In this document: in pieces, positions 1 to 64,000 of the stretch
How the letters are laid out: each line of letters opens with the position of its first letter
How positions within the stretch are numbered: position 1 is the first letter of the stretch
From: Oceanospirillales bacterium
GTDB taxonomy: Bacteria > Pseudomonadota > Gammaproteobacteria > Pseudomonadales > Balneatricaceae
Direction of reading: 5' to 3'
Length of the DNA: 64,000 nucleotides
Assembly: GCA_018223185.1 (NCBI GenBank)
Contig: JAAEYW010000014.1
Coordinates: 1-64,000, forward strand
Made by a program: the position numbers and the translations under genes
Notes under the pieces: model-generated
Database searches by the model: none
Seen by the model: only the letters and a program-made list of their open reading frames with translations
What the model was told of the DNA's origin: nothing

Positions 1-30
1 CGGTTAATATCTGACCTGACTGAGTAATAA

Positions 31-55
31 AAAGGACGCTTCGGCGTCCTTTTTT
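31..55 (+). terminator. Rho-independent terminator of the gene left of the window
   Basis: The stem GGACGC / GCGTCC closes on a TTCG tetraloop and is followed by a T run; an A run precedes the stem, so it could also work on the minus strand. No gene lies to its left inside the window, so it probably ends a transcript entering from outside. Confidence 0.85.
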
Positions 56-254
56 CGCTCTGTTTCCAGCACCTATTCTCTTGTTTCTCCCCGCAATAAC
101 CATTCAAAAATCAAGGCTAAATTGATCTGGCGCAACAGTATCATTCGATAATTCTTTCAGCCGCGTAAAACTGTCTTAAATCAATACTTTCACAATGGAA
201 TAAGCGTCAAATAGGTTCACTTTTTGAAAGTCTTTTAATATAAGGATGGTCTTA

Positions 255-869
255 ATGAACAAGAAAGCTCTTTCCGCATTAGTTATGGGTGTATCACTGG
301 TTGCCACAGCTAACTGTATGGCATATGAAGCAGGCGATATGATCTTACGGGTAGGTGCGGCGAACGTTGACCCACAAACATCTAACAACACTGTAGTTGC
401 GGGCTTAGATGTAGAAGACAACACTCAGGTTGGCATTACCGGAACCTATATGCTGACCAACAACCTTGGTCTGGAACTTCTGGCTGCCACCCCTTTCAAA
501 CATGATGTTACGATTAATGGTGCTAAAGTTGGTGAAACTAAACATTTGCCACCGACCCTTTCCTTACAGTACTACCCAATGGACAGCAGCTCCGCTTTTC
601 AACCCTATGTAGGACTGGGTATTAACTACACCGAATTTTTCTCAGAAAGCACAAGCGGCGCCTTGACTGGAACCAAACTGGAACTGGACAGTTCATGGGG
701 GCTGGCAGGCCAGCTGGGTGTCGATTATTCAATTAACGATCAGTGGTTGCTTAATGCTGCTATCTGGAAAATGGATATCAATACCGAAGTGAAAGTGAAT
801 GGAAGCAAGCTGGGCGAACTTGAAATCGATCCAATGGTGTATATGATTTCTGTCGGCTACAAGTTCTGA
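255..869 (+). CDS. ompW: OmpW family outer membrane protein
   Basis: A 204-residue protein with a signal peptide (residues 1-23, cleavage after ANCMA) and the OmpW layout: alternating amphipathic strands, internal TYMLTNNLGLELLAATPFKHDV-type region (about residues 56-80) and a C-terminal phenylalanine typical of outer membrane barrels. OmpW proteins form an eight-stranded barrel with a hydrophobic channel for small apolar solutes. I chose the ATG at 255 because AAGGAT lies 7 bases upstream; the in-frame ATG at 246 overlaps that ribosome binding site. It appears monocistronic, with hairpins on both sides. Family assignment is firm; the solute is unknown. Confidence 0.88.
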   Translation: MNKKALSALVMGVSLVATANCMAYEAGDMILRVGAANVDPQTSNNTVVAGLDVEDNTQVGITGTYMLTNNLGLELLAATPFKHDVTINGAKVGETKHLPPTLSLQYYPMDSSSAFQPYVGLGINYTEFFSESTSGALTGTKLELDSSWGLAGQLGVDYSINDQWLLNAAIWKMDINTEVKVNGSKLGELEIDPMVYMISVGYKF

Positions 870-887
870 TTAAAACTGATCCGATCT

Positions 888-918
888 AATGCTGGGGCGA
901 GCCCCTCCTCCCAGCATT
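888..918 (+). terminator. Hairpin after ompW, possible terminator
   Basis: AATGCTGGG at 888-896 pairs with CCCAGCATT at 910-918. The stem is strong, but there is no clean T run after it, so termination is only probable. Confidence 0.5.
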
Positions 919-1352
919 ATCCAAATATAATAAATAACATAACCTCAAAATATCGCTCTATACTGCCCCTCGATTGATATCAGTGAATTATGATCAGCTC
1001 CTTTCTGATTTCGCAGCATATCCGCTGCATCAGGTGATACTACAGAATTAAAGATTGCTGTTTTAGTGGAAGACCAAAAAGATCCCTTCGACGACTGCTC
1101 TTGCCAGTTCGAACTTTTCAGCTGTATAAGCAAAAGGGTGACAATAATAACCAATCCTTAAATTACTTCAGCGATGCAGGCCACCCCTTGCATAGAATAA
1201 TTAATGCTGTTTATAGTTCATCACAATGAGCGTTATTTGCCATCTTATCAAATAGTTATATAAGGCCGATTCACTTTGACCTGGTTTTAAAAAAGTGGGA
1301 AAATCCCTCACTTTTTATGCCAGATAACCGATAGCCTGGATATTAAGAGTCT
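919..1352. other. Intergenic region without a recognised gene
   Basis: I see no credible coding frame here. The only structure is a hairpin at about 1289-1316 (AAAAAGTG paired with CACTTTTT, inner GGGA/TCCC), about 50 bases before the chemoreceptor start. It looks like a terminator or a leader hairpin. The rest is AT-rich. Confidence 0.4.
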
Positions 1353-1365
1353 GGAGGCTTGGGTA

Positions 1366-2496
1366 GTGTTTAACTATTTTTTATCTTTCTCAGGAGTAAA
1401 AATACCTATGTTCGTTAGATCTCGGTTACTGACAGAAGCACGTCAGGAAATTACCCGGCACGAACAAAATCAGGAGCAGCTCCGGCAACAGTTGGATGCA
1501 GCACGCGAACGGATCGCGACTTTAGAAGCTGAATTAAAAGATTCTAATGGCGAAAAAAGTGCAGATCTCGGAGTGATGCGAGGCGCAATTCAGGGCTTTT
1601 CAAGACTCAGTGAGATTCGGGAGCGGATAGCCAAAATGGCTACCCACCTGCTTTCAGAGCGGGACAAGATCCTCAACTCCTCGGCAATCTATGACCAGTC
1701 CTCTTCGAATATGAAGAAGTTGGTGGCAGGCCTGAGTGACGTCAGCGGCGAAGTTAGTATCATCCATGATCAGATTTTTAATTTGCGGGGCGTGGCAGAA
1801 GAGATCACCCTTTTTGTCGGGAGCATCAAAAACATCTCTGAGCAGACCAACCTTCTTGCCCTGAATGCCGCCATAGAAGCCGCACGGGCAGGTGAACAGG
1901 GTCGGGGATTTGCCGTGGTTGCCGATGAAGTACGTGCCCTGGCAAAGCGGGCCAGCGAAGCAAGTGGAGAGATTGAAAAACTGGTTTCGCAAATTGATCA
2001 AAGTACACATCAAACAGGTACCAGCATCACTGAAGCCCTGGACAGTTGTGGCGTAATGCTGGAAAACGCTACTGAAACCAATAGCTCACTTGATCACCTG
2101 ATCACCCATTCCATTTCCATGCATGAAACCATTAATGATGAAGCGATGGCCAGTTTCCTCGAAACGATAAAAATGGATCATATGGTTTGGAAACAGGATG
2201 TATACCGTCACTGGCTGGATAAACAATCCGGGCATGGCGAGATTGCAGATCACAGTCAGTGCCGCCTGGGTAAGTGGTATTACGAAGGCGATGGCGCTCA
2301 GCTATACAAAACAATGCCGAGCTTTGCTGAACTGGATCAGCCCCACGCAAATGTACACCAGGGTGGTTTGTCGGCACTGGAGTGCATAGTAGAAGATGAT
2401 TTAACAGGCTCCCTGACAGGTATCCGCCTGATGGAGAAAGCCAGTGATGAAACGTTCACTATTTTAATGAAACTGGGGCAGGAAATCGGCAAATAA
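1366..2496 (+). CDS. Soluble methyl-accepting chemotaxis protein with C-terminal CZB domain
   Basis: 376 residues with no membrane segment. Residues about 18-65 form a charged coiled coil. The middle holds the conserved MCP signalling hairpin tip ([20 protein letters not shown]), which contacts CheA and CheW. The C-terminus is a chemoreceptor zinc-binding (CZB) domain with the expected ligands His272, Cys299, His327 and His331. This order (no sensor membrane part, signalling domain, CZB) resembles Helicobacter TlpD, where the zinc-bound cysteine senses oxidants; that role is inferred here. The start is a GTG at 1366 with GGAGG 8 bases upstream; an ATG at 1408 with AGGAG is the alternative and would drop 14 residues. 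Confidence 0.88.
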
Positions 2497-2518
2497 GTTT
2501 TTCTTCCGTTTCAAGATG

Positions 2519-2543
2519 AGGGTGGACATAGTTCACCCTTTTT
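2519..2543 (+). terminator. Terminator after the CZB chemoreceptor
   Basis: GGGTGGAC pairs with GTTCACCC around ATA and is followed by five T. The remaining sequence up to the cupin gene (to 2800) shows no further gene. Confidence 0.75.
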
Positions 2544-2812
2544 ATGCCCCAATCAATGAACCTTTTATGCCATCATCCTGAATGCAGCAATTGCATCTCC
2601 CTCACCTGAGCGACGACGGCTAAATGCAGTTCGTCTTCATCCCGTTATAACACTACATGATAATCGTAATGAAACATCAGAACCGCACCAGAAACAGGGG
2701 AGGCATTCTGCAACTGCTAAAATTTTGTATACACTAAGCAAACCGAAACATCAGCCCCCTTTTTCTGTTGATTATAGTCTACCCTTGATCTTATAAATCG
2801 ATGAGAAAACTC

Positions 2813-3127
2813 ATGCAAAACGTATTGACGAATATCCCGACAGAGCTGTCAGCGGAGCTGTTCACCACCCTGCTTGAAAATGACCAGCTGAAAATCGAAC
2901 GTATCGTATCCCGGGGACATCACTCACCCGAAAACGACTGGTACGATCAGAACCAGCATGAGTGGGTTTTGGTTATTCAGGGTGCCGCACGGATCGGCTA
3001 TCCTGAGGGCCAGCCAACCGAACTGCGTTCAGGGGATTATCTCCATATTCCGGCTCACAGGCGGCACCGTGTTGAATGGACATCGTCGTCTGAAGATACC
3101 ATCTGGCTGGCGATTCATTACGGATGA
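2813..3127 (+). CDS. Small cupin-domain protein
   Basis: 104 residues from the ATG at 2813 (an in-frame ATG at 2801 would add MRKL). A single cupin barrel: the first motif region ends in HEWVLVIQG and the second reads LRSGDYLHIPAHRRHRVEWT, with His residues placed as metal ligands. The WVLVIQG...IPAHRRHRV pattern is typical of small stand-alone cupins annotated as phosphoribosylaminoimidazole-carboxamide- or cupin-2-like, whose substrates are mostly unknown. It lies alone between the chemoreceptor and the crotonase gene; no function can be assigned. Confidence 0.8.
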   Translation: MQNVLTNIPTELSAELFTTLLENDQLKIERIVSRGHHSPENDWYDQNQHEWVLVIQGAARIGYPEGQPTELRSGDYLHIPAHRRHRVEWTSSSEDTIWLAIHYG

Positions 3128-3230
3128 CACCCCGGCATAGCTCGTTTACGCGGCCTGTGATAAGCTGAACAACAGAATAAAAACTGCATTTCAAAATACG
3201 AAAAACACAATAAAAAACAATGGTATATAT

Positions 3231-4070
3231 ATGAGTGATAATGTAAAACTTCCAGCATTAACAGACAGTGAATTAAGCCTGTCTAACCGTGTTGCAACGC
3301 TTACGTTCAGACGACACGATGTCCGCAACGCTCTGACCGGCACCGCTCTGATCGAGGATATTATTTGCGTTGCCGAGTGGGTTAATCGCACCCCTGAGGT
3401 TTCAGTGCTGATTCTGACGGGTGACGGCAGCGCGTTCTCTGCCGGAGGCAATATCAAAGAGATGAGCGAACGGGATAGCATCCATAAACAGGGAGCTTTT
3501 GGCGGCGATGTCTATACGGTGCAGGAAAAGTACAGGCTTGGCATTCAGCGAATTCCACTGGCAATGAACGCAATTGATATACCGGTGATTGCTGCGATTA
3601 ATGGCCCGGCAATCGGCGCCGGATTTGACCTGACCTGCATGTGCGACCTTCGAATCGGTTCAACCAAAGCCCTGCTGGGCGAAACCTTTGTCAATCTGGG
3701 CATCATCCCCGGAGATGGAGGCGCCTGGTTTCTGCAACGCCTGATCGGCTACCAGAAAGCCGCAGAGCTGACCCTGACAGGCAGGATGATCAGTGCCGAT
3801 GAAGCTAAAACGCTGGGGATATTACTCGAGGTGGTTGAACATGAACAATTGATGGACAGAGCGATGGAGCTGGCCCAACGAATAGCTGATAAACCACCCC
3901 AGGCATTAAGGATGACGAAACGGCTGCTGAAATCAGCACAGAAAATGGAGCTTCCTGAGTTTCTGGAACAGTGCGCTCTGATGCAGGGAATCTGCCACAA
4001 CACCGAAGACCATATTGAAGCGGTCAATGCCTTTATTGAGAAACGCACACCGAGTTATCAGGGAAAGTAG
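3231..4070 (+). CDS. Enoyl-CoA hydratase/isomerase (crotonase) family protein
   Basis: 279 residues, full crotonase length. The oxyanion-hole segments are present (SAFSAGGNIKEM and GPAIGAGFDL), so it should bind and polarise acyl-CoA thioesters. Compared with classical enoyl-CoA hydratase, the first catalytic Glu is Asp (GAGFDL) and the position of the second catalytic Glu is Phe (GETFVNLGIIPGDGG), with an Asp in GDGG instead. The protein is therefore probably an isomerase or another crotonase reaction rather than a standard hydratase. Its stop lies one base from the convergent ABC exporter stop. Confidence 0.85.
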   Translation: MSDNVKLPALTDSELSLSNRVATLTFRRHDVRNALTGTALIEDIICVAEWVNRTPEVSVLILTGDGSAFSAGGNIKEMSERDSIHKQGAFGGDVYTVQEKYRLGIQRIPLAMNAIDIPVIAAINGPAIGAGFDLTCMCDLRIGSTKALLGETFVNLGIIPGDGGAWFLQRLIGYQKAAELTLTGRMISADEAKTLGILLEVVEHEQLMDRAMELAQRIADKPPQALRMTKRLLKSAQKMELPEFLEQCALMQGICHNTEDHIEAVNAFIEKRTPSYQGK

Positions 4071-4071
4071 C

Positions 4072-5847
4072 TCAACTCTGCAGGACTGGCTCCTGCGCGG
4101 CGGAGTCAGTCTTAAACTGTAATTCAGCCAGGCGTGCATACAGGTCTGAGCTTTGCAGCAGTTGTTCATGGCTACCCATCCCCACCACTCTGCCCTGATC
4201 CATTACCACGATCTGATCCGCATGCAAAATAGTCGACAGACGGTGCGCGATGATAATGGTTGTCCGGCCCTGCATCAGTGTATCCAGGGCTAGCTGAACT
4301 TTGTGTTCACTCTCTGTATCCAGAGCACTGGTGGCTTCATCCAGTAGCAGTATCCGCCGGTCATTGAGAATCGCTCTGGCGATAGCGATACGCTGCTTCT
4401 GACCACCCGACAGACGCACGCCCTGCTCGCCCAGATCACTGTAATAACCATCCGGCAGGCGCTCAATAAACTCATGGGCATAGGCGGCTTTCGCTGCCGC
4501 AATCACCTCCCCTTTACTGGCATCGCAGCGGCCATAGCGGATATTCTCAATCACATTAGCCGTAAACAGAGCCGGTTGTTGCGATACCAGTGCGATCTGC
4601 TGCCTCAGCTCACGGGGATCAAGGTCACGCAGATCGACAGAATCGAAACAGACCTGACCGCTCTGCGGATCATAGAAGCGTAACAACAGTTCAAATACTG
4701 TCGATTTACCCGCTCCGGAAGGTCCCACCAGCGCGGTGATAGACCCCTCGCTAAAGGTTAATGAAAACGCCTCCAAAGCGGGTTGATCAGGACGTGAAGG
4801 GTAATTAAAGCTGACATCTTTCAGGGAGAGTTCAGCCCTGAGATTAGCAGTGTCGCTGGCAGGTTCAGTTTTTGGAGCCCTGATCTCACTTTCTGCATAC
4901 AGCAGCTCCATCAGCCGCTCCGTGGCTCCCACCGCCCGCTGCAGCTCTCCATACACCTCCGACATGGTGCCAACGCCCATGGCGACAATCAGCGCATAAA
5001 ACACGAAAGCACCCAGTTCACCGGCTGTCATCGCCCCGGTAATCACATCATAACCGCCGACCCAGAGCATTCCTGACAGCGCACCAAACACCAGCAGAAT
5101 GACCATCGCCATCAGCATCGCCCGCTGCCGGATGCGGTGCTGAGCGACTCTGAAAGCACTGTCCACCTCAACCCCGAAGGCACGGCTTTCGTGAATCTCC
5201 TGGGTATAGCTCTGAACCGTTTTAATCTGCTGAATAGCTTCACCGGCATAGCTGCCAACATCGGCAATACTGTCCTGGCTTTTACGCGCCAGCGCCCGCA
5301 CCCGGCGCCCAAAGATAAGAATTGGCAGCAGAATCAGCGGCACACCGGCAACAATAATCAATGACAGTTTAATATTGGTAACAAACAGCATGATCAGTGC
5401 ACCGGATGTTGTCACCAGACTGCGCAGCGCCATTGAAAAGGAGCTGCCAATAATAGATTGCAACAACGTAGTGTCCGTCGTCAGCCGGGACATGATCTCG
5501 CCACTGCGGTTGGTCTCAAAAAAACTGGGGTGCAGACCGATGACATTATCAAATACCGCCTGACGCATATCTGCGGTCACCCGCTCGCCAAGCCATGACA
5601 CCAGATAAAAACGGATAAAGGTGCCGCAGGCCATCAAAACAGCCATGGCAATCAGAATCAGGATGGCCTGATTTAACTGCGATACCGAGCCTGCCACAAA
5701 GCCATTATCGATCACCAGGCGCACCCCCTGACCGATTGCCAGTGTGATTCCCGCCGTGAATAACAACGCAATCACGGCGCCGACCCAATATTTGCGGTAT
5801 GGCAGCATAAACCGCAATAGCTGAGTCAGCGTTGATAATTTATTCAT
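4072..5847 (-). CDS. ABC exporter, fused permease and ATPase (MsbA-like)
   Basis: 591 residues from the ATG at 5847 (a TTG at 5892 would add 15). An N-terminal six-helix exporter domain (about residues 15-310) is followed by the ATPase domain with Walker A GPSGAGKST, signature LSGGQKQRIAIARAIL, Walker B ILLLDEATSALD and the H-loop IIIAHRLST. Such half-transporters dimerise and export lipids, peptides or drugs. The C-terminal VSQQPALF Q-loop region is intact. The substrate cannot be read from the sequence, and core MsbA is probably encoded elsewhere with lpxK. It is followed upstream on the same strand by the glycosyltransferase gene after 72 bases. Confidence 0.9.
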   Translation of the reverse strand: MNKLSTLTQLLRFMLPYRKYWVGAVIALLFTAGITLAIGQGVRLVIDNGFVAGSVSQLNQAILILIAMAVLMACGTFIRFYLVSWLGERVTADMRQAVFDNVIGLHPSFFETNRSGEIMSRLTTDTTLLQSIIGSSFSMALRSLVTTSGALIMLFVTNIKLSLIIVAGVPLILLPILIFGRRVRALARKSQDSIADVGSYAGEAIQQIKTVQSYTQEIHESRAFGVEVDSAFRVAQHRIRQRAMLMAMVILLVFGALSGMLWVGGYDVITGAMTAGELGAFVFYALIVAMGVGTMSEVYGELQRAVGATERLMELLYAESEIRAPKTEPASDTANLRAELSLKDVSFNYPSRPDQPALEAFSLTFSEGSITALVGPSGAGKSTVFELLLRFYDPQSGQVCFDSVDLRDLDPRELRQQIALVSQQPALFTANVIENIRYGRCDASKGEVIAAAKAAYAHEFIERLPDGYYSDLGEQGVRLSGGQKQRIAIARAILNDRRILLLDEATSALDTESEHKVQLALDTLMQGRTTIIIAHRLSTILHADQIVVMDQGRVVGMGSHEQLLQSSDLYARLAELQFKTDSAAQEPVLQS

Positions 5848-5919
5848 CAGTGAAAAGCCCGTATAGAAAGCCTCGCTGGAGGCTTGTTGCAAAAGACCTG
5901 TCCAGAAAAGCTCGTGTCC

Positions 5920-6630
5920 TTAAGCGTTTAACCATTTGCTTTTCAACAACAGCCAGAGTTGTGGTAGCGCCTGCCTGATCCAGCAGAGCTGATATTTCAG
6001 TGTCAGTCGTACCCAGCCAGCCGATCTGTATTTACGCGCACTGGTTGTTAGCGCTGCGCCGGTATTGGTTAATCTGACACCCTTTTGATGGGCTCGCCAG
6101 ACAAACAGATGGTCCTCGCCATACTGTGCTTCGACCGGATAACCGCCCAACCGTTCAAATTGCGCCACAGAAAGACAGAACCCCTGATCTCCAAAGGGCA
6201 AACCTAAGTAACGTGAACGCAGGTTAGCCCCCACGCTGTTAAGCCACATAGGCCCGTCACCGTCAGACAGAAACTGCAGATCAAAATAGTGCAGTGAACC
6301 GGGCTGATGCATCAGGCTCTGATTGAGCATCTGCCATTGAGTGTTGGATATTTGACTATCCAGATGCAGAAACCAGATAAATCCGGACTCAACCCGTTGC
6401 GCCCCGGCATTAAGCTGACTGGCACGCCCTGCTTCAGCCGTCATGGCAATAATCTGCTCATTGTCAGGCAACTGCGCTCTGAGGTGCTCAGACAGGGGGC
6501 AGAATACAAAGATGATCTGCTCTGCCCGCTGCAGATACTGCAACTGCTGCAGCATCGGCTCCAGGCTTGTTTCGGCCGGACCGACCGGAATAACGACAGA
6601 GATACTGTATCTATTCATCTGATCGCTCAT
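5920..6630 (-). CDS. Family 2 glycosyltransferase, rSAM-associated transferase 2 type
   Basis: 236 residues with a GT-A fold: N-terminal SVVIPVGPAETSLEPML, the segment WFLHLDSQI in place of the usual DxD, and YGEDHLFVWRAHQKG with the catalytic-type ED. It matches the transferase 2 family that often accompanies radical SAM genes and is annotated as arsenosugar-type glycosyltransferase. It is the last gene of a minus-strand unit: transferase 1 (7598-8266), radical SAM (6677-7591), then this gene after 46 bases. The product of the unit is unknown. Confidence 0.8.
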   Translation of the reverse strand: MSDQMNRYSISVVIPVGPAETSLEPMLQQLQYLQRAEQIIFVFCPLSEHLRAQLPDNEQIIAMTAEAGRASQLNAGAQRVESGFIWFLHLDSQISNTQWQMLNQSLMHQPGSLHYFDLQFLSDGDGPMWLNSVGANLRSRYLGLPFGDQGFCLSVAQFERLGGYPVEAQYGEDHLFVWRAHQKGVRLTNTGAALTTSARKYRSAGWVRLTLKYQLCWIRQALPQLWLLLKSKWLNA

Positions 6631-6676
6631 CAGGCTTCAGTAAAGGCTGAACAGTTGTGGCAGGGTCGAAACCAGA

Positions 6677-7591
6677 TCAGGTTTCACTACAGCTGGATCC
6701 GTATTTAAAACAACTAAAGCAGCGATGATGCTTCATACTGACCTGCTGTTCTAATGCCTGACGCAAATTATCACCCATATCATATTCGGGATCATCATCC
6801 ACCAGCGTACAGGCATAAATACGCATCCGGCCGTTTTGCTTCACCACCATTTTACTGAAAGCACACATAAAACTGTTACGGGTGTCTTCAGTATGGTACT
6901 GGGTCATACAGTGGGTGGTGATGTCCGGCCCATGGCCATGGCTGCCCGGGGGAAGAAAGTCGGGAAAGGCAACAAACTTAGTCTCTGCGGGAATACCGCG
7001 GCGAACCAGCAGATCACGATACTGCCGCTCGACTACAGCGCTGTCCTCGTTCATCGCCATATGTCGTGCGACAGAAACCTGAAAACCCATCTCATGAAGG
7101 GCTTTCATCCCCTTCAGAGCCAGATCAAACATCCCCTCACCACGGCCCGCATCATGCTCCGCTTCGATATGGGAATCGATGCTGACACGAAAGCTCACCG
7201 GATAGCGGCTCTGCAACAGGGGGACGAGCTGATGCAATCGTTTCTGCAATGCATCGGTGCCGTTGGTCAGCACCAGACAGGGAGCGTGCTCCGACGCGAG
7301 CTGAAGAATTCTGATCAGGTCTTTGGCGAGAAAAGGTTCACCACCGGTAAAAGAGAACTGCTGAACGCCGAGATCAAGGGCCTGATCAATGAAGGGAGAA
7401 ACATCCGCAAGCTTTAGCAGTTCAAGCCGCTGATCACCGGGACCTGAACCCTCAAGACAGAAATCACAGCTGAGATTACAGGCGGTTCCGGTGTGAAACC
7501 ACAACTCTTTCAGCAGAGTGGGACGAATATAACCGCGATCAGACCCATCGGCCGTTGTATACCAGTCCCGACTTCTTATCAGCTCCATCAT
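6677..7591 (-). CDS. Radical SAM enzyme in a two-glycosyltransferase unit
   Basis: 304 residues. The radical SAM motif CNLSCDFC places Cys38, Cys42 and Cys45 on the 4Fe-4S cluster; FSFTGGEPFL is the SAM-binding GGEP motif. A short cysteine-rich tail (Cys291, Cys294, Cys301 in RCFSCFKYGSSCSET) suggests an auxiliary cluster or metal. It does not look like the Cys-rich selenodomain radical SAM protein that normally goes with these two transferase families, so it may be a replacement. It lies 6 bases after transferase 1, so co-translation is likely. Substrate unknown. Confidence 0.85.
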   Translation of the reverse strand: MMELIRSRDWYTTADGSDRGYIRPTLLKELWFHTGTACNLSCDFCLEGSGPGDQRLELLKLADVSPFIDQALDLGVQQFSFTGGEPFLAKDLIRILQLASEHAPCLVLTNGTDALQKRLHQLVPLLQSRYPVSFRVSIDSHIEAEHDAGRGEGMFDLALKGMKALHEMGFQVSVARHMAMNEDSAVVERQYRDLLVRRGIPAETKFVAFPDFLPPGSHGHGPDITTHCMTQYHTEDTRNSFMCAFSKMVVKQNGRMRIYACTLVDDDPEYDMGDNLRQALEQQVSMKHHRCFSCFKYGSSCSET

Positions 7592-7597
7592 AACCCC

Positions 7598-8266
7598 TTA
7601 CTTTTCTTTCAGTAATACGCGCAACAGTTGCAGTAATTGCTGTCTGGCCGGTCTGGAATCGTACGCCAGTGAATCCAGCAGCCGGTGCAGATCAGCTTCA
7701 GTATCCACATCGTAGCCAACGGAGCTGAAAGCAACCTGAAAACCAGGCGCTTTGCAGGCAGCGGCTAATTCATCACCCAGCTGAGGAGTACTCCAGGGAA
7801 GATTATCCAGCGCAGGCCAGGGGCAACTACCGCCCATTGCCGTCACACCACCATCTTCTGCAGGCGAAAGAACAATATCATTATGTTGCAACAGCTGATC
7901 AAACTCATCATAGTCCCTGGGGGTGTGTTCCGGAGCATCGGTGCCGATAAACAGCAACGGTGAAGCTCCCTGCTGCCGCAATATCCGGTCAACATAGTTG
8001 AGTTTCTTGCCCATATTGCCTTCGCATTGGGGCACTACCTGACACTCGATCAGCAACAAATCCTCTGCCCACTGGCGATCAGACTCACTGCCTGGAGAAA
8101 GCACCACGGGGCCTGGCCAGCTTCTGGCATCTTCAAGGGCACAATTGAGTAACGCACAGGCAACCTGATAGGCAGCATCTTTACCCAGTGTCGCCGCTAT
8201 ACGTTGTTTACCCTGACCATGCATGGGCCGTTTACAAAAGATAACCAGCGTCGTCGGTTGATTCAT
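7598..8266 (-). CDS. DUF2064 / rSAM-associated transferase 1 (GT-A nucleotidyl/glycosyltransferase)
   Basis: 222 residues. N-terminal LVIFCKRPMHGQGKQRIAATLG is the nucleotide-binding start of this family, followed by LLFIGTDAPEHTP (DxP metal site) and VLSPAEDGGVTAMG. These features match the DUF2064 family, relatives of CofC-type nucleotidyltransferases, often next to a radical SAM gene and transferase 2. It is the first gene of the three-gene unit, starting 19 bases from the cysS terminator that isolates it from the upstream gene. Confidence 0.85.
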   Translation of the reverse strand: MNQPTTLVIFCKRPMHGQGKQRIAATLGKDAAYQVACALLNCALEDARSWPGPVVLSPGSESDRQWAEDLLLIECQVVPQCEGNMGKKLNYVDRILRQQGASPLLFIGTDAPEHTPRDYDEFDQLLQHNDIVLSPAEDGGVTAMGGSCPWPALDNLPWSTPQLGDELAAACKAPGFQVAFSSVGYDVDTEADLHRLLDSLAYDSRPARQQLLQLLRVLLKEK

Positions 8267-8284
8267 TTACGTGTCCTTAGCCAT

Positions 8285-8310
8285 AAAAAAGGCAGCTTAT
8301 AGCTGCCTTA
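8285..8310 (-). terminator. Terminator of cysS
   Basis: Read on the minus strand, AAGGCAGCT pairs with AGCTGCCTT and runs into six T. It ends cysS just before the transferase 1 start. Confidence 0.85.
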
Positions 8311-8337
8311 GCAATACTCATTAACACTCTGATTCAT

Positions 8338-9723
8338 TCAGCCTTCACGGAACCAGGTCGTCCCTTCACGGCTGTCTTTAAGAATAATGCCCTGCGCCAC
8401 CAGGTCTTCACGAATCTGATCGGCAGCAGCGAAATCTTTAGCTTTTTTCGCATCTGCACGCTGCTGAATCAGTGCTTCGATCTGCTCCGGAGTGATCTCA
8501 CCCGCTTTGCTCTCACCCTGCAGGAATGCTTCAGGCTGCTGTTGCAGTAAGCCAAGAATGCCGCCCAGTTGTTTCAGCTGAGCCGCCAGCGCTGGCGCTT
8601 TGGAATCTCCCGCACGGCTGGCCGAGTTTAATTCATTCACCAGCTCAAACAATACTGCCATCGCTTTGGGTGTATTAAAATCATCGTCCATTGCTGCATA
8701 GAAGCGCTGTTCGTAATCATTATCCAGCGGTGCAGTGACCGCTTCAACACCATTAAGCGCCTGATAAAAACGTTCGAGGGCGCTACGCGCTTCTTTCAGG
8801 CTGCTTTCGGAATAGTCGATATAGCTGCGGTAGTGTACGCAAGAGAGGAAATAACGGACCACCTCGGCATCATACTTTTCCAGAACATCGCGAATAGTGA
8901 AAAAGTTGCCCAGTGACTTGGACATCTTCTCGGCATTCACCCGTACAGCCCCGGCGTGCATCCAGGTATTTACAAACTTAACACCATTCGCCGCTTCAGA
9001 CTGAGCAATCTCATTTTCATGATGGGGGAACGGCAGGTCAGGTCCGCCACCATGGATATCAAAGGTGTCACCCAGGCAGCACTTAGACATGGCTGAACAC
9101 TCAATATGCCAGCCGGGACGACCCGCGCCCCAGGGAGATTCCCAGCTTACTTCACCCGGCTTTGCCGCTTTCCAGAGGACAAAATCCATAGGGCTTTCTT
9201 TCGCGTCCTGAACCTCGACCCGGGCACCCGAGCGCAGTTCATCAACGTTTTTATTGGTGAGTCTGCCGTAGTCCGCAAATTTTTCGACGCGGTAATAGAC
9301 ATCGCCATTATCAGCGGCATAGGCATAGCCTTTATCGATCAGCACCTGCACCATATCAATAATATCCTGCATATGCCCGGTGGCACATGGCTCCTGATCT
9401 GGACGCAGAACGCTGAGTTTATCTTCATCTTCGTGCATCGCATCGATCATGCGCTGAGTCAGCTGATCGGGACGTTCACCATTCTCAGCCGCACGTTTAA
9501 TGATCTTGTCATCAACATCGGTGATATTACGGACATAAGTGACATCCCAGCCACGTGCCCGCAGATAGCGGGTGATCACATCAAACGCAACCATGACCCG
9601 TGCATGTCCGATATGACAGAAGTCGTACACAGTAATACCGCATACATACATATTGATCTTGCCCTCTTCCAGTGGCTGGAACGGGGCTTTCTCTTTGGTC
9701 AGGGTGTTATAGATCTGCAACAT
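8338..9723 (-). CDS. cysS: Cysteinyl-tRNA synthetase
   Basis: 461 residues from the ATG at 9723, identical in length to the E. coli enzyme; the longer frame from 9780 adds 19 residues with no family support. It charges tRNA-Cys in the cytoplasm. Signatures: CHIGHARVM (HIGH motif), KMSKS at the second catalytic loop, and zinc ligands in [18 protein letters not shown] and [13 protein letters not shown]. It has its own terminator and faces the divergent nifJ. Confidence 0.97.
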
Positions 9724-9993
9724 CGGAATTCGCTTATGACTCTGGCTTAGGTGAAGTTCAGTGAAAAACAGGCTGACCATTATAGAGGAAACCGCCGGGG
9801 ATTTAACAACCTGATTAAAATTACTTTTTTCGACAGGCCAGCATGCCTCTATTCGTCTCAGAATGAGGAATATAGATATTGATCCAGAGCAGTTCCTGCC
9901 CGGATTACTGCAATAATAGTTAAATCAACACGGACTCATAAGAATAAACTAATATAAAAAGTTGTTGTTTCAAGCGTGACCGGGAGTATGACA

Positions 9994-12900
9994 ATGAACA
10001 ACCCTGTTAAGAATGCCAGACAAACACGGATGATGGATGGTAACGAAGCTGCGGCCTATATCGCCCATCACCTCAATGACGTCATTGCGATCTATCCTAT
10101 CACTCCGGCCTCACCTATGGGTGAGATGAGCGATAGCTGGAGTTCGGATGGTGTAAAAAATCTCTGGGGAGTGATTCCCGATGTGATTGAGTTACAGAGT
10201 GAAGGGGGTGCCGCCGGTGCCGTTCACGGCGCGCTTCAGGCAGGTGCAAAAACCACCACCTTTACCGCCTCTCAGGGCTTACTGCTGAAAATCCCGAATA
10301 TGTATAAGATTGCCGGAGAGCTGACACCAACCGTTTTTCATATTGCCGCTCGCTCTCTTGCTACCCACGCCCTGTCAATCTTCTGTGACCACAGTGATGT
10401 GATGGCAACCCGGGCAACCGGTTTTGCCATGCTCGCGTCCAACTCAGTTCAGGAAGTGATGGATATGGCCACCATCGCTGAGATGTCCACCCTGGAGGGG
10501 CGGGTACCGGTACTGCACTTCTTTGATGGGTTTCGCACCAGTCACGAAGTCAGCAAGGTTGAGGTGGTCACTGAGGATATGCTGCGACTACTGATTGATA
10601 TGGAGCGGGTGCGGGAGTGCCGCAACCGGGCACTCTCTCCTGACCATCCGGTGGTTCGCGGCACATCGCAAAATCCGGATATATTTTTCCAGGCGCGGGA
10701 AGCCTGCAACCCCTACTACGATGCATTTCCTGAGATCGTGCAGCAGGCGATGAACCGGTTTGCCGAGGTAACCGGCCGTCAGTATCAACTCTATGAATAT
10801 GAAGGGTCTGCTGACGCTGAGTCCGTTATTATCCTGATGGGATCCGGAGCCGAAACAGCCAGTGAAACCGTTGACTATATCAACCGCAACGGGGGCAAAA
10901 CCGGCGTACTGAAAGTTCGTCTGTTCCGCCCATTCGATGCACCGCGGCTGTTGAACGCCCTGCCCGACAGCGTTAAGCAGATCGCGGTACTGGATCGGAC
11001 GAAAGAACCCGGTGCCGATGGTGAACCACTGTACAAAGATATTGCCACGGCATTTATGCAATCAATCCTCTCCGGAAAGTTAGCGGCGGATAAGCTTCCT
11101 AAACTGCTGGGCGGTCGCTTTGGGCTTTCGTCAAAAGAGTTCACCCCGGCGATGATCCGTGGTGTCTTTGATGAGCTGGCTAAACCCCGGAGTAAAAATC
11201 TGTTTACCGTCGGGATCGATGATGACCTGACCCATACCAGTATCAGCTATGACCCGCACTTTATTACCGATGCCCATCACGATGCCTATCAGGCTGTATT
11301 TTATGGGCTCGGCGCTGACGGGACGGTCAGTGCCAATAAGAACAGTATAAAAATCATCGGCGATCAGGAAGGTTATTATGCTCAGGGACACTTTGTTTAT
11401 GATTCAAAGAAGTCCGGTGCAGTCACTGTTTCCCATCTGCGTTTCGGGCCACACAAGATTCATTCTGCCTATGAGATACAAGAGGGACAGGCTGATTTTG
11501 TTGCCTGTCACCAGCCCCGCTTTCTCAGCCTCTACCCGATGCTGGATAAAGCCCGTCATGGCGCGGTATTCCTGCTCAACAGCAGCGCCTCACCGGATGA
11601 ACTCTGGGATACGCTGCCTGAGTCTGTGCAGCAACAACTGATAGAAAAACAGATCCGTCTGTTTGCGATTGATGCCTACAGGGTTGCGACCGAGTGCGGA
11701 CTGGGTAAACGAATCAATACCATCATGCAAAGCTGCTTCTTTAAAATCTCGGGTATTCTGCCTCTCGACAAGGCCATAACACTGATCAAGGGGGCGGTAG
11801 AAAAATCCTATAGCAGCAACCCAGAAGTGGTCGGGCTTAACCTGAATGCGATCGATGCCAGCCTCAGTCATCTGCATGAGATTAAGGTTCACGACAGAGC
11901 CACCAGCCGGATTCCGATGCATGAACTGAGCGCCAACACAGCCAATGATTTTGTCCGTCAGCTGACAGCGGAACTGATTGCCGGTCATGGCGACCGTATA
12001 CCTGTCAGTGCGCTCAGTGCGGATGGTACCTGGCCCACCGGCACCACCGCTTTCGAAAAACGCGATCTGGCAACTGAACTGCCACTGTGGGATGAGGATC
12101 TGTGCACCCACTGCGGTAAGTGCGTGCTGGTGTGTCCCCACAGCGTTATCCGCAGCAAGATCTTCGATAAATCGCTGTTGCAACAGGCGCCCGATGGTTT
12201 CCGGGCAGTGCCGGTTAAAGGTGCAAAGGACTTCCCTGAAGACAGCTTCATCAGCTATCAGGTTTCTCCCTCGGACTGCACGGGCTGCACCCTCTGCGTT
12301 GATATCTGTCCGATTGTTGATAAACAGAATCCCGAGCATAAAGCGATCAACATGGTGCCAAAAGAACAAACTTTCGACGTCGAAAAAGATAACTGGGAGT
12401 TCTTCCTGTCATTACCGGAGTTTGACCGCACCACTCTGAAAAATGCCACACTGAAAGGCTCTATGGTGTTCCAGCCCCTGTTCGAGTTCAGCGGTGCCTG
12501 CTCCGGCTGTGGCGAAACCTCTTACATTCGTCTTGCCAGTCAGCTATTTGGCGACCGGATGATGGTTGCCAACGCCACAGGGTGCTCATCTATCTATGGC
12601 GGCAACCTGCCAACAACTCCGTGGACCAAAAATGCAGATGGCCGGGGACCGGCCTGGAACAACTCGCTGTTTGAAGATAATGCGGAGTTCGGTCTGGGTA
12701 TGCGGGTAGCTCTGGATAAACAGAAAGATTATGCCATCAGTCTGCTGAATGAGCTGAAAGACCTGCTAGATCCGGAACTGGTGAATGCACTTCTCACCGA
12801 AGAAGAAAAAGATGAAGCGGGGATCGAACGACAGCGCCAGTCAGTCGAGCAACTGAAACAGGCGCTGGATGGTCTCAGCGAACACTCAGCGATTGGTGAT

Positions 12901-13611
12901 AAAGCCGTTGAACTGCGCCATCTTGCCGACCAGCTCAGTCGCAAGAGTGTCTGGATTATCGGCGGCGATGGCTGGGCTTACGATATCGGCTTTGGTGGTC
13001 TGGATCATGTGCTGGCGTCAGGCCGTAACGTTAATATTCTGGTGCTGGATACTGAGGTGTACTCCAATACCGGCGGGCAGACATCGAAAGCGACGCCGAT
13101 CGGCGCGGTGGCCAAGTTTTCCGCGTCCGGTAAGTCTGTGGCGAAAAAAGACCTGGCGCGTATCGCAATGGATTATGAGCATGTCTATGTCGCCCATGTT
13201 GCCTATGCCGCCAAAGATGTCCAGACCCTGCGGGCGTTTCTGGAAGCGGAGTCTTATGACGGCCCGTCCCTGATCATCGCCTACTCACCCTGTATCGCCC
13301 ACGGCTTTGAGATGAAAGATAACCATCTGCACCAGCAACTGGCGGTTGATAGCGGCCACTGGCCTCTGTTCCGCTACGACCCTCGTCTGGCAGATCAGCA
13401 CAAGAACCCGCTGAAAATAGATTCCAAACCGCCATCCATCCCCTATTCTGAGTTTGCCCGCAGAGAGACCCGCTTTAACTCCCTGCTGAAAGCACACCCG
13501 GTGGAGGCTGCGGCCTTTCTTGATAAGGCACAACACGATGTCAGCGAACGCTATAAACGTTACCAGCAGATGGCTGAGATGGACTGGGAGGAAGCACCAA
13601 CACCTGAATAA
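9994..13611 (+). CDS. nifJ: Pyruvate:ferredoxin (flavodoxin) oxidoreductase
   Basis: 1205 residues, the full fused single-chain enzyme. Order: pyrimidine-binding domain (IAIYPITPASPMGE), transketolase-like and CoA-binding domains, two 4Fe-4S motifs (CTHCGKCVLVCP and CTGCTLCVDICP), the proximal-cluster cysteines (SGACSGCGETSY) and the TPP-binding domain (GGDGWAYDIGFGG...YSNTGGQTSK). It oxidises pyruvate to acetyl-CoA and CO2 with electrons to ferredoxin or flavodoxin. I chose the ATG at 9994 because GGGAG lies 7 bases upstream; a GTG at 9976 and ATG at 9988 are in frame. Next to ferritin and hemerythrin genes it suggests microaerobic metabolism. Confidence 0.96.
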   Translation: MNNPVKNARQTRMMDGNEAAAYIAHHLNDVIAIYPITPASPMGEMSDSWSSDGVKNLWGVIPDVIELQSEGGAAGAVHGALQAGAKTTTFTASQGLLLKIPNMYKIAGELTPTVFHIAARSLATHALSIFCDHSDVMATRATGFAMLASNSVQEVMDMATIAEMSTLEGRVPVLHFFDGFRTSHEVSKVEVVTEDMLRLLIDMERVRECRNRALSPDHPVVRGTSQNPDIFFQAREACNPYYDAFPEIVQQAMNRFAEVTGRQYQLYEYEGSADAESVIILMGSGAETASETVDYINRNGGKTGVLKVRLFRPFDAPRLLNALPDSVKQIAVLDRTKEPGADGEPLYKDIATAFMQSILSGKLAADKLPKLLGGRFGLSSKEFTPAMIRGVFDELAKPRSKNLFTVGIDDDLTHTSISYDPHFITDAHHDAYQAVFYGLGADGTVSANKNSIKIIGDQEGYYAQGHFVYDSKKSGAVTVSHLRFGPHKIHSAYEIQEGQADFVACHQPRFLSLYPMLDKARHGAVFLLNSSASPDELWDTLPESVQQQLIEKQIRLFAIDAYRVATECGLGKRINTIMQSCFFKISGILPLDKAITLIKGAVEKSYSSNPEVVGLNLNAIDASLSHLHEIKVHDRATSRIPMHELSANTANDFVRQLTAELIAGHGDRIPVSALSADGTWPTGTTAFEKRDLATELPLWDEDLCTHCGKCVLVCPHSVIRSKIFDKSLLQQAPDGFRAVPVKGAKDFPEDSFISYQVSPSDCTGCTLCVDICPIVDKQNPEHKAINMVPKEQTFDVEKDNWEFFLSLPEFDRTTLKNATLKGSMVFQPLFEFSGACSGCGETSYIRLASQLFGDRMMVANATGCSSIYGGNLPTTPWTKNADGRGPAWNNSLFEDNAEFGLGMRVALDKQKDYAISLLNELKDLLDPELVNALLTEEEKDEAGIERQRQSVEQLKQALDGLSEHSAIGDKAVELRHLADQLSRKSVWIIGGDGWAYDIGFGGLDHVLASGRNVNILVLDTEVYSNTGGQTSKATPIGAVAKFSASGKSVAKKDLARIAMDYEHVYVAHVAYAAKDVQTLRAFLEAESYDGPSLIIAYSPCIAHGFEMKDNHLHQQLAVDSGHWPLFRYDPRLADQHKNPLKIDSKPPSIPYSEFARRETRFNSLLKAHPVEAAAFLDKAQHDVSERYKRYQQMAEMDWEEAPTPE

Positions 13612-13623
13612 GCAGTCTAAACA

Positions 13624-13656
13624 CCGGACAGCGTTAACCTCGTGATGTTTGTCCGG
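13624..13656 (+). terminator. Hairpin after nifJ
   Basis: CCGGAC at 13624 pairs with GTCCGG ending at 13656, with a long loop and only a weak T-containing tail. A Rho-independent terminator is possible but not convincing. Confidence 0.4.
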
Positions 13657-13679
13657 CCTCTTACATCAACGAATAGTTA

Positions 13680-13694
13680 TGAGAATCATTAGCA
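13680..13694 (+). promoter_or_regulatory. Fur-box-like site upstream of the four-cysteine protein and ferritin
   Basis: TGAGAATCATTAGCA matches the 7-1-7 Fur consensus TGATAATNATTATCA at 12 of 14 defined positions. It lies 63 bases before the small-protein start, with an AT-rich promoter-like stretch (TTATATGGAAATTATTATAT) after it. Iron control of the ferritin operon is inferred. Confidence 0.5.
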
Positions 13695-13756
13695 TTTACA
13701 TTATATGGAAATTATTATATAACTCTTTCAGTATCATTTAATGGCAGGAACTGCTC

Positions 13757-13924
13757 ATGGCTGAAACACTGAAAGCTAAAAGCCTGTGTAAGCTCAAAAA
13801 AGAGATCATCTCTAAACACTTTGATGAGATTGCTGCGGTTACCCGTAATAGTCAGTATATCTGTAGTAAATGCGCCCGCTCATCTGAAGGTAAAAAATGG
13901 CTTTGTAAGCCCGTGGCCCTCTAA
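13757..13924 (+). CDS. Small four-cysteine protein upstream of ferritin
   Basis: 55 residues with four cysteines (Cys11, Cys36, Cys39, Cys50), the last three in YICSKCARSSEGKKWLCKP. The CxxC...C pattern suggests a small zinc or iron binding knuckle; the N-terminus is lysine-rich and helical. AGGA lies 7 bases before the ATG. It precedes ftnA by only 30 bases behind the same Fur-like site, so the two are probably co-transcribed and may work together in iron handling. I recognise it as a conserved type of small gammaproteobacterial protein but not by function. Confidence 0.75.
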   Translation: MAETLKAKSLCKLKKEIISKHFDEIAAVTRNSQYICSKCARSSEGKKWLCKPVAL

Positions 13925-13954
13925 CCACCTGTTACTTCACCATATGGAGATCAC

Positions 13955-14482
13955 ATGCTTAGTAATACCATGCTGGAAAAACTCAACAACCAGATCAACC
14001 TTGAATTTTATTCGTCGAATATGTACCTGCAAATGAGCTCATGGGCAGAATCAAAAGGGTTTGACGGCTGTGCCGAATTTCTCTCTAAACATGCCGATGA
14101 AGAGATGCAGCATATGAAACGTCTTTTCACCTATGTTAACGAAACCGGCAGCATGGCGCGTATTGGGGCAATAGAAGCCCCTATCGAAGAGTTTGATTCG
14201 ATAAAAGATCTGTTTGAAAAAGTCTATGAACACGAATGCCTGATCACAAAAGAGATCAATGGCCTTGCCCATACAGCCTTTACTAATCAGGACTACTCAA
14301 CATTCAATTTCCTGCAATGGTATGTTGCAGAACAGCATGAAGAGGAAAAAACATTTAAGGGTATTCTCGACAAAATTGAGATAATTGGTGAGGATGGTAA
14401 AGGCCTGTTCTTTATCGATAAAGAGATCGGGCAGATGAAAAGCAGCGGCAACAATAGCAGTATTCAGGAGCCTCAACCCTGA
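13955..14482 (+). CDS. ftnA: Non-heme ferritin
   Basis: 175 residues. The four-helix ferritin fold carries the diiron ferroxidase ligands: Glu in NLEFYSSNMY, the EExxH set in HADEEMQHM and the Glu/Gln residues in AEQHEEEKTF. Ferritin 24-mers oxidise Fe(II) and store it as mineral in the cytoplasm. GGAG sits 5 bases before the ATG. It follows the four-cysteine gene by 30 bases and ends with a terminator. Confidence 0.95.
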   Translation: MLSNTMLEKLNNQINLEFYSSNMYLQMSSWAESKGFDGCAEFLSKHADEEMQHMKRLFTYVNETGSMARIGAIEAPIEEFDSIKDLFEKVYEHECLITKEINGLAHTAFTNQDYSTFNFLQWYVAEQHEEEKTFKGILDKIEIIGEDGKGLFFIDKEIGQMKSSGNNSSIQEPQP

Positions 14483-14508
14483 AGTGCCCTCCAGGCATAC
14501 ACACCAAA

Positions 14509-14534
14509 AACAGCGGCCCATGTGCCGTTTTTTT
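14509..14534 (+). terminator. Terminator of ftnA
   Basis: CGGC pairs with GCCG, extended by flanking A/T pairs, and is followed by seven T. Confidence 0.7.
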
Positions 14535-14727
14535 ATGCCCGGCTCTCTTTAATTGCATTTAATATGATACATAATTGACCATAGTCATTACCTTTATGTA
14601 TTACAACAACTAGCATGGATCTATTGCACAGACACAGTCCTGACACTATTTCAGGGCTATATTGTTATTCAGTGTAGCTGATCAATCAGCTGGGCTGAAC
14701 AGATTACCATGCTGTATAGGTGAAGAG

Positions 14728-15261
14728 ATGAGCACAGAAACATCCAGTCCAACCGATGACTTCTCCCAATGTCATGTCGCTATCATTGAGAACTTTAAGC
14801 AACTGCGGGAGCTGGCAAAATCAGATATAACCGAGCCGGTCCAGCCTGAAATTCAGGAGACCGCCAATAAGCTGCTAAATTTTTACCACGAAGTGGTACT
14901 CAATCATCACCATGAAGAGGAGCAGGAGCTGTTTAATATTGTAATGGATTGCGCCAGCCCGGGTGAGGAGTTGCAACAATCAACACAGATGGTGAAACGG
15001 CTCACACAAGAGCACCGCAACCTGGAAAAAGAGTGGAAAAAAATCGAAGCGGATATTAAGAAGCTTGCTAAAGGTAAGTTTGTACAGCTGGACAGGGACG
15101 CATCGGTAGCGATGGCTGAGCATTACCTGCTTCACGCGAAATATGAGGAAACATATTTCCTGCCTTTGTCGGCCCGCATTCTCAGAGATACAGATCTTGA
15201 ATCGTTAGGGCTGAGTCTGCACACCCGGCATAATCTGCACAAAACGCCTGGTTATATCTGA
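14728..15261 (+). CDS. Hemerythrin-like HHE domain protein
   Basis: 177 residues from the ATG at 14728 (AGGTGAAG precedes it). The HHE helical bundle ligands appear in order: SQCHVAIIENF, FYHEVVLNHHHEEEQELF, LTQEHRNLEKEW and MAEHYLLHAKYEETYF. Such proteins bind a diiron centre and oxygen or NO in the cytoplasm. With nifJ and ferritin upstream, a role in protecting oxygen-labile enzymes or in iron/oxygen sensing is plausible but not shown. Confidence 0.88.
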   Translation: MSTETSSPTDDFSQCHVAIIENFKQLRELAKSDITEPVQPEIQETANKLLNFYHEVVLNHHHEEEQELFNIVMDCASPGEELQQSTQMVKRLTQEHRNLEKEWKKIEADIKKLAKGKFVQLDRDASVAMAEHYLLHAKYEETYFLPLSARILRDTDLESLGLSLHTRHNLHKTPGYI

Positions 15262-15265
15262 TACA

Positions 15266-15298
15266 AAAAAACGGTCGCCTGAGGCGACCGTTTTTTTT
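15266..15298 (+). terminator. Bidirectional terminator between hemerythrin and glnS
   Basis: ACGGTCGCCT pairs with AGGCGACCGT; A run on the left and T run on the right let it serve both convergent genes. A second possible hairpin (ACGAGACT at 15317 with AGTCTCGT at 15351, followed by T) lies nearer the glnS stop. Confidence 0.9.
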
Positions 15299-15367
15299 AT
15301 TGACGCGATTCAATTAACGAGACTATTCAATCAACAAGACTGCAGGTAACAGTCTCGTTTTTGCGTA

Positions 15368-17050
15368 CTATTTTTTCCAGGTATCACGAAGACCGATAGT
15401 CTTGTTAAACACCGGGTGTTCCGCCGAGTGTTCATAACGGTCGGCAACAAAGTAACCTTCGCGCTCAAACTGAAAACTGGTTTCCGGAGCGGCATTCACC
15501 AGACCGGGTTCAACCCAGCAGTTAACGGTTTCACTGAAGGAATCCGGATTGATATTACTGAGGAAGTCACCCTCACCTTTATCCGGAGACTCAACATTAA
15601 ACAGACGATCGTAGATACGCACTTTCGCCTGCTTACCTTCAGTTGCTGATACCCAGTGCATTACACCGCGAGGCTTGATCCCCTCCGGTGGATTTTCGCC
15701 TACGGTATCGGGAATCAGTGACGCATGAACTTCGATAATCTCTCCATCAGCACCTTTAACCACCGCATCCGCACAGATCACATAAGCACTGCGCAGACGC
15801 ATGTAATCACCCGGCACCAGCAAGCGGAACTTCTTCCGTGACAGGGTCGAGTCCTCACTGAAATCAGCACGGTCGATATAGATCTCACGGGTAAACGGCA
15901 ATTCACGGACGCCCATATCTTTCTGCGGATGAACCGGCGCACTGAGCATTTCAACTTCGCCTTCAGGGAAGTTGGTAATAATCAGTTTCAGCGGATTCAT
16001 CACACACATCGCGCGGGCAGCATTGTCGTTCAGGTCTTCACGGATGAAGAACTCAAACTGTGCCATATCAACCGTACCATCAGTTTTCGCAACCGCCAGA
16101 CTGTCGCAGAAATTGCGTACGGCCTGCGGACTGTAACCACGACGACGCATCCCCTGAATGGTAGGCATACGCGGATCATCCCAACCCGTTACGTGGCCTT
16201 CATCAACCAGTTGCTTCAGCTTCCGCTTGCTGGTCACTGTATAGTTGATATTCAGTCGGCCAAACTCGTACTGGCGAGGCTGACTCGGCACCGGCAGATT
16301 CTCAATAAACCACTCATACAGAGGCCGGTGATCGGCAAACTCCAGGGTACAGATAGAATGGGTTACCCCTTCAATTGCATCTTCCTGACCGTGCGCAAAA
16401 TCATAGCTGGGATAGATACACCACTTATCACCGGTCTGATGGTGGCTCTGCTTACGGATACGGTAGAGAATCGGGTCGCGCAGATTCATATTCGGCGATG
16501 CCATATCAATTTTGGCACGCAATACCCGGCTACCCTCGTCAAACTCGCCATTCTTCATTCGTTCAAGCAGATCAAGACTCTCTTCTGCAGAACGCTCGCG
16601 GAATGGGCTGTTTTTACCCGGTTCAGTTGCCCAGCCACGATACTCACTGGCCTGTTCAGGGCTGAGGTCGCAGACATAGGCTTTGCCTTCCTTAATCAGG
16701 TGCTGAGCCCAGACATAGAAAGTGTCGAAATAGTTAGAGGCATAACGTACTTCACCCGCCCAGTGAAAGCCGAGCCAGCGCACATCGTCCATTATTGCGT
16801 CGACGTACTCCTGATCCTCTTTACCGGGATTCGTATCGTCAAAACGCAGGTTGCATTCGCCGTTATACTTTTCAGCAGTACCAAAGTTCAGGCAGATCGA
16901 CTTAGCATGACCGATGTGCAGATAGCCATTAGGCTCCGGTGGAAAACGAGTGACTACTTTTTCCAGTCCCTGCTGCTGATCCTGTTCGATAATCTGATGA
17001 ATAAAATTGGTTGGCTGTTTAGCAGCGTTACTGGCGTCGTTATTGCTCAT
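15368..17050 (-). CDS. glnS: Glutaminyl-tRNA synthetase
   Basis: 560 residues. PPEPNGYLHIGHAKS is the HIGH motif region, and TVTSKRKLKQLV holds the KMSKS equivalent; the C-terminal half is the beta-barrel anticodon-binding domain (FQFEREGYFVADR). It charges tRNA-Gln in the cytoplasm. It is transcribed away from ppiB, with a TATAAT -10 element just upstream. Confidence 0.97.
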   Translation of the reverse strand: MSNNDASNAAKQPTNFIHQIIEQDQQQGLEKVVTRFPPEPNGYLHIGHAKSICLNFGTAEKYNGECNLRFDDTNPGKEDQEYVDAIMDDVRWLGFHWAGEVRYASNYFDTFYVWAQHLIKEGKAYVCDLSPEQASEYRGWATEPGKNSPFRERSAEESLDLLERMKNGEFDEGSRVLRAKIDMASPNMNLRDPILYRIRKQSHHQTGDKWCIYPSYDFAHGQEDAIEGVTHSICTLEFADHRPLYEWFIENLPVPSQPRQYEFGRLNINYTVTSKRKLKQLVDEGHVTGWDDPRMPTIQGMRRRGYSPQAVRNFCDSLAVAKTDGTVDMAQFEFFIREDLNDNAARAMCVMNPLKLIITNFPEGEVEMLSAPVHPQKDMGVRELPFTREIYIDRADFSEDSTLSRKKFRLLVPGDYMRLRSAYVICADAVVKGADGEIIEVHASLIPDTVGENPPEGIKPRGVMHWVSATEGKQAKVRIYDRLFNVESPDKGEGDFLSNINPDSFSETVNCWVEPGLVNAAPETSFQFEREGYFVADRYEHSAEHPVFNKTIGLRDTWKK

Positions 17051-17091
17051 AGAGGCGTCTTAAACTTCCGTCTGATATCAAGTAGGCCGAT

Positions 17092-17097
17092 ATTATA
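17092..17097 (-). promoter_or_regulatory. -10 element of glnS
   Basis: TATAAT on the minus strand, 42 bases before the glnS start. A weak -35 candidate (TGGTTG) lies 17 bases further upstream. Confidence 0.5.
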
Positions 17098-17166
17098 GAC
17101 AGATGGTCTGCATACAACCATAAGTAAGCCGAAATTAATCAGTTAGTTATCAGATTAATTCTTTAG

Positions 17167-17172
17167 TATAAT
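17167..17172 (+). promoter_or_regulatory. -10 element of ppiB-lpxH
   Basis: TATAAT on the plus strand, 82 bases before ppiB. The leader contains ACTAACTAGA and AACTAGTT repeats of unknown meaning. Confidence 0.5.
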
Positions 17173-17254
17173 GTTGCCCATTGAATCGACACTAAACACA
17201 CTCAGTCTAACTAACTAGACGAAAATAACTAGTTAAAACAAAGGGATCGTAAGC

Positions 17255-17764
17255 ATGATCGTACTGCACACTAACTTCGGCGACATCACTATTGAACTCG
17301 ATTATGAAAAAGCGCCTAAGTCCGCAGAAAACTTCGAAAACTATGTTAAAGATGGCTTCTATGACGGTGTGATTTTTCACCGGGTTATTGATGGCTTTAT
17401 GATCCAGGGCGGTGGCTTTGAACCAGGAATGGTCAGCAAGAAAACCTCTGGCAACATCGAAAACGAAGCGGATAACGGCCTGCAAAACAAGCGTGGAACT
17501 TTGGCGATGGCCCGCACTATGGACCCTCACAGTGCATCTGCTCAGTTCTTTATCAACGTCAGCGACAACACGTTCCTGGATCATACAGCTAAAACAACCG
17601 AAGGCTGGGGCTATGCCGTATTCGGTAAAGTAACTGACGGTATGGACGTGGTTGATAAAATCAAAGGCGTTTCCACGACGTTCCGTGGTGGACATCAGGA
17701 TGTTCCTGCTGAAGATGTGATTATCACTACAGCCGTTGTTGTGGAAGCAGACAGCGCAGAATAA
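17255..17764 (+). CDS. ppiB: Cyclophilin-type peptidyl-prolyl cis-trans isomerase
   Basis: 169 residues without a signal peptide, hence the cytoplasmic PpiB type. Active-site segments are present: [13 protein letters not shown] (catalytic Arg/Phe), [17 protein letters not shown] and a Trp-bearing loop [11 protein letters not shown]. It speeds proline isomerisation during protein folding. Its TAA stop overlaps the lpxH ATG by one base (TAATG), so translation is coupled. Confidence 0.95.
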
Positions 17765-18480
17765 TGCGAACATTTTTCATTTCAGACCTTCATCTGCATA
17801 GCGGACGCCCGGATCTCACCCGGGCGTTGCTGCACTTTCTGGATTCGACAGCTAAACAGTGTGACCGGCTCTATATTCTCGGTGATCTGTTTGAAGCCTG
17901 GATCGGTGACGACTTTATCCCAGAAGATCTGCAACCGGTTGTTGATGCGCTTAATACCCTGTCCCGCTCTGGCTGTGAGGTATTCTTGCAGCACGGCAAC
18001 CGGGATTTTCTGGTCGGCAAACGCTTCGCTGAGCTGACCGGCGTTCAGATTCTCGGGGACAGTGAGATTATCAAATTAGCGTCAGGCCCGGCTCTGTTAA
18101 TGCACGGCGATCAGTTATGTACCGACGATCATGCGTATCAGGCCCTGCGCCAGCAACTGAGAAACCCTCAGTGGCAACAAGCGGTTCTCACCAAGTCTGT
18201 AATAGAACGACTGGAGATGGCAAAACAGTTGCGTATGGCCAGTGAAACCCAGACCGCAGGTAAGAGCACTGAGATAATGGATGTCAGTCAGCAAGCGGTT
18301 CGGGAAGCGATGACTGAGGCAAACTGTGATCTGCTGATTCACGGACACACTCATCGTCCTGCAGTCCACACCCTTGAACAGGGTCAGCGCCGCATTGTTC
18401 TGGGAGACTGGGATAGCTCCGGCTGGTATCTGGACGCATCAGAACAGGGCGAACAGTTGATTGAGTTCAATATTAACTAA
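17764..18480 (+). CDS. lpxH: UDP-2,3-diacylglucosamine pyrophosphatase
   Basis: 238 residues with the metallophosphoesterase motifs in order: DLHLHSG, GDLFEAWIGDD, HGNRDF, HGDQL and HGHTHRP. LpxH hydrolyses UDP-2,3-diacylglucosamine to lipid X in lipid A synthesis at the inner membrane surface. Coupled to ppiB, as in many gammaproteobacteria. Confidence 0.95.
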   Translation: MRTFFISDLHLHSGRPDLTRALLHFLDSTAKQCDRLYILGDLFEAWIGDDFIPEDLQPVVDALNTLSRSGCEVFLQHGNRDFLVGKRFAELTGVQILGDSEIIKLASGPALLMHGDQLCTDDHAYQALRQQLRNPQWQQAVLTKSVIERLEMAKQLRMASETQTAGKSTEIMDVSQQAVREAMTEANCDLLIHGHTHRPAVHTLEQGQRRIVLGDWDSSGWYLDASEQGEQLIEFNIN

Positions 18481-18702
18481 TCACGGCTAAAAACCAGATA
18501 GTCGGCAATTGATATTGACGCCTCAAGTCTCAGAGCACATCTGTGCCAGGACAGCCCTGTCAGGCATCTGTTATCCTGACCGTTTATGATGCCGCTATAC
18601 CTCACTGTTCAAACGTTTGATAGGGTCTCTGTCACTCATAAGTGTTAGCATAGCGGCATCATTCATCAATACACTTACTAGTAATTAAAAAGACTCCTTT
18701 AT

Positions 18703-20295
18703 ATGGATTTTATCTGGGTTCTGTTTGCCTTTCTCTGCGGTTTATCCCTTAAAGTTATTGGAATGCCACCGTTAATCGGTTTTTTACTGGCGGGCTTTCT
18801 GCTTCATTTTCTGGGTGTAGAGCCCACTCAAAGCCTGGATACCCTGGCCGATCTTGGCATCACACTGATGTTATTCACGATCGGACTAAAACTACATATC
18901 AGCGAGCTTCTGCGGCGTGAGGTGTGGGCCAGCACGCTAAGTCACATGGCTTTATGGACCCTTGTTTTCGGTTCTTTCGCAATGCTGATGACAGCCGTGG
19001 CCATACCCTATTACAGCGGCGTCAGTCTGACCACGGCTGCACTGCTAGGCTTTGCCCTCAGTTTCAGCAGCACTGTCTGCATTGTTAAACTGTTAGAAGA
19101 AAACGGCGAGATGAAAACCCGTCATGGCCAGCTGGCCGTCGGCGTGCTGGTTATGCAGGATATCGTTGCCGTACTTTTCCTGGTGGTTGCTACCGGAAAG
19201 CTGCCGTCTATCTGGGCGCCACTGCTGATCGCGTTGTTCTTCGCACGCCCGATATTATACAAATTACTCGATAAAGCGGGTCACGGTGAGTTGCTGCCGT
19301 TAACCGGTTTTTTCTTCGCCCTGGGTGGCTACGAACTTTTCCAGCTGGTCGGCGTGAAGGGCGATCTCGGCGCACTGGTCTTTGGCATATTGCTGGCTCA
19401 GCACACCAAAGCCTCAGAGCTGTCCAAATCCCTGCTGAGTTTTAAGGACCTGTTCCTGATTGGTTTTTTCCTGTCGATCGGCTTTACTGCACTGCCTACA
19501 TGGTCAATGCTCGGTACCGCAGCACTGATCTCCCTTCTGATCGGTATCAAATTCCTGCTATTTTTTGCTATCTTCACCCGCCTCAAACTGCGCAGTCGAA
19601 CCGCCTATCTGGCCTCACTGGCCCTGAGTAATTTCAGCGAGTTTGGCCTTATTGTTGCCGCACTGAGTGTTGATTCGGGCTGGCTTAGCCGTGAATGGCT
19701 GGTCATTCTTGCGTTGGCGGTATCAATGTCATTCATCCTGACCAGTGTTCTCTATCCACGGGCACACCGTTTCTACATGCAGCATAAAGATCGCCTCAAG
19801 CAGTATGAAAGCAGTACTCGACTGAAAGCAGACATCATCGCCCAGTTCCCTCAGGCGGAGGTTCTGGTTATCGGCATGGGACGGGTTGGTAAAGGGGCGT
19901 ATAAAGCGCTTCAAAATATCATCGACCATCGGGTCGCCGGGCTTGATTCAGACCGTTTCAGGGCCTCTGACCTGCAGCAGAAGGGCTTGAATGTCTGCTT
20001 TGGCGATGGAGAAGATGCCGATTTCTGGGAAAGCTTTGACACCTCAGAGATCAAACTGATACTGCTGGCCCTCCCTTCTATCGAAGACAGCCGCAATATC
20101 ACGGTTCAACTGGATAACTGTGGCTATAAAGGTCAGATTGCCGCGATTGCCCGATATGAAGATGACCGTCAACAGCTCCTTGATGCCGGTATCGATAAAG
20201 TATTTAACTTCTACCGGGAGGCCGGCACAGGCTTTGCGGAAGATAGTCTTCAGTTAATTTCCAAAAACTTTAAGCAACCGTTATCAGATGCATAA
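18703..20295 (+). CDS. CPA2-family cation:proton antiporter with TrkA-N domain
   Basis: 530 residues. The first ~375 residues hold about 12 membrane helices of the Na+/H+ exchanger fold; the cytoplasmic tail from about residue 385 is a Rossmann RCK/TrkA-N domain (VLVIGMGRVGKGAYKAL) without a clear TrkA-C domain. This is the KefB/YbaL type, which exchanges K+ or Na+ for H+ under nucleotide or redox control. No KefF/KefG partner is adjacent. The 220 bases upstream contain no other gene. Confidence 0.88.
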   Translation: MDFIWVLFAFLCGLSLKVIGMPPLIGFLLAGFLLHFLGVEPTQSLDTLADLGITLMLFTIGLKLHISELLRREVWASTLSHMALWTLVFGSFAMLMTAVAIPYYSGVSLTTAALLGFALSFSSTVCIVKLLEENGEMKTRHGQLAVGVLVMQDIVAVLFLVVATGKLPSIWAPLLIALFFARPILYKLLDKAGHGELLPLTGFFFALGGYELFQLVGVKGDLGALVFGILLAQHTKASELSKSLLSFKDLFLIGFFLSIGFTALPTWSMLGTAALISLLIGIKFLLFFAIFTRLKLRSRTAYLASLALSNFSEFGLIVAALSVDSGWLSREWLVILALAVSMSFILTSVLYPRAHRFYMQHKDRLKQYESSTRLKADIIAQFPQAEVLVIGMGRVGKGAYKALQNIIDHRVAGLDSDRFRASDLQQKGLNVCFGDGEDADFWESFDTSEIKLILLALPSIEDSRNITVQLDNCGYKGQIAAIARYEDDRQQLLDAGIDKVFNFYREAGTGFAEDSLQLISKNFKQPLSDA

Positions 20296-20309
20296 ACATT
20301 TCGCTCTGT

Positions 20310-20368
20310 GTCTTAAATAAAGGTCTCTTAACTAAAGGTGTCTTAAGTAAAGGCGTCTTAAAGTAAAG
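20310..20368 (+). repeat. Tandem repeat of about 15 bases, four imperfect copies
   Basis: The core TCTTAANTAAAGG recurs four times (at 20311, about 20325, 20341 and 20356) between the antiporter and the convergent VOC gene. It is followed by a palindrome (AGATCAGCC / GGCTGATCT, 20367-20388) that covers the VOC stop codon. Confidence 0.75.
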
Positions 20369-20369
20369 A

Positions 20370-20735
20370 TCAGCCGGCGGGCTGATCTGACCAGACGCCA
20401 AATTCATTGCCACCGGGCTCTGTAAAGTGGAAACGCCGTCCGCCGGGAAACTCGAAGATTTCTTTGCATATGTTACCGCCCTGGCTTTCCACTTTTGCCC
20501 GGGTTGCTTCAAGGTCATTGCTGTAGAACACCAGCAGTGCGCTACCTGTCGCCTGACTAGCTGCTTTATCCGCAGCATAGAAACCACCTTCCAGCCCCTG
20601 CTGATCAAATGCACTGTAGTCAGGACCATAGTCGGTAAAACACCAGCTAAATGCGGCGGTAAAAAACTGCTTAGTCGCGTCAAGATTCATTGACCCGAAC
20701 TCAACATAGTTAAGCTTTTCATGCGCTTTATCCAT
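20370..20735 (-). CDS. VOC (glyoxalase/bleomycin resistance) superfamily protein
   Basis: 121 residues with the two beta-alpha-beta-beta-beta units of the vicinal oxygen chelate fold: VEFGSMNLDATKQFFTAAFSW at the start and VSQGGNICKE plus FHFTEPGGNEFGVWSDQ at the end. Such proteins are metal enzymes or drug-binding proteins. The final E in DPGGNEFGVW-like position is a typical metal ligand. No neighbour indicates a substrate. Confidence 0.85.
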   Translation of the reverse strand: MDKAHEKLNYVEFGSMNLDATKQFFTAAFSWCFTDYGPDYSAFDQQGLEGGFYAADKAASQATGSALLVFYSNDLEATRAKVESQGGNICKEIFEFPGGRRFHFTEPGGNEFGVWSDQPAG

Positions 20736-20828
20736 CTGCCCTCTCCTTATTATTAAAACGGCTCTATCTGTAGATTATCGGCCTGAATTTACGATAAAAA
20801 AAGACCCTCGAGAAAACAGCCATCTCAC

Positions 20829-21014
20829 GTAGGAGCCCCTTCCAGGGGCGATAATTGTCATCGTGGCTACAAAGGGCGGGACTTTCCACCGACGATAGCA
20901 ACCATCGCGGCAAGTACCCAAAGGGCATGCTAATGCCGCTCCTACAAAAAACATGCAGCCCTTTACCTGTAGGAACCCCTTCCAGGGGCGATATCTACCA
21001 TAGCGGCTACAAAA
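20829..21014. repeat. REP-like element pair with an inverted partial copy
   Basis: Two direct copies of GTAGGARCCCCTTCCAGGGG followed by CGATA and a conserved GGCTACAAA end (20829-20873 and 20969-21014) flank a reversed fragment GCCGCTCCTACAAA (20934-20947). Each copy has a CCCCTTCCAGGGG hairpin. The arrangement matches bacterial REP/REPIN intergenic elements. No RAYT transposase is in the window. Confidence 0.85.
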
Positions 21015-21022
21015 GCATGACA

Positions 21023-21055
21023 TAAAAAAAGGCCCTGCACTTACGTACAGGGCCT
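21023..21055 (-). terminator. Terminator of the prp operon
   Basis: On the minus strand AGGCCCTG pairs with CAGGGCCT and runs into seven T, 120 bases after the prpF stop. Confidence 0.85.
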
Positions 21056-21177
21056 AAACGTGAAGTGAAACGAACAGTCCTTGATAGGGAGGTCTGAACG
21101 TCTGACTGCCACTTCGACATCGGTTGTACCCTGCGGTTAACTTCCCCGCAGGATAATTAACAACAATTCTGTAGTGC

Positions 21178-22359
21178 TTAGAAGCAATCTCCCGGAATCC
21201 TGACGAATCCCTCCATCAACACCCGTGCACTGCGACTCATCACCGCTTTAGTTGCGGTCCAGTCACCATTGGCCTGCTGCTCTGCAGCTGCACCAACACG
21301 CAGGGTTCCGGATGGATGCCCGAAGGTGACTGAATCACGTTCAACACCTCCCGCAGCCAGATTCACCAGCGAACCCGGGACTGCAGCGGCGGTTGCGATT
21401 GCCACGGAAGCGGTACCCATCATTGCGTGGTGCAATTTACCCATCGACAACGCGCGGACACAGACATCAATATCATCTGCTGAGATCTGCTTACCACTGG
21501 ACGATACATAAGCGGTCGCCGGTGCAACAAAGGCCACCTTGGGGGTATGCTGGCGGGCCACCGCTTCAGAAATATCACTGATCAGACCCATCTTCACCGC
21601 ACCATAGGCACGAATCGTTTCAAAACGCTCCAGAGCGGCCGCATCGGAGTTAATATCCTTCTGCAGTTCAGTGCCGGTATAACCAATATCCGCCGCGTTC
21701 AGAAAGATAGTAGGAATACCCGCATTAATCATCGTGGCCTTGAAAGTCCCGATACCCGGAACTTCAAGATCGTCCACCAGATTACCGGTTGGAAACATTG
21801 AACCTTCGCCATCGGCCGGGTCCATAAACTCAATCACCACCTCAGCTGCCGGAAACGTCACACCATCAAGTTCAAAGTCACCGGTTTCCTGTACCTGACC
21901 GTTGGTCATAGGCACATGGGCGATAATGGTTTTCTGAATATTTTTCTGCCAGATTCGAACCGTGCAGATACCGTTTTCAGGAATACGGTCAGCATTAACC
22001 AGACCATTACTGATAGCAAAAGCCCCGACCGCCGCTGTCAGATTGCCGCAGTTACCCGACCAGTCGACAAAGGCTTTGTTGATCGCCACCTGACCAAACA
22101 GATAATCAACATCATGATCCGGCTGTTCGCTCTTATCCAGAATCACCGTTTTGCTGGTACTTGAGGTAGCCCCCCCCATACCATCGATCTGCTGACCGTA
22201 CGGGTCAGGACTTCCGATCACCCGCAGCAGAATGTTATCGCGGGCTTCACCCGGCTGCTGTGCAGATTCAGGCAGATCCTGACGACGGAAGAAAACACCT
22301 TTACTGGTACCGCCACGGATATAGGTAGCGGGAATTTTAATCTGTGGGACAAATGCCAT
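21178..22359 (-). CDS. prpF: 2-methylaconitate cis-trans isomerase
   Basis: 393 residues, PrpF family with a diaminopimelate-epimerase-like fold; RGGTSKGVFF near the N-terminus and GNCGNLTAAVGAFAI carry the conserved active-site regions. PrpF isomerises the trans-2-methylaconitate made by AcnD, so it always accompanies acnD. Last gene of the prp operon, 206 bases after acnD; that gap contains a strong hairpin. Confidence 0.95.
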   Translation of the reverse strand: MAFVPQIKIPATYIRGGTSKGVFFRRQDLPESAQQPGEARDNILLRVIGSPDPYGQQIDGMGGATSSTSKTVILDKSEQPDHDVDYLFGQVAINKAFVDWSGNCGNLTAAVGAFAISNGLVNADRIPENGICTVRIWQKNIQKTIIAHVPMTNGQVQETGDFELDGVTFPAAEVVIEFMDPADGEGSMFPTGNLVDDLEVPGIGTFKATMINAGIPTIFLNAADIGYTGTELQKDINSDAAALERFETIRAYGAVKMGLISDISEAVARQHTPKVAFVAPATAYVSSSGKQISADDIDVCVRALSMGKLHHAMMGTASVAIATAAAVPGSLVNLAAGGVERDSVTFGHPSGTLRVGAAAEQQANGDWTATKAVMSRSARVLMEGFVRIPGDCF

Positions 22360-22518
22360 TTTTTTATTCCTGTGTCTCTGAGCGTCATCAAAACGACACT
22401 CCTGTTCAGAAAATTCTTAATAAGATCAAGAAAATAAAAACGATTAACAAGCTCTTTTATCAAGCACTCTGATTAAACGTGCTTATAAAATATTCTTATT
22501 AAAAACTCTCATGAAATA

Positions 22519-22550
22519 GCAGGGCCTGAATAGTGTTTATCCGGCCCTGC
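22519..22550 (-). other. Intercistronic hairpin between acnD and prpF
   Basis: GCAGGGCC and GGCCCTGC form an eight-pair stem with a 16-base loop, 16 bases after the acnD stop. There is no T run directly behind it, so it may be an mRNA-stabilising or attenuating element rather than a full terminator. Confidence 0.55.
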
Positions 22551-22565
22551 TCAACAGCTAAGTGC

Positions 22566-25175
22566 TTAGATGTTGGCTTTCAGGAAGTCCTGAGCAAAGC
22601 GCTGCAGCACACCGCCCGCACCGTACACATGAACCTCTTCAGCGGTATCCAGACGACAGGTCACCGGAATCTCGACAACCTCACCGTTACGACGGGTCAT
22701 CACCACTGTCAGATCAGTCCGGGGCTTGATTTCGCCGCTAACGTCGAAGGTTTCAGTACCGTCAATGCTGTATGTTTTACGGGTTTCACCCTCTTTAAAC
22801 TGCAATGGCAGAACCCCCATACCCACCAGGTTAGTACGGTGGATACGCTCAAAACCCTCAGCAACGATCGCTTCAACACCCGCCAGACGTACACCCTTAG
22901 CAGCCCAGTCACGGGATGAACCCTGACCATAGTCTGCACCGGCGATGATGATCAGCGGCTGCTTACGTTCCATATAGGTTTCGATGGTTTCCCACATACG
23001 CATCTGAGTGCCTTCCGGCTCCAGACGTGCCAGCGATCCCTGGATAATTTCACCGTTTTCATCCCGACACATCTCGTTGAGCAGTTTAGGGTTAGCAAAC
23101 GTTGCCCGCTGTGCGGTCAGGTGATCTCCACGGTGGGTCGCGTAGGAGTTGAAGTCTTCTTCCGGCAAGCCCATCTTAGCGCAGTACTCACCAGCGGCAC
23201 TGGAAGCCTGAATGGCGTTAGACGGTGACAGGTGGTCTGTGGTGATGTTGTCACCCAGAACCGCCAGTGGACGCATACCCTTCATGGTACGCTCACCGGC
23301 GAGTGCGCCTTCCCAGTATGGCGGACGACGAATATAAGTCGTCTGTGGACGCCAGTCATACAGAGGGCTTGGTGACTTCTCGACCGACCCCAGATCAAAC
23401 ATCGGAATATAAACCTGATTGAACTGCTCAGGCTTAACCGCCTTAGCAACGATAGAGTCGATCTCTTCATCGCTTGGCCAGATATCTTTCAGAGTGATGG
23501 CATTGCCATCTTTATCTGTCCCCAATACATCGTTTTCGATATCGAAACGCATAGTACCGGCAATGGCATAGGCAACCACCAGTGGCGGAGAGGCCAGGAA
23601 TGCCTGCTTGGCATAGGGATGGATCCGGCCATCAAAGTTACGGTTACCTGACAATACCGCTGTGGCATACAGATCGCGGTCGATAATCTCCTGCTGAATA
23701 ACAGGATCAAGCGCACCGGACATGCCGTTACAGGTAGTGCAGGCATAGCCAACAATACCGAAGCCCAGTTTTTCCATCTCAGGCAGAAGGCCCGCTTCTT
23801 CGAGATAGAGTTTGGCCACTTTGGAACCCGGCGCAAATGAGGTTTTAACCCAGGGCTTACGCAACAGACCCAGCTCATTTGCTTTCTTGGCAACCAGACC
23901 GGCAGCAACAACGTTGCGTGGGTTTGAAGTGTTAGTACAGCTGGTAATTGCGGCAATAATCACAGCGCCATCAGGCATCAGACCTTCCGCTTCTTCTGCC
24001 TTGGCCGCAGCCAGCATCTCATCACTGGCAATGCCACGCTCATGCAGGGCAGAGGTTGGCAGACGACGATGCGGGTTGGACGGCCCCGCCATATTACGAA
24101 CAACCGTGGACAGATCGAATTCCAGAACCCGTTCATACTGAGCGTCAGCCAGATCATCAGCCCACAGACCGGTCTCTTTTGCATACTGCTCAACCAGGGC
24201 AACCTGTTCAGGCTCGCGACCGGTCAGTTTCAGATACTCAATGGTCTGCTCATCGATATAGAACATACCGGCAGAGGCACCGTATTCCGGTGTCATATTG
24301 GAAATAGTGGCACGGTCACCGATCGACAGGGTTGCCGCGCCCTCACCGAAGAACTCCAGGTAAGAAGAAACAACTTTCTCGTTACGCAGAAACTCGGTAA
24401 TGGCCAGTACCATATCGGTAGCGGTAATACCCGGCTGACGTTTACCAACCAGCTTAACGCCGATAATGTCTGGCAGGCGCATCATTGACGGACGCCCCAG
24501 CATGACGGTTTCAGCTTCCAGACCACCCACACCAATCGCGATCACACCCAGCGCATCAACATGCGGCGTGTGGCTGTCTGTTCCGACACAGGTATCAGGA
24601 AAAGCAACGCCATCACGGGCCTGAATAACCGGAGACATCTTCTCCAGATTGATCTGGTGCATAATGCCGTTACCAGCAGGAATCACATCGACGTTATCAA
24701 ACGCGGTTTTACACCACTCGATAAAGTGGAAACGGTCGTCGTTACGACGGTCTTCTATATCACGGTTTTTCTGGAACGCATCCGGATCAAAACCCGGCGC
24801 TTCAACCGCCAGCGAGTGGTCAACAATCAGCTGAGTCGGTACAACCGGATTCACTTTCGCAGGGTCGCCGCCCTGATCAGCGATCGCATCACGCAGACCT
24901 GCCAGGTCAACCAGCGCGGTCTGCCCCAGAATGTCATGACAGACAACGCGGGCAGGATACCAGGGAAAGTCCAGATCCTGTTTGCGTTCAATCAGTTGCT
25001 TCAGGGAATCGGTCAGCGCCTCGGGTTCACAGCGACGCACCAGCTGCTCGGCCAGTACACGGGAGGTGTAAGGCAATGTTGCATAAGCTCCGGGCTTAAT
25101 TGCTTCGACAGCCGCACGGGTGTCAAAGTAATCCAGGCCGGTTCCAGCTAAGGATTTGCGGTATTCAGTGTTCAT
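22566..25175 (-). CDS. acnD: Fe/S-dependent 2-methylcitrate dehydratase
   Basis: 869 residues of the aconitase superfamily. The 4Fe-4S ligands are in ITSCTNTSN and CTTCNGMSG; the swivel domain near the C-terminus has GADYGQGSSRDWAAKG. AcnD-type enzymes dehydrate 2-methylcitrate in propionate degradation and need PrpF. Placement between prpC and prpF separates it from housekeeping aconitase AcnA. Confidence 0.93.
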   Translation of the reverse strand: MNTEYRKSLAGTGLDYFDTRAAVEAIKPGAYATLPYTSRVLAEQLVRRCEPEALTDSLKQLIERKQDLDFPWYPARVVCHDILGQTALVDLAGLRDAIADQGGDPAKVNPVVPTQLIVDHSLAVEAPGFDPDAFQKNRDIEDRRNDDRFHFIEWCKTAFDNVDVIPAGNGIMHQINLEKMSPVIQARDGVAFPDTCVGTDSHTPHVDALGVIAIGVGGLEAETVMLGRPSMMRLPDIIGVKLVGKRQPGITATDMVLAITEFLRNEKVVSSYLEFFGEGAATLSIGDRATISNMTPEYGASAGMFYIDEQTIEYLKLTGREPEQVALVEQYAKETGLWADDLADAQYERVLEFDLSTVVRNMAGPSNPHRRLPTSALHERGIASDEMLAAAKAEEAEGLMPDGAVIIAAITSCTNTSNPRNVVAAGLVAKKANELGLLRKPWVKTSFAPGSKVAKLYLEEAGLLPEMEKLGFGIVGYACTTCNGMSGALDPVIQQEIIDRDLYATAVLSGNRNFDGRIHPYAKQAFLASPPLVVAYAIAGTMRFDIENDVLGTDKDGNAITLKDIWPSDEEIDSIVAKAVKPEQFNQVYIPMFDLGSVEKSPSPLYDWRPQTTYIRRPPYWEGALAGERTMKGMRPLAVLGDNITTDHLSPSNAIQASSAAGEYCAKMGLPEEDFNSYATHRGDHLTAQRATFANPKLLNEMCRDENGEIIQGSLARLEPEGTQMRMWETIETYMERKQPLIIIAGADYGQGSSRDWAAKGVRLAGVEAIVAEGFERIHRTNLVGMGVLPLQFKEGETRKTYSIDGTETFDVSGEIKPRTDLTVVMTRRNGEVVEIPVTCRLDTAEEVHVYGAGGVLQRFAQDFLKANI

Positions 25176-25245
25176 ATAACACCTGTATTAGTCATTATTG
25201 TGTTCTGAGGGAAGGTGCAACCCTTCCCTGCTTTCGCCGTCGTGA

Positions 25246-26376
25246 TCAGGCGCGATCTGCGATATCAACCCATTCAGCGCTGACAGGACCGGTGTAATCG
25301 GCAGACGGACGGATAATACGGTTATTAGCCCGTTGCTCCATCACATGTGCTGTCCAGCCTGCTGCCCGTGAACATACAAAGATCGGGGTAAACAGTTCTG
25401 TTGGAATGCCCATGAAGTTGTAAGCAGATGCATGGAAGAAGTCAGCGTTACAGAACAACTTTTTCTCACGCCACATAACCGCTTCAACCCGTTCGGAAAC
25501 GGCATACAGATACTGATCGCCCGCCTGCTCAGAGAGCTTCTTGGACCACTCTTTGATGATCGCGTTACGCGGATCAGAGTCACGATAAATAGCATGACCA
25601 AAGCCCATGATCTTATCTTTACGCGCCAGCATAGCCATGATTTCAGCTTCTGCTTCTTCGGGTGAACGCCAGTCCTGAATCATCGCCATCGCCGCTTCAT
25701 TCGCGCCGCCGTGCAACGGTCCGCGCAGGGAGCCAATTGCAGCAGTTACGCAGCTGTGAATATCTGACAGCGTTGAAGCACAGACACGGGCAGTAAACGT
25801 AGAGGCGTTAAACTCATGCTCAGCATAGAGAATCAGTGAAGCATGCATGACATCAACATGCAGCGGCTCAGGCTTTTTGTCGTGTAGTGTCCAGAGAAAC
25901 TGTTCACCGATAGAGTTAGCATCGGTTTCAACATCAATACGCTTACCGTTGTGGCTGAAGTTGTACCAGTAGTTGATCATGCCTGGAAAAACCGCCAGCA
26001 TACGGTCGATGTGATCGTGCTGTTCGGTGAAGTCTTTTTCGGTTTCCAGGTTACCCAGCATTGAACAGCCGGTACGCATAACATCCATCGGATGAGCATC
26101 CGCAGGGATCTGCTCCAGCACGGTTTTAAGAGCTTCGGGCAGTGAACGCATGCCTTTCAGGCGGGCTTTATAGGCATCCAGCTCACCCTGATTGGGTAAC
26201 TTGCCGTACAGCAACAGATAAGCGACCTCTTCAAACTGCGCCTTATCGGCCAGTTCTTTAATATCGTAGCCACGGTATGTCAGACCGGCACCGCTCTGAC
26301 CCACAGTACAGAGTGCAGTTTCACCCGCGGACTGACCACGCAGACCCGCACCACTCAATTTCTTAGCTTCTGCCAT
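25246..26376 (-). CDS. prpC: 2-methylcitrate synthase
   Basis: 376 residues, the short citrate synthase type. Catalytic His/Asp segments: SLRGPLHGGANEAAM, GFGHAIYRDSDPRN and the C-terminal RIIRPSADYTGP. It condenses propionyl-CoA with oxaloacetate. Its place between prpB and acnD supports the methylcitrate role over citrate synthase GltA. Confidence 0.95.
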   Translation of the reverse strand: MAEAKKLSGAGLRGQSAGETALCTVGQSGAGLTYRGYDIKELADKAQFEEVAYLLLYGKLPNQGELDAYKARLKGMRSLPEALKTVLEQIPADAHPMDVMRTGCSMLGNLETEKDFTEQHDHIDRMLAVFPGMINYWYNFSHNGKRIDVETDANSIGEQFLWTLHDKKPEPLHVDVMHASLILYAEHEFNASTFTARVCASTLSDIHSCVTAAIGSLRGPLHGGANEAAMAMIQDWRSPEEAEAEIMAMLARKDKIMGFGHAIYRDSDPRNAIIKEWSKKLSEQAGDQYLYAVSERVEAVMWREKKLFCNADFFHASAYNFMGIPTELFTPIFVCSRAAGWTAHVMEQRANNRIIRPSADYTGPVSAEWVDIADRA

Positions 26377-26510
26377 CCTATCTCTCCTTTCTGCTTCCGG
26401 ACGATGATAGTTGTGTTTGTCCGTTACAGTATTTTTGCTCTGGTTCTGTAGATGTACCCGCTGAACAGCGCAGCTGGGCTTATCTATCCAAGACTCAGCT
26501 CTGCGGCTGA

Positions 26511-27401
26511 TTACTTATTTTTGCCTTCCTGGAACAACGCATCCAGTTTCTGTTCGAAGTCGTGGTAGTTCAGGAAATCGTAAAGATCCATCCGGGTCTG
26601 CATAGTATCGACAACCGCTTTCTGGTCTCCATCACGCAGAATGGCCTCAAATACATTCAGCGCTGCCAGGTTAGCGGCACGGAATGCCGACAATGGATAA
26701 AGCACCATGGTGGCACCGTTAGCTGCCAGTTCCTCAGTATTGAACAGCGGCGTCGCCCCAAACTCAGTGATGTTGGCCAGCAGGTGTGCACCGTTAATAC
26801 CGTTAGAAAATGCCTGATAATCATCCAGTGTATGCACCGCTTCAGCGAAGATACCGTCGGCACCGGCTTCCAGACACGCCTGAGCGCGTTCAACAGCAGC
26901 ATTCAGCCCTTCCATCTGGAACGCATCGGTACGGGCGATCAGGAAGAAGTCATCATCGGTTTTGGCATCAACAGCGGCCTTAACACGGTCAACCATCTCT
27001 TCCAGTGAAACGATCTCTTTATTAGGACGGTGACCGCAACGCTTCTGCGCCACCTGGTCCTCAATATGACAGCCGGCAGCACCGAACTTAGTCATCTCTT
27101 TAATTGTACGGGCAATGTTAAATGCACCACCCCAACCGGTATCGATATCGACAATCAGCGGCGTTTCCACAGCACTGGTAATACGGGTAACATCCGCCAG
27201 AACATCGTTCATAGAGGTCATGCCCAGATCGGGAAGACCATAAGAGTGGTTAGCAACGCCGCCACCGGACAGGTAGATCGCTTTGTGGCCAACGCGCTCA
27301 GCCATCATGGCATGATAAGCGTTAGTGGTGCCCACGATCTGCAGTGGATTTGTCTCTTCTAATGCTTTGCGGAAACGTCCGCCAGCGGTCAGTTTGCTCA
27401 T
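26511..27401 (-). CDS. prpB: 2-methylisocitrate lyase
   Basis: 296 residues of the isocitrate lyase superfamily with the catalytic KRCGH loop and Mg-binding DIDTGWGG. It cleaves 2-methylisocitrate to pyruvate and succinate. It follows the regulator gene by 3 bases and precedes prpC by 134 bases. Confidence 0.96.
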
Positions 27402-27404
27402 AGG

Positions 27405-28109
27405 TTATTCCCTCTCTTCTTTGTTCGTTGGGTTCAGACGTTCTTCAATATTGCGACGTGCCCGGCCTATATGCCGGCGCATCAACAGTTCCGCCAGTTC
27501 ACCATCCCTCTCTTCGATCGCATCAAGGATGCGGTGGTGTTCCTTCAGAGCGCGCTGCGGACGTGATTTAGAAACGCTGAACTGATAACGGTACATACGT
27601 ACCAGGTGATAAAGCTCGCCACCCAGCAGCTCAAACAGCTTGGTATTTTTACTGGATTGAACGATGCGGTAGTGAAAATCAAGATCGCCCTCTTTCTGAA
27701 AGTAGGCGCGACCATCAATTTCCTGAATATTTCGTTCGTGCTGATACAGAAGTTCCCGCAGGCTATTAATCTCATCTGTCGACATATTTTCTGCCGCCAG
27801 ACGACACGCCATCCCTTCGAGGGCCTCTCGGATACGGTAGATTTCGACCAGTTCTTCCGGTGTCAGTGAAACCACCCGGGCACCCACATGGGGAATACGG
27901 ACAACCAGACGCAACCCTTCTAGCTGACGGATTGCTTCGCGCAGCGGCCCGCGGCTAATGCCGTAGGTACGGGCCAGTTCGGGCTCGCTGATCTTCTGGC
28001 CGGGCGGGATATCACCGCGAACGATTGCGGTAATCAACTGCCCGCTGACCCGGTCTGCCAGGGTGCGCACTTCGCTTGAACTATCGGTTAATTCTATGAT
28101 TTCTGCCAT
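27405..28109 (-). CDS. GntR (FadR subfamily) regulator of the prp operon
   Basis: 234 residues. N-terminal winged helix (ISEPELARTYGISRGPLREAIRQLEG) followed by an all-helical FCD ligand-binding domain with metal-binding His/Asp pattern. First gene of the operon and only 3 bases before prpB, so it is expressed with its targets. In many gammaproteobacteria a GntR gene in this place controls methylcitrate genes; the GTCGAC palindromes upstream are the likely operators. Confidence 0.9.
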   Translation of the reverse strand: MAEIIELTDSSSEVRTLADRVSGQLITAIVRGDIPPGQKISEPELARTYGISRGPLREAIRQLEGLRLVVRIPHVGARVVSLTPEELVEIYRIREALEGMACRLAAENMSTDEINSLRELLYQHERNIQEIDGRAYFQKEGDLDFHYRIVQSSKNTKLFELLGGELYHLVRMYRYQFSVSKSRPQRALKEHHRILDAIEERDGELAELLMRRHIGRARRNIEERLNPTNKEERE

Positions 28110-28125
28110 TACAACCTTCTCAATG

Positions 28126-28139
28126 GATTGTCGACAATC
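28126..28139. promoter_or_regulatory. Candidate GntR operator 1
   Basis: A perfect 14-base palindrome GATTGTCGACAATC, 17 bases upstream of the gntR start. The TTGTCGACAA core fits the GT/AC half-site spacing of FadR-type GntR operators. Confidence 0.6.
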
Positions 28140-28201
28140 TTGTTATTTAACTAACGATACAGAGCAACTAAACCCTCGTCAACTATACGAAAGACAAAAT
28201 G

Positions 28202-28209
28202 TGTCGACA
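28202..28209. promoter_or_regulatory. Candidate GntR operator 2
   Basis: TGTCGACA repeats the core of operator 1, with centres 73 bases (about seven helical turns) apart. This spacing suggests co-operative binding or looping; that is inference. Confidence 0.5.
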
Positions 28210-28220
28210 TACTACAAAAG

Positions 28221-28235
28221 TATAGGGGTATATCC
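28221..28235 (-). promoter_or_regulatory. ATACCCCTATA motif upstream of the prp operon
   Basis: On the minus strand the sequence reads GGATATACCCCTATA, 112 bases before the first gene. Close copies in the same direction lie upstream of scoA (61213) and in the paaY/MFS intergenic region (58013). Confidence 0.45.
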
Positions 28236-28253
28236 TGATACAAATAGCAGGCA

Positions 28254-28279
28254 TAAAAAAGCCCCGTTAAACGAGGCTA
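28254..28279 (-). terminator. Terminator of the alpha/beta hydrolase gene
   Basis: On the minus strand AGCCTCG pairs with CGGGGCT (one wobble) and is followed by six T. Confidence 0.8.
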
Positions 28280-28302
28280 TCAGTCTAGCTCAGGAGTTCA
28301 GA

Positions 28303-29166
28303 TCAGGCGAGAAAACGGCATAGTTCAGCGTCCATAGTGCGGGCAATCTGACGGGGTTTCTGAAATGGCAGCGAGTGATCGGTGCCTGGCACCATGAAAT
28401 AGTGCCAGTTAGGCAGGCGCTCGGCCAGATCGCGCTGATACTGATGCATCAGATCAACGCTGTGACCGCCGATAAAGCTGGTGACATCGCCCTGCGCCGC
28501 AACCAGTGATTCACGATCAATGGTACTGATCGCTTCAGTGACACAATTCAGGGCATTGGCAAAACCCAGTGGTCTGGCGGCAAGCCGCTGGATTGTCAAC
28601 AACTCGGCCTTGGGCGCCACTTTCCGGTTGGGTGAGATCGTGTCCAGGAATGCACGTATTCCGGCTTCAGCCTGGTCCCCTTTGAGATGCTCTGCCGCTT
28701 CACTGAACTGTAGTCGCAGGTTAACGGTCGATTCCCAGCCCGGGCGGTCCAGCACTGCCGACTCTAAAAGGTATTGTTTCTGAACCCGCTCATGATAGCG
28801 CTGCTTATACAGCAGTGACACCATCCCCCCCATGGAATAACCCGCCAGATCAAACTGCCACCAGCCCAGATGATCCACCAGAGCACCGAGATCGTTTACC
28901 AGTTCATTCACGGTAAAAGGATACTCCGCACCATCGGGGTAGCGCGTATTACCCGTACCCCGCTGGTCCGGTATGAGAATCTCATCCCAGCCAGTGGTCA
29001 TCATGCTAATGGCTGACCAGGTATCCTCTCCGGCCACACCGGCACCATGCAACATAACAATACGACGGGGCTGCCCGTCACAGGCTTTTTTGTAGAGCTG
29101 ATAACTGACCTGTTGGTCGGGAAGGTTCAGCTGATGCTGAGTGATCTTGAAGGGATGTTTAATCAT
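28303..29166 (-). CDS. Alpha/beta hydrolase
   Basis: 287 residues with the alpha/beta hydrolase fold: oxyanion HGAGVAGEDTW, nucleophile elbow GYSMGG, and a C-terminal catalytic His in PGTDHSLPF. It has its own terminator, so it is separate from the prp operon. The ester or lactone substrate is unknown. Confidence 0.85.
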   Translation of the reverse strand: MIKHPFKITQHQLNLPDQQVSYQLYKKACDGQPRRIVMLHGAGVAGEDTWSAISMMTTGWDEILIPDQRGTGNTRYPDGAEYPFTVNELVNDLGALVDHLGWWQFDLAGYSMGGMVSLLYKQRYHERVQKQYLLESAVLDRPGWESTVNLRLQFSEAAEHLKGDQAEAGIRAFLDTISPNRKVAPKAELLTIQRLAARPLGFANALNCVTEAISTIDRESLVAAQGDVTSFIGGHSVDLMHQYQRDLAERLPNWHYFMVPGTDHSLPFQKPRQIARTMDAELCRFLA

Positions 29167-29434
29167 CGATCCTGCTAACTGCTCTCAAACGGTTATTAAA
29201 AAACGCATAGTACCCTGTTGCAGAGGATAATTCCCGCGGTTATGCAGAGATTATACGGCCATGATTTGTAGAGAAATCTGCACTATTGTGCCTCGCTTTC
29301 ACTATCCCGGGCAGATACAATCCCCCTTTACCCTGAACCATCCTGCTAAACGTTGAACGGGCAGATGGCAAAACAACGTCCTATTCTGCTTCACTCTGGT
29401 GAGCCCGGGATAGGCAAAGACTAAGGTTTATCGG

Positions 29435-30832
29435 GTGTACAGACTTTTTTCACTCCCTTATCTGCAGAATACCACTGTCTATTTTGAACGCATCCGGCAT
29501 CTGACTGCACCGGTGTTTCTCGATAGTGGCAAACCTGCTGGCCGTTATGGGCGTTTCGATATTATCTCTGCCGCCCCTGAAGCCCGACTCAGCTATAAGG
29601 ACAATGTTACCCGGCTTACCACCGCAGCCACGGATGAACAGCTCATTGGCAACCCCTTTGCTCATCTGCAACAACTGTTTGCAGGCTATCAACAGCGCTG
29701 CCCTGAACCGCAGCAAGCCGAGCTGAAAGAACTGCCTTTCTGTGGTGGCCTGCTGGGCTATTTTTCCTATGACCTGGGGCGCAGCCTGGAAACACTGCCC
29801 GAACAGACCGTCGCCGATATAGACCTGCCCGACATGCAGGTGGGCATCTACAGCTGGGCGGTCGTGGTCGACCATGAAAACAACACCGCTCAGCTGGTAA
29901 CCACGCCACTGATCGATACCAACCAGGCCGATACTATTCTGCAATTGCTGAACAATGATGCCCGGACAGCAAGCGGCGACTTCATTCTGGCAGCCCCGTT
30001 TCAGAGCAATATGAGCGAAGCGCAATACCACAACTCGCTCAACAAGATTGATCAGTACATCCACTCGGGTGACTGTTATCAGGTTAATTTTGCCCAGCGC
30101 TTCAGCAGCACCTATGAAGGTGATCCCTGGGCTGGCTACAAGCTGATCAGAGAACATGCCCCAACGCCCTATTCGGCATATATTGAAACGGCTGAAGGCG
30201 CGATTCTGTCGCACTCCCCCGAGCAGTTTCTTGAAGTGTGCGACAACCGCGTCACCACAAAACCGATCAAGGGCACACGGCCAAGAGGCGACAACCCGGC
30301 ACTGGATGCACAGTTAAAACTGGCGCTGCATGACAGCGAGAAAGACCGGGCCGAAAACCTGATGATCGTCGACCTGATGCGCAACGATATCAGCAAAGTA
30401 TGCGAACACGGCAGCGTCCGGGTGCCCAAGCTCTTTGCCGTAGAGTCCTATGCCAATGTACATCACCTGGTCAGCACCATCACCGGCAAACTGGCCGCGG
30501 ATAAAACCCCGATTGACCTGCTGGAACACAGCTTTCCCGGTGGGTCGATCACCGGCGCGCCGAAGATCCGTGCCATGGAAATTATCGAAGAACTGGAGCC
30601 CCATCGCCGCTCTATATACTGCGGCTCAATCGGCTACCTCAGTTTCTCCGGCCAGATGGACACCAGCATAACCATCCGCACACTGATCTGTCAGAACGGC
30701 CAGATACACTGCTGGGCCGGCGGCGGCATCGTCGCCGACTCGGAAACCGCTGATGAATATCAGGAAACCTATGACAAGGTGAATAATCTGCTGAAGCCTT
30801 TGGAGAAGACTATTGGTAAGAGCAGTGGCTAG
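29435..30832 (+). CDS. pabB: Aminodeoxychorismate synthase component I
   Basis: 465 residues of the chorismate-binding superfamily. Conserved segments: PIKGTRPRG, HSFPGGSITGAPKIRAME and the C-terminal GGGIVADSETADEYQET. PabB makes 4-amino-4-deoxychorismate for folate with a glutamine amidotransferase partner. The PIKGTRPRG form (Lys present) favours PabB over anthranilate synthase TrpE. The start is GTG with TAAGG 8 bases upstream. The stop codon lies at the edge of repeat copy A. Confidence 0.92.
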   Translation: MYRLFSLPYLQNTTVYFERIRHLTAPVFLDSGKPAGRYGRFDIISAAPEARLSYKDNVTRLTTAATDEQLIGNPFAHLQQLFAGYQQRCPEPQQAELKELPFCGGLLGYFSYDLGRSLETLPEQTVADIDLPDMQVGIYSWAVVVDHENNTAQLVTTPLIDTNQADTILQLLNNDARTASGDFILAAPFQSNMSEAQYHNSLNKIDQYIHSGDCYQVNFAQRFSSTYEGDPWAGYKLIREHAPTPYSAYIETAEGAILSHSPEQFLEVCDNRVTTKPIKGTRPRGDNPALDAQLKLALHDSEKDRAENLMIVDLMRNDISKVCEHGSVRVPKLFAVESYANVHHLVSTITGKLAADKTPIDLLEHSFPGGSITGAPKIRAMEIIEELEPHRRSIYCGSIGYLSFSGQMDTSITIRTLICQNGQIHCWAGGGIVADSETADEYQETYDKVNNLLKPLEKTIGKSSG

Positions 30833-30950
30833 ATGTCACTGCGTGACTTGCTAGTGGTTAGACGCGACTGCGTCGCTTGCTAGAAAAAGCGCTGGCTCAG
30901 TGGATTTAAGGGGTTCAGGGGCAAGAAAATAGATCCTTCCCCTTTTTTCT
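30829..30950 (+). repeat. Hairpin-module repeat, copy A
   Basis: Two modules (30830-30854, stem TCAC/GTGA; 30858-30883, stem CGAC/GTCG) with shared flanks TAGAYG and CTTGCTAG, followed by a tail ending in a GGGG...CCCC hairpin and T run (30917-30948). It starts inside the pabB stop codon region, so it is the pabB 3' end and probable terminator. Confidence 0.85.
30917..30948 (+). terminator. Terminator-like tail of repeat copy A, after pabB
   Basis: GGGG plus AAG pairs with CTT plus CCCC around a ten-base loop, then six T. The same tail recurs in copies B and C. Confidence 0.6.
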
Positions 30951-30992
30951 CCTAGCCTAGAGCCATTCTCTCCCCACCTAATATAGATATGA

Positions 30993-31877
30993 TTAGGCAT
31001 ACTCTGATAACTCTTTAATCAGCCATTCTCTGAAGACAGTGACTTTGCGTAAGTTTGCACTGAAAGGTGATACCAATAAATAATACGTTAGCCCCGGTAA
31101 AGAGCAGTCATCATCCATAGTTTTTAACCAACCGTTCTGCACCGCCATTTTAGCTAATACCGAGCTAACCAGCGCTATTCCCTGACCGGTTAAAGCGGCT
31201 TGAACAACATGATCTTCCTGATCAAAGTAACTTATCTTTGGGGCGGATATATTGGCGTTAAACGTTTGAAGCCACTTTTCCCAGCTTATTGACGGTAAGT
31301 CTTTGTTCTTCCATCTGGTCTCTATATAAGTGGCGTTAGTTAAATCCTTACAACTGTTCAAATAACCCTCTGTTGCATAGCCAGCAAAACGTTCGGTCAC
31401 CAGCTTTACCGCAGTTGTATTTTTCTCAACATCACGACCATATCTTATTGCGAGATCAATGCGACGATCGCGCCTGATATCAGCAAGCTCCTCTCCGGTC
31501 CTTATCGCAACCTGAATATCAGGGTGTTGTTTATAAAACCTAGCCAGATTGGGAACAAGCCACATTGAGGCAAAAGACGTCGTTGTGGCTATGTTCAACA
31601 CAGACTGCGCATCGGATATTTCTTCAATTGCCGTTGATATCTGCTGCAGCGCCTGATGGGCAACAAGTGCAAACCTGGCACCTTCTTGAGTCAGGACTAT
31701 TGAGCGGACTTTTCGTTCGAACAGCAAAACCCCCAGCCGGTCCTCTAAGTTTGATATTTGGTGAGATATTGCCGTTGGAGTGATATTCAGCTCACCAGCG
31801 GCAGCTTTAAAACTACCTAATCGTGCAGCAGCCTCAAACCCTTTGATTTGATTCAGTTGAGGTAAGCGAGAAAACAT
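30993..31877 (-). CDS. LysR family regulator (GcvA-like) divergent from azoR
   Basis: 294 residues. N-terminal winged HTH (FEAAARLGSFKAAAGELNITPTAISHQISNLEDRLG) followed by the two-lobed inducer domain. The AVSHQ/AISHQIS sequence is the GcvA subgroup. It reads away from an NADH:quinone reductase gene with a long palindrome between, the usual arrangement for LysR control of the divergent gene. Confidence 0.9.
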   Translation of the reverse strand: MFSRLPQLNQIKGFEAAARLGSFKAAAGELNITPTAISHQISNLEDRLGVLLFERKVRSIVLTQEGARFALVAHQALQQISTAIEEISDAQSVLNIATTTSFASMWLVPNLARFYKQHPDIQVAIRTGEELADIRRDRRIDLAIRYGRDVEKNTTAVKLVTERFAGYATEGYLNSCKDLTNATYIETRWKNKDLPSISWEKWLQTFNANISAPKISYFDQEDHVVQAALTGQGIALVSSVLAKMAVQNGWLKTMDDDCSLPGLTYYLLVSPFSANLRKVTVFREWLIKELSEYA

Positions 31878-31879
31878 AG

Positions 31880-31920
31880 ACTTTACTCATAGATGAAACC
31901 TTCTCATCTATAAGTAAAGT
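31880..31920. promoter_or_regulatory. Large palindrome in the lysR/azoR intergenic region
   Basis: ACTTTACTCATAGATGA (31880-31896) and TCATCTATAAGTAAAGT (31904-31920) are inverted with one mismatch in 17 and a 7-base spacer. It begins 2 bases upstream of the lysR start codon, so binding there would block lysR and could activate azoR. Confidence 0.75.
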
Positions 31921-31998
31921 TTTACCATTTGTCAACAAGCCCGGCTTTGCAAATAATTCCCGACACAGCGTAATTCATAACAAACCAGGGAAAATCAT

Positions 31999-32685
31999 AT
32001 GACCGCTATACTTCATATCGATGCAAGTGCACGTAAAGAACGTTCTATTTCAAGGGCCTTAGGCGAGAAATTCAAACATCAATGGCTCTCAGAAAAACCC
32101 GCAGATCTATTTATCTATAGAGATATTGGCAGCACACCACCAGACTTTATATCTGAAAGCTGGATTGCAGCTGTCTTCACCCCCGAAGAGAAAAGAACAG
32201 ATGAGCAAAATTTATTGTTAGCATTGTCTGATGTGTTAATTGAAGAGTTATCAGAGGCTGACGTCATTGTCATATCCACTCCGATGTACAACTACGGAAT
32301 GCCTGCATCACTGAAAGCATGGATTGACCAGATTGTCAGAATAAACAAGACCTTTACCTTTGACCTTAACCGTGGTGATTTTCCATTAGAGCCTACCCTG
32401 TCAGGAAAATTTCTCGTGCTTATGACATCTTGTGGCGAGTTTGGCTTTGAAGAAAACGGAGCACGGGAAGCGATGAATCATTTAGGCCCCCATCTTCGAA
32501 CACTCAGCAAATACCTTGGCGCAGATGAAATACATGAAATCAACGTGGAATACCAAGAGTTTGGTGATAAACGGCACAAGCGGTCAATTGAAAGCGCTTA
32601 TAAGTCAATTCCGGAATTAATAAAACGAATTACCAAAAAGCTTGCTTCCCCAGGAAGCCCCTGTAAAGAACGCTGCCAGGATTAA
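31999..32685 (+). CDS. FMN-dependent NADH-azoreductase/quinone reductase (AzoR-like)
   Basis: 228 residues with a flavodoxin-like fold: N-terminal LHIDASARKERSISRALG (FMN phosphate loop) and STPMYNYGMPASLKAWIDQIVR (isoalloxazine loop), diagnostic for AzoR. It reduces quinones and azo compounds with NADH. The last ~15 residues (SPGSPCKERCQD) extend beyond the usual 200-residue family length. Control by the divergent LysR protein is likely. Confidence 0.88.
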   Translation: MTAILHIDASARKERSISRALGEKFKHQWLSEKPADLFIYRDIGSTPPDFISESWIAAVFTPEEKRTDEQNLLLALSDVLIEELSEADVIVISTPMYNYGMPASLKAWIDQIVRINKTFTFDLNRGDFPLEPTLSGKFLVLMTSCGEFGFEENGAREAMNHLGPHLRTLSKYLGADEIHEINVEYQEFGDKRHKRSIESAYKSIPELIKRITKKLASPGSPCKERCQD

Positions 32686-32872
32686 ATGTAATCCATTATG
32701 CGCTCTTCAATTCTGATCTGACCTGGTTCATGACTACCTTCCAGTTTTGCTAGATTCGCTTCTGTACGGGCAGCCACTCCCTTGATACTTTCGTGATCTG
32801 GCAATAGCTAAAATCAACTGAACTATACTTTAATTTGAACTATGAACCGGGTCCAGAATTGGAGGATTTGTT

Positions 32873-33127
32873 ATGTTCAAACCTACACTTATGCTGGCAG
32901 CTGTAGCCGCTACACTATCTATGCAGGCTTTCGCGGGTCACTGCCCGATGGACGCTAAGGCCATCGATAATGCTCTCTCCCGCAGTGATCTTAATGAAAT
33001 GCAGAAAGCAGAGGTACGGACTCTGCGTGATGAAGGCATGCGCCTTCACGCAAATGGAAAACACCGCGAGTCAGAAAAGACAATGGCTCATGCTATGCGC
33101 ATGCTGCTTGAATCCAGGTTAGAGTAA
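32873..33127 (+). CDS. Small secreted protein with N-terminal HCPMD motif
   Basis: 84 residues with a signal peptide (residues 1-21, cleavage after AFA). The mature protein begins GHCPMD and continues as an amphipathic helix pair rich in charged residues (AEVRTLRDEGMRLHANGKHRESEKTM). Small periplasmic proteins with this HCPMD start are common in proteobacteria, function unknown; the His-Cys start could bind a metal. TTGGAGG precedes the ATG and TATACT lies about 50 bases upstream. Confidence 0.8.
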   Translation: MFKPTLMLAAVAATLSMQAFAGHCPMDAKAIDNALSRSDLNEMQKAEVRTLRDEGMRLHANGKHRESEKTMAHAMRMLLESRLE

Positions 33128-33219
33128 GCTTAATTCTGAACAGCCTTTGCAGCGATGTGATGGACGCCCTTCCGACTGTCGGTGTCTATTTCTGCAATGA
33201 TCACAGCAGGCATAAGAGA

Positions 33220-33345
33220 GCCGTGTCTAGACGTCACTGCGTGACTTGCTAGTGGTTAGACGCGACTGCGTCGCTTGCTGGAAAAGGCATTGGTTCAGCG
33301 GTTTACGGGATTTTTGGCAAGAAAATAAATCTGTCCCCTTTTTCT
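33220..33345 (+). repeat. Hairpin-module repeat, copy B
   Basis: The closest relative of copy A: modules with stems TCAC/GTGA (33228-33252) and CGAC/GTCG (33255-33281), then GGAAAAGGCATTGGTTCAGC and a tail with TTGGCAAGAAAATAAATCTG and CCCCTTTTT. It lies 93 bases after the small secreted protein gene in sense orientation. Confidence 0.85.
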
Positions 33346-33534
33346 CCGCACCACAGTCAGAAATCTGATGAGGCTGGGGGTTCGGGTTCAGGCAGCAGTT
33401 GCGTGTGGCATTACCAGCAAAGGACCATGACGCAGCTCAAAAACGCCACGAATAAATCAGGCATTATCCAATGCCTATTTAAAATCCCAGGGGGGGTATA
33501 AGTTACGTGATGGCCGGAGCAAGCTTCACTGTGA

Positions 33535-33657
33535 CAAATGAATCGCCCTCGGTTGTGGCTTCCTGCTTCACCCTGCCTCCTGTATCCCTTCTGTCATGTG
33601 CGAACCCACATGCAGGGTGTTGTGGGGGCTGAGGGTTAGAGGCCCTCGGCTACCCTA
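33535..33657 (+). other. Possible group II intron 3'-end remnant (domains V-VI like)
   Basis: CAAATGAATCGCCC at 33535, a hairpin CATGTG/CACATG with a CGAAC-type loop (33595-33611) running into CAGGGTGTTGTG, then GCTGAGGG/CCCTCGGC (33628-33650) and TACCCTAT. The order resembles domain V, the GGTGGTGTG linker and domain VI of bacterial group II introns. No intron-encoded protein is present. A shorter relative lies at 45081. Confidence 0.35.
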
Positions 33658-33670
33658 TTATACGTTTTAG

Positions 33671-33976
33671 TTACTCAAATAATGGCCTGAAGAAACTCCG
33701 CTCATAGCTAATAATACAGCGCGTATCTTCTGCATATTTAAACGCTGCCACACACTCAGGGTCATTATATGAGTCCATTCGATATTGCTCGTACTCAGCA
33801 AAGCCAGGGAATGTAAATAATGCCATTGCAATATTATTAGCGCCCTCAGAGGGCAAAAAATACCCATGATGCTGCCCCCCAAACTTATTCACCAGAGGAA
33901 TCCATAGCTTCGAGTAGTGCTCGAACTCCTTGAGCTTGTATGGATCGATTACATAATTCAGATAGCAAGTTATCAC
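33671..33976 (-). CDS. NIPSNAP family protein
   Basis: 101 residues, a single dimeric alpha/beta-barrel NIPSNAP domain (MITCYLNYVIDPYKLKEFEHYSKLWIPLV...FTFPGFAEYEQYR...FFRPLFE). The start is GTG with AAGGAG 7 bases upstream. It is flanked by GTATAAC/GTATAAT heptamers like those of integron cassettes, with 22 bases between heptamer and start codon. Function of small bacterial NIPSNAP proteins is unclear. Confidence 0.85.
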   Translation of the reverse strand: MITCYLNYVIDPYKLKEFEHYSKLWIPLVNKFGGQHHGYFLPSEGANNIAMALFTFPGFAEYEQYRMDSYNDPECVAAFKYAEDTRCIISYERSFFRPLFE

Positions 33977-33997
33977 TTATTTCTCCTTGTGTGTGAC

Positions 33998-34069
33998 GTA
34001 TAACAGCTAATTTCAGTGCCCATTGGCACTATAATCCCCAGGCAGTATAATTTTGAAAACTCGTTATAT
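33998..34069 (-). other. attC-like site upstream of the NIPSNAP gene
   Basis: GTATAAC at 33998 and GTTATAT at 34063 are inverted core-like heptamers; inside are TTTC/GAAA short arms and an AGTGCC/GGCACT hairpin. A GTATAAT heptamer follows the NIPSNAP stop (33657-33663 on the other strand). It may mark a single captured cassette; the cores fit the GTTRRRY consensus only partly. Confidence 0.3.
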
Positions 34070-34241
34070 ATAAGCAGGTTAGCGATAATCAAGAGAGGTA
34101 TTTTACAGAATAATAGTATCTGTCGAGGCTGCGTCCCTGTTATAAACCTGCCTTGATCATAATACCCAGTTTTGTTAAATCAAAGAGTTAGTTCAATATT
34201 TTCAGCGTCAAAGGGTCAGGTCTTGAATGTTGCACAAGAGC

Positions 34242-34319
34242 TAATCTTTCCCTAGCGAGTCGCGCCGCGACGTTCTGGCAAGTGGCGAAGCCACGTCTAA
34301 CCACTAGCTACGGCTTTTA
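34242..34319 (-). repeat. Hairpin-module repeat, copy D
   Basis: Read on the minus strand: AAAAGCCGTAGCTAGTGGT, a module with stem TGGC/GCCA and CTTGCCAG, a second module GTCGC/GCGAC followed by TCGCTAG, and an AAAGATTA end. It starts directly after the stop codon of the metalloprotease gene. Confidence 0.85.
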
Positions 34320-35057
34320 TTAAGGCACGGATATATACAACCATTTATGATTCAGGAGAATCTGGATAAATGCATGCGGGTCGCTGAGTTGTGTCAGATG
34401 GAGATATGATTTCACCGCAAAACCCGTGGGATTAAATCCCATGTATGTCACGCTGATTTCATCTCCGGACTCCCAGGTCCCCGTCGCTTCAGCCTGAATG
34501 ATCCGTGCGCGTCTGGCAGCAGATAAAACCCCCAGCTGGGTGGCATGAGCCAGGTATTCCTGCGCGGCATTGTTCCACTGTTCCTCGGTGTTTTTGGCGT
34601 TATGCTGAAAGATTGCATGAGTGATCTCATGGGCTAAAGCGCCAACATAGTGCTCCTCATCAAACGGCATGTTATACATCTGCGGCGATTCACTACTACG
34701 TAATATCGCAGGCAGTGACATCATCAGAATACGGTCACTCTGGCGGTCATAACTGCCATATGCCATATAACCATCCTGGTTGATGATCTCGTCAATAATC
34801 TCTATGTTTATTGCTCTTTGCGGCTGCAACTGATGCCGATGAAGAAAGCTGATCGCCCTGTCAGCCGCATCACAAACATACCCGAGCATAGTGTCATCGG
34901 GTGCCGATATTAAAATCCCCGGGGTGGTCTCACAGCGATACTGACTTGCGACAACAGGAGACACCCAAAAAGCGGAAAGGATAACGAAACCATAACTGAA
35001 ACAATAAGTTAAAAAAAATATAGCTATCCGGAAAAATTTCAGCTGACAGGTTTTCAT
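34320..35057 (-). CDS. Exported putative zinc metalloprotease (HEITH)
   Basis: 245 residues with an N-terminal hydrophobic segment (residues 7-37) acting as signal peptide or anchor. HEITH at 143-147 and Glu167 in QEYLAH fit a gluzincin-type zinc site. Cys42 and Cys62 could form a disulfide in the periplasm. No family name is recognisable and no partner gene is adjacent. The stop codon abuts repeat copy D. Confidence 0.7.
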   Translation of the reverse strand: MKTCQLKFFRIAIFFLTYCFSYGFVILSAFWVSPVVASQYRCETTPGILISAPDDTMLGYVCDAADRAISFLHRHQLQPQRAINIEIIDEIINQDGYMAYGSYDRQSDRILMMSLPAILRSSESPQMYNMPFDEEHYVGALAHEITHAIFQHNAKNTEEQWNNAAQEYLAHATQLGVLSAARRARIIQAEATGTWESGDEISVTYMGFNPTGFAVKSYLHLTQLSDPHAFIQILLNHKWLYISVP

Positions 35058-35084
35058 ATGCTCATGCCCATTGCTAACAACTCT

Positions 35085-35205
35085 TTACGCGTTTACACGG
35101 TCCCCCAACCACTGATCCCAAACGGCTATCTGCTGTGAACCGGTTTCCGCCATAAAGTCAGTCAAGGTCTTTTCAAGCGCTTCGAAATCCGGCCTTTTCT
35201 GCTTT
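35085..35205 (-). pseudogene. Possible C-terminal remnant of a protein gene
   Basis: A minus-strand frame without a start reads ...KRPDFEALEKTLTDF followed by MAETGSQQIAVWDQWLGDRV and NA, then stop. The sequence has normal protein composition and a natural end, but an in-frame stop lies just upstream. It looks like the tail of a lost gene; I do not recognise the family. Confidence 0.35.
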
Positions 35206-35423
35206 CTTATTTAATATCCTCCTTGCACCGGATAATCGCAAAAGAAAAAAGGCACTGATCTGTTTTTCATTGCGGTTCCTCTGTGCCCTCTGTGGTATAA
35301 AATCTTCTTAAAAGTACAACGATGGCGCACAGCTATACCCATCGCTACGGGTACCCGTGACTCCCGCTGACCTTCTGACGTTAGTTCATTTATTTTGTCT
35401 CGCCCTGAAGCACCTCTTTACGC
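35206..35423. other. Intergenic region without a recognised gene
   Basis: AT-rich sequence with the phrase CCTCTGTGCCCTCTGTGGT near 35279, similar in style to CTGTGTCCTCAGTGGT at 49884. The latter also follows a degenerate module repeat, so the phrase may belong to the same repeat neighbourhood. No gene seen. Confidence 0.3.
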
Positions 35424-35496
35424 TTTTTCTATCAAGTCACGTAGCGACGTTCTGGCAAGTGGCTAAGCCACGTCTAACCACCAGCTACTGCTTTCA
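35424..35496 (-). repeat. Hairpin-module repeat, copy E
   Basis: On the minus strand: GCAGTAGCTGGTGGT, module with stem TGGC/GCCA (loop TTA) and CTTGCCAG, then GTCGC/GTGAC module and TTGATAGAAAAA. It lies 120 bases upstream of fdxA, antisense to it. Confidence 0.8.
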
Positions 35497-35616
35497 GAAG
35501 CGCAGCCATGTCTGGCCTCTCGCATACCAGTCTGCTTTTGTGTTGCTGACAACTATACTGATCCATAAGGCTTCTTTTAATCATCTGAACCGGCCGGTGG
35601 CCGGAAAGGATCTGTT

Positions 35617-35940
35617 ATGACATTTGTAGTCACCGAGCCCTGCATCAAATGTAAATACACCGACTGCGTTGAGGTCTGTCCGGTGGACTGCTTCTACGAA
35701 GGCCCCAACTTTCTGGTGATCAACCCGGAGGAGTGTATCGATTGCGCCCTGTGTGCACCGGAGTGCCCCGTCGATGCAATTCTGGAAGAAGACGAGGTAC
35801 CAGAAGACCAACTGACGTTTATTCAACTCAATGCCGAACTGGCGCAGCAATGGCCCAATATCACCGAAAAGAAACCCAGCCTGCCGGATGCAAAGCAATG
35901 GGATACTGTGACCGACAAGAAGCACCTGCTGGAGCGTTAA
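35617..35940 (+). CDS. fdxA: Seven-iron ferredoxin (3Fe-4S + 4Fe-4S)
   Basis: 107 residues. Cluster motifs: [21 protein letters not shown] at the N-terminus and [16 protein letters not shown]; the C-terminal helical extension ([20 protein letters not shown]) is typical of FdxA of Azotobacter/Pseudomonas type. Cytoplasmic electron carrier; a possible acceptor for the NifJ enzyme in this genome, though not linked by position. Confidence 0.94.
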
Positions 35941-36035
35941 GCCCTCACCGCATCCAGCCAATAGCTGTAATTTACCGGCGGGTGATGACCTGCGAGCTAT
36001 ACTGAGAGCGTCAACGGCGATAGCGAGGCGACGAG

Positions 36036-37133
36036 ATGATTCCCGAGTCCCATAAGGTTTTTCCCACTCAATACTGGCATACACTGGATGATGGTCGTAT
36101 CCAGTGCGATGTCTGTCCCCGTGCCTGCAAACTGCGTGAAGGCCAGCGTGGGTTATGCTTCGTGCGCGGGCGTGAGGACGACCAGATAATGCTCTATACC
36201 TGGGGTCGCTCCAGCGGTTTCTGTATCGATCCGGTCGAGAAAAAACCGCTCAATCACTTTCTGCCGGGACAGCCGATACTCTCTTTCGGCACCGCTGGCT
36301 GCAATCTGGCCTGCAAATTCTGTCAGAACTGGGACATGAGCAAATCCAGGGAGATGGACACCCTCGCCGACCAGGCCCTGCCAGAGGAACTGGCCGCCAC
36401 CGCAAAGCAGTTAGGTTGTATGGGCATTGCTTTCACCTATAACGACCCGGTGATCTTTATGGAATATGCTATGGATGTCGCCGACGCCTGTCATGAACTG
36501 GGTTTAAAAAGCGTTGCCGTCACCGCCGGTTACATCTGTGCCGAACCGCGCGCAGAGTTTTACAGTCATATGGATGCCGCTAATGTCGACCTGAAGGGCT
36601 TCACCGAGAAATTCTATAAGAAGATCTGTGGCGGAGAGCTCGGTGCCGTGCTGGAAACCCTCGAATACCTGAAGCACGAAACCGATGTCTGGTTCGAAAT
36701 CACTAACCTGCTGATTCCCGGTGAGAACGACTCCAGCGATGAAATAAACACCATGACCCGGTGGGTGGCAGAGCACCTTGGCCCCGATGTGCCGATCCAT
36801 TTTTCAGCCTTTCACCCCGACTGGAAGATGCTCGACAAACCCCGGACTCCGCCAGAAACCCTGACCCGGGCACGCGACATCGCTCTGGCAAACGGCATTC
36901 GCTACCCCTATACCGGCAATGTCTATGACACTGCCGGCGAAAGCACCTACTGCCACAACTGTGGTGCGCTGCTGATTGAGCGTTGCTGGTACACGCTTGG
37001 CCACTGGGGACTCACCGTCGATGGCCACTGCCAACAATGCCACACCCCCCTGCCCGGCGTCTTCAACGGCCCGCCGGGGACATGGGGTCCGCAACGACAG
37101 ATGGTGCGCATGCGCGATCGCACAACACCCTGA
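36036..37133 (+). CDS. amrS: AmmeMemoRadiSam-system radical SAM enzyme
   Basis: 365 residues. N-terminal CDVCPRACKLREGQRGLC, then the radical SAM motif CNLACKFCQNW, and a C-terminal zinc-type pair CHNCGA...CQQCHTPLPG. These are the marks of AmrS, a homolog of pyruvate formate-lyase activating enzyme. The usual partners AmrA and Memo/AmrB are not in the neighbourhood, and the substrate is unknown. It follows fdxA by 95 bases; FdxA could supply its electrons (inference). Confidence 0.88.
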   Translation: MIPESHKVFPTQYWHTLDDGRIQCDVCPRACKLREGQRGLCFVRGREDDQIMLYTWGRSSGFCIDPVEKKPLNHFLPGQPILSFGTAGCNLACKFCQNWDMSKSREMDTLADQALPEELAATAKQLGCMGIAFTYNDPVIFMEYAMDVADACHELGLKSVAVTAGYICAEPRAEFYSHMDAANVDLKGFTEKFYKKICGGELGAVLETLEYLKHETDVWFEITNLLIPGENDSSDEINTMTRWVAEHLGPDVPIHFSAFHPDWKMLDKPRTPPETLTRARDIALANGIRYPYTGNVYDTAGESTYCHNCGALLIERCWYTLGHWGLTVDGHCQQCHTPLPGVFNGPPGTWGPQRQMVRMRDRTTP

Positions 37134-37162
37134 ATATCGCGTCTGTTGTCGATTGTTGCCGG

Positions 37163-37753
37163 CTATCCACGCCGTTTAAGCAACACCGCCAGCACGATAA
37201 AATCATACAACCCATGAGTAATAATAGGCACCAACAGATTGTCAAAGCTGAGCAGCAGGCAACCCAGGTAGATACCGATCAGCGTTGCACTGATGGCGTA
37301 GGCTGGCGAGAGGCTATGCACCAGGCCGAACAACACCGCCGCGATAAGAACACCGACCAGGGGACTCAGGTGAGTCGCCAGCACTGTCTGTATCACGCCG
37401 CGAAACAACGCTTCCTCACCCAGTCCGGCGACCCCGGCCACCAGCGCCAGATCCAGCAGTGAGGCACCGCTGAAGAGCCGGGTGATGTGCTCGCGGCTGA
37501 AGCGAAACAGATCCTTAACCGGCGGGTAGTCAAGCAACGCTGAACACAGCAGCACCACCAGCAATAGCGGCAGTGTCGCCAGCACACCCTGAATAGCGCC
37601 TGTCCAGTGCAGCTGAAATTGCGCAAACGCTGGCGTATCCAGCAGCCACCCCAGCCCCAGCGCAATGCCAACCAGACCACCCTCAAACAGCAGCGCCAGG
37701 TTAACCGCCTGATAACCGGTTATGCTTTGTTTTCCAGGTGCCATGCCCGCCAC
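37163..37753 (-). CDS. CPBP family intramembrane metalloprotease
   Basis: 196 residues with about five membrane helices. The CAAX-protease/bacteriocin-processing motifs are present: EEALFRG, FGLVHS and HGLYDF, which supply the catalytic Glu/His residues in the membrane. Targets of such bacterial proteins are mostly unknown. The start could also be the ATG three codons in. It is convergent with amrS and divergent from sufR. Confidence 0.88.
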   Translation of the reverse strand: MAGMAPGKQSITGYQAVNLALLFEGGLVGIALGLGWLLDTPAFAQFQLHWTGAIQGVLATLPLLLVVLLCSALLDYPPVKDLFRFSREHITRLFSGASLLDLALVAGVAGLGEEALFRGVIQTVLATHLSPLVGVLIAAVLFGLVHSLSPAYAISATLIGIYLGCLLLSFDNLLVPIITHGLYDFIVLAVLLKRRG

Positions 37754-37868
37754 CCCATTATGTTGTCAGTCAAACCGCCGGAAATTCTCCCCGCGCCATT
37801 CACCATCGGGTTATAACAGCGTAGCTGATGACGGCTGACAGAGGGTGGATTCTGCGCAGGAAAACCAT

Positions 37869-37892
37869 ATAGGACTATACTGGTACTGTATA
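37869..37892 (+). promoter_or_regulatory. Candidate sufR operator and -10 element
   Basis: ATAGGACTATACTGGTACTG followed by TATA is an imperfect inverted repeat resembling IscR-type sites (ATA...GACT...AGTC...TAT). The -10 element TATACT (37876-37881) lies inside it, 32 bases before the sufR start, so binding should repress. No good -35 is visible. Confidence 0.45.
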
Positions 37893-37912
37893 AATAAAAA
37901 AGGTAATACCCG

Positions 37913-38389
37913 ATGTTGCGCATCAGCAAGTTTACTGACTATGGCACCGTAATCCTGGCCCTTATGGCACACAACCCTGCGTCCACGCACAGTGCCGCCA
38001 GTGTCACACGACAGGTTGGTTTACCCGGCAGTACGGTCAGCAAACTTCTGAAGATGATGAGCCGCAGTGGTTTGTTAACATCCTGCCGCGGCAAACAGGG
38101 TGGCTACACGCTGGCTAAGGCACCGCAGGAGATCTCTCTGGCCGAGGTCATTGAGGCGCTGGAAGGCCCGATCGGCATAACCGAGTGCAGCCGCCAGAAC
38201 GGCTTATGCCAGGTAGAATCCCACTGCGCGATTCGTCGCCAGTGGCAGGGGGTCAATGGCGTCATCCACAACGCCCTGCAACAGGTCAGTCTGGCGACAC
38301 TGATGCATCCGCCAGCGGTGACAGAGGCCGAAGCCATTGACACAAGCGCGCATAAAGAGCCCTGCACAACACAGCGTATTTCAGTTTGA
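37913..38389 (+). CDS. sufR: Rrf2-family SUF system regulator
   Basis: 158 residues. Winged HTH of the Rrf2 family (LRISKFTDYGTVILALMA, RGKQGGYTLAKAP) with three cluster cysteines Cys92, Cys99 and Cys105. It belongs to the SUF assembly regulator type that senses Fe-S status and represses its own operon when iron-sulfur supply is adequate. It heads the suf operon, 33 bases before sufB. Confidence 0.9.
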   Translation: MLRISKFTDYGTVILALMAHNPASTHSAASVTRQVGLPGSTVSKLLKMMSRSGLLTSCRGKQGGYTLAKAPQEISLAEVIEALEGPIGITECSRQNGLCQVESHCAIRRQWQGVNGVIHNALQQVSLATLMHPPAVTEAEAIDTSAHKEPCTTQRISV

Positions 38390-38422
38390 TCATGTAATCC
38401 CCTGAAAGGGAGGAGTGCCCAT

Positions 38423-39871
38423 ATGGCTAAGTCAACACCGCCTCTCGAGCGCATGCTGGAACGCGGCTACAGTCAGGGATTTGTTACCGACGTGGATAGC
38501 GACAGCCTGCCGCCGGGTCTGAACGAGTCGGTCATCCGGCAGATCGTGGCGAAAAAAAACGAACCCGAATTCATGCTGCAGTGGCGCCTGCGGGCCTACC
38601 GCCACTGGCTGACCATGCCGGTACCCACATGGTCCCGTGTCCATTATGCACCGATCGACTTCAACGCCATCAGCTACTATTCAGCCCCCAGGTCACGTGC
38701 CGACGGCCCGCAAAGCCTTGATGAAGTCGATCCCGAAATTCTGCGCACCTATGAACGTCTCGGGGTCCCTCTGCACGAACGGGCGCAGCTGGCCGGGGTC
38801 GCGGTTGATGCCGTGTTTGACAGCGTTTCGGTGGCAACCACCTTTCAGAAGGAACTGGCCGCCAAAGGCATTATCTTCTGTTCATTTTCCGAGGCGATAC
38901 AAAAGCACCCGGCACTGGTGCAGCGCTACCTTGGGTCCGTCGTCCCCTATACCGATAACTTCTATGCGGCGCTCAATGCCGCCGTGTTCAGTGACGGCTC
39001 CTTCTGCTACATCCCCAACGGTGTGCGCTGCCCGATGGAGCTGTCCACCTATTTCCGTATCAACGCCGCTAATACCGGCCAGTTTGAGCGCACCCTGATC
39101 ATTGCTGAAGATGATAGTTTCGTCAGTTATCTCGAAGGCTGTACCGCGCCGATGCGGGATGACAACCAGTTACATGCCGCGGTGGTTGAACTGGTGGCGC
39201 TGGAAAACGCCGAAATCAAATATGCGACCGTACAGAACTGGTATCCCGGGGACCAGGACGGTAACGGCGGGATCTTTAATTTCGTCACCAAGCGGGGCCT
39301 CTGCGCCGGAGCGCACAGCAAGATCTCCTGGACCCAGGTGGAAACCGGCTCCGCCATTACCTGGAAATACCCCAGCGTCATCCTCAAGGGCGATTATTCC
39401 GTCGGCGAGTTCTATTCCGTCGCCCTGACAAACAACTACCAGCAGGCCGATACGGGCACCAAGATGACCCATCTGGGCCAGCACACCCGCAGCACAATTA
39501 TCTCCAAAGGAATCTCCGCCGGCCACGGGCAGAACTGCTACCGGGGGCTGGTCAAGGTGGGGGCCAGGGCTCTGGATTCACGCAATCACAGTCAGTGCGA
39601 TTCGCTGCTGATCGGCGATACCTGCGGCGCCCATACCCTGCCCTATATCGAAGTCAGGCACCCGCAGGCCCAGGTAGAGCATGAAGCCACGACCACCAAG
39701 ATCAGCGATACCCAGCTGTACTACTGTCAACAACGCGGCATCGACACAGAAACAGCCGTTGCCATGCTGGTCAGCGGCTTCTGCAAAGAGGTGTTTCATA
39801 AATTACCCATGGAGTTTGCCGTCGAGGCCCAGGCGCTGATGGAAATCAGCCTGGAGGGCACGATCGGCTAA
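38423..39871 (+). CDS. sufB: Fe-S cluster scaffold subunit SufB
   Basis: 482 residues. The beta-helix core and conserved C-terminal half ([17 protein letters not shown]...[30 protein letters not shown]) are those of SufB. In the SufBC2D complex it accepts sulfur from SufS/SufU and builds Fe-S clusters. GGGAGGAG precedes the ATG. Confidence 0.96.
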
Positions 39872-39883
39872 CGGAGGTGCAAC

Positions 39884-40009
39884 ATGACAGAAACAAAAAA
39901 AGACCATTGGCTGAAAGCGTTGCTTAAGTTGCTGCGGCGAATATGGCGGCGCCTCAGGGATTATCTGCTGCCCAACGTCGACTACACCTCGGGAGACACG
40001 TCATGCTGA
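39884..40009 (+). CDS. 41-residue basic small ORF embedded between sufB and sufC
   Basis: ATG at 39884 with ACGGAGG 6 bases upstream; the stop TGA at 40007 overlaps the sufC ATG (40003), the classical layout of coupled translation. The peptide starts MTETKKDHWLKALLKLLRRI and continues with WRRLRDYLLPNV, a strongly amphipathic, cationic helix. It may be a real small Suf protein, a membrane-surface anchor, or only a coupling leader that loads ribosomes onto sufC. I know no named family. Confidence 0.6.
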   Translation: MTETKKDHWLKALLKLLRRIWRRLRDYLLPNVDYTSGDTSC

Positions 40010-40797
40010 GTATCAGAAATCTGGGCGTACGCATCGATGGCAAGCCGATTCTGCAGGGCATCAATCTGGAGGTCGCCGCAGGCGAGGTGCATGCCATTAT
40101 GGGGCCCAACGGCTCGGGTAAAAGCACTCTGGCCCAGACTCTGGCGGGCCATCCAGATTACCTGGTCAGTCAGGGGCAAGTGCTGTATCAGGGTCAGGAT
40201 CTGCTGTCGCTGAATGTCGAACAACGTGCCGCCGCCGGGATTTTCCTGGCCTTCCAGTACCCGGTAGAGATTCCCGGGGTCAGCAATATACAGTTTCTCA
40301 AGAGTGCGCTTAACTGCCTGCGCAAGCAACGCGGCGAGACCGAACTCGATGCCCTGGATTTTCTGGCTGACGTGAAACAGAAAATGCGCCAGATGCAGAT
40401 GGATGAGACGCTGCTATACCGGGGCACCAACGAAGGCTTTTCCGGCGGGGAAAAGAAATCCAATGAAATACTGCAGTTACTGGTGCTGCAGCCCCAGTTG
40501 GCAATACTCGATGAAACCGACTCGGGGCTCGACATTGACGCCCTGAAACGGGTCGCTGCCGGGGTGAATGCCTTCCGTAGTCCGGAACGCGCGCTGATAC
40601 TGGTGACCCATTACCAGCGGTTGCTGCAATACCTGGTGCCGGACCGCGTTCATGTGCTGCAAGATGGACGCATCATTCGCTCAGGTGGCGCAGAACTCGC
40701 CCTCGAACTGGAACAGCAGGGCTATGCCCCGGATACCCCGAAAGACTCAGAAGACGCGCCAAACCAGGCGCCGGAGGTGTCCGATGACGATGGCTAA
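40003..40797 (+). CDS. sufC: Fe-S assembly ATPase SufC
   Basis: 264 residues from the ATG at 40003 (GGGAG 7 bases upstream). ABC-type ATPase: Walker A GPNGSGKST, signature FSGGEKKSNEILQ and Walker B LAILDETDSGLDIDALK, all in the SufC-specific form. It drives conformational change of SufBC2D. The last ~25 residues (DTPKDSEDAPNQAPEV) are an acidic extension. Its end overlaps sufD by 14 bases. Confidence 0.96.
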   Translation: MLSIRNLGVRIDGKPILQGINLEVAAGEVHAIMGPNGSGKSTLAQTLAGHPDYLVSQGQVLYQGQDLLSLNVEQRAAAGIFLAFQYPVEIPGVSNIQFLKSALNCLRKQRGETELDALDFLADVKQKMRQMQMDETLLYRGTNEGFSGGEKKSNEILQLLVLQPQLAILDETDSGLDIDALKRVAAGVNAFRSPERALILVTHYQRLLQYLVPDRVHVLQDGRIIRSGGAELALELEQQGYAPDTPKDSEDAPNQAPEVSDDDG

Positions 40798-42145
40798 GCG
40801 GTTCTGCGAACTGCAGGCCCATGCGCCGCCCTACAGTTCCGGCTGGCCCTGGCTGAACGCCTTCCGACAGCAGGCGCAACAGGCTTTCGCGGCACTGGAG
40901 TTGCCGACGCAGCAGCAGGAAACCTGGAAGTACACCGACATCAGGACTCTCAGCGAAACCGCGTTTTCTGACGCCCCACCCCCCGGGGCAACCGAGCTGG
41001 CGCAGGCGAGCAGCGCGCAGCAAACGCAGGCCCTCAACCTTCCCCATCACCGCCTGACATTCATTGACGGTCACTTCCAGCCGCACCTGTCACAGCTGGG
41101 CGCACTCAGCAACGGCATCAAACTAATGCCGCTGAGGCAGGCTCTCGAGCAGGAACAGGTGCTGATTGAAAACCATCTGGGAAGCGCCGTGGAGTACCCC
41201 GGGCAGCCCTTCGCGGCATTGAACTCGGCCAGGCTGACAGACGGCGTGTTGCTCTATCTGCCGACCGACTGTCAACTGAGTCAGCCGATCCACTGCCTGT
41301 TCTACACCCCGTCAGGGCGCCACTCTCATATCAGCTATCCCCGCCTGTTGATTGTGCTGGGGCCGGGGGCACGGGCGCAATTGGTCGAAGAATATCTCGG
41401 AAGCAGCGCGCCGCCGGCAAACGCCGCCGCGCAATGCACCTGTCCGCTGAGCGAAATCATTCTGGCACCCGATGCCAGGCTGCTGCACTGTAAAGTGTTA
41501 CGTGAGTCGCCACAGGGACACCATATCGCCGGTATTCACGTGACACAGGCAGCGCAGAGTCAGTTTCACAGCATCAATGTGACGCTTGGTGGAGGCATCT
41601 GCCGCAATGATCTGCAGGTGTCGCTCTGCGCGAATGGCGCCCAGAGCCGTCTGGACGGACTCTATATGCTTGCCGGCCGCCAGCATCTCGACAACCATCT
41701 GCGCATCGACCACCTCCAGCCCGGTTGCCGCAGTGAAGTGCTTTACAAGGGCATTATCGATGACCGGGCCCGAGGAGTCTTCAATGGCATGGCGATCGTC
41801 CATCCCGGGGCTCAGCAGAGTGATGCCCGGCAGATCAATAAAAACCTGCTGCTGTCTGAAAGTGCAGAGATCGACACCAAGCCCGAATTGCAGATTGACG
41901 CCGACGATGTGAAATGCTCCCACGGTGCCACAGTCGGCCAGCTGGACAACGACGCGCTGTTCTACCTCGGCAGCCGCGGGATGGATCAGCAGACCGCCCG
42001 CGCCCTGCTGACCACCGCCTTTGCCCATGAGACGCTCACGCACCTGCCGCAGGGCCCGCTGCGTGAACAACTCACAGCCCTGACCGGCGCAACCCTGACG
42101 CGCCAGGCTGGCGGCGAACCGCCGGATGCACTGCCGCACGGCTAA
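40784..42145 (+). CDS. sufD: Fe-S assembly protein SufD
   Basis: 453 residues from the ATG at 40784, which lies inside the sufC end with GGAGG 6 bases upstream. SufD family beta-helix with the conserved tail DDVKCSHGATVGQLDNDALFYLGSRG. It pairs with SufB in the scaffold complex and is needed for iron uptake into the cluster. Confidence 0.94.
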   Translation: MTMAKRFCELQAHAPPYSSGWPWLNAFRQQAQQAFAALELPTQQQETWKYTDIRTLSETAFSDAPPPGATELAQASSAQQTQALNLPHHRLTFIDGHFQPHLSQLGALSNGIKLMPLRQALEQEQVLIENHLGSAVEYPGQPFAALNSARLTDGVLLYLPTDCQLSQPIHCLFYTPSGRHSHISYPRLLIVLGPGARAQLVEEYLGSSAPPANAAAQCTCPLSEIILAPDARLLHCKVLRESPQGHHIAGIHVTQAAQSQFHSINVTLGGGICRNDLQVSLCANGAQSRLDGLYMLAGRQHLDNHLRIDHLQPGCRSEVLYKGIIDDRARGVFNGMAIVHPGAQQSDARQINKNLLLSESAEIDTKPELQIDADDVKCSHGATVGQLDNDALFYLGSRGMDQQTARALLTTAFAHETLTHLPQGPLREQLTALTGATLTRQAGGEPPDALPHG

Positions 42146-42155
42146 GGAGATCAGC

Positions 42156-43430
42156 ATGAACATATCCCACTCCCTCGCCACAGGCTCCCCCGCCCCCCGG
42201 GACAACAGCCCGCGGTTTGACGTCAGTGCCATACGCAGTCAGTTCCCTATTCTTGAACGCCGCATACATGGCTACCCACTGGCCTACCTGGATAACGCCG
42301 CCACCAGCCAAAAACCCAGAGCGGTGATCGACGCTATCCAGGGGTTCTATCTGCAGCACAATGCCAACGTGCACCGCGGGGTCTACCAGCTCAGTGAGGA
42401 AGCCACCCGCGACTACGAAGCATCCCGCGATAAGGTACGGCAGTTCATCAATGCCCGGGAGCGGGCCGAGATCATCTTCGTCAGGGGCACCACCGAGGCC
42501 ATCAATCTGGTCGCCCACAGCTTTGCAAAGCCCTTGCTCAGCCCGGGGGACGAGATACTCATCAGTACTCTGGAGCATCATTCCAACATCGTGCCCTGGC
42601 AGATCATCTGTCAGCAGACCGGTGCCCGGTTGCGGGTCATACCGATCAGCGATGCCGGGGAAATAGACATAACAGCGTTCAATTCCCTGCTCAGCCCGAC
42701 CTGCCGCCTGCTGTCGCTTACCCATGTGTCCAACACCCTGGGCACCATCAACCCGATACAGCAGATGATCAGACAGGCCCATCAACACGGCATTCCGGTG
42801 CTGATCGATGGCGCTCAGGCAGTGCCGCACCTGACGGTCGATGTGCAGGCACTGGATGCCGACTTCTATGCCTTTTCCGGCCATAAAGTCTACGGCCCTA
42901 CCGGCATCGGCGTACTCTACGGTAAACGCGAGAGACTGGAAACAATGCAGCCCTACCAGGGCGGCGGCGACATGATAAGTGAGGTGACGTTTGAGCATAC
43001 TGAATACAACGAGCTGCCCTATCGTTTCGAAGCAGGTACGCCCAATATTGCCGGTGCCATCGGCCTGGGCTGCGCCCTGGATTACCTGCAGGCCATCGGG
43101 CTGGCGCAGATCGCCCGCCATGAACAGGCGCTGCTGGCCTACGCCACCCGGGCATTATCCACCATCGAGGGCCTGCGTCTGATTGGCACCGCCAGCGACA
43201 AGGCTGGCATCCTCTCATTTGTTATGGATGCCGCCCATGCCCACGATATCAGTACCGTGCTGGATCAGGCAGGTGTCGCAATCCGTGCGGGGCATCACTG
43301 CACCATGCCACTGATGGCCCGTTTGGGGGTTGCTGCCACCGCCCGCGCATCGCTGGCGCTCTACAACAACCGCGCCGATATCGACGCCCTGGTCGCCGGC
43401 CTGCATGAGGTGAAGCGCATGTTTAAATAA
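42156..43430 (+). CDS. sufS: SufS cysteine desulfurase
   Basis: 424 residues from the ATG at 42156 (AAGGAG upstream, 10 bases after sufD). PLP-lysine in FSGHKVYGPTG, PLP-phosphate region VRGTTEAINLVAHSF and catalytic Cys in RAGHHCTMPLM. Type II desulfurase that passes persulfide sulfur to SufU. About 20 more N-terminal residues than E. coli SufS. Confidence 0.95.
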   Translation: MNISHSLATGSPAPRDNSPRFDVSAIRSQFPILERRIHGYPLAYLDNAATSQKPRAVIDAIQGFYLQHNANVHRGVYQLSEEATRDYEASRDKVRQFINARERAEIIFVRGTTEAINLVAHSFAKPLLSPGDEILISTLEHHSNIVPWQIICQQTGARLRVIPISDAGEIDITAFNSLLSPTCRLLSLTHVSNTLGTINPIQQMIRQAHQHGIPVLIDGAQAVPHLTVDVQALDADFYAFSGHKVYGPTGIGVLYGKRERLETMQPYQGGGDMISEVTFEHTEYNELPYRFEAGTPNIAGAIGLGCALDYLQAIGLAQIARHEQALLAYATRALSTIEGLRLIGTASDKAGILSFVMDAAHAHDISTVLDQAGVAIRAGHHCTMPLMARLGVAATARASLALYNNRADIDALVAGLHEVKRMFK

Positions 43431-43507
43431 AACCCAGGGGGTCGTTTCGCAACCGCCATGCCCGGCGCGCAGACGCGCCCTCGCCACAAAAACAGGCCAG
43501 GAACCGT

Positions 43508-43978
43508 ATGAATCAAGAACTACGCGAGTTGTACCAGGAAGTCATCATTGACCATGGACGCCGTCCCCGGAACTTCAAAGTTCTGGAGGGTCACACCCAC
43601 AGTCAGACGGGCTATAACCCCCTCTGCGGCGATCGCCTGCAGCTGTTCCTGCAGATCCGCCCCGGCCCCCGACCGGTCATCGAAGAGGCTTCGTTTCAGG
43701 GCGAAGGCTGCGCCATCTCGATGGCCTCCGCCTCGCTGCTGACAGAGTGCCTGAAAGGCAAGACCCCGACGGAAGCAAAAGCACTGTTTCAGCAGTTTCA
43801 CCAACTGCTCACCGGCGACGACGCTAGCACCCGGGAGGGTCTGGGAAAACTGCAGGTACTGGCCGGCGTGCGCGCATTCCCGACCCGCATCAAATGCGCC
43901 ACTCTGGCCTGGCACGCCCTGCTCGGTGCCCTCGACCAGGGTGAAACCAAGCCGGACGACCCGGTCAGCACCGAGTAG
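43508..43978 (+). CDS. sufU: SufU-type sulfur acceptor/scaffold protein
   Basis: 156 residues. Cys40 and Asp42 (NPLCGD), Cys68 (GEGCAIS) and Cys130 (TRIKCATLAW) form the zinc/cysteine site. The ~20-residue insertion before the last Cys (QQFHQLLTGDDASTRE region) marks SufU rather than IscU. SufU takes persulfide from SufS. SufE is absent here, so this operon is of the SufU type, common in Gram-positives and some proteobacteria. Confidence 0.92.
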   Translation: MNQELRELYQEVIIDHGRRPRNFKVLEGHTHSQTGYNPLCGDRLQLFLQIRPGPRPVIEEASFQGEGCAISMASASLLTECLKGKTPTEAKALFQQFHQLLTGDDASTREGLGKLQVLAGVRAFPTRIKCATLAWHALLGALDQGETKPDDPVSTE

Positions 43979-44005
43979 CGTGACGTAAACTCCGGGAGGT
44001 GACAT

Positions 44006-44563
44006 ATGCAGCACAGGACATCCATCAGACTGTCGCGCGATTGCAGTGCCCTGCTGATCCCCTCAGGCCAGCCGGTCACCCTGCCCAAAGGTACTGAAGT
44101 CACTATTCAGCAAGCACTGGGCGATACCTACACCGTTAATACCGGGGCATCCCTGGCTCGCATCGACAGCGACAATGCAGACGCCCTGGGGTTAATTCCC
44201 CTGCGGCCGACGCCGACAGTGGCCGAAGCGCAACCCGTTGAAGACGTCCCGGTGGCTGAAGAGGCGATCCAGCGTCAGCTACGCAGTTGCTATGACCCGG
44301 AGATTCCGGTCAACATATTCGATCTGGGATTGATCTACAGCTGCCGCACCCGCCCGCATCCGCAAGGCGGCAGCCAGATTCACATCGACATGACTCTGAC
44401 CGCCCCCGGCTGTGGCATGGGAGGGGTGCTGGCGCGCGATGTAGAAAGAAAACTCCTGCAGATCCCCGGTGTGCGTGCCGTTAATATCCGGCTGGTGTTC
44501 GATCCCCCCTGGGATGCCAGCCGCATGTCCGACGCCGCCAAACTACAACTTGGGCTACTCTGA
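44006..44563 (+). CDS. sufT: SufT, DUF59 (MIP18-like) Fe-S maturation factor
   Basis: 185 residues. The C-terminal DUF59 domain has CYDPEIPVNIFDLGLIY and the Cys in LTAPGCGMGGVLARDV; the N-terminal half (SGQPVTLPKGTEVTIQQALGDTYTV) is the extension characteristic of SufT. It helps pass clusters to targets. GGGAGGTGAC precedes the ATG. Confidence 0.93.
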   Translation: MQHRTSIRLSRDCSALLIPSGQPVTLPKGTEVTIQQALGDTYTVNTGASLARIDSDNADALGLIPLRPTPTVAEAQPVEDVPVAEEAIQRQLRSCYDPEIPVNIFDLGLIYSCRTRPHPQGGSQIHIDMTLTAPGCGMGGVLARDVERKLLQIPGVRAVNIRLVFDPPWDASRMSDAAKLQLGLL

Positions 44564-44593
44564 AACACAACACCGCAACGGAGGTAAGGTCAC

Positions 44594-44911
44594 ATGGCAC
44601 ACTGGCATGATGTAAACGTTAATTTGGCCCCCGGCGAACATACCGTGCTGACACTGGGGGATTTCAGCATCCTGCTGGTTAACGCCGACGGACACGTCTA
44701 CGCCGTCGAAAATATCTGCCCCCACGATGGCGGCGAACTCGACGGCGGCGCCATAGAAGACACAACCGTCACCTGTCCGCGGCACGGTGCCTGCTTCAGC
44801 CTGAAAAACGGCGCCGTTCTCAAGCCTCCGGCATTCGAGGATATCGGCAGCTTCGCCGTACGCAGCCACGACGGCCGACTACAGGTTTATGACGAGCCCA
44901 AAAAGCCGTAG
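44594..44911 (+). CDS. Rieske-type ferredoxin at the end of the suf operon
   Basis: 105 residues, one Rieske 2Fe-2S domain with Cys42-x-His44 (CPHDGGELDGG) and Cys61-x2-His64 (CPRHGACF). This is the soluble ferredoxin type of dioxygenase systems. Its place after sufT, with GGAGGT before the ATG, suggests it supplies electrons for cluster assembly or is a test substrate; that is inference. Its stop codon lies within the start of repeat copy C. Confidence 0.9.
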   Translation: MAHWHDVNVNLAPGEHTVLTLGDFSILLVNADGHVYAVENICPHDGGELDGGAIEDTTVTCPRHGACFSLKNGAVLKPPAFEDIGSFAVRSHDGRLQVYDEPKKP

Positions 44912-45030
44912 CCAGACCGCGCTTCGCGCTTGCTCGTTATTCGACGCGACTGCGTCGCTTGCTCGAAAAAACGTTGGTTCAGTAGTTTTATGGTAGTAAG
45001 GGGCAAAAGAATACATCTGTGCCCTTTTTA
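44903..45030 (+). repeat. Hairpin-module repeat, copy C, with terminator tail
   Basis: AAGCCGTAGC overlaps the Rieske gene stop; module stems GCGC/GCGC (loop TTC) and CGAC/GTCG with CTTGCTCG ends follow, then ACGTTGGTTCAGTAG and a GGGC...GCCC hairpin with five T (45001-45029). It is placed to terminate the suf operon. Confidence 0.85.
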
Positions 45031-45080
45031 GCAGGACTAAAATAGAAATTAATCGATGGATAGGGCTAACTGCACGATCG

Positions 45081-45122
45081 CAAATGAAACGCCCGGTGTG
45101 AACCAGCATGCAGGGGGTTGTA
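45081..45122 (+). other. Short group II intron domain V-like remnant
   Basis: CAAATGAAACGCCC, then GGTGTGAACCAGCATGCAGG and GGGTTGTAC match the shared parts of the element at 33535 (CAAATGAATCGCCC, TGTGCGAACCCACATGCAGG, GTGTTGTG) without its inserted segment. It lies between the suf operon and the cassette array. Confidence 0.35.
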
Positions 45123-45146
45123 CAAGTAGAGGGGGCAAAACTAAAA

Positions 45147-45169
45147 AGGGGCTTTGAGCCCTCGACTTA
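45147..45169 (-). terminator. Terminator of the first methyltransferase cassette
   Basis: On the minus strand GAGGGCTCAAAGCCCC runs into five T: stem GGGCT/AGCCC with loop CAA. Confidence 0.7.
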
Positions 45170-45195
45170 CGAGCTTTTCTACCACGCTGTTTTGA

Positions 45196-45816
45196 TCATT
45201 GGTGCTTTTTAGCAACGATAAAAATTGATTCCGTCGCAGGCTGCCATTCCAGCTCAACGCTAAAGCCGGCATTGATCAACTTCGACAGTAGCTCCTGCTT
45301 ACCCAAGCGATTCACATAAGGGGCGAAACCAAAGGCCTGCATAAGGGGAATCAACAATCGCCAGAAGAAACTGACTTCCTTGATCAGCACGGTGCTGGAG
45401 ATGAAAATACCCTCTGGTTTCAACAACCGGTGCACCCTTGAAATTGCCGCCTCAACATCCTCGAGGAGATGCAATACGTTGAGGCCCAAAACGGCATCAA
45501 AGCTTTCTGCTTTAAACGCGAGATTATCTAAGGTGCCCTGCTGGAAGCTGATATTTTCAATACCTGCATTCCTTGCCCTCTGTTCAGCAATCTCAAGCAT
45601 CTTGTCCGATATGTCGGTGGCGACAATATGCTTGACGCAGGGGGCATGGATAATTGCCGTACTGCCAGTACCGCATCCGAACTCCAATATGGACCAGTCC
45701 GCTCGGAAGTACTCCTGTGAGATTGCCAATTTCTTATGGTAAGCGGCCTCGTCCCGAACCGGGCTTTTGGCGTAGCGAGGTGCACTTTTGTTCCAAAACG
45801 CCTTCGGCTCCTTCAA
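45196..45816 (-). CDS. Class I SAM-dependent methyltransferase in a cassette array
   Basis: 206 residues from a TTG at 45816. SAM-binding motif I is LEFGCGTGSTAI, followed by the acidic end of strand 2 (VATDIS) and VLGLNVLHLLEDVE. The C-terminal part (ISSTVLIKEVSFFWRLLIPLMQAFGFAPYVNRLG) is hydrophobic, as in methyltransferases acting on lipids or small hydrophobic molecules. An attC-like site lies 68 bases upstream. Cassette-borne methyltransferases of this type are of unknown target. Confidence 0.85.
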   Translation of the reverse strand: MKEPKAFWNKSAPRYAKSPVRDEAAYHKKLAISQEYFRADWSILEFGCGTGSTAIIHAPCVKHIVATDISDKMLEIAEQRARNAGIENISFQQGTLDNLAFKAESFDAVLGLNVLHLLEDVEAAISRVHRLLKPEGIFISSTVLIKEVSFFWRLLIPLMQAFGFAPYVNRLGKQELLSKLINAGFSVELEWQPATESIFIVAKKHQ

Positions 45817-45883
45817 TTCTCTGTCCCCATTTTTACGTTCACTGATCCCTGACTACTATAATCGGGCAAAACGGTAGCATAAC

Positions 45884-45943
45884 GCCCAACATCAAGGGCC
45901 AGAGCGCAGCGACGGTCCAAATCCGAAGTGCGCTCTGTTAGAC
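45884..45943 (-). other. attC-like recombination site 1
   Basis: GCCCAAC at 45884 and GTTAGAC at 45937 fit RYYYAAC and GTTRRRY core boxes, 60 bases apart; AGAGCGCA (45901) and TGCGCTCT (45929) form a perfect eight-pair inner stem next to the right core. This is the architecture of an integron attC site. It separates the two methyltransferase genes. Confidence 0.65.
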
Positions 45944-46226
45944 GCACTTATATAAACATGTGTAAAGTACGTTACTAGTGCTGCACACAATGCCATTACA
46001 ACAAACGCTAAGGAATAAACAGGCAACCAAGACTAAAGGAGTCAAAGCCTTTTTTGATCACGATTCCTTAGCATTGTCTCCTCGTTGAAATCGTCTGCAT
46101 TTGAATATTATTTACCATCAACCAACAAAAAGCTAAGCACTAACAAAAAGGGCTCTGAAGCTCTCCCAGTTTAATGGCCTCCTTTAATTCGCCCCCCTTT
46201 AATTCCGGCGGTAGTTGATTGCTTTA
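45944..46226. other. Non-coding part of the second cassette
   Basis: A 10-base inverted repeat GCTAAGGAAT / ATTCCTTAGC (about 46008 and 46065) encloses a 48-base loop; an AAAAAGGGCTCTGAAG stretch near 46146 may belong to a weak minus-strand terminator. No further gene is seen. Confidence 0.4.
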
Positions 46227-46904
46227 TTACACAGCATATGCCACCAGCATCTCTGTAGCCCCTTTTTGAAACTGGTAATCAACAGGCTGGAGTGATGTCC
46301 GAACCCCGTTACCTTCTAGTGCTTCAATGACTGTAGAGAGGTGTTTTGAGCGCTTGCCGTCCAAGGAAAGCAAAGGATAAACCCTGACCTCTGTTGCAAC
46401 CCGGCAGAGCTCTTTCATACCCTCAATGTGCTGCGCTACATCGAAATGATCGCTGTAAAGGAAAAGAAAATGAGAGCACAACGCCAATTCGAACTGTTGG
46501 TCATCAAATGGGAGGGTTGGAAGAGAAGCGCATGTGTACCGACCGGCTTCCAAACCTGAATCGTAGTCAGATAGAAATTGCTGCATAGCCGCCATGCGCA
46601 CCTGACCTAACGCCGATACATCTTTGATGCTTTCCCAGATGTAATTATCTGAGTTTTGCTCCATCTGGCGCATGATCTGGGGATATACCTCTTCGATGCG
46701 AGAACGGATCTGGTCACCTGTGAACTGGTAAACAGGATCAACGGACACTACAGTGCCGCCACGTTGCGTCAGTTCTGCATTAAAGCACGCCGGGCCGTCG
46801 CCACAACCAAGTAAACGCTTGTCTAAATCGTCTTCCGACAGAGCAAAAACAGACCGATATTCTTCGAATGAGCGCCCCCATGGGACAATGCTATCCAGCT
46901 TCAA
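46227..46904 (-). CDS. SAM-dependent methyltransferase-like protein in a cassette array
   Basis: 226 residues from a TTG at 46904, chosen because AAAGGAG lies 8 bases upstream on the minus strand and the protein then begins MKLDSIVPWGRSFEEY, as in its relatives. LLGCGDGPACFNAEL is a variant SAM motif I; LELALCSHFLFLYSDHF-like region gives motif IV. Members of this family are frequent integron cassette genes of unknown substrate. The start lies about 20 bases after an attC-like site. Confidence 0.8.
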   Translation of the reverse strand: MKLDSIVPWGRSFEEYRSVFALSEDDLDKRLLGCGDGPACFNAELTQRGGTVVSVDPVYQFTGDQIRSRIEEVYPQIMRQMEQNSDNYIWESIKDVSALGQVRMAAMQQFLSDYDSGLEAGRYTCASLPTLPFDDQQFELALCSHFLFLYSDHFDVAQHIEGMKELCRVATEVRVYPLLSLDGKRSKHLSTVIEALEGNGVRTSLQPVDYQFQKGATEMLVAYAV

Positions 46905-46924
46905 TGCTGACTCTCCTTTATGAT

Positions 46925-46981
46925 GTGTAACGCCCAAAGCGGCGCGCGGAGAAGCCGTCCGACTGCCTTTGCTTGTTAGCG
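46925..46981 (-). other. attC-like recombination site 2
   Basis: GTGTAAC at 46925 and GTTAGCG at 46975 are inverted cores (TAAC/GTTA); CCAAAGCGG near 46934 and GCCTTTGC near 46966 form the second pair of arms. The site overlaps the end of the decayed gene to its right and sits just before the methyltransferase start, as between integron cassettes. Confidence 0.55.
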
Positions 46982-47690
46982 CATTCCTTGTTTAGCACTC
47001 TGGACTTCCAAAACCCTATCCCAATATCCATCTTCTTGTAGATAGTCATGAAGCCCTAAATGATTATGCAATTAAATTCTATCGGCGAATAGCTGGATAT
47101 CATCAATGCCATCCAATGGATCTTCTCCCTTCCATGCTGCGAAATCAAAAATTACAGCAATCGACTTTTTTGTATATCTTATTACCGTTATGCCTATGCT
47201 CCGGTGATAAGAAGTAATTACGAGACAAAGCACCAGAGTTTCTATCGAGCAATGAATAGAATTTGTACCTCCAGAATTCTTCATTTTCTTCGATTATTTC
47301 TATGTGTGGTGGTTCTGTAATTAGTGCTTTTAATTTTTGATATCGAACTATCATTCTTGCCACGGTCAGCCACATAACTCGACTGTTTTCTGGCGGAACA
47401 TCATCATCTCCACCACTAAATAATTCATAAGTTTTCTCAAGTGATACTTTAGCTTCAGACAAGAATGCTTCTGATGCTTTGAATTTGTCCTCTTGAAGGT
47501 GCCTTGTGGTTGTTGTCCGATACAAAGAAAGTGCAACAGTTGCACTAGCCAATATTGCTAATGACCCGACAGCCTGTATTGAAGGCACATAAGAATGAAT
47601 CCAATCGAATGTTTGACCAGATGGAATCAATACTGATAATAAGATCAGTAATACTAACGAAACTAAAGCGCCAATCAAAAAGTAAAGCAT
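46976..47690 (-). pseudogene. Two-helix membrane protein gene with frameshift and internal stop
   Basis: The frame from 47690 encodes two N-terminal membrane helices (LIGALVSLVLLILLSVL and AVGSLAILASATVALSLY) and a soluble domain, then stops at 47145. Removing one A from the A6 run at about 47165 restores NKIYKKSIAVIFDFAAWKGE and DPLDGIDDIQLFADRI. The stop at 47072 is followed in frame by LHNHLGLHDYLQEDGYWDRV and LEVQSAKQGMR, ending exactly in the attC core at 46976. Both breaks suggest a dead cassette gene; a sequencing error could explain the first. The start codon is 6 bases from a GTTAGAT core. Confidence 0.6.
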
Positions 47691-47695
47691 TGAAT

Positions 47696-47755
47696 ATCTA
47701 ACCTCGCTTGAGCGCTAACAGCTAACAGCTAACAGCTAACAGCTAACAGCTAAAG
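47696..47755. repeat. Core-like heptamer GTTAGAT plus (GCTAACA)n tandem repeat
   Basis: ATCTAAC (47696) is a GTTRRRY-type core on the minus strand. From 47714 the 7-base unit GCTAACA occurs five times exactly, then once as GCTAAAG. The unit itself (TGTTAGC on the minus strand) resembles the core of attC site 2. It marks the right end of the cassette array. Confidence 0.7.
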
Positions 47756-48049
47756 ATGACAAGGCATCTGGGGAAATGCGACAGGCTGTCGTCTATCACT
47801 CATAATTAAAATTTGAAATAAGTAATCTAAAGCACTGATATTGAGCGTGCTATTTTTCGGGACTGGTTTTTTCAGTATGGAGAAATACGACAACCTGTCG
47901 TCTATCGGCAGGTAGTTTTTGAAATGGGCATTAATAAGATTCATTCTCACTCTGACACCCTGAGCCGACTCGTTCTTATCCTTGGTTAACCAATACTTAC
48001 ATAGAAAACGACAGGATAAAAGAGCATCGAGCTACGGTTTTAATGCGCT
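47756..48049. repeat. Pair of CGACA(N)CTGTCG palindromes in intergenic DNA
   Basis: CGACAGGCTGTCG (47779-47791) and CGACAACCTGTCG (47888-47900), each preceded by GGRGAAAT and followed by TCTATC, repeat with a 109-base period. A 66-codon minus-strand frame runs through both but looks like repeat sequence, not a gene. Confidence 0.5.
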
Positions 48050-48127
48050 TAATCTTTTTCTAGCGAGGCGCGCAGCGACGTTCTGGCAAGTGGCGAAGCC
48101 ACGTCTGACTACTAGCAACGGCTTTTA
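48050..48127 (-). repeat. Hairpin-module repeat, copy F
   Basis: On the minus strand: AAAAGCCGTTGCTAGTAGT, module TGGC/GCCA with CTTGCCAG, second module GTCGC/GCGCC-like and CTCGCTAGAAAAAGATTA. Very close to copy D. It is antisense in the region just upstream of the helicase gene. Confidence 0.85.
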
Positions 48128-48191
48128 CAACTAGCGGCTGCTTTCTTGCTATACTCCGCCCTTCTCTCCTTATGATATCTCCTGAGCCTCT

Positions 48192-49508
48192 ATGCCATTT
48201 GCAAACCTTGGATTATCTGATCCTCTTATACTCGCGATTAACGATCTGGGTTATACCGCCCCTACGCCTGTCCAGAAGCAGGCGATTCCCATCATTCTTG
48301 CGGGTAAAGATCTGATTGCTACTGCGCAAACCGGTACCGGGAAGACAGGCGCGTTTGTTCTGCCGATATTAGAAATGTTTAACCAGGACCGCACTTTACG
48401 GGGTAAACGCATACGGGCGCTGATTCTGACTCCGACACGGGAGTTAGCCATTCAGGTAGCGGCGAATGTTGCGGATTATGGCAAACATCTGAACCTCAGC
48501 TCGATGGCCGTGTATGGCGGTGTTGATGTCGAGCCACAAAAACAGCGGCTTATCGACGGCATTGATATTTTAGTGGCGACACCGGGACGGTTGATCGACC
48601 TGGCCCACCAGCGAGCATTGCACTTTGATGAACTTGAAGTGCTGGTGTTAGATGAAGCCGACCGGATGGTCGATATGGGGTTTGTCGGGGATATTAATAA
48701 AATTATTGATCGCTTACCCGAAGCGCGTCAGAACCTGCTTTTTTCGGCCACGATGTCTGATGCCGTTCGTGATATCGCCGATAGTTTTAGCGATAGCAAA
48801 GTGAGTAAGCCGGCCGTTGAGATCTCGGTTTCACCTAAAACCAAGGCAGCAGCCACGATCAACCAGTGGTTAATCACCGTCGATAAAGACACTAAATCCG
48901 CCTTGCTGAGTCACCTGATTAATGAGCAGCAGTGGGATCAGGCGCTTATTTTTATCGAGAAAAAACACGCTGCTGCCAAACTGGTGGTCCAGCTGGCTAA
49001 ACGCGGCATTGTTGCTGAAGCGATTCATGGTGACAGAAGCCAGATGATGCGTGAAAAGATTCTCGCTGATTTCAAATCGGGCACACTCAAATATCTGGTT
49101 GCCACCGGGGTTGCTGCCCGCGGTCTGGATATTGGTGAGCTGAGCCGTGTGGTGAATTACGATCTGCCATTCAAGCCGGAAGATTACATCCACCGCATTG
49201 GCCGGACCGGTCGGGCCGGTGCCACAGGGGAAGCGATATCCTTTGTCGCTATGGGCGATTTCAAAAACCTGTGCGCCATTGAAAGCCGCCTGGATCAGAT
49301 AATTGAACGTAAAGAGATTGATGGTTTTCCGGTGCGAAAAGAGGTGCCAATCTCTGTTTTGAATTTTGTTCGTAAGAGCAAACCACCGATGCCTAAAACC
49401 TCTTCAACCAAAGCGCGTTCAACGTCGGCTGCGCTTCAAAAGCCATCAGGCAAAAAGCCCTCAACTGATAAAGATGAAAACAGGCCCAACAAACATATCT
49501 GGGGCTAA
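48192..49508 (+). CDS. DEAD-box ATP-dependent RNA helicase (RhlE-like)
   Basis: 438 residues. Motifs in order: Q motif (FANLGL...PTPVQKQAIP), I AQTGTGKT, Ia PTRELA, Ib TPGR, II VLDEADRMVDMGF, III SAT, V ATGVAARGLD and VI HRIGRTGR. The C-terminal ~50 residues are basic and low complexity (SSTKARSTSAALQKPSGKKP), as in RhlE proteins. It unwinds RNA in ribosome assembly, decay or cold adaptation. The repeat copy F and an AT-rich leader precede it. Confidence 0.93.
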   Translation: MPFANLGLSDPLILAINDLGYTAPTPVQKQAIPIILAGKDLIATAQTGTGKTGAFVLPILEMFNQDRTLRGKRIRALILTPTRELAIQVAANVADYGKHLNLSSMAVYGGVDVEPQKQRLIDGIDILVATPGRLIDLAHQRALHFDELEVLVLDEADRMVDMGFVGDINKIIDRLPEARQNLLFSATMSDAVRDIADSFSDSKVSKPAVEISVSPKTKAAATINQWLITVDKDTKSALLSHLINEQQWDQALIFIEKKHAAAKLVVQLAKRGIVAEAIHGDRSQMMREKILADFKSGTLKYLVATGVAARGLDIGELSRVVNYDLPFKPEDYIHRIGRTGRAGATGEAISFVAMGDFKNLCAIESRLDQIIERKEIDGFPVRKEVPISVLNFVRKSKPPMPKTSSTKARSTSAALQKPSGKKPSTDKDENRPNKHIWG

Positions 49509-49539
49509 TCGATAAGTCTTCCACTAAAGGAGTCAGCAC

Positions 49540-49561
49540 TAAAGGGGTCAACCCCCCTTTA
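49540..49561 (+). terminator. Hairpin terminator after the helicase gene
   Basis: TAAAGGGG pairs with CCCCTTTA; only a short T run lies within the stem end. Confidence 0.55.
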
Positions 49562-49610
49562 CTGTGCGATCCCGGATAAACAACTGAATTATATTCATTT
49601 GGCAATGCCC

Positions 49611-49622
49611 AACCAATTGGTT
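49611..49622. promoter_or_regulatory. Perfect 12-base palindrome AACCAATTGGTT
   Basis: It lies 54 bases upstream of the 36-residue membrane peptide gene and looks like an operator for a dimeric regulator. No regulator gene is adjacent. Confidence 0.4.
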
Positions 49623-49675
49623 AATATTTAATCATTCAATTTAACCAACTGCTGTGTATTAAATCCGGAGTAACG

Positions 49676-49786
49676 ATGCAACTGATCAAAAGCCTGCTGA
49701 AACGCATCGCATTTCTTTACGGAGCATTGTCACTCAGCATGTTTCTGTTCGGATTTATCACCGCCCTCCGTGTTGGTCTTGGTTAG
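49676..49786 (+). CDS. 36-residue single-helix membrane peptide
   Basis: ATG at 49676 with CCGGAG 5 bases upstream. MQLIKSLLKRIAF carries a positive N-terminus and LYGALSLSMFLFGFITALRV a single membrane helix, ending GLG. Too short for family recognition, but the ribosome site, palindromic operator and sequence make a real small protein likely. Confidence 0.55.
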   Translation: MQLIKSLLKRIAFLYGALSLSMFLFGFITALRVGLG

Positions 49787-49802
49787 TGATCCACCTCACC
49801 GT

Positions 49803-49842
49803 CTAAATCTTTGCCTGGAAAGCGGCTAAACCACATCTATCC
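49803..49842 (-). repeat. Hairpin-module repeat, degenerate copy H
   Basis: On the minus strand: GGATAGATGTGGTTTAGCCG followed by CTTTCCAGGCAAAGATTTAG. The module flanks and the AAAGATTWAG end are recognisable, but the stem is damaged. It lies between convergent genes. Confidence 0.55.
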
Positions 49843-49992
49843 TCTGTGCTCCAATGAAAAAAGTAATGAAGTACTTTTCACTGCTGTGTCCTCAGTGGTA
49901 AAAAACCGTTAAAGTTAAAAAGGGACCGCGACGCGTACGGAGGGTATGTCTGCGTCGCTCCTCAAGGCAATAACCGGGTCATTCAGTCCCGG

Positions 49993-50778
49993 TCAGACTT
50001 CGTTTTTTGGCGTTCCATCGCCGTCCTGATCACTACCGGTCCAGCGGTTGATAAGATCCACCGGCAACGGAAAAACAATCGTGTGGGTATTCTGGCCGGC
50101 AATTTCGGTCAGGGTCTGCAGATAACGTAACTGCAGAGCCTGGGGTTGTTTCGCCAGAGTCTGGGCTGCTTGCAGTAATTGTCCTGCGGCCTCCAGTTCA
50201 CCGGTGGCATGGATCACCTTGGCACGCCGCGAGCGTTCTTCCTCTGCCTGGCGGGCGATAGCGCGGATCATGCTCTCGTCCAGGTCGACGTGTTTCAGCT
50301 CTACATTCGCCACCTTGATGCCCCAGGCGTCGGTCTGCTTGTCCAGGATTTGCTGAATATCAGCGTTAAGACGGTCACGCTCGGCCAGCATATCGTCCAG
50401 TTCATGCTGGCCCAGCACAGAACGCAGGGTCGTCTGGGACAGCTGACTGGTGGCCTCCAGATAATTCTCCACACGGATGATCGCCCGTTCCGGGTCCACC
50501 ACCCGGAAATAGATCACCGCATTGACCTTCACTGACACGTTGTCCAGCGAGATCACATCCTGCGTGGGGACATCCATCACCACGGTGCGCAGATCCACCC
50601 GCACCATTTGCTGGATCACCGGAATCACGATGATCAGCCCAGGCCCTTTGACCCGGTAGAAACGTCCCAACAGGAAGATCACACCCCGCTCGTATTCGCG
50701 CAGAATACGGAACATGCTGATCAACAGCAGCAGGATAAAAACCACCGATGTCACGATAAAATACTGTGTAGCCGCCAT
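49993..50778 (-). CDS. Slipin (SPFH/stomatin family) membrane protein
   Basis: 261 residues from the ATG at 50778 (AGGAG upstream). One N-terminal membrane helix ([17 protein letters not shown]) followed by the SPFH/band-7 domain ([22 protein letters not shown]...) and a coiled C-terminal part ([26 protein letters not shown]). Slipins form membrane oligomers. The gene directly follows nfeD (stop and start 1 base apart), the standard pairing in which NfeD processes or partners slipin. Confidence 0.93.
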
Positions 50779-50779
50779 C

Positions 50780-52189
50780 TCATTTCTCCTGTTTGTCCGC
50801 GACAAGCATTAGTCCATCCACCGCTTTAACCCGCACCCGGTCGCCCGCTACCAGAGGGTCGGCACAGCGCACCGACCAGAGCTCCCCCTCGTAGCGGGCC
50901 AACGCCTGACCATCATCGCTGCGCTCGATAATCAGCGTCTGGTCAATCACCGCCTCTCGTCTGAACAGGTGCGGACGAAGTTGAGCCCGCACTGCCATCC
51001 CCAGCATTCCGAATACCATCAACCCGGTCACTATGGACAGGGACAGAATTACCGGAAGAGCGATCTGGTAGGCAGGAATATCGGTGTCCATCAACATGAT
51101 CGAACCCACCACAAACGCGATAAACCCGCCGATGCCGAATACACCGAAACTCGGCAGCATCGCCTCGGCGATTATCAGTCCGATACCCAGCAGCATCAGC
51201 CCCAGCCCCGCATAGCTGACCGGAAGGATCTGGAAGGCGTATAGCGCCACCAGCAGGCAGGTGAGCCCGAGAATACCCGGCAGTCCGAAGCCCGGGTTGG
51301 AAAACTCGAATACCAGGCCATAGAGGCCAATGATCATCAGCATATAGGCCACATTGGGGTTGGTGATCACCGCCAGAAACTCGCTGCGCCAGTCCGGGTC
51401 ATGTACTACACGGGGCGCGTCGGCAAGATCAAGGCGGTGCACCCGGGCACCGATCCTGATCTCACGCCCAGCCAGAGCGTTGAGCAGCGCCCCGGTGTCT
51501 GCGGCTATCAGGTCGATCACGCCAAGTTCCAGCGCCCGGCTGGCGCTCAGACTGGCCCCCTCGCGTACCGCCCGCTCGGCCCAGTCGGCATTGCGCCCTC
51601 GCAGCTCCGCCAGGCTGCGAATATAAGCCACCGCATCGTTGGTCACCTTGCGCTCAAGGGCGTTGCCGGGCTGAGGGATAGGTTGAGATTGCTCCGCGTT
51701 TCCCGCTTCAGGGACGATCTTATCAGGCCCGGATTCGCTGGGGGGTGGATCTCTCGGCGACGGTGTCAGAGGGCCACCGATGGAGACCGGCGTGGCGGCC
51801 CCCAGATTGGTGGCAGGTGCCATGGCGGCGATGTGGCAGCTGTACATGAGAAAAGTGCCGGCACTGGCGGCCCGGGCACCGCCAGGGGCGACATAACAGA
51901 TCACCGGGATCGGCGAAGCCAGAACCCCGGCGATCATATCGCGCATAGAGCTGTCCAGCCCGCCCGGGGTATTAATCCGGATCAGCACCGCGGCCGCCCG
52001 GGCCTCGACAGCCTGTTCAATGCCACGCACCAGATAATCTGCTGACGACGGACCCACTGCACCGTCCAGCTGCAGCATCCACAGTGTTCCCGGCGGTGTA
52101 TTCTGAGCGCTCGTCGGCAACGACATTCCCAGCACTGCCAGCAGCAGCGCGATCGGCAGACTCAACTTTACGATTTGCGCATACATCAC
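50780..52189 (-). CDS. nfeD: NfeD-family membrane serine protease
   Basis: 469 residues: signal peptide (residues 1-29), ClpP-like protease domain with catalytic Ser in [16 protein letters not shown] and [12 protein letters not shown], a proline-rich insert ([16 protein letters not shown]), a five-helix membrane domain and a C-terminal OB fold ([20 protein letters not shown]). Long NfeD1b-type protein acting with the slipin encoded next. Confidence 0.93.
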
Positions 52190-52547
52190 TATCGACCTTC
52201 TCTACCTATTAGGTATAGCACCTTAAGCACGCTACGGCGTTATGAAGAAGGCGATCGTTCACATTTTTGTATTTTCATGGGCCAGGCTAAAATCCGGCCA
52301 TATCTACGGGTTTCTATGCAAAACCAGGCTATCGCGAAATCTTAAAGGGGTTCACTCGGGGCGGTTTGGTCTGGGTGGTCAGGCGGGCAGTTGAGTGGGT
52401 ATTGAGTGGGTATTGATCGGGGCAGAGCGCCGATCGTTGGGGTGATCGCGGACAATAGCTATCCAATCACCCGGTTTAACACTCACGCCAATCGGCTCAT
52501 TCTAATTGGCCCTGCAGGCGGGCGCTGTACGCTTTTTCGGGCAAAGT
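52190..52547. other. Intergenic region without a recognised gene
   Basis: Contains a short direct repeat TTGAGTGGGTA twice (about 52391-52412). It should hold the nfeD promoter and the end of the Rho-paralog transcript; no terminator hairpin with T run is clear. Confidence 0.35.
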
Positions 52548-53504
52548 CTAACCACCCGCAATGGCGTCCAACAGCGCTTCATTCGTCGGGTATTTTTCCA
52601 GCAGTTCAACCAGTCTTCTGGCACCCTCGACGGGCTTAAGATGGGTAAGGCTTCTGCGCAACGTTCTGACCTTCTGCAGCTCGCCCGGACTCAGTAGTAG
52701 CTCTTCACGACGGGTGCTGCTTTTGGCAATATCCAGTGCGGGAAAAATCCGGTAGTTAGCGGCCTCACGTGACAGCACGATCTCCATGTTACCGGTGCCC
52801 TTGAACTCTTCAAATATAACCTGATCCATGCGGCTGCCAGTATCAACCAGAATGGTTGCCAGAATCGTCAGCGATCCGCCATTCTCGATCTTGCGGGCTG
52901 ATCCGAACAACTTTCGCGGTATCTCAAGAGCTCTGGCATCAACACCGCCCGACATTGTCCGGCCACTGCTCTTCTGTTCAGCATTATGGACCCGCGACAG
53001 TCGTGTGAGAGAGTCGATCACTATCATGACATCATGACCTTCCCCTGCTTCCCTGCGAGCCTTGTTGAGGAGTTCATCGGCCACCCGAACATGATGAGCA
53101 TAGCTTTCATCTGAAGATGAAGCATGGACTTCAGCCGGAACGCTACGCTTAAAATCAGTTACCTCTTCCGGTCGCTCATCAATGAGTAGTGCATACAGCT
53201 TTATCTCAGGATATGCCTGCCCCACCGCCTGACAGATATGCTTCAACATTGTGGATTTGCCCGACCCCGGTGGCGCAACAATCAGCCCCCGTTGCCCCAT
53301 ACCGATGGGTGATATCAGGTCTATCGCCCGGGTGCTGAACTGCTGAGAGCCGTTTTCCAGGCGAATACAGGGCGAAGGATGGATGGCGACGCCATTCAGA
53401 AAACGTTTTTGCGGGTCACCCTCAAACTGATCCCTGACTATTTCATCGACAGGTTTGGCATCTGTAGTTCTTTTCACCTTCAGACTCAGTGTTTTTTTTG
53501 TCAT
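52548..53504 (-). CDS. Rho-like ATPase lacking the N-terminal RNA-binding domain
   Basis: 318 residues, against about 419 for Rho. The whole protein aligns with the Rho ATPase domain: SPIGMGQRGLIVAPPGSGKS (Walker A), LLIDERPEEVTDFKRSV (catalytic Glu, Arg), VMIVIDSLTRLSR (Walker B), EEFKGTGNMEIVLSRE (R-loop Lys) and SSTRREELLL (arginine finger). The Rho_N helix domain and cold-shock-like OB domain are missing; only ~45 residues precede the ATPase. The Q-loop region (VHNAEQKSSGRTMSGG) differs from Rho. It may be a hexameric ATPase with another RNA partner or a Rho modulator. The main rho gene should be elsewhere. Confidence 0.85.
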   Translation of the reverse strand: MTKKTLSLKVKRTTDAKPVDEIVRDQFEGDPQKRFLNGVAIHPSPCIRLENGSQQFSTRAIDLISPIGMGQRGLIVAPPGSGKSTMLKHICQAVGQAYPEIKLYALLIDERPEEVTDFKRSVPAEVHASSSDESYAHHVRVADELLNKARREAGEGHDVMIVIDSLTRLSRVHNAEQKSSGRTMSGGVDARALEIPRKLFGSARKIENGGSLTILATILVDTGSRMDQVIFEEFKGTGNMEIVLSREAANYRIFPALDIAKSSTRREELLLSPGELQKVRTLRRSLTHLKPVEGARRLVELLEKYPTNEALLDAIAGG

Positions 53505-53606
53505 GTTATCGGTTTATCTCTCTGGAAAATTCACGGTGTTCTGATCTGTTTACAGATGTCTGATGAAACATTTTATATCAAAGGCTGACAGCCCATTGAT
53601 GTACTG

Positions 53607-54302
53607 CTAATCGTGAGCTGAAAGCGCTGTAACTTCGGCCTGAGTCAGGCTGCGCCAATGACCACTATCGACATCAAGTTCCAGACTTCCTATGCGTTGA
53701 CGATGCAGAGATTTAACTCTGTTACCGATGGCGAAAAACATCCGCTTCACCTGATGAAAACGCCCTTCTGTCAGGGTTAACAACACCGTATAGGGATCAA
53801 CAATGTGTAGTTTAGCCGGAAGTGTCAGACTGGACTCCCCCTGCAGCAGAATACCGTTCTCAAAACGTTTTGCGGCGTCAGACGATATGGGCTTAGACAA
53901 CCGCACTTTATAGACCTTTTCGCAGCGGTTTTTAGGCGATGTCAGATTGAAAGACCAGTGTCCGTCATCGGTAACCAGCACAAGGCCGGTAGTATCCGCA
54001 TCCAGGCGTCCGGCGATGTGTAGTTCAGTCACTTGATCGACATCCAGCAGGTTGAGTACCGAAGGATATTTCTCATCCACGTTTGAGCAGATCATATCCA
54101 TGGGTTTATGCAACACAAAATAGCGGAAAGGTCTGGTTGTTAATAATGCACCATCCAGCGTCACAACACTGTTCTTGTGAACCTGATGGGACACCGCAAG
54201 AACAACCGTTTCGTTGACGGCAACCCGACCACGCTCTATCAGGATCAGCGCTTCAGCCAACGTATAATGGGTGCTTTTACAGATAAATTTATCTAACCGC
54301 AT
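53607..54302 (-). CDS. rsuA: 16S rRNA pseudouridine synthase (RsuA family)
   Basis: 231 residues from the ATG at 54302 (an in-frame GTG at 54323 is possible). N-terminal S4 RNA-binding domain (MRLDKFICKSTHYTLAEALI) and synthase domain with catalytic Asp in AGRLDADTTGLVL; KVYKVRLSKPI and GRFHQVKRMF complete the motifs. RsuA modifies U516 of 16S rRNA; other members of the group modify 23S rRNA or U2605, so the exact site is tentative. Confidence 0.88.
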   Translation of the reverse strand: MRLDKFICKSTHYTLAEALILIERGRVAVNETVVLAVSHQVHKNSVVTLDGALLTTRPFRYFVLHKPMDMICSNVDEKYPSVLNLLDVDQVTELHIAGRLDADTTGLVLVTDDGHWSFNLTSPKNRCEKVYKVRLSKPISSDAAKRFENGILLQGESSLTLPAKLHIVDPYTVLLTLTEGRFHQVKRMFFAIGNRVKSLHRQRIGSLELDVDSGHWRSLTQAEVTALSAHD

Positions 54303-54356
54303 AACGTCAACTGATACCTGCACCTTCTTTCATGCTTAAAAGCGATCTTTAAATAC

Positions 54357-54380
54357 AAAAAAGAGCGCCAACGCGCTCTT
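54357..54380 (-). terminator. Terminator of thrH
   Basis: On the minus strand GAGCGC pairs with GCGCTC around GTTG, followed by six T. Repeat copy G lies between it and the thrH stop. Confidence 0.85.
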
Positions 54381-54431
54381 AATCTTTTTCTGGCAAGTGG
54401 CGTAGCCACATCTGACCAACTGGCAACAGCT
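54379..54431 (-). repeat. Hairpin-module repeat, copy G (single module)
   Basis: On the minus strand: GCCAGTTGGTCAGATG, stem TGGC/GCCA with loop TAC, then CTTGCCAGAAAAAGATTAAG. It starts 2 bases after the thrH stop codon and merges with its terminator. Confidence 0.8.
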
Positions 54432-54432
54432 G

Positions 54433-55050
54433 TTAAAGAGACAGGTCGCGGTTGCTCGCTTTGATAAACTCGTTCTTCAGATCATCAAAGCTGTGCACCG
54501 CCGGAAACTGCGGAAACTCATCGATAACATTCTGCGGTGCATGAAACAATACACCCGCTTCAGCCTGAGTCAGCATGGTGGTGTCGTTGTAGGAATCACC
54601 CGCCGCGATAACACGGTAGTTAAGCAGCTGAAAAGCGCGTACAGACTGACGCTTAGGGTCTTTCTGACGCAGCGTGTAATCGGTAATACGACCGCTCTCA
54701 TCCACTTCCAGTTTGTGACACAGCAGTGTCGGGTTACCCAGTTGCTTCATCAGAGGAGCAGCAAACTCATAGAACGTATCGGACAGAATAACGACCTGGA
54801 AACGCTCACGCAGCCAGTCGATAAACTCCCGGGCACCTTCCAGCGGAGAGAGGCGATCAATGGTTGCCTGAATCTGAGGAAGTGTCAGACCGTGCTCATC
54901 CAGAATACGCAGACGCTGTTTCATCAGCACATCATAGTCAGGGATATCACGGGTAGTCGCTTTAAGCTCTTCAATTCCGGTTTCTTCAGCGAAAGCGATC
55001 CAGATCTCAGGGATCAGTACACCTTCCAGGTCAAGACATGCGAGTTCCAC
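54433..55050 (-). CDS. thrH: Phosphoserine phosphatase / homoserine phosphotransferase ThrH
   Basis: 205 residues, HAD superfamily. Motif I is DLEGVLIPEIW (nucleophile Asp, Glu in place of the second Asp), motif II ILSDTFYEF, motif III and IV in KDPKRQSV and AAGDSYNDTTML. ThrH moves phosphate from phosphoserine to homoserine and supports serine and threonine synthesis. Ends in repeat copy G and a terminator. Confidence 0.93.
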   Translation of the reverse strand: MELACLDLEGVLIPEIWIAFAEETGIEELKATTRDIPDYDVLMKQRLRILDEHGLTLPQIQATIDRLSPLEGAREFIDWLRERFQVVILSDTFYEFAAPLMKQLGNPTLLCHKLEVDESGRITDYTLRQKDPKRQSVRAFQLLNYRVIAAGDSYNDTTMLTQAEAGVLFHAPQNVIDEFPQFPAVHSFDDLKNEFIKASNRDLSL

Positions 55051-55207
55051 AAGCGACTCCTGTGTTTTTAGTTATTTAGCAAAAAACGCTATAAATTATG
55101 TGCGGCAGATTCTACCGGAATGACACACTGCTCAACAAGTAGCTATAGGCAGTGATACTACCTTTTAGATCGATCATTAAATGTATTGATATAACGCAAG
55201 TAATCTC

Positions 55208-55450
55208 AGCATTGAGCTTCGTATCGCCAGAGGCATTGAATGCGATCGCTGGGCAGATGAACTCTACAGCAAACTGTAATCCACCCTTAGCGGCGACTAT
55301 GATCAGCAATGGCAGCGCTATTTTTCAATGAAATTTGATGAGCAGATCCGCATGAAACATGACAATCTGTTCTTTGTCGGCGCGCAGATGAACAACCTCT
55401 ACCGCTTTTTTGCAGCGCTTGAGGATCAGGAGGCTTTACATGTGGAAGCT
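55208..55450 (+). pseudogene. Remnant of a conserved protein gene with internal stop
   Basis: The plus frame reads SIELRIARGIECDRWADELY, SKL, a TAA stop at 55277, then STLSGDYDQQWQRYFSMKFD and EQIRMKHDNLFFVGAQMNNL followed by YRFFAALEDQEAL. The composition and the uninterrupted sense on both sides of the stop show a once functional gene. No start is visible and the end runs into unrelated sequence. Family not recognised. Confidence 0.55.
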
Positions 55451-55523
55451 GGAACAGGAGTGTTGTTAACACATCAACGCCCCCTGTATTGCACGCACCA
55501 GCATTGGATAACGATTGGAAAAT

Positions 55524-56387
55524 TCATGCCCATTTTTCTGCAACATAATCGATAAATGCCCGCACAACCGGCTGCTGATAACTGCGTGAGAGATAGACCG
55601 CCCAAACAGCCTGTTGCGGTAAATCAAAACACTCAGGCAAGGCTATTAATTCGCCGGAGCCGAGATAGTCTGCCGCTAAATCTGTCGGCAGACGGGCAAC
55701 TCCCATCCCCGCTTTGGCGGCTTCCACCAGAGTCACCGCATCATTAACCCTGAGGGGCCCGGAAACGTCAACGTCTTCACCATTGGGAAATGACCAGACA
55801 TGCTGATTAATATGCACCAGGCAGCGGTGTTGAGTGAGATCACGCACCTGCTGCGGTGTACCGTTTGACTCTAAATAGCCGGGTGAAGCACACACCACCA
55901 TGCCAACATTCAGCAGCCGTCGGGCAATCAGATTTTCATCCGGCAGACCGGTATAACGCAGCGCGATGTCGACTCGCTCATCCACCAGTTGTGCATTTTT
56001 ATCTGACAGTAACAGCTGAAAACTCACTTTAGGGTGGATCTGGCTGAAATCAGCAATCATCGGTAATAGCTGTGTTTGCCCCAGACCGATCGGCGCAGCA
56101 ATACGGATATCCCCCACCAGCTCACGGGAATGCAGATGAGCGTTACTCTCCAGCTCGGCAGCGTCATTCAGAATACGCTCACATATTTTTAGCGCATCTT
56201 CCCCTGCAGTCGTCAAACTCACTCTTCGGGTCGTTCTGTGCAACAGCCGCACCTGCAACCAGTCTTCAAGCTCCTGCACATCCCTGGTCACACGGATTCG
56301 GGGAACATCCAGTTGTTCAGCAGCCTGGGTAAAACTGCCCACTGATGCGACCTCGACGAAGCTGCGCATCGCCTCGAGTTTACTCAT
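55524..56387 (-). CDS. LysR family regulator divergent from an NAD(P)-binding oxidoreductase
   Basis: 287 residues. N-terminal HTH (MRSFVEVASVGSFTQAAEQLDVPRIRVTRDVQELEDWLQVRLLHRTTR) of the LrhA/YafC-like group, then the inducer-binding domain. It is divergent from the short-chain-type oxidoreductase at 56505, its likely target. Confidence 0.9.
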   Translation of the reverse strand: MSKLEAMRSFVEVASVGSFTQAAEQLDVPRIRVTRDVQELEDWLQVRLLHRTTRRVSLTTAGEDALKICERILNDAAELESNAHLHSRELVGDIRIAAPIGLGQTQLLPMIADFSQIHPKVSFQLLLSDKNAQLVDERVDIALRYTGLPDENLIARRLLNVGMVVCASPGYLESNGTPQQVRDLTQHRCLVHINQHVWSFPNGEDVDVSGPLRVNDAVTLVEAAKAGMGVARLPTDLAADYLGSGELIALPECFDLPQQAVWAVYLSRSYQQPVVRAFIDYVAEKWA

Positions 56388-56504
56388 ATATTAGTTCTCA
56401 TAATGATACAAACATATTCAATATAACTTATTTATCCAATTAAACGTAACTAATAGACTAGTCATATTCGTTCATACACAACTTTAAATCTTAGGAGAAT
56501 TAAT

Positions 56505-57140
56505 ATGAAACTAGCTATTTTAGGAGCCACTGGCTGGATCGGCTCAACAATTACGGCTGAAGCGCTGTCACGAGGACATGAGATTATCGGGCTGGCCCGG
56601 GATATTAATAAGTTGCCTGTAGAGATCACGGCAAAGCGAAGCTATGACATTCAGGGTGACAACGCGCTGAAAGATGCGATAGCCGGAGCTGATGCCCTGA
56701 TCGTTGCTATTGGCGGGCGCGCTCTGGGTAATCATGAAATCGTCGCCGCCACCGCACAGAAAATTCTGACAGAACTGGCTGACACAGATATTAATCAGTT
56801 AATCTGGGTTGGTGGTGCAGGATCATTAGAAGTCGCACCGGGTGTGGCGCTGCTATCAGCACCTGGGTTTCCAGAAGAGTATAAAGCTGAAGCTATCGCC
56901 CAGGGTGAAGCATTAGCCGTTTTCAAAAACAGCAGTACATCAGTCAACTGGCACTATGTCAGCCCCGCTGCAGAGATTTTTCCGGGTGAAAAGAGCGGAC
57001 ACTATCGTGTCGGGGGGGATCAGCTACTGACGGATGCTGAAGGTAACAGTAAGATCAGTGTTCAGGATTACGCCTCAGGATTGCTGGATGAAGTGGAGTC
57101 TGACGCCCACCCGCAGCAGCGGATCGGTCTGGCGTACTGA
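56505..57140 (+). CDS. NAD(P)-binding oxidoreductase (atypical SDR, YtfG/NmrA-like)
   Basis: 211 residues with an N-terminal Rossmann motif (KLAILGATGWIGSTITAEAL). It lacks a clear YxxxK catalytic pair, as in the NAD(P)H-binding DUF2867-like or NmrA-like proteins that sense redox state. AGGAG precedes the ATG. Likely controlled by the divergent LysR protein. Confidence 0.85.
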   Translation: MKLAILGATGWIGSTITAEALSRGHEIIGLARDINKLPVEITAKRSYDIQGDNALKDAIAGADALIVAIGGRALGNHEIVAATAQKILTELADTDINQLIWVGGAGSLEVAPGVALLSAPGFPEEYKAEAIAQGEALAVFKNSSTSVNWHYVSPAAEIFPGEKSGHYRVGGDQLLTDAEGNSKISVQDYASGLLDEVESDAHPQQRIGLAY

Positions 57141-57153
57141 TCGCGCCTCTTTT

Positions 57154-57186
57154 AAAGCAGTTTTACGATCGGCGTAGAACTGCTTT
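57154..57186 (+). terminator. Hairpin after the oxidoreductase gene
   Basis: AAAGCAGTT pairs with AACTGCTTT; little T run follows. Confidence 0.45.
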
Positions 57187-57336
57187 AGTTAAAAACACCC
57201 CTGAATTCCGGCACTCAACTCGACAAAGCCAAAAGCGATCAGCTTATCTAGACGAGTACCAATGACTTAAAAACAGTGCTGCTTCACAAGAGCTGCTCAC
57301 AAGATCTGCCTCAGGTTGACAGGGGCTATCCGTCAA

Positions 57337-57942
57337 TCAGCTTTCCGCTTTGAATTTAGGCACCACGCCTTCAAGACCAACTTCCAGCCGTGGGCGGTTT
57401 GCCTCTACTTCGGTCAATGCCTCGACCTCCTGCATAGTATTCATGCTACGGATAGCCAACTCCTGATACTGACGGGTACCGGATGCTTTCCAGTCGATCT
57501 CCTTATCTGACAGCTCTTTAATAACCCGGGCCGGGGAGCCTGCCACCAGCGTTCGTGCAGGCACATCCATCGACGCTTTGACAAACGACATCGCGGCCAC
57601 AATGGCGGATTCACCTATAACAGCACCATCCATAATCACAGAGTTCATGCCCACCAGCGCATTTTTGCCGATCACACAACCGTGCAGTACCGCACCATGT
57701 CCGATGTGACCATCCTCTTCCACTACGGTGTCAGTTCCGGGGAAACCATGCATCACGCAGGTATCCTGCAGATTAGCGCCTTTTTTAAGTTCCAGACGCC
57801 CGAAATCACCCCGCAGACAAGCCGCCGGGCCGACATAACAGCCAGGTCCGACAATCACATCACCGATCAGAACGGCGGTTGGATGAACATAGGCAGTAGG
57901 GTCGACCACCGGAGTAATGCCATCAATTGAATATACTTTCAT
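57337..57942 (-). CDS. Gamma-carbonic-anhydrase-like hexapeptide protein (PaaY-like)
   Basis: 201 residues with left-handed beta-helix hexapeptide repeats ([21 protein letters not shown]..., [27 protein letters not shown]) and His residues in CVMHGF and [11 protein letters not shown] that can bind zinc. The C-terminal helical tail ([16 protein letters not shown]) is typical of PaaY/CaiE proteins, thioesterases or carbonic-anhydrase-like enzymes. No phenylacetate genes are adjacent, so the exact role is open. Confidence 0.85.
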
Positions 57943-58012
57943 GATGCTATTCCATCTTTATGAATGAGCGAAAAATGTGTGTAGGTGTTACTTTAACGGA
58001 TATAAATATACA

Positions 58013-58029
58013 GGAATACCCCTATATTA
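58013..58029 (+). promoter_or_regulatory. ATACCCCTATAT motif in the paaY/MFS intergenic region
   Basis: GGAATACCCCTATATTA is the third copy of the motif, 107 bases upstream of the MFS gene and 71 bases upstream of paaY on the other side. An interrupted palindrome AGTTA/TAACT follows at 58045-58060 and may be a separate operator. Confidence 0.45.
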
Positions 58030-58135
58030 TTTTGCACGAAAGATAGTTAACTTGCTAACTAATTTAGCCTGTCAGAGTGACTGCTGTTACTGCCTGAAGT
58101 TAATTATTGATTTAAGTATAGAATACTGAGACCGG

Positions 58136-59329
58136 ATGTTCAGACCCAACTCAACCGCTGTAATTATTACACTGGCCGCTGCAGTGGCACTCGGCCCGTT
58201 ATCCACGGATATGTACCTGCCCAGCTTGCCAGGACTGACCCGGGTATTTGATACGTCGGTTGACCGGGTACAGGTTACCCTGTCTGTCTTTCTCTATGGC
58301 TTTGCCTTTGCGCAACTGATTTATGGACCGATGGCAGATCGATTTGGCAGAAAGCCCGTTATGCTTGGCGGCCTGCTGCTGTTTATCCTGTCTTCAATTG
58401 GCTGCGCCCTCTCAACAACAATTGAGCAACTGATACTATTCCGGTTTCTACAGGCCCTGGGAGCCTGTGGCGGTCCCGTCCTCGGACGGACGATGGTCCG
58501 TGATATCCATGGACCGGTCAATGCGGCGAAAGTACTTTCGATGATGGGCAGTATTATGGCTCTGGCACCGGCCGTTGCTCCGGTTATCGGGGGTTATATG
58601 GTCGCGCTGTTTGAATGGACTTCAACCTTTATCTTTCTCTGTATCTACGCCATCGCCGCGGCCCTGTTGATTGCATTTAAAGTGCCGGAATCCCTGGCGC
58701 CGGAAAACCGAAGTTCCCTCAGGCCGTTAACCATACTCAATAATTTTGCAACGCTGCTGAAACATCGTCAATATCTGGGCTATTCACTGTGTTGCAGTTT
58801 TATATTTTCAGGCCTGTTTGCCTTTCTGTCAGGTGCCCCTTTTGTTCTGATTGATTACTTCCAGGTGCCTGCCGAGCACAGCGGCATCTTCTATGCGATA
58901 GCCTCCTGCGGGTTTCTCACCGGCACGGTCATCGCTCATCGAACCGGCACAGGTGTCGGCATCAACGGGATACTGAGACGCGGAACAACGGTTTCTGTAC
59001 TGGCAGGTGTGGCGATGCTGCTGCCTGCGCTGATGGATATTCATAATCTTTGGATTACTGCACTGACTCAGGTTGTCTACATGGTCGGTGTTGGCATGGT
59101 GATGCCTCAGGCAATGGCAGGGGCGCTCGCCCCGTTCGCAACGATTGCTGGCACCGCCTCCTCACTGCTGGGTTTTATCCAGTCAATCAGTGCCGCCAGT
59201 GTCGGAATGCTGGTGGGTCATTATCACAGCGGGACACCAACGACGATGGCAGTGAGTATCGCCACAATGGCAATGCTCTCCCTGCTGTCATTCGTTTTAC
59301 TGGTGAAACCCCAGGCAATCAGGGCATAA
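58136..59329 (+). CDS. Bcr/CflA-family multidrug MFS exporter
   Basis: 397 residues with 12 membrane helices. STDMYLPSLPGL and the GPMADRFGRKPVMLGG motif A mark the Bcr/CflA group of proton-driven drug exporters. The start ATG at 58136 lacks a good ribosome site (GAGACCGG upstream). Confidence 0.9.
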   Translation: MFRPNSTAVIITLAAAVALGPLSTDMYLPSLPGLTRVFDTSVDRVQVTLSVFLYGFAFAQLIYGPMADRFGRKPVMLGGLLLFILSSIGCALSTTIEQLILFRFLQALGACGGPVLGRTMVRDIHGPVNAAKVLSMMGSIMALAPAVAPVIGGYMVALFEWTSTFIFLCIYAIAAALLIAFKVPESLAPENRSSLRPLTILNNFATLLKHRQYLGYSLCCSFIFSGLFAFLSGAPFVLIDYFQVPAEHSGIFYAIASCGFLTGTVIAHRTGTGVGINGILRRGTTVSVLAGVAMLLPALMDIHNLWITALTQVVYMVGVGMVMPQAMAGALAPFATIAGTASSLLGFIQSISAASVGMLVGHYHSGTPTTMAVSIATMAMLSLLSFVLLVKPQAIRA

Positions 59330-59455
59330 ATACAGACTGTCACCTGCACCTCAATTAGCGTAGCCAAAAAATTAATAAGGGTATATCCTTACTGGCTTTG
59401 ATTGTCGGGGTTGCTTCAACAGACGGCTTAAGCCTCGCTCAATCACCCTATTCAG

Positions 59456-59527
59456 CTACTGATTTAAGAGCTTATTTAAGTGCTGATTTAACTGTTGATT
59501 TAAGTACATGTCTAAGCACTGATTTTG
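59456..59527. repeat. Six tandem 12-base repeats upstream of the isochorismatase-family gene
   Basis: The unit NNNNNGATTTAA repeats six times (59456, 59468, 59480, 59492, 59504, 59516), the last two degenerate. It lies directly before the ribosome site of the next gene and could place transcription or translation signals. It resembles the 15-base array at 20310 in style (TTAA-containing units) but not in sequence. Confidence 0.75.
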
Positions 59528-59539
59528 TTGGAGAATTTT

Positions 59540-60085
59540 ATGTTGATCTATCCAAACTCGTCCTGCCTTCTGGTTGTCGATATTCAGGAAAAGCTGGTTC
59601 CGGCGGTGCATGAGAGTGAAGCCCTGATTACCAATGTCCGCTGGCTCGCAGAGGTTGCCAAACTGGCCGGAGTGCCTGTTCTCACCTCCGAACAATATCC
59701 CAAAGGACTCGGGCGTACCGTGCCCGAACTGCTTGATGTCTTACCTGAAGATGGCTTTATGGAGAAGCTGCATTTCTCCTGTATGTCAGACCCTGGCTGT
59801 AATGAGAAGATCAACAGCATTCGTCCCAACCAGGTTGTTATTGTCGGCATGGAGGCACACGTGTGCGTCATGCAGACCGCCATTCAGATTAAACAACAGG
59901 CACGTGAGGTGTATGTCGTCGCCGATGCGGTCTCTTCACGCAACCCGGCCGATAAAGCGATGGCACTGGAACGGATGCGCCACTGTGGCATCCACATTGT
60001 CACCAAAGAGATGGTTGGTTTCGAGTGGATACAGCAGTCCGGAACACCCGAATTCAAAGAGTTCAGCACAAAGTATTTGCGCTGA
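59540..60085 (+). CDS. Isochorismatase-family hydrolase
   Basis: 181 residues from the ATG at 59540 (GGAG upstream; a TTG at 59525 would add five). Catalytic triad Asp14 (VVDIQEKL), Lys76 (FMEKLHFS) and Cys109 (GMEAHVCV). This is the YcaC-like cysteine hydrolase group of unknown substrate. Confidence 0.9.
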   Translation: MLIYPNSSCLLVVDIQEKLVPAVHESEALITNVRWLAEVAKLAGVPVLTSEQYPKGLGRTVPELLDVLPEDGFMEKLHFSCMSDPGCNEKINSIRPNQVVIVGMEAHVCVMQTAIQIKQQAREVYVVADAVSSRNPADKAMALERMRHCGIHIVTKEMVGFEWIQQSGTPEFKEFSTKYLR

Positions 60086-60132
60086 AGAGTCCGGCTTAAA
60101 ACGCTTTAGCAATAAAACTGCTTTACCACTGA

Positions 60133-60177
60133 AAAGCTCTTTGCTGATATCTTTGCTGATAAAAGGCTCAGAGCTTT
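60133..60177 (-). repeat. Hairpin with a 12-base direct repeat at the lysR 3' end
   Basis: AAAGCTCT / AGAGCTTT flank two copies of CTTTGCTGATAN (60139-60162). It overlaps the end of the LysR gene and may act as its terminator. Confidence 0.45.
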
Positions 60178-61097
60178 ATCTTTTCAGACAGCTCGTCCGC
60201 TGACCCCAGAATAATATCCACCAGGCTCCGGGCTGCCGTCGATAGCGGATAGCGCTTGCGCGTGACGACCCCCACCGGGCGCGACATAACCGGTGTGTCC
60301 AGTTCCCGGCAAACAGCCCCCAGTTCCCGCATCTGCTGAATACAGAGAGAGGGCACTGCGCTCACCCCCAGATCGGTTGCCACCATTCTGCCGATGGTTG
60401 CCAGCTGATGAGTTTCAAATTCCGGTGACACCTGCATCCCCAACTGACGCAGTTTAGCTTCGATCAGCAAACGGATACTGGAGGGCCGCTGCAGGGCGAT
60501 GAAGTCATTCTTCAATAACGCCTGCCACGATACATGAGTGAGCGCTGTCAACGGGTGATCAGGATGAACAACCGCGACAAAGCGGTCATCGAACAGTGAC
60601 GTGAAGGCCAGGTCTTCAGAGCGGCCGGGATCAAAGGTGATACCGACTTCAACCTGACCATTGCGAACCATGTCGACCACATCCTCAGCGATTACGTCAT
60701 TTACGGTTACGCTGACATTGGGATAGAGGGCGCGGTACTGACTGATTATTCCCGGCAACAAACTACTGGCAAATGATGGCATCGCAGCCAGTACAACCCG
60801 CCCCCGATTCAGTGCAAAGCGCTGATTAAGATCATCCAGTGCCGTTTCACAGTCCTGCAGAATTTTCTGCGCAACCGGATAAAACTCCTCCCCCTCGGGC
60901 GTCAGCGCGATCGCCCGGGTGGTGCGACTGAATAGCGCTCCGCCCACCTCCTCTTCCAGGTTTTTAATCGCAATGCTCAGCGCAGGCTGAGACAGATGCA
61001 CCTGAACGCACGCCTCAGTAAAACTCTGGGTGCGGGCAACTGCAACGAACGCTCTGAGCTGTTTCAGGGTGATATTGACCATTTTCCTGTTATCCAA
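60168..61097 (-). CDS. LysR family regulator divergent from scoAB
   Basis: 309 residues. N-terminal HTH with the signature LSQPALSIAIKNLEEEVG and a PBP-like inducer domain. The arrangement suggests control of the divergent ketone-body/acyl-CoA transferase genes, sensing a fatty acid or aromatic intermediate. 248 bases separate the two starts. Confidence 0.9.
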   Translation of the reverse strand: MDNRKMVNITLKQLRAFVAVARTQSFTEACVQVHLSQPALSIAIKNLEEEVGGALFSRTTRAIALTPEGEEFYPVAQKILQDCETALDDLNQRFALNRGRVVLAAMPSFASSLLPGIISQYRALYPNVSVTVNDVIAEDVVDMVRNGQVEVGITFDPGRSEDLAFTSLFDDRFVAVVHPDHPLTALTHVSWQALLKNDFIALQRPSSIRLLIEAKLRQLGMQVSPEFETHQLATIGRMVATDLGVSAVPSLCIQQMRELGAVCRELDTPVMSRPVGVVTRKRYPLSTAARSLVDIILGSADELSEKIKL

Positions 61098-61212
61098 CCG
61101 ATCATATTAAAACGATATGTTATGTCTGATGCCTGACGGATTTAGCGGGCTTACACCAGAACTACATATAAACAAAATTTATAAATAGTTTAAATCATTA
61201 AATTTGCTAAAT

Positions 61213-61228
61213 AATACCCCCTATATGA
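61213..61228 (+). promoter_or_regulatory. ATACCCCCTATAT motif upstream of scoA
   Basis: AATACCCCCTATATGA, 118 bases before scoA, in the same direction and at a similar distance as the prp copy. Confidence 0.45.
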
Positions 61229-61345
61229 GACTTAACGTATTCGTTACTCAGGTATCTGGTGTTCCGGGAACGGAACTGTCCCAGCCAGATACCACCCTCA
61301 AATGAAGACCCCAATAAAAAGAACTGAAATTGCGGAGTTGCACAC

Positions 61346-62047
61346 ATGTCGGGTTTTAATAAAGTTGTAAACAGCTATGAAGAAGCGATGGCAGGCCTGG
61401 AAGATGGTATGACCGTTATCGCCGGAGGCTTCGGCCTCTGTGGTATCCCCGAGAATCTGATAGCACAGATCAGAAAGATGGGCACCAAAGAGCTGACCTT
61501 TGTATCGAATAACTGCGGTGTTGATGATTTCGGTCTTGGCATTCTGCTGGTGGATCGCCAGATCAAAAAAATGATCTCCTCCTATGTCGGCGAAAATGCC
61601 CTGTTCGAAAAACAGTTGCTGGCCGGCGAACTTGAAGTTGAACTGACCCCTCAGGGAACGCTGGCCGAGAAGATGCGCGCGGGCGGTGCCGGGATTCCTG
61701 CGTTTTACACGGCGACCGGTTACGGTACGCCAGTGGGTGATGGCAAAGAGGTGCGTGAATTCAATGGCCGTAAATACATTATGGAAGAATCGATCACCGG
61801 AGATTTCGCCATTGTAAAAGGCTGGAAAGCCGACACCTACGGCAATGTAATCTACCGTAATACCGCACAGAACTTTAACCCGATGGCAGCAACTGCGGGA
61901 AAAATCACCGTGGTTGAGGTAGAAGAGATTGTTGAACCGGGCGAACTGAACCCCAGCGAGATCCACACCCCCGGGATCTACGTTAATCGTGTAATTAAGG
62001 GCAGTTTCGAAAAACGTATTGAGCAGCGCACCGTGCGCCAGGGCTGA
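61346..62047 (+). CDS. scoA: 3-oxoacid CoA-transferase subunit A
   Basis: 233 residues of the family I CoA-transferase alpha subunit: [36 protein letters not shown] and [13 protein letters not shown]-like [16 protein letters not shown]. With subunit B it moves CoA from succinyl-CoA to acetoacetate. 74 bases separate it from scoB. Confidence 0.95.
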
Positions 62048-62121
62048 TACAACACACCGGTAATTTATTGAATTTCTGATAGCCATAGCGCTTCAGGCTG
62101 TCAGAAAGAAGAGGAAAGACA

Positions 62122-62781
62122 ATGGCACTCTCACGTGAACAGATAGCACAGCGTATTGCACGCGAACTGGAAGATGGTTTTTACGTTAATCTGGGAATCG
62201 GCATCCCGACACTGGTCGCAAACTATATTCCCGATGGCATCGAAGTGATGCTGCAGTCAGAAAACGGCTTACTGGGTATGGGGCCCTTCCCGACCGAAGA
62301 TGAAATTGATGCCGATATGATCAACGCGGGCAAACAGACGGTCACCGCTGCCACCGGCGCATCGATATTCTCGTCCGCTGAATCCTTCGCCATGATTCGC
62401 GGTGGTCATGTTGACCTGACCGTACTGGGCGCCTTTGAGGTGGATGTCAACGGTAATATCGCCTCCTGGATGATCCCCGGCAAGCTGATCAAAGGTATGG
62501 GCGGCGCCATGGACCTGGTCGCTGGTGCTGACAATATTATTGTCACCATGACCCATGCATCCAAACACGGCGAATCAAAACTGCTGACCAACTGCACTCT
62601 GCCTCTGACCGGCGCAGGCTGCATCAAAAAAGTCCTCACTGACCTGGCTTTCATCGAAATTAAAGATGGCGCCTTTCACCTGAAGGAGCGTGCTCCGGGC
62701 GTTTCTGTAGAAGAGATCATCGAAAAGACCGAAGGCAAGCTGGTTGTACCGGATCATGTGCCGGAAATGACATTCGCCTAA
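62122..62781 (+). CDS. scoB: 3-oxoacid CoA-transferase subunit B
   Basis: 219 residues. The catalytic Glu47 lies in SENGLLGMGP, and GGHVDLTVLGAFEVD plus MTHASKHGESKLL confirm the family. Forms the transferase with ScoA. A ribosome site GAGGAAAG precedes the ATG. Confidence 0.95.
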   Translation: MALSREQIAQRIARELEDGFYVNLGIGIPTLVANYIPDGIEVMLQSENGLLGMGPFPTEDEIDADMINAGKQTVTAATGASIFSSAESFAMIRGGHVDLTVLGAFEVDVNGNIASWMIPGKLIKGMGGAMDLVAGADNIIVTMTHASKHGESKLLTNCTLPLTGAGCIKKVLTDLAFIEIKDGAFHLKERAPGVSVEEIIEKTEGKLVVPDHVPEMTFA

Positions 62782-62854
62782 GAATCTGGCTGTTACGAAA
62801 AAACCTGTCCGGCAGAGTCTGTTGAGCTGATGAGCCGATAGCCACCGGGCGACA

Positions 62855-62890
62855 TAAAAAAGGCTGATGTTTTCTACATCAGCCTTTTTT
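62855..62890. terminator. Bidirectional terminator between scoB and dsbD
   Basis: AAAAAGGCTGATGT pairs with ACATCAGCCTTTTT and serves both convergent genes. Confidence 0.9.
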
Positions 62891-62967
62891 GTCATGCGAG
62901 GGTGGTTTTATGATCACTGACCAATAAAGAAGCCACAGCTAACCGCCACGAAACGAGGTTCTGTCGG

Positions 62968-64000
62968 CTAAATAAGCCCGGCAATATGCCTGACAAAAAC
63001 CTCCGGCTCAATAACCCCGATCAGCGTCATATTGGGAAGATACTGCCCGGACCGGTCATAGAAAATGAGGGCTGGCGGGCCGATGACACGGTAGAGATTG
63101 CTCAGTTCCTTTGCGGCATCATCATTGGCGGTGACATCCACTTTGATACGTTTGAAGCCACTGAGTCCCTGCTGCACCGAGCGATCAGCAAAGGTGACGT
63201 AGTCCAGTTCAACACAGGAGATACACCAGTCTGCATAGAAATCCAGCATGACCGGTTGCTGTCTGGCTTTTGCTTCGCTGAGCAACCGATCCAGTTGCGG
63301 TTTATTGGTGACGGTGACAAAGGTCATCTCCGATGCGGCTGAAACCTGTCCCCCTGTAACAGCAAACCCTTTTAACGGTTGCAGCAGACTTTTACCGCCG
63401 GTCAGCGCTCCGATAAAGAGAATGCCGCCATACAGCAGCAGTACAACACCGATCCCTTTCCAGAAATAGCTCCAGCCAGCGGCATTATCCTTCAGCCGGT
63501 CCAGTGCTTTCATATGCACCGCGGCTACCAGCAGAATCACCGCATACAGCAACAAGGCGATATTGTCGGCAATCACCCGGTCCAGCATCCATACCGCCAT
63601 TAACAGCATCATAACGCCGAAACCGGCTTTGACACTTTCCATCCAGATACCGGCTTTCGGCAGCAATTTGCCCGCAGAGGCACCCACGATCAGCAGGGGA
63701 ACGCCCATACCTAAACTCAGGCTGAACAGTGCAGCGCCTCCCAATATCGGATCGCCACTCTGACCAATATAGATCAGTGCACCCGCCAGCGGTGCCGCCA
63801 TACAGGGGCCGACAATCAGCGCCGATAACAATCCCATCACCACCACACCCATGACGGTGCCGCCTTTCTGACTATTACTCATGCTGTTCAGTCGGCTCTG
63901 CCAGCGGGAGGGCAACTGAAGCTCATAAAAGCCAAACATTGACAGTGACAGCAGCACAAAGATCAGACTGAAAAAGCCGATGACCCAGACATTCTGGAAC
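62968..64000 (-). CDS. dsbD: Thiol:disulfide interchange protein DsbD, C-terminal part
   Basis: The frame continues past the right edge, so the N-terminal part is missing. Present are the membrane domain (IVGPCMAAPLAGALIYIG with one of the buried cysteines, and GLLSALIVG) and the periplasmic thioredoxin-like gamma domain with YADWCISCVELD (CxxC). DsbD passes reducing equivalents from cytoplasmic thioredoxin to periplasmic thiol proteins. Visible length is about 344 residues. Confidence 0.93.
   Translation of the reverse strand, partial: FQNVWVIGFFSLIFVLLSLSMFGFYELQLPSRWQSRLNSMSNSQKGGTVMGVVVMGLLSALIVGPCMAAPLAGALIYIGQSGDPILGGAALFSLSLGMGVPLLIVGASAGKLLPKAGIWMESVKAGFGVMMLLMAVWMLDRVIADNIALLLYAVILLVAAVHMKALDRLKDNAAGWSYFWKGIGVVLLLYGGILFIGALTGGKSLLQPLKGFAVTGGQVSAASEMTFVTVTNKPQLDRLLSEAKARQQPVMLDFYADWCISCVELDYVTFADRSVQQGLSGFKRIKVDVTANDDAAKELSNLYRVIGPPALIFYDRSGQYLPNMTLIGVIEPEVFVRHIAGLI

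Follow-up and report, generated by a model that had tools for sequence, protein, structure and literature searches.

Repeat modules at the locus

The window, that is the whole 64,000-nucleotide stretch analysed here, carries a trpE-like ORF (29435-30832) whose TAG stop codon (30830-30832) belongs to the first of a series of short hairpin modules. The repeat unit of this family, which we call the Amphritea family, is a hairpin of 4-7 bp with a TNC loop (254 of 262 hairpins), set between heptads of the form TNGYTAG. A covariance model built from 93 distinct 25-mers, picked by their flanks alone, found nine strong modules in the window (E 2e-12 to 8e-5) and weak second modules at 48060(-), 35429(-), 44913 and 34252(-) (E 0.11 to 2):

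30830..30854 (+): tandem module 1, 33.0 bits; stem GTCAC/GTGAC, loop TGC
30859..30883 (+): tandem module 2, 43.3 bits; stem GCGAC/GTCGC, loop TGC
33228..33252 (+): module, 42.2 bits; stem GTCAC/GTGAC
33257..33281 (+): module, 33.3 bits; stem GCGAC/GTCGC
34252..34273 (-): weaker second module, 9.5 bits, E 2; stem GTCGC/GCGAC, loop GGC (TAC in the relative G009)
34275..34299 (-): module, 41.7 bits; stem GTGGC/GCCAC; sense to the gene at 34320-35057(-)
35429..35450 (-): second module, 13 bits, E 0.11; imperfect stem GTCGC/GTGAC
35452..35476 (-): module, 37.4 bits; stem GTGGC/GCCAC, loop TTA; missing or deleted at the orthologous site in G009
44913..44936 (+): module, 11.1 bits, E 0.53; stem GCGC/GCGC, loop TTC
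44941..44965 (+): module, 21.9 bits; stem GCGAC/GTCGC
48060..48081 (-): second module, 13 bits, E 0.11; one mismatch (GTCGC/GCGCC), perfect in G009
48083..48107 (-): module, 40 bits; stem GTGGC/GCCAC
49795..49825 (-): copy claimed at 49803; no covariance-model match to E 10
54390..54414 (-): single module, 28.6 bits; stem GTGGC/GCCAC, loop TAC

The first-pass annotation had proposed eight copies, usually as two modules in tandem. Seven of these sites score with the model and are thus confirmed, the one at 49803 being unmatched and at most a decayed relic. The tandem arrangement is indeed usual, as pairs occupy six of the seven confirmed sites, four of them with a weak second module. The single module of the remaining site (54379) lies between the stop of a HAD-like gene and a hairpin with a T-run, and G009 has a second, different module there. 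An Rfam search of the window gave no match at the gathering score, and we found no exact named family, in agreement with the earlier description, the modules being REP-like in kind.

The two trpE modules are linked by the heptad TGGTTAG (30855-30861), and such spacing is general: linkers between hairpins measure 0, 7 or 14 nt in 19, 41 and 2 cases (together 62 of 76). The first-pass annotation had neither these heptad linkers nor the orientation rule or the S23-like gene described below.

Pairing and covariation of the stems

It had been noted from the window that the stems vary yet remain paired within constant flanks, and both statements are supported. The stems quoted are present, and 195 of 225 modules chosen by their flanks alone have all five stem positions in Watson-Crick pairing, whereas 200 shuffles of the arms gave on average 34.8 such modules and never more than 47 of the 225. 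The covariation score was 0.537 against 0.215 in shuffled arms (0 of 500 shuffles as high), and only 0.027 to 0.219 when the partner was slid by 1-3 columns. Mismatched stem pairs, read on the sense strand, comprise 13 G.T and 15 A.C; constant RNA-level selection is therefore not favoured, as G-U is not preferred.

Comparison of orthologous modules (54 ungapped rows of 74) gave 270 aligned stem pairs, of which 246 were unchanged, 12 had changed on one side and 12 on both sides while still paired. A single locus (C10:159-378) supplies all 12 double changes, some of which are swaps of entire modules, so that the evidence for in-place compensatory change is weak.

Adjacent modules have identical stems in 3 of 163 cases, against 15.2 expected. 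We considered an avoidance of identical neighbours, which is not clear, the deficit being small on distinct pair types (2 of 60 identical, 3.6 expected). The GNA mini-hairpin is a known DNA structure; the C(GNA)G loop of the bottom-strand DNA hairpin showed no stability advantage under ViennaRNA parameters, and folding of the 83-nt trpE array was not unusual either as RNA (z -1.43) or as DNA (z -0.65).

Genomic distribution and orientation

That the family is dispersed was borne out by the covariance model, which gave at least 90 matches at E<=0.1 in the source genome, with at most 150 candidates scored. A strict pattern occurs in 9 of 37 genomes, all Amphritea. Outside the genus, 9 of 114 other genomes of the order have one model match each (E 2e-5 to 7e-3); among the matches listed in a collection scan, single ones occur in four other taxa (L090, L103, L145 and L161), which, with a 16-base pattern, we take to be chance matches. 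Within the scope of these searches the family is confined to Amphritea, where 7 of 17 genomes have only 0-3 model matches.

The modules are extragenic (9 of 333 flank-selected modules lie within ORFs) and strongly oriented: behind stop codons, 177 are sense and 17 antisense, whereas GTRGGAG repeats at the same loci are 21:20. This orientation argues for a role in RNA or at gene ends. Of the earlier suggestion that the RNA hairpin is selected, the position and orientation behind stops speak in favour, but the lack of a G-U preference does not. Of 143 groups, 50 are followed by a terminator-like hairpin no more than 150 nt downstream, against 3.4 in shuffled sequence and 25 on the antisense side. 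Close module pairs are head-to-tail in 38 of 48 cases, and modules are gained and lost whole within arrays (21 inserts).

An S23-like gene accompanies the modules

A gene of the S23-like family (PF05635/TIGR02436) is present in 11 of the 17 genus genomes. All ten genomes with at least 18 model matches carry it, and only one of the remaining seven does (G014, 3 matches); the six without it have 0-2 matches. However, mapped on a TrpE tree that covers 13 of the 17 genomes, gene and modules taken as one label need only 2 changes, and the co-occurrence thus reflects few independent events.

Near valS the S23-like gene is bracketed by modules in G000, G016, G008, G009 and G011; G015 has modules upstream only under the strict finder. 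The flanks in G004 and G005 hold variant repeats, in G007 the gene shares only 49% identity and no modules adjoin it, and that of G013 is partial. The well-flanked copies represent one orthologous locus within a module-rich region. A RAYT was also considered as the partner gene and rejected, being without flanking modules and tracking the modules poorly.

Comparison with known repeats

The GTAG REPs that accompany RAYTs (TnpAREP), including the Marinomonas REPtron Mb, are likewise short hairpins with a 5' tetranucleotide, some with a 2-nt spacer and a 3-nt tail. As described in the available parts of PMC3733652 and PMC8266576, they are also intergenic, lie shortly behind stop codons and sometimes provide the TAG, and form sub-families with alternative complementary stem bases. 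The Amphritea modules differ by their strong sense orientation, heptad linkers, TNC loop and head-to-tail dimers. The family is REP-like but departs from REPs on two points: its tag is YTAG instead of GTAG, and no RAYT is flanked by modules. CGTC REPs share with it the lack of a dedicated transposase and a bottom-strand hairpin followed by GTC, but their stem is 8-9 bp, their loop 4-5 nt and head-to-tail dimers are negligible (PMC3733652), whereas in Amphritea the stem is mostly 5 bp (4-7), the loop 3 nt and such dimers common.

Origin of the family

What has been computed is the family itself, the pairing of its stems, its orientation and heptad spacing, the presence of the S23-like gene in the same genomes and between modules, and module-wise gain or loss. 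The reading that we favour, and to which we give about an even chance, is that of a REP-like, Amphritea-specific heptad-hairpin family whose parent element most likely carries the S23-like gene, the protein of which would help the repeats to spread or persist. The copy near valS, bracketed by modules, would be the parent element, and the dispersed arrays may be its non-autonomous derivatives, by analogy with REPs and RAYTs. The tandem arrays sit in sense at gene 3' ends, just past the stop codon and partly before a terminator, where they are probably transcribed and could act as 3'-end hairpins. The S23-like protein may bind the folded repeat, either DNA or RNA, and aid its spread or persistence.

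We consider doubtful, with a minor chance of holding, that the modules are instead orphan RAYT-type REPs, which a Y1 (HUH) transposase, since lost or unrecognised, would move in single-stranded DNA form, with YTAG serving as guide and cleavage falling at the CT of the trailing CTAG, the S23-like gene being a passenger in a module-rich region. The succession of tag, 2 nt, 5-bp stem and 3-nt tail does resemble the Marinomonas group 3 REPs, described as having a 5-bp stem 2 bases from GTAG and a cut at CT or CA (PMC8266576, in part). Furthermore, Y1 genes exist in 12 of the 17 genus genomes (11 above the cut-off), with at least one in each of the six genomes having at least 90 model matches. However, in 262 hairpins selected regardless of tag we counted CTAG 111 times, TTAG 92 times and GTAG once. 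Modules occur in only one of 26 Y1 loci (1.5-kb flanks), about 1.1 kb off on one side, and a looser pattern at 10 Y1 loci gave one match each in L202 and L206; the RAYT type of 148-149 aa is surrounded by 6-22 GTAGGAG motifs in 6 of 8 loci. G007 has 24 model matches and no Y1 gene, while G006, G010 and G014 have Y1 genes with 2-3 matches, and the dominance of head-to-tail dimers also counts against an orphan REP.

It is unlikely that the modules are a functional RNA element, now immobile, that is tandem 3'-UTR hairpins under site-wise selection for mRNA 3'-end stability, ribosome clearance or termination. Their sense orientation and placement behind stop codons would fit, as would the divergence of orthologous modules, where stems differ at 36 of 540 bases and flanks average 85% identity (54 ungapped of 74 rows, 30 own modules). 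Against this stand the absent G-U excess (13 versus 15), the module turnover, the near absence of matches in 7 of the 17 genus genomes and the unremarkable RNA folding of the trpE array.

Quasipalindrome correction by template switching is a known mutational route, which would keep the arms complementary without selection and accounts for near-perfect pairing with few intermediates. We nevertheless find this origin of the covariation quite improbable, as the AC/TTG bases and the TNC loop remain unpaired and conserved where correction would erode them, and neighbouring modules mostly differ in stem. Most improbable of all are integron-like recombination sites, with direct-oriented modules flanking exchangeable genes near valS: same-strand arrays do have single genes in between and the G009 alignment stops at 33221, 34241 and 44966, adjoining modules, but such breaks could simply reflect homologous or illegitimate events, no attC architecture was seen, and the integron integrase (TIGR02249), above cut-off in 7 of the 17 genus genomes, neither tracks the modules nor adjoins the inspected arrays.

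S23-like genes and heptads across Gammaproteobacteria

The S23-like parent favoured for the Amphritea modules leads to a wider proposal, which we hold tentatively and somewhat short of even: S23-like four-helix-bundle genes and heptad repeats may form a gene-repeat system like RAYT and REP, in which the gene lies between mostly inverted heptad arrays, with related arrays across the same genome. The heptads would be lineage-specific, Amphritea having gained variable-stem hairpins, and heptanucleotide repeats and rRNA intervening sequences could both derive from a single kind of element. If true, heptad repeats would gain a likely source and S23-like proteins a likely target, and a second gene-repeat partnership would stand beside RAYT/REP, with an orientation rule tied to gene ends.

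Cyanobacterial STRRs are among the known bacterial heptanucleotide repeats. Others are GGGAATC of Xanthomonas and GGGGAYT of Nostoc (PMC4692102) and TAACTGA of Beggiatoaceae (PMC4679880), intergenic 7-nt units as in Amphritea; the available text of PMC4692102 calls such repeats over-represented and little studied. Those of Xanthomonas and Nostoc that lie downstream of ORFs are, like the Amphritea arrays, mostly 0-50 bp past the stop on the coding strand, but many are also located ahead of ORFs, on the non-coding strand, and in the portions of these reports at hand they are plain heptad runs, with neither hairpins described nor a partner gene named. The Xanthomonas heptads are there said to be generally not found with mobile elements, which counts against the S23 link. 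An S23p ORF of the same PF05635 family, bounded by inverted repeats and preceded by tandem heptamers, is described in a 23S rRNA intervening sequence (IVS; PMC4990558, in part); such ORFs lie inside rRNA genes, whereas the Amphritea copies stand alone and accompany a dispersed family. The same source, as far as available, gives S23-like proteins no known function and suggests that the S23p of one IVS is not made in vivo, which likewise counts against the link. A literature search, with subscription journals mostly outside it, gave no S23-like gene named with dispersed heptads.

At S23-like loci across the class, one flank matches the other in 21 of 29 and then 12 of 20 cases (33 of 49 in total); control windows 750-1100 nt off gave 0 of 24 and 0 of 20. 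The match is inverted in 27 of the 33 and mostly heptad-like. Period-7 flanks were found in 16 of 58 versus 1 of 53 control windows, then in 7 of 40 versus 0 of 40. S23-like flanks do not in general contain TNC hairpins (3 versus 1 in controls), and heptad arrays occur in only 3 of 8 gene-bearing genomes, each sampled at 100 kb. In Amphritea the six valS-type copies have a period-7 identity of 0.38-0.48 on both sides, like the class-wide controls (mean 0.40), and of the 10 copies that pass, 8 have their better match between flanks in direct orientation. For the second G000 copy, this better match is a GTGGGGGCCCC-type repeat rather than a heptad.

The hairpin module and its covariation

The hairpin module claimed in the first-pass annotation is real, with the consensus YTAG-A(A)C-stem-TNC-stem'-(T)TG-CTAG, and its stems do change yet stay paired, as had been proposed. 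Among 225 flank-selected, context-distinct modules, Watson-Crick pairing is complete at all five positions in 195; 20 carry a single mismatch and the remaining 10 more than one. Re-dealing the 3' arms (200 shuffles) left a mean of 34.8 and a maximum of 47 fully paired. Fourteen distinct stems occur among the perfectly paired modules. In the 93 distinct 25-mers, picked by their flanks alone, from which the covariance model was built, 91.8% of cells are paired and both sides are changed in 108 cells; the covariation score is 0.537, whereas shuffling brings it to 0.215 and sliding to no more than 0.219. The three middle stem pairs are freely variable, unlike the inner C-G pair (90/93 sequences) and the TNC loop (254/262), which are near-invariant. 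Stem mismatches (13 G.T versus 15 A.C) gave no sign of a preference for G-U on the sense strand.

Seven of the eight sites named in that annotation (30829, 33220, 34242, 35424, 44903, 48050 and 54379) carry strong modules, the covariance model finding nine in the window; the eighth, 49803, has no score up to E 10. The genome-wide search that it had suggested returned at least 90 matches (E≤0.1) in G000, the Amphritea genome carrying the window. The counts, of which the high ones may be too low because scoring stopped at 150 candidates for each genome, are 133 in G016, 129 in G008, 112 in G009, 102 in G015, 92 in G011 and 90 in G000. Other Amphritea genomes have fewer (G004 38, G013 35, G007 24, G005 18, G014 3) or are near-empty (G010 and G006 2 each, G002 1, and G001, G003 and G012 0). 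Beyond the genus, the strict pattern was found in 0 of 20 relatives, and of the 114 genomes from elsewhere in the order, 9 gave one model match each (E 2e-5 to 7e-3). We take as chance the single matches that a wider collection scan gave in at least four other taxa, among the matches listed.

Between the TTGCYMG end of a module and the next AC-hairpin (n=76), the linker measures 0 nt in 19 cases, 7 nt in 41 and 14 nt in 2, the other 14 being of 1, 4, 12, 17, 18 or 19 nt. The most frequent linker 7-mers are TGGTTAG, TGGCTAG, TCGTTAG, TTGTTAG, TTGCTCG and TAGTTAG. In our reading, the family is a heptad repeat into which hairpins are set.

Gain and loss of modules

Loci compared between species show 21 inserts (18 to 250 nt) that contain modules or make them complete, told apart by their first bases and with at least one event counted twice (locus L163 against L007 and L251). 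Several are a single hairpin unit of 21-30 nt within an existing array, and the other module-bearing inserts are longer stretches. At site 54379, G009 has one extra, different module relative to both G000 and locus L122. Adjacent modules have the same stem in 3 of 163 cases, one reason being that a few mixed pairs occur very often.

The alignment with G009 breaks beside modules at 33221-34241 (1.0 kb, against about 5.7 kb of other sequence in G009) and at 44966-47744 (2.8 kb, against about 1.4 kb). A 101-nt stretch that begins within three double modules is repeated at 70-79% identity (30847-30947, 33245-33345 and 44929-45029), and at 30847 it continues into the terminator-like GGGG...CCCCTTTTTT. 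Six modules at 3745-5026 of L242 (G009) are spaced 204-213 nt apart, the tandem unit there being a longer one that includes a module.

Position at gene ends

Only 9 of the 333 distinct modules placed with the flank-only pattern lie inside ORFs. With ORFs called by a simple script rather than a gene finder, the nearest stop codon within 100 nt is in sense for 177 modules and antisense for 17; the same test on the GTRGGAG repeats of the same loci gave 21 and 20 (6 and 5 with a stricter pattern). A terminator-like hairpin with a T-run occurs in the next 150 nt for 50 of the 143 module groups lying at most 150 nt behind a sense stop, versus 3.4 in shuffled sequence and 25 in antisense. The stop codon of trpE is the TAG of the adjoining module itself. 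G009, G016, G008, G011 and G015 have the element at the orthologous position; it is decayed in G014, and is not visible there in G010, G006, G007, G012, G001, G002 and G003.

Association with an S23-like gene

Modules flank 71 ORFs on both sides at a distance of up to 500 nt. The biggest cluster among these ORFs (6 loci) encodes a 113-aa protein of family PF05635, 23S_rRNA_IVP (E 4e-33), also matching TIGR02436 (four helix bundle protein); valS, which neighbours the PF05635 gene, forms the second cluster (5 loci). One solved structure was found among the relatives of this protein (2GSC, XCC0516); the solved S23p structure comes from Xanthomonas campestris, according to the available text of PMC4990558.

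The modules are associated with this S23-like gene. It is present in 11 of the 17 Amphritea genomes, namely all ten with at least 18 model matches plus G014, and the six genomes without it have 0 to 2. On a TrpE tree of 13 genomes, the joint label of gene and modules needs two changes; we interpret these as a single gain and, in the G006/G010/G014 group, a joint loss. In G000, G016, G008, G009 and G011 the copy by valS has modules to either side of it; in G015 the strict finder detects them upstream only. No modules lie beside the copy of G007, which is 49% identical; that of G013 is partial. Other repeats accompany the copies of G004 (runs of CGAGCCA), G005 and G014 (GTCCGAG) and the second copies of G000 and G009.

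In 10 of the 12 Amphritea copies tested (L311 and L313 were left out), the match between the two flanks is more than 6 above the shuffled maximum; G005 and G007 fall below this criterion. In 8 of the 10 the stronger match has direct rather than inverted orientation, and for the second copy of G000 the matching sequence is a REP-type repeat. Identity at period 7 reaches 0.93 behind the G004 copy and 0.86 behind that of G005; at the six valS-type copies it is 0.38-0.48, in line with controls.

The valS region (L061, G000:C43:262000-277500, and L241-L245) is a hot spot of same-strand module pairs in several species; the genes between the pairs vary, one being an antitoxin-like HTH_3 gene. At about 265320-266330 of G000:C43, L061 holds about seven tandem copies of a 127-bp unit, made of a GTGGGAGCGGCG...CGCCGCGAT REP and a CTCG-type module.

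S23-like genes beyond Amphritea

PF05635 genes occur in 68 of 369 gammaproteobacterial genomes, G000 included. Flanks were compared at 49 listed places outside Amphritea, some sharing one genome. The 350-nt flanks match beyond shuffles in 21 of the first 29 loci, those returned by the search (inverted in 18), and in 12 of another 20 chosen from the list (inverted in 9), versus 0/24 and 0/20 for windows 750-1100 nt away. Only period 7 (or 14) emerged as a best period with at least 72% identity across 42 nt, in 16 of 58 flanks. Among controls, this occurred in 1 of 53 windows at a distance of 750-1000 nt and in 0 of 40 next to TrpE-family genes; a second locus set gave 7 of 40 flanks versus 0 of 40. 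The heptad units vary between loci.

Samples of 100 kb from eight genomes that carry the gene contained seven heptad arrays (in G257, G260 and G383) and none at periods 8-11. Four presumed gene-free samples (G154 and G059, searched without a PF05635 match, and G022 and G028, absent from the listed positives) held no heptad array; the arrays present in them were two, with periods of 9 and 10. For six of the seven heptad arrays, the best match is to sequence flanking the S23-like gene of the same genome; in four of these the margin is a single base in 14. These samples are small, and the results from them no more than suggestive.

Relation to known repeats

REPs, as described across the portions available of PMC3733652, PMC8266576, PMC6006769, PMC4679880, PMC4692102 and PMC6307347, are GTAG- or GT[AG]G-tagged, lie close behind stops and form sub-families with alternative complementary stem bases; covarying stems are therefore not new as such. 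The Amphritea modules are REP-like in kind but fall outside the GTAG and CGTC families as defined. In the part of PMC4692102 available, Xanthomonas and Nostoc heptads downstream of ORFs lie mostly 0-50 bp behind stops when on the coding strand and farther away when on the other, most of those upstream sit near the ORF, on the non-coding strand, and heptads are generally not found with mobile elements. The accessible text of PMC4990558 describes a 23S rRNA IVS in which tandem heptamers precede the S23p ORF, and suggests that the protein is not made in vivo.

Most likely, the heptad-hairpin repeat belongs with the S23-like gene and exists in arrays at the ends of genes. The arrays would be transcribed, the S23-like protein may bind the repeat, and the repeat may spread.

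Integron integrases score above the curated cut-off in 7 of the 17 Amphritea genomes (L300, L301 and other places), with a fragment in G000. The sole Y1/RAYT gene found in G000 (L062, G000:C17:46847) sits amid a different, classic GTAGGAG repeat array.
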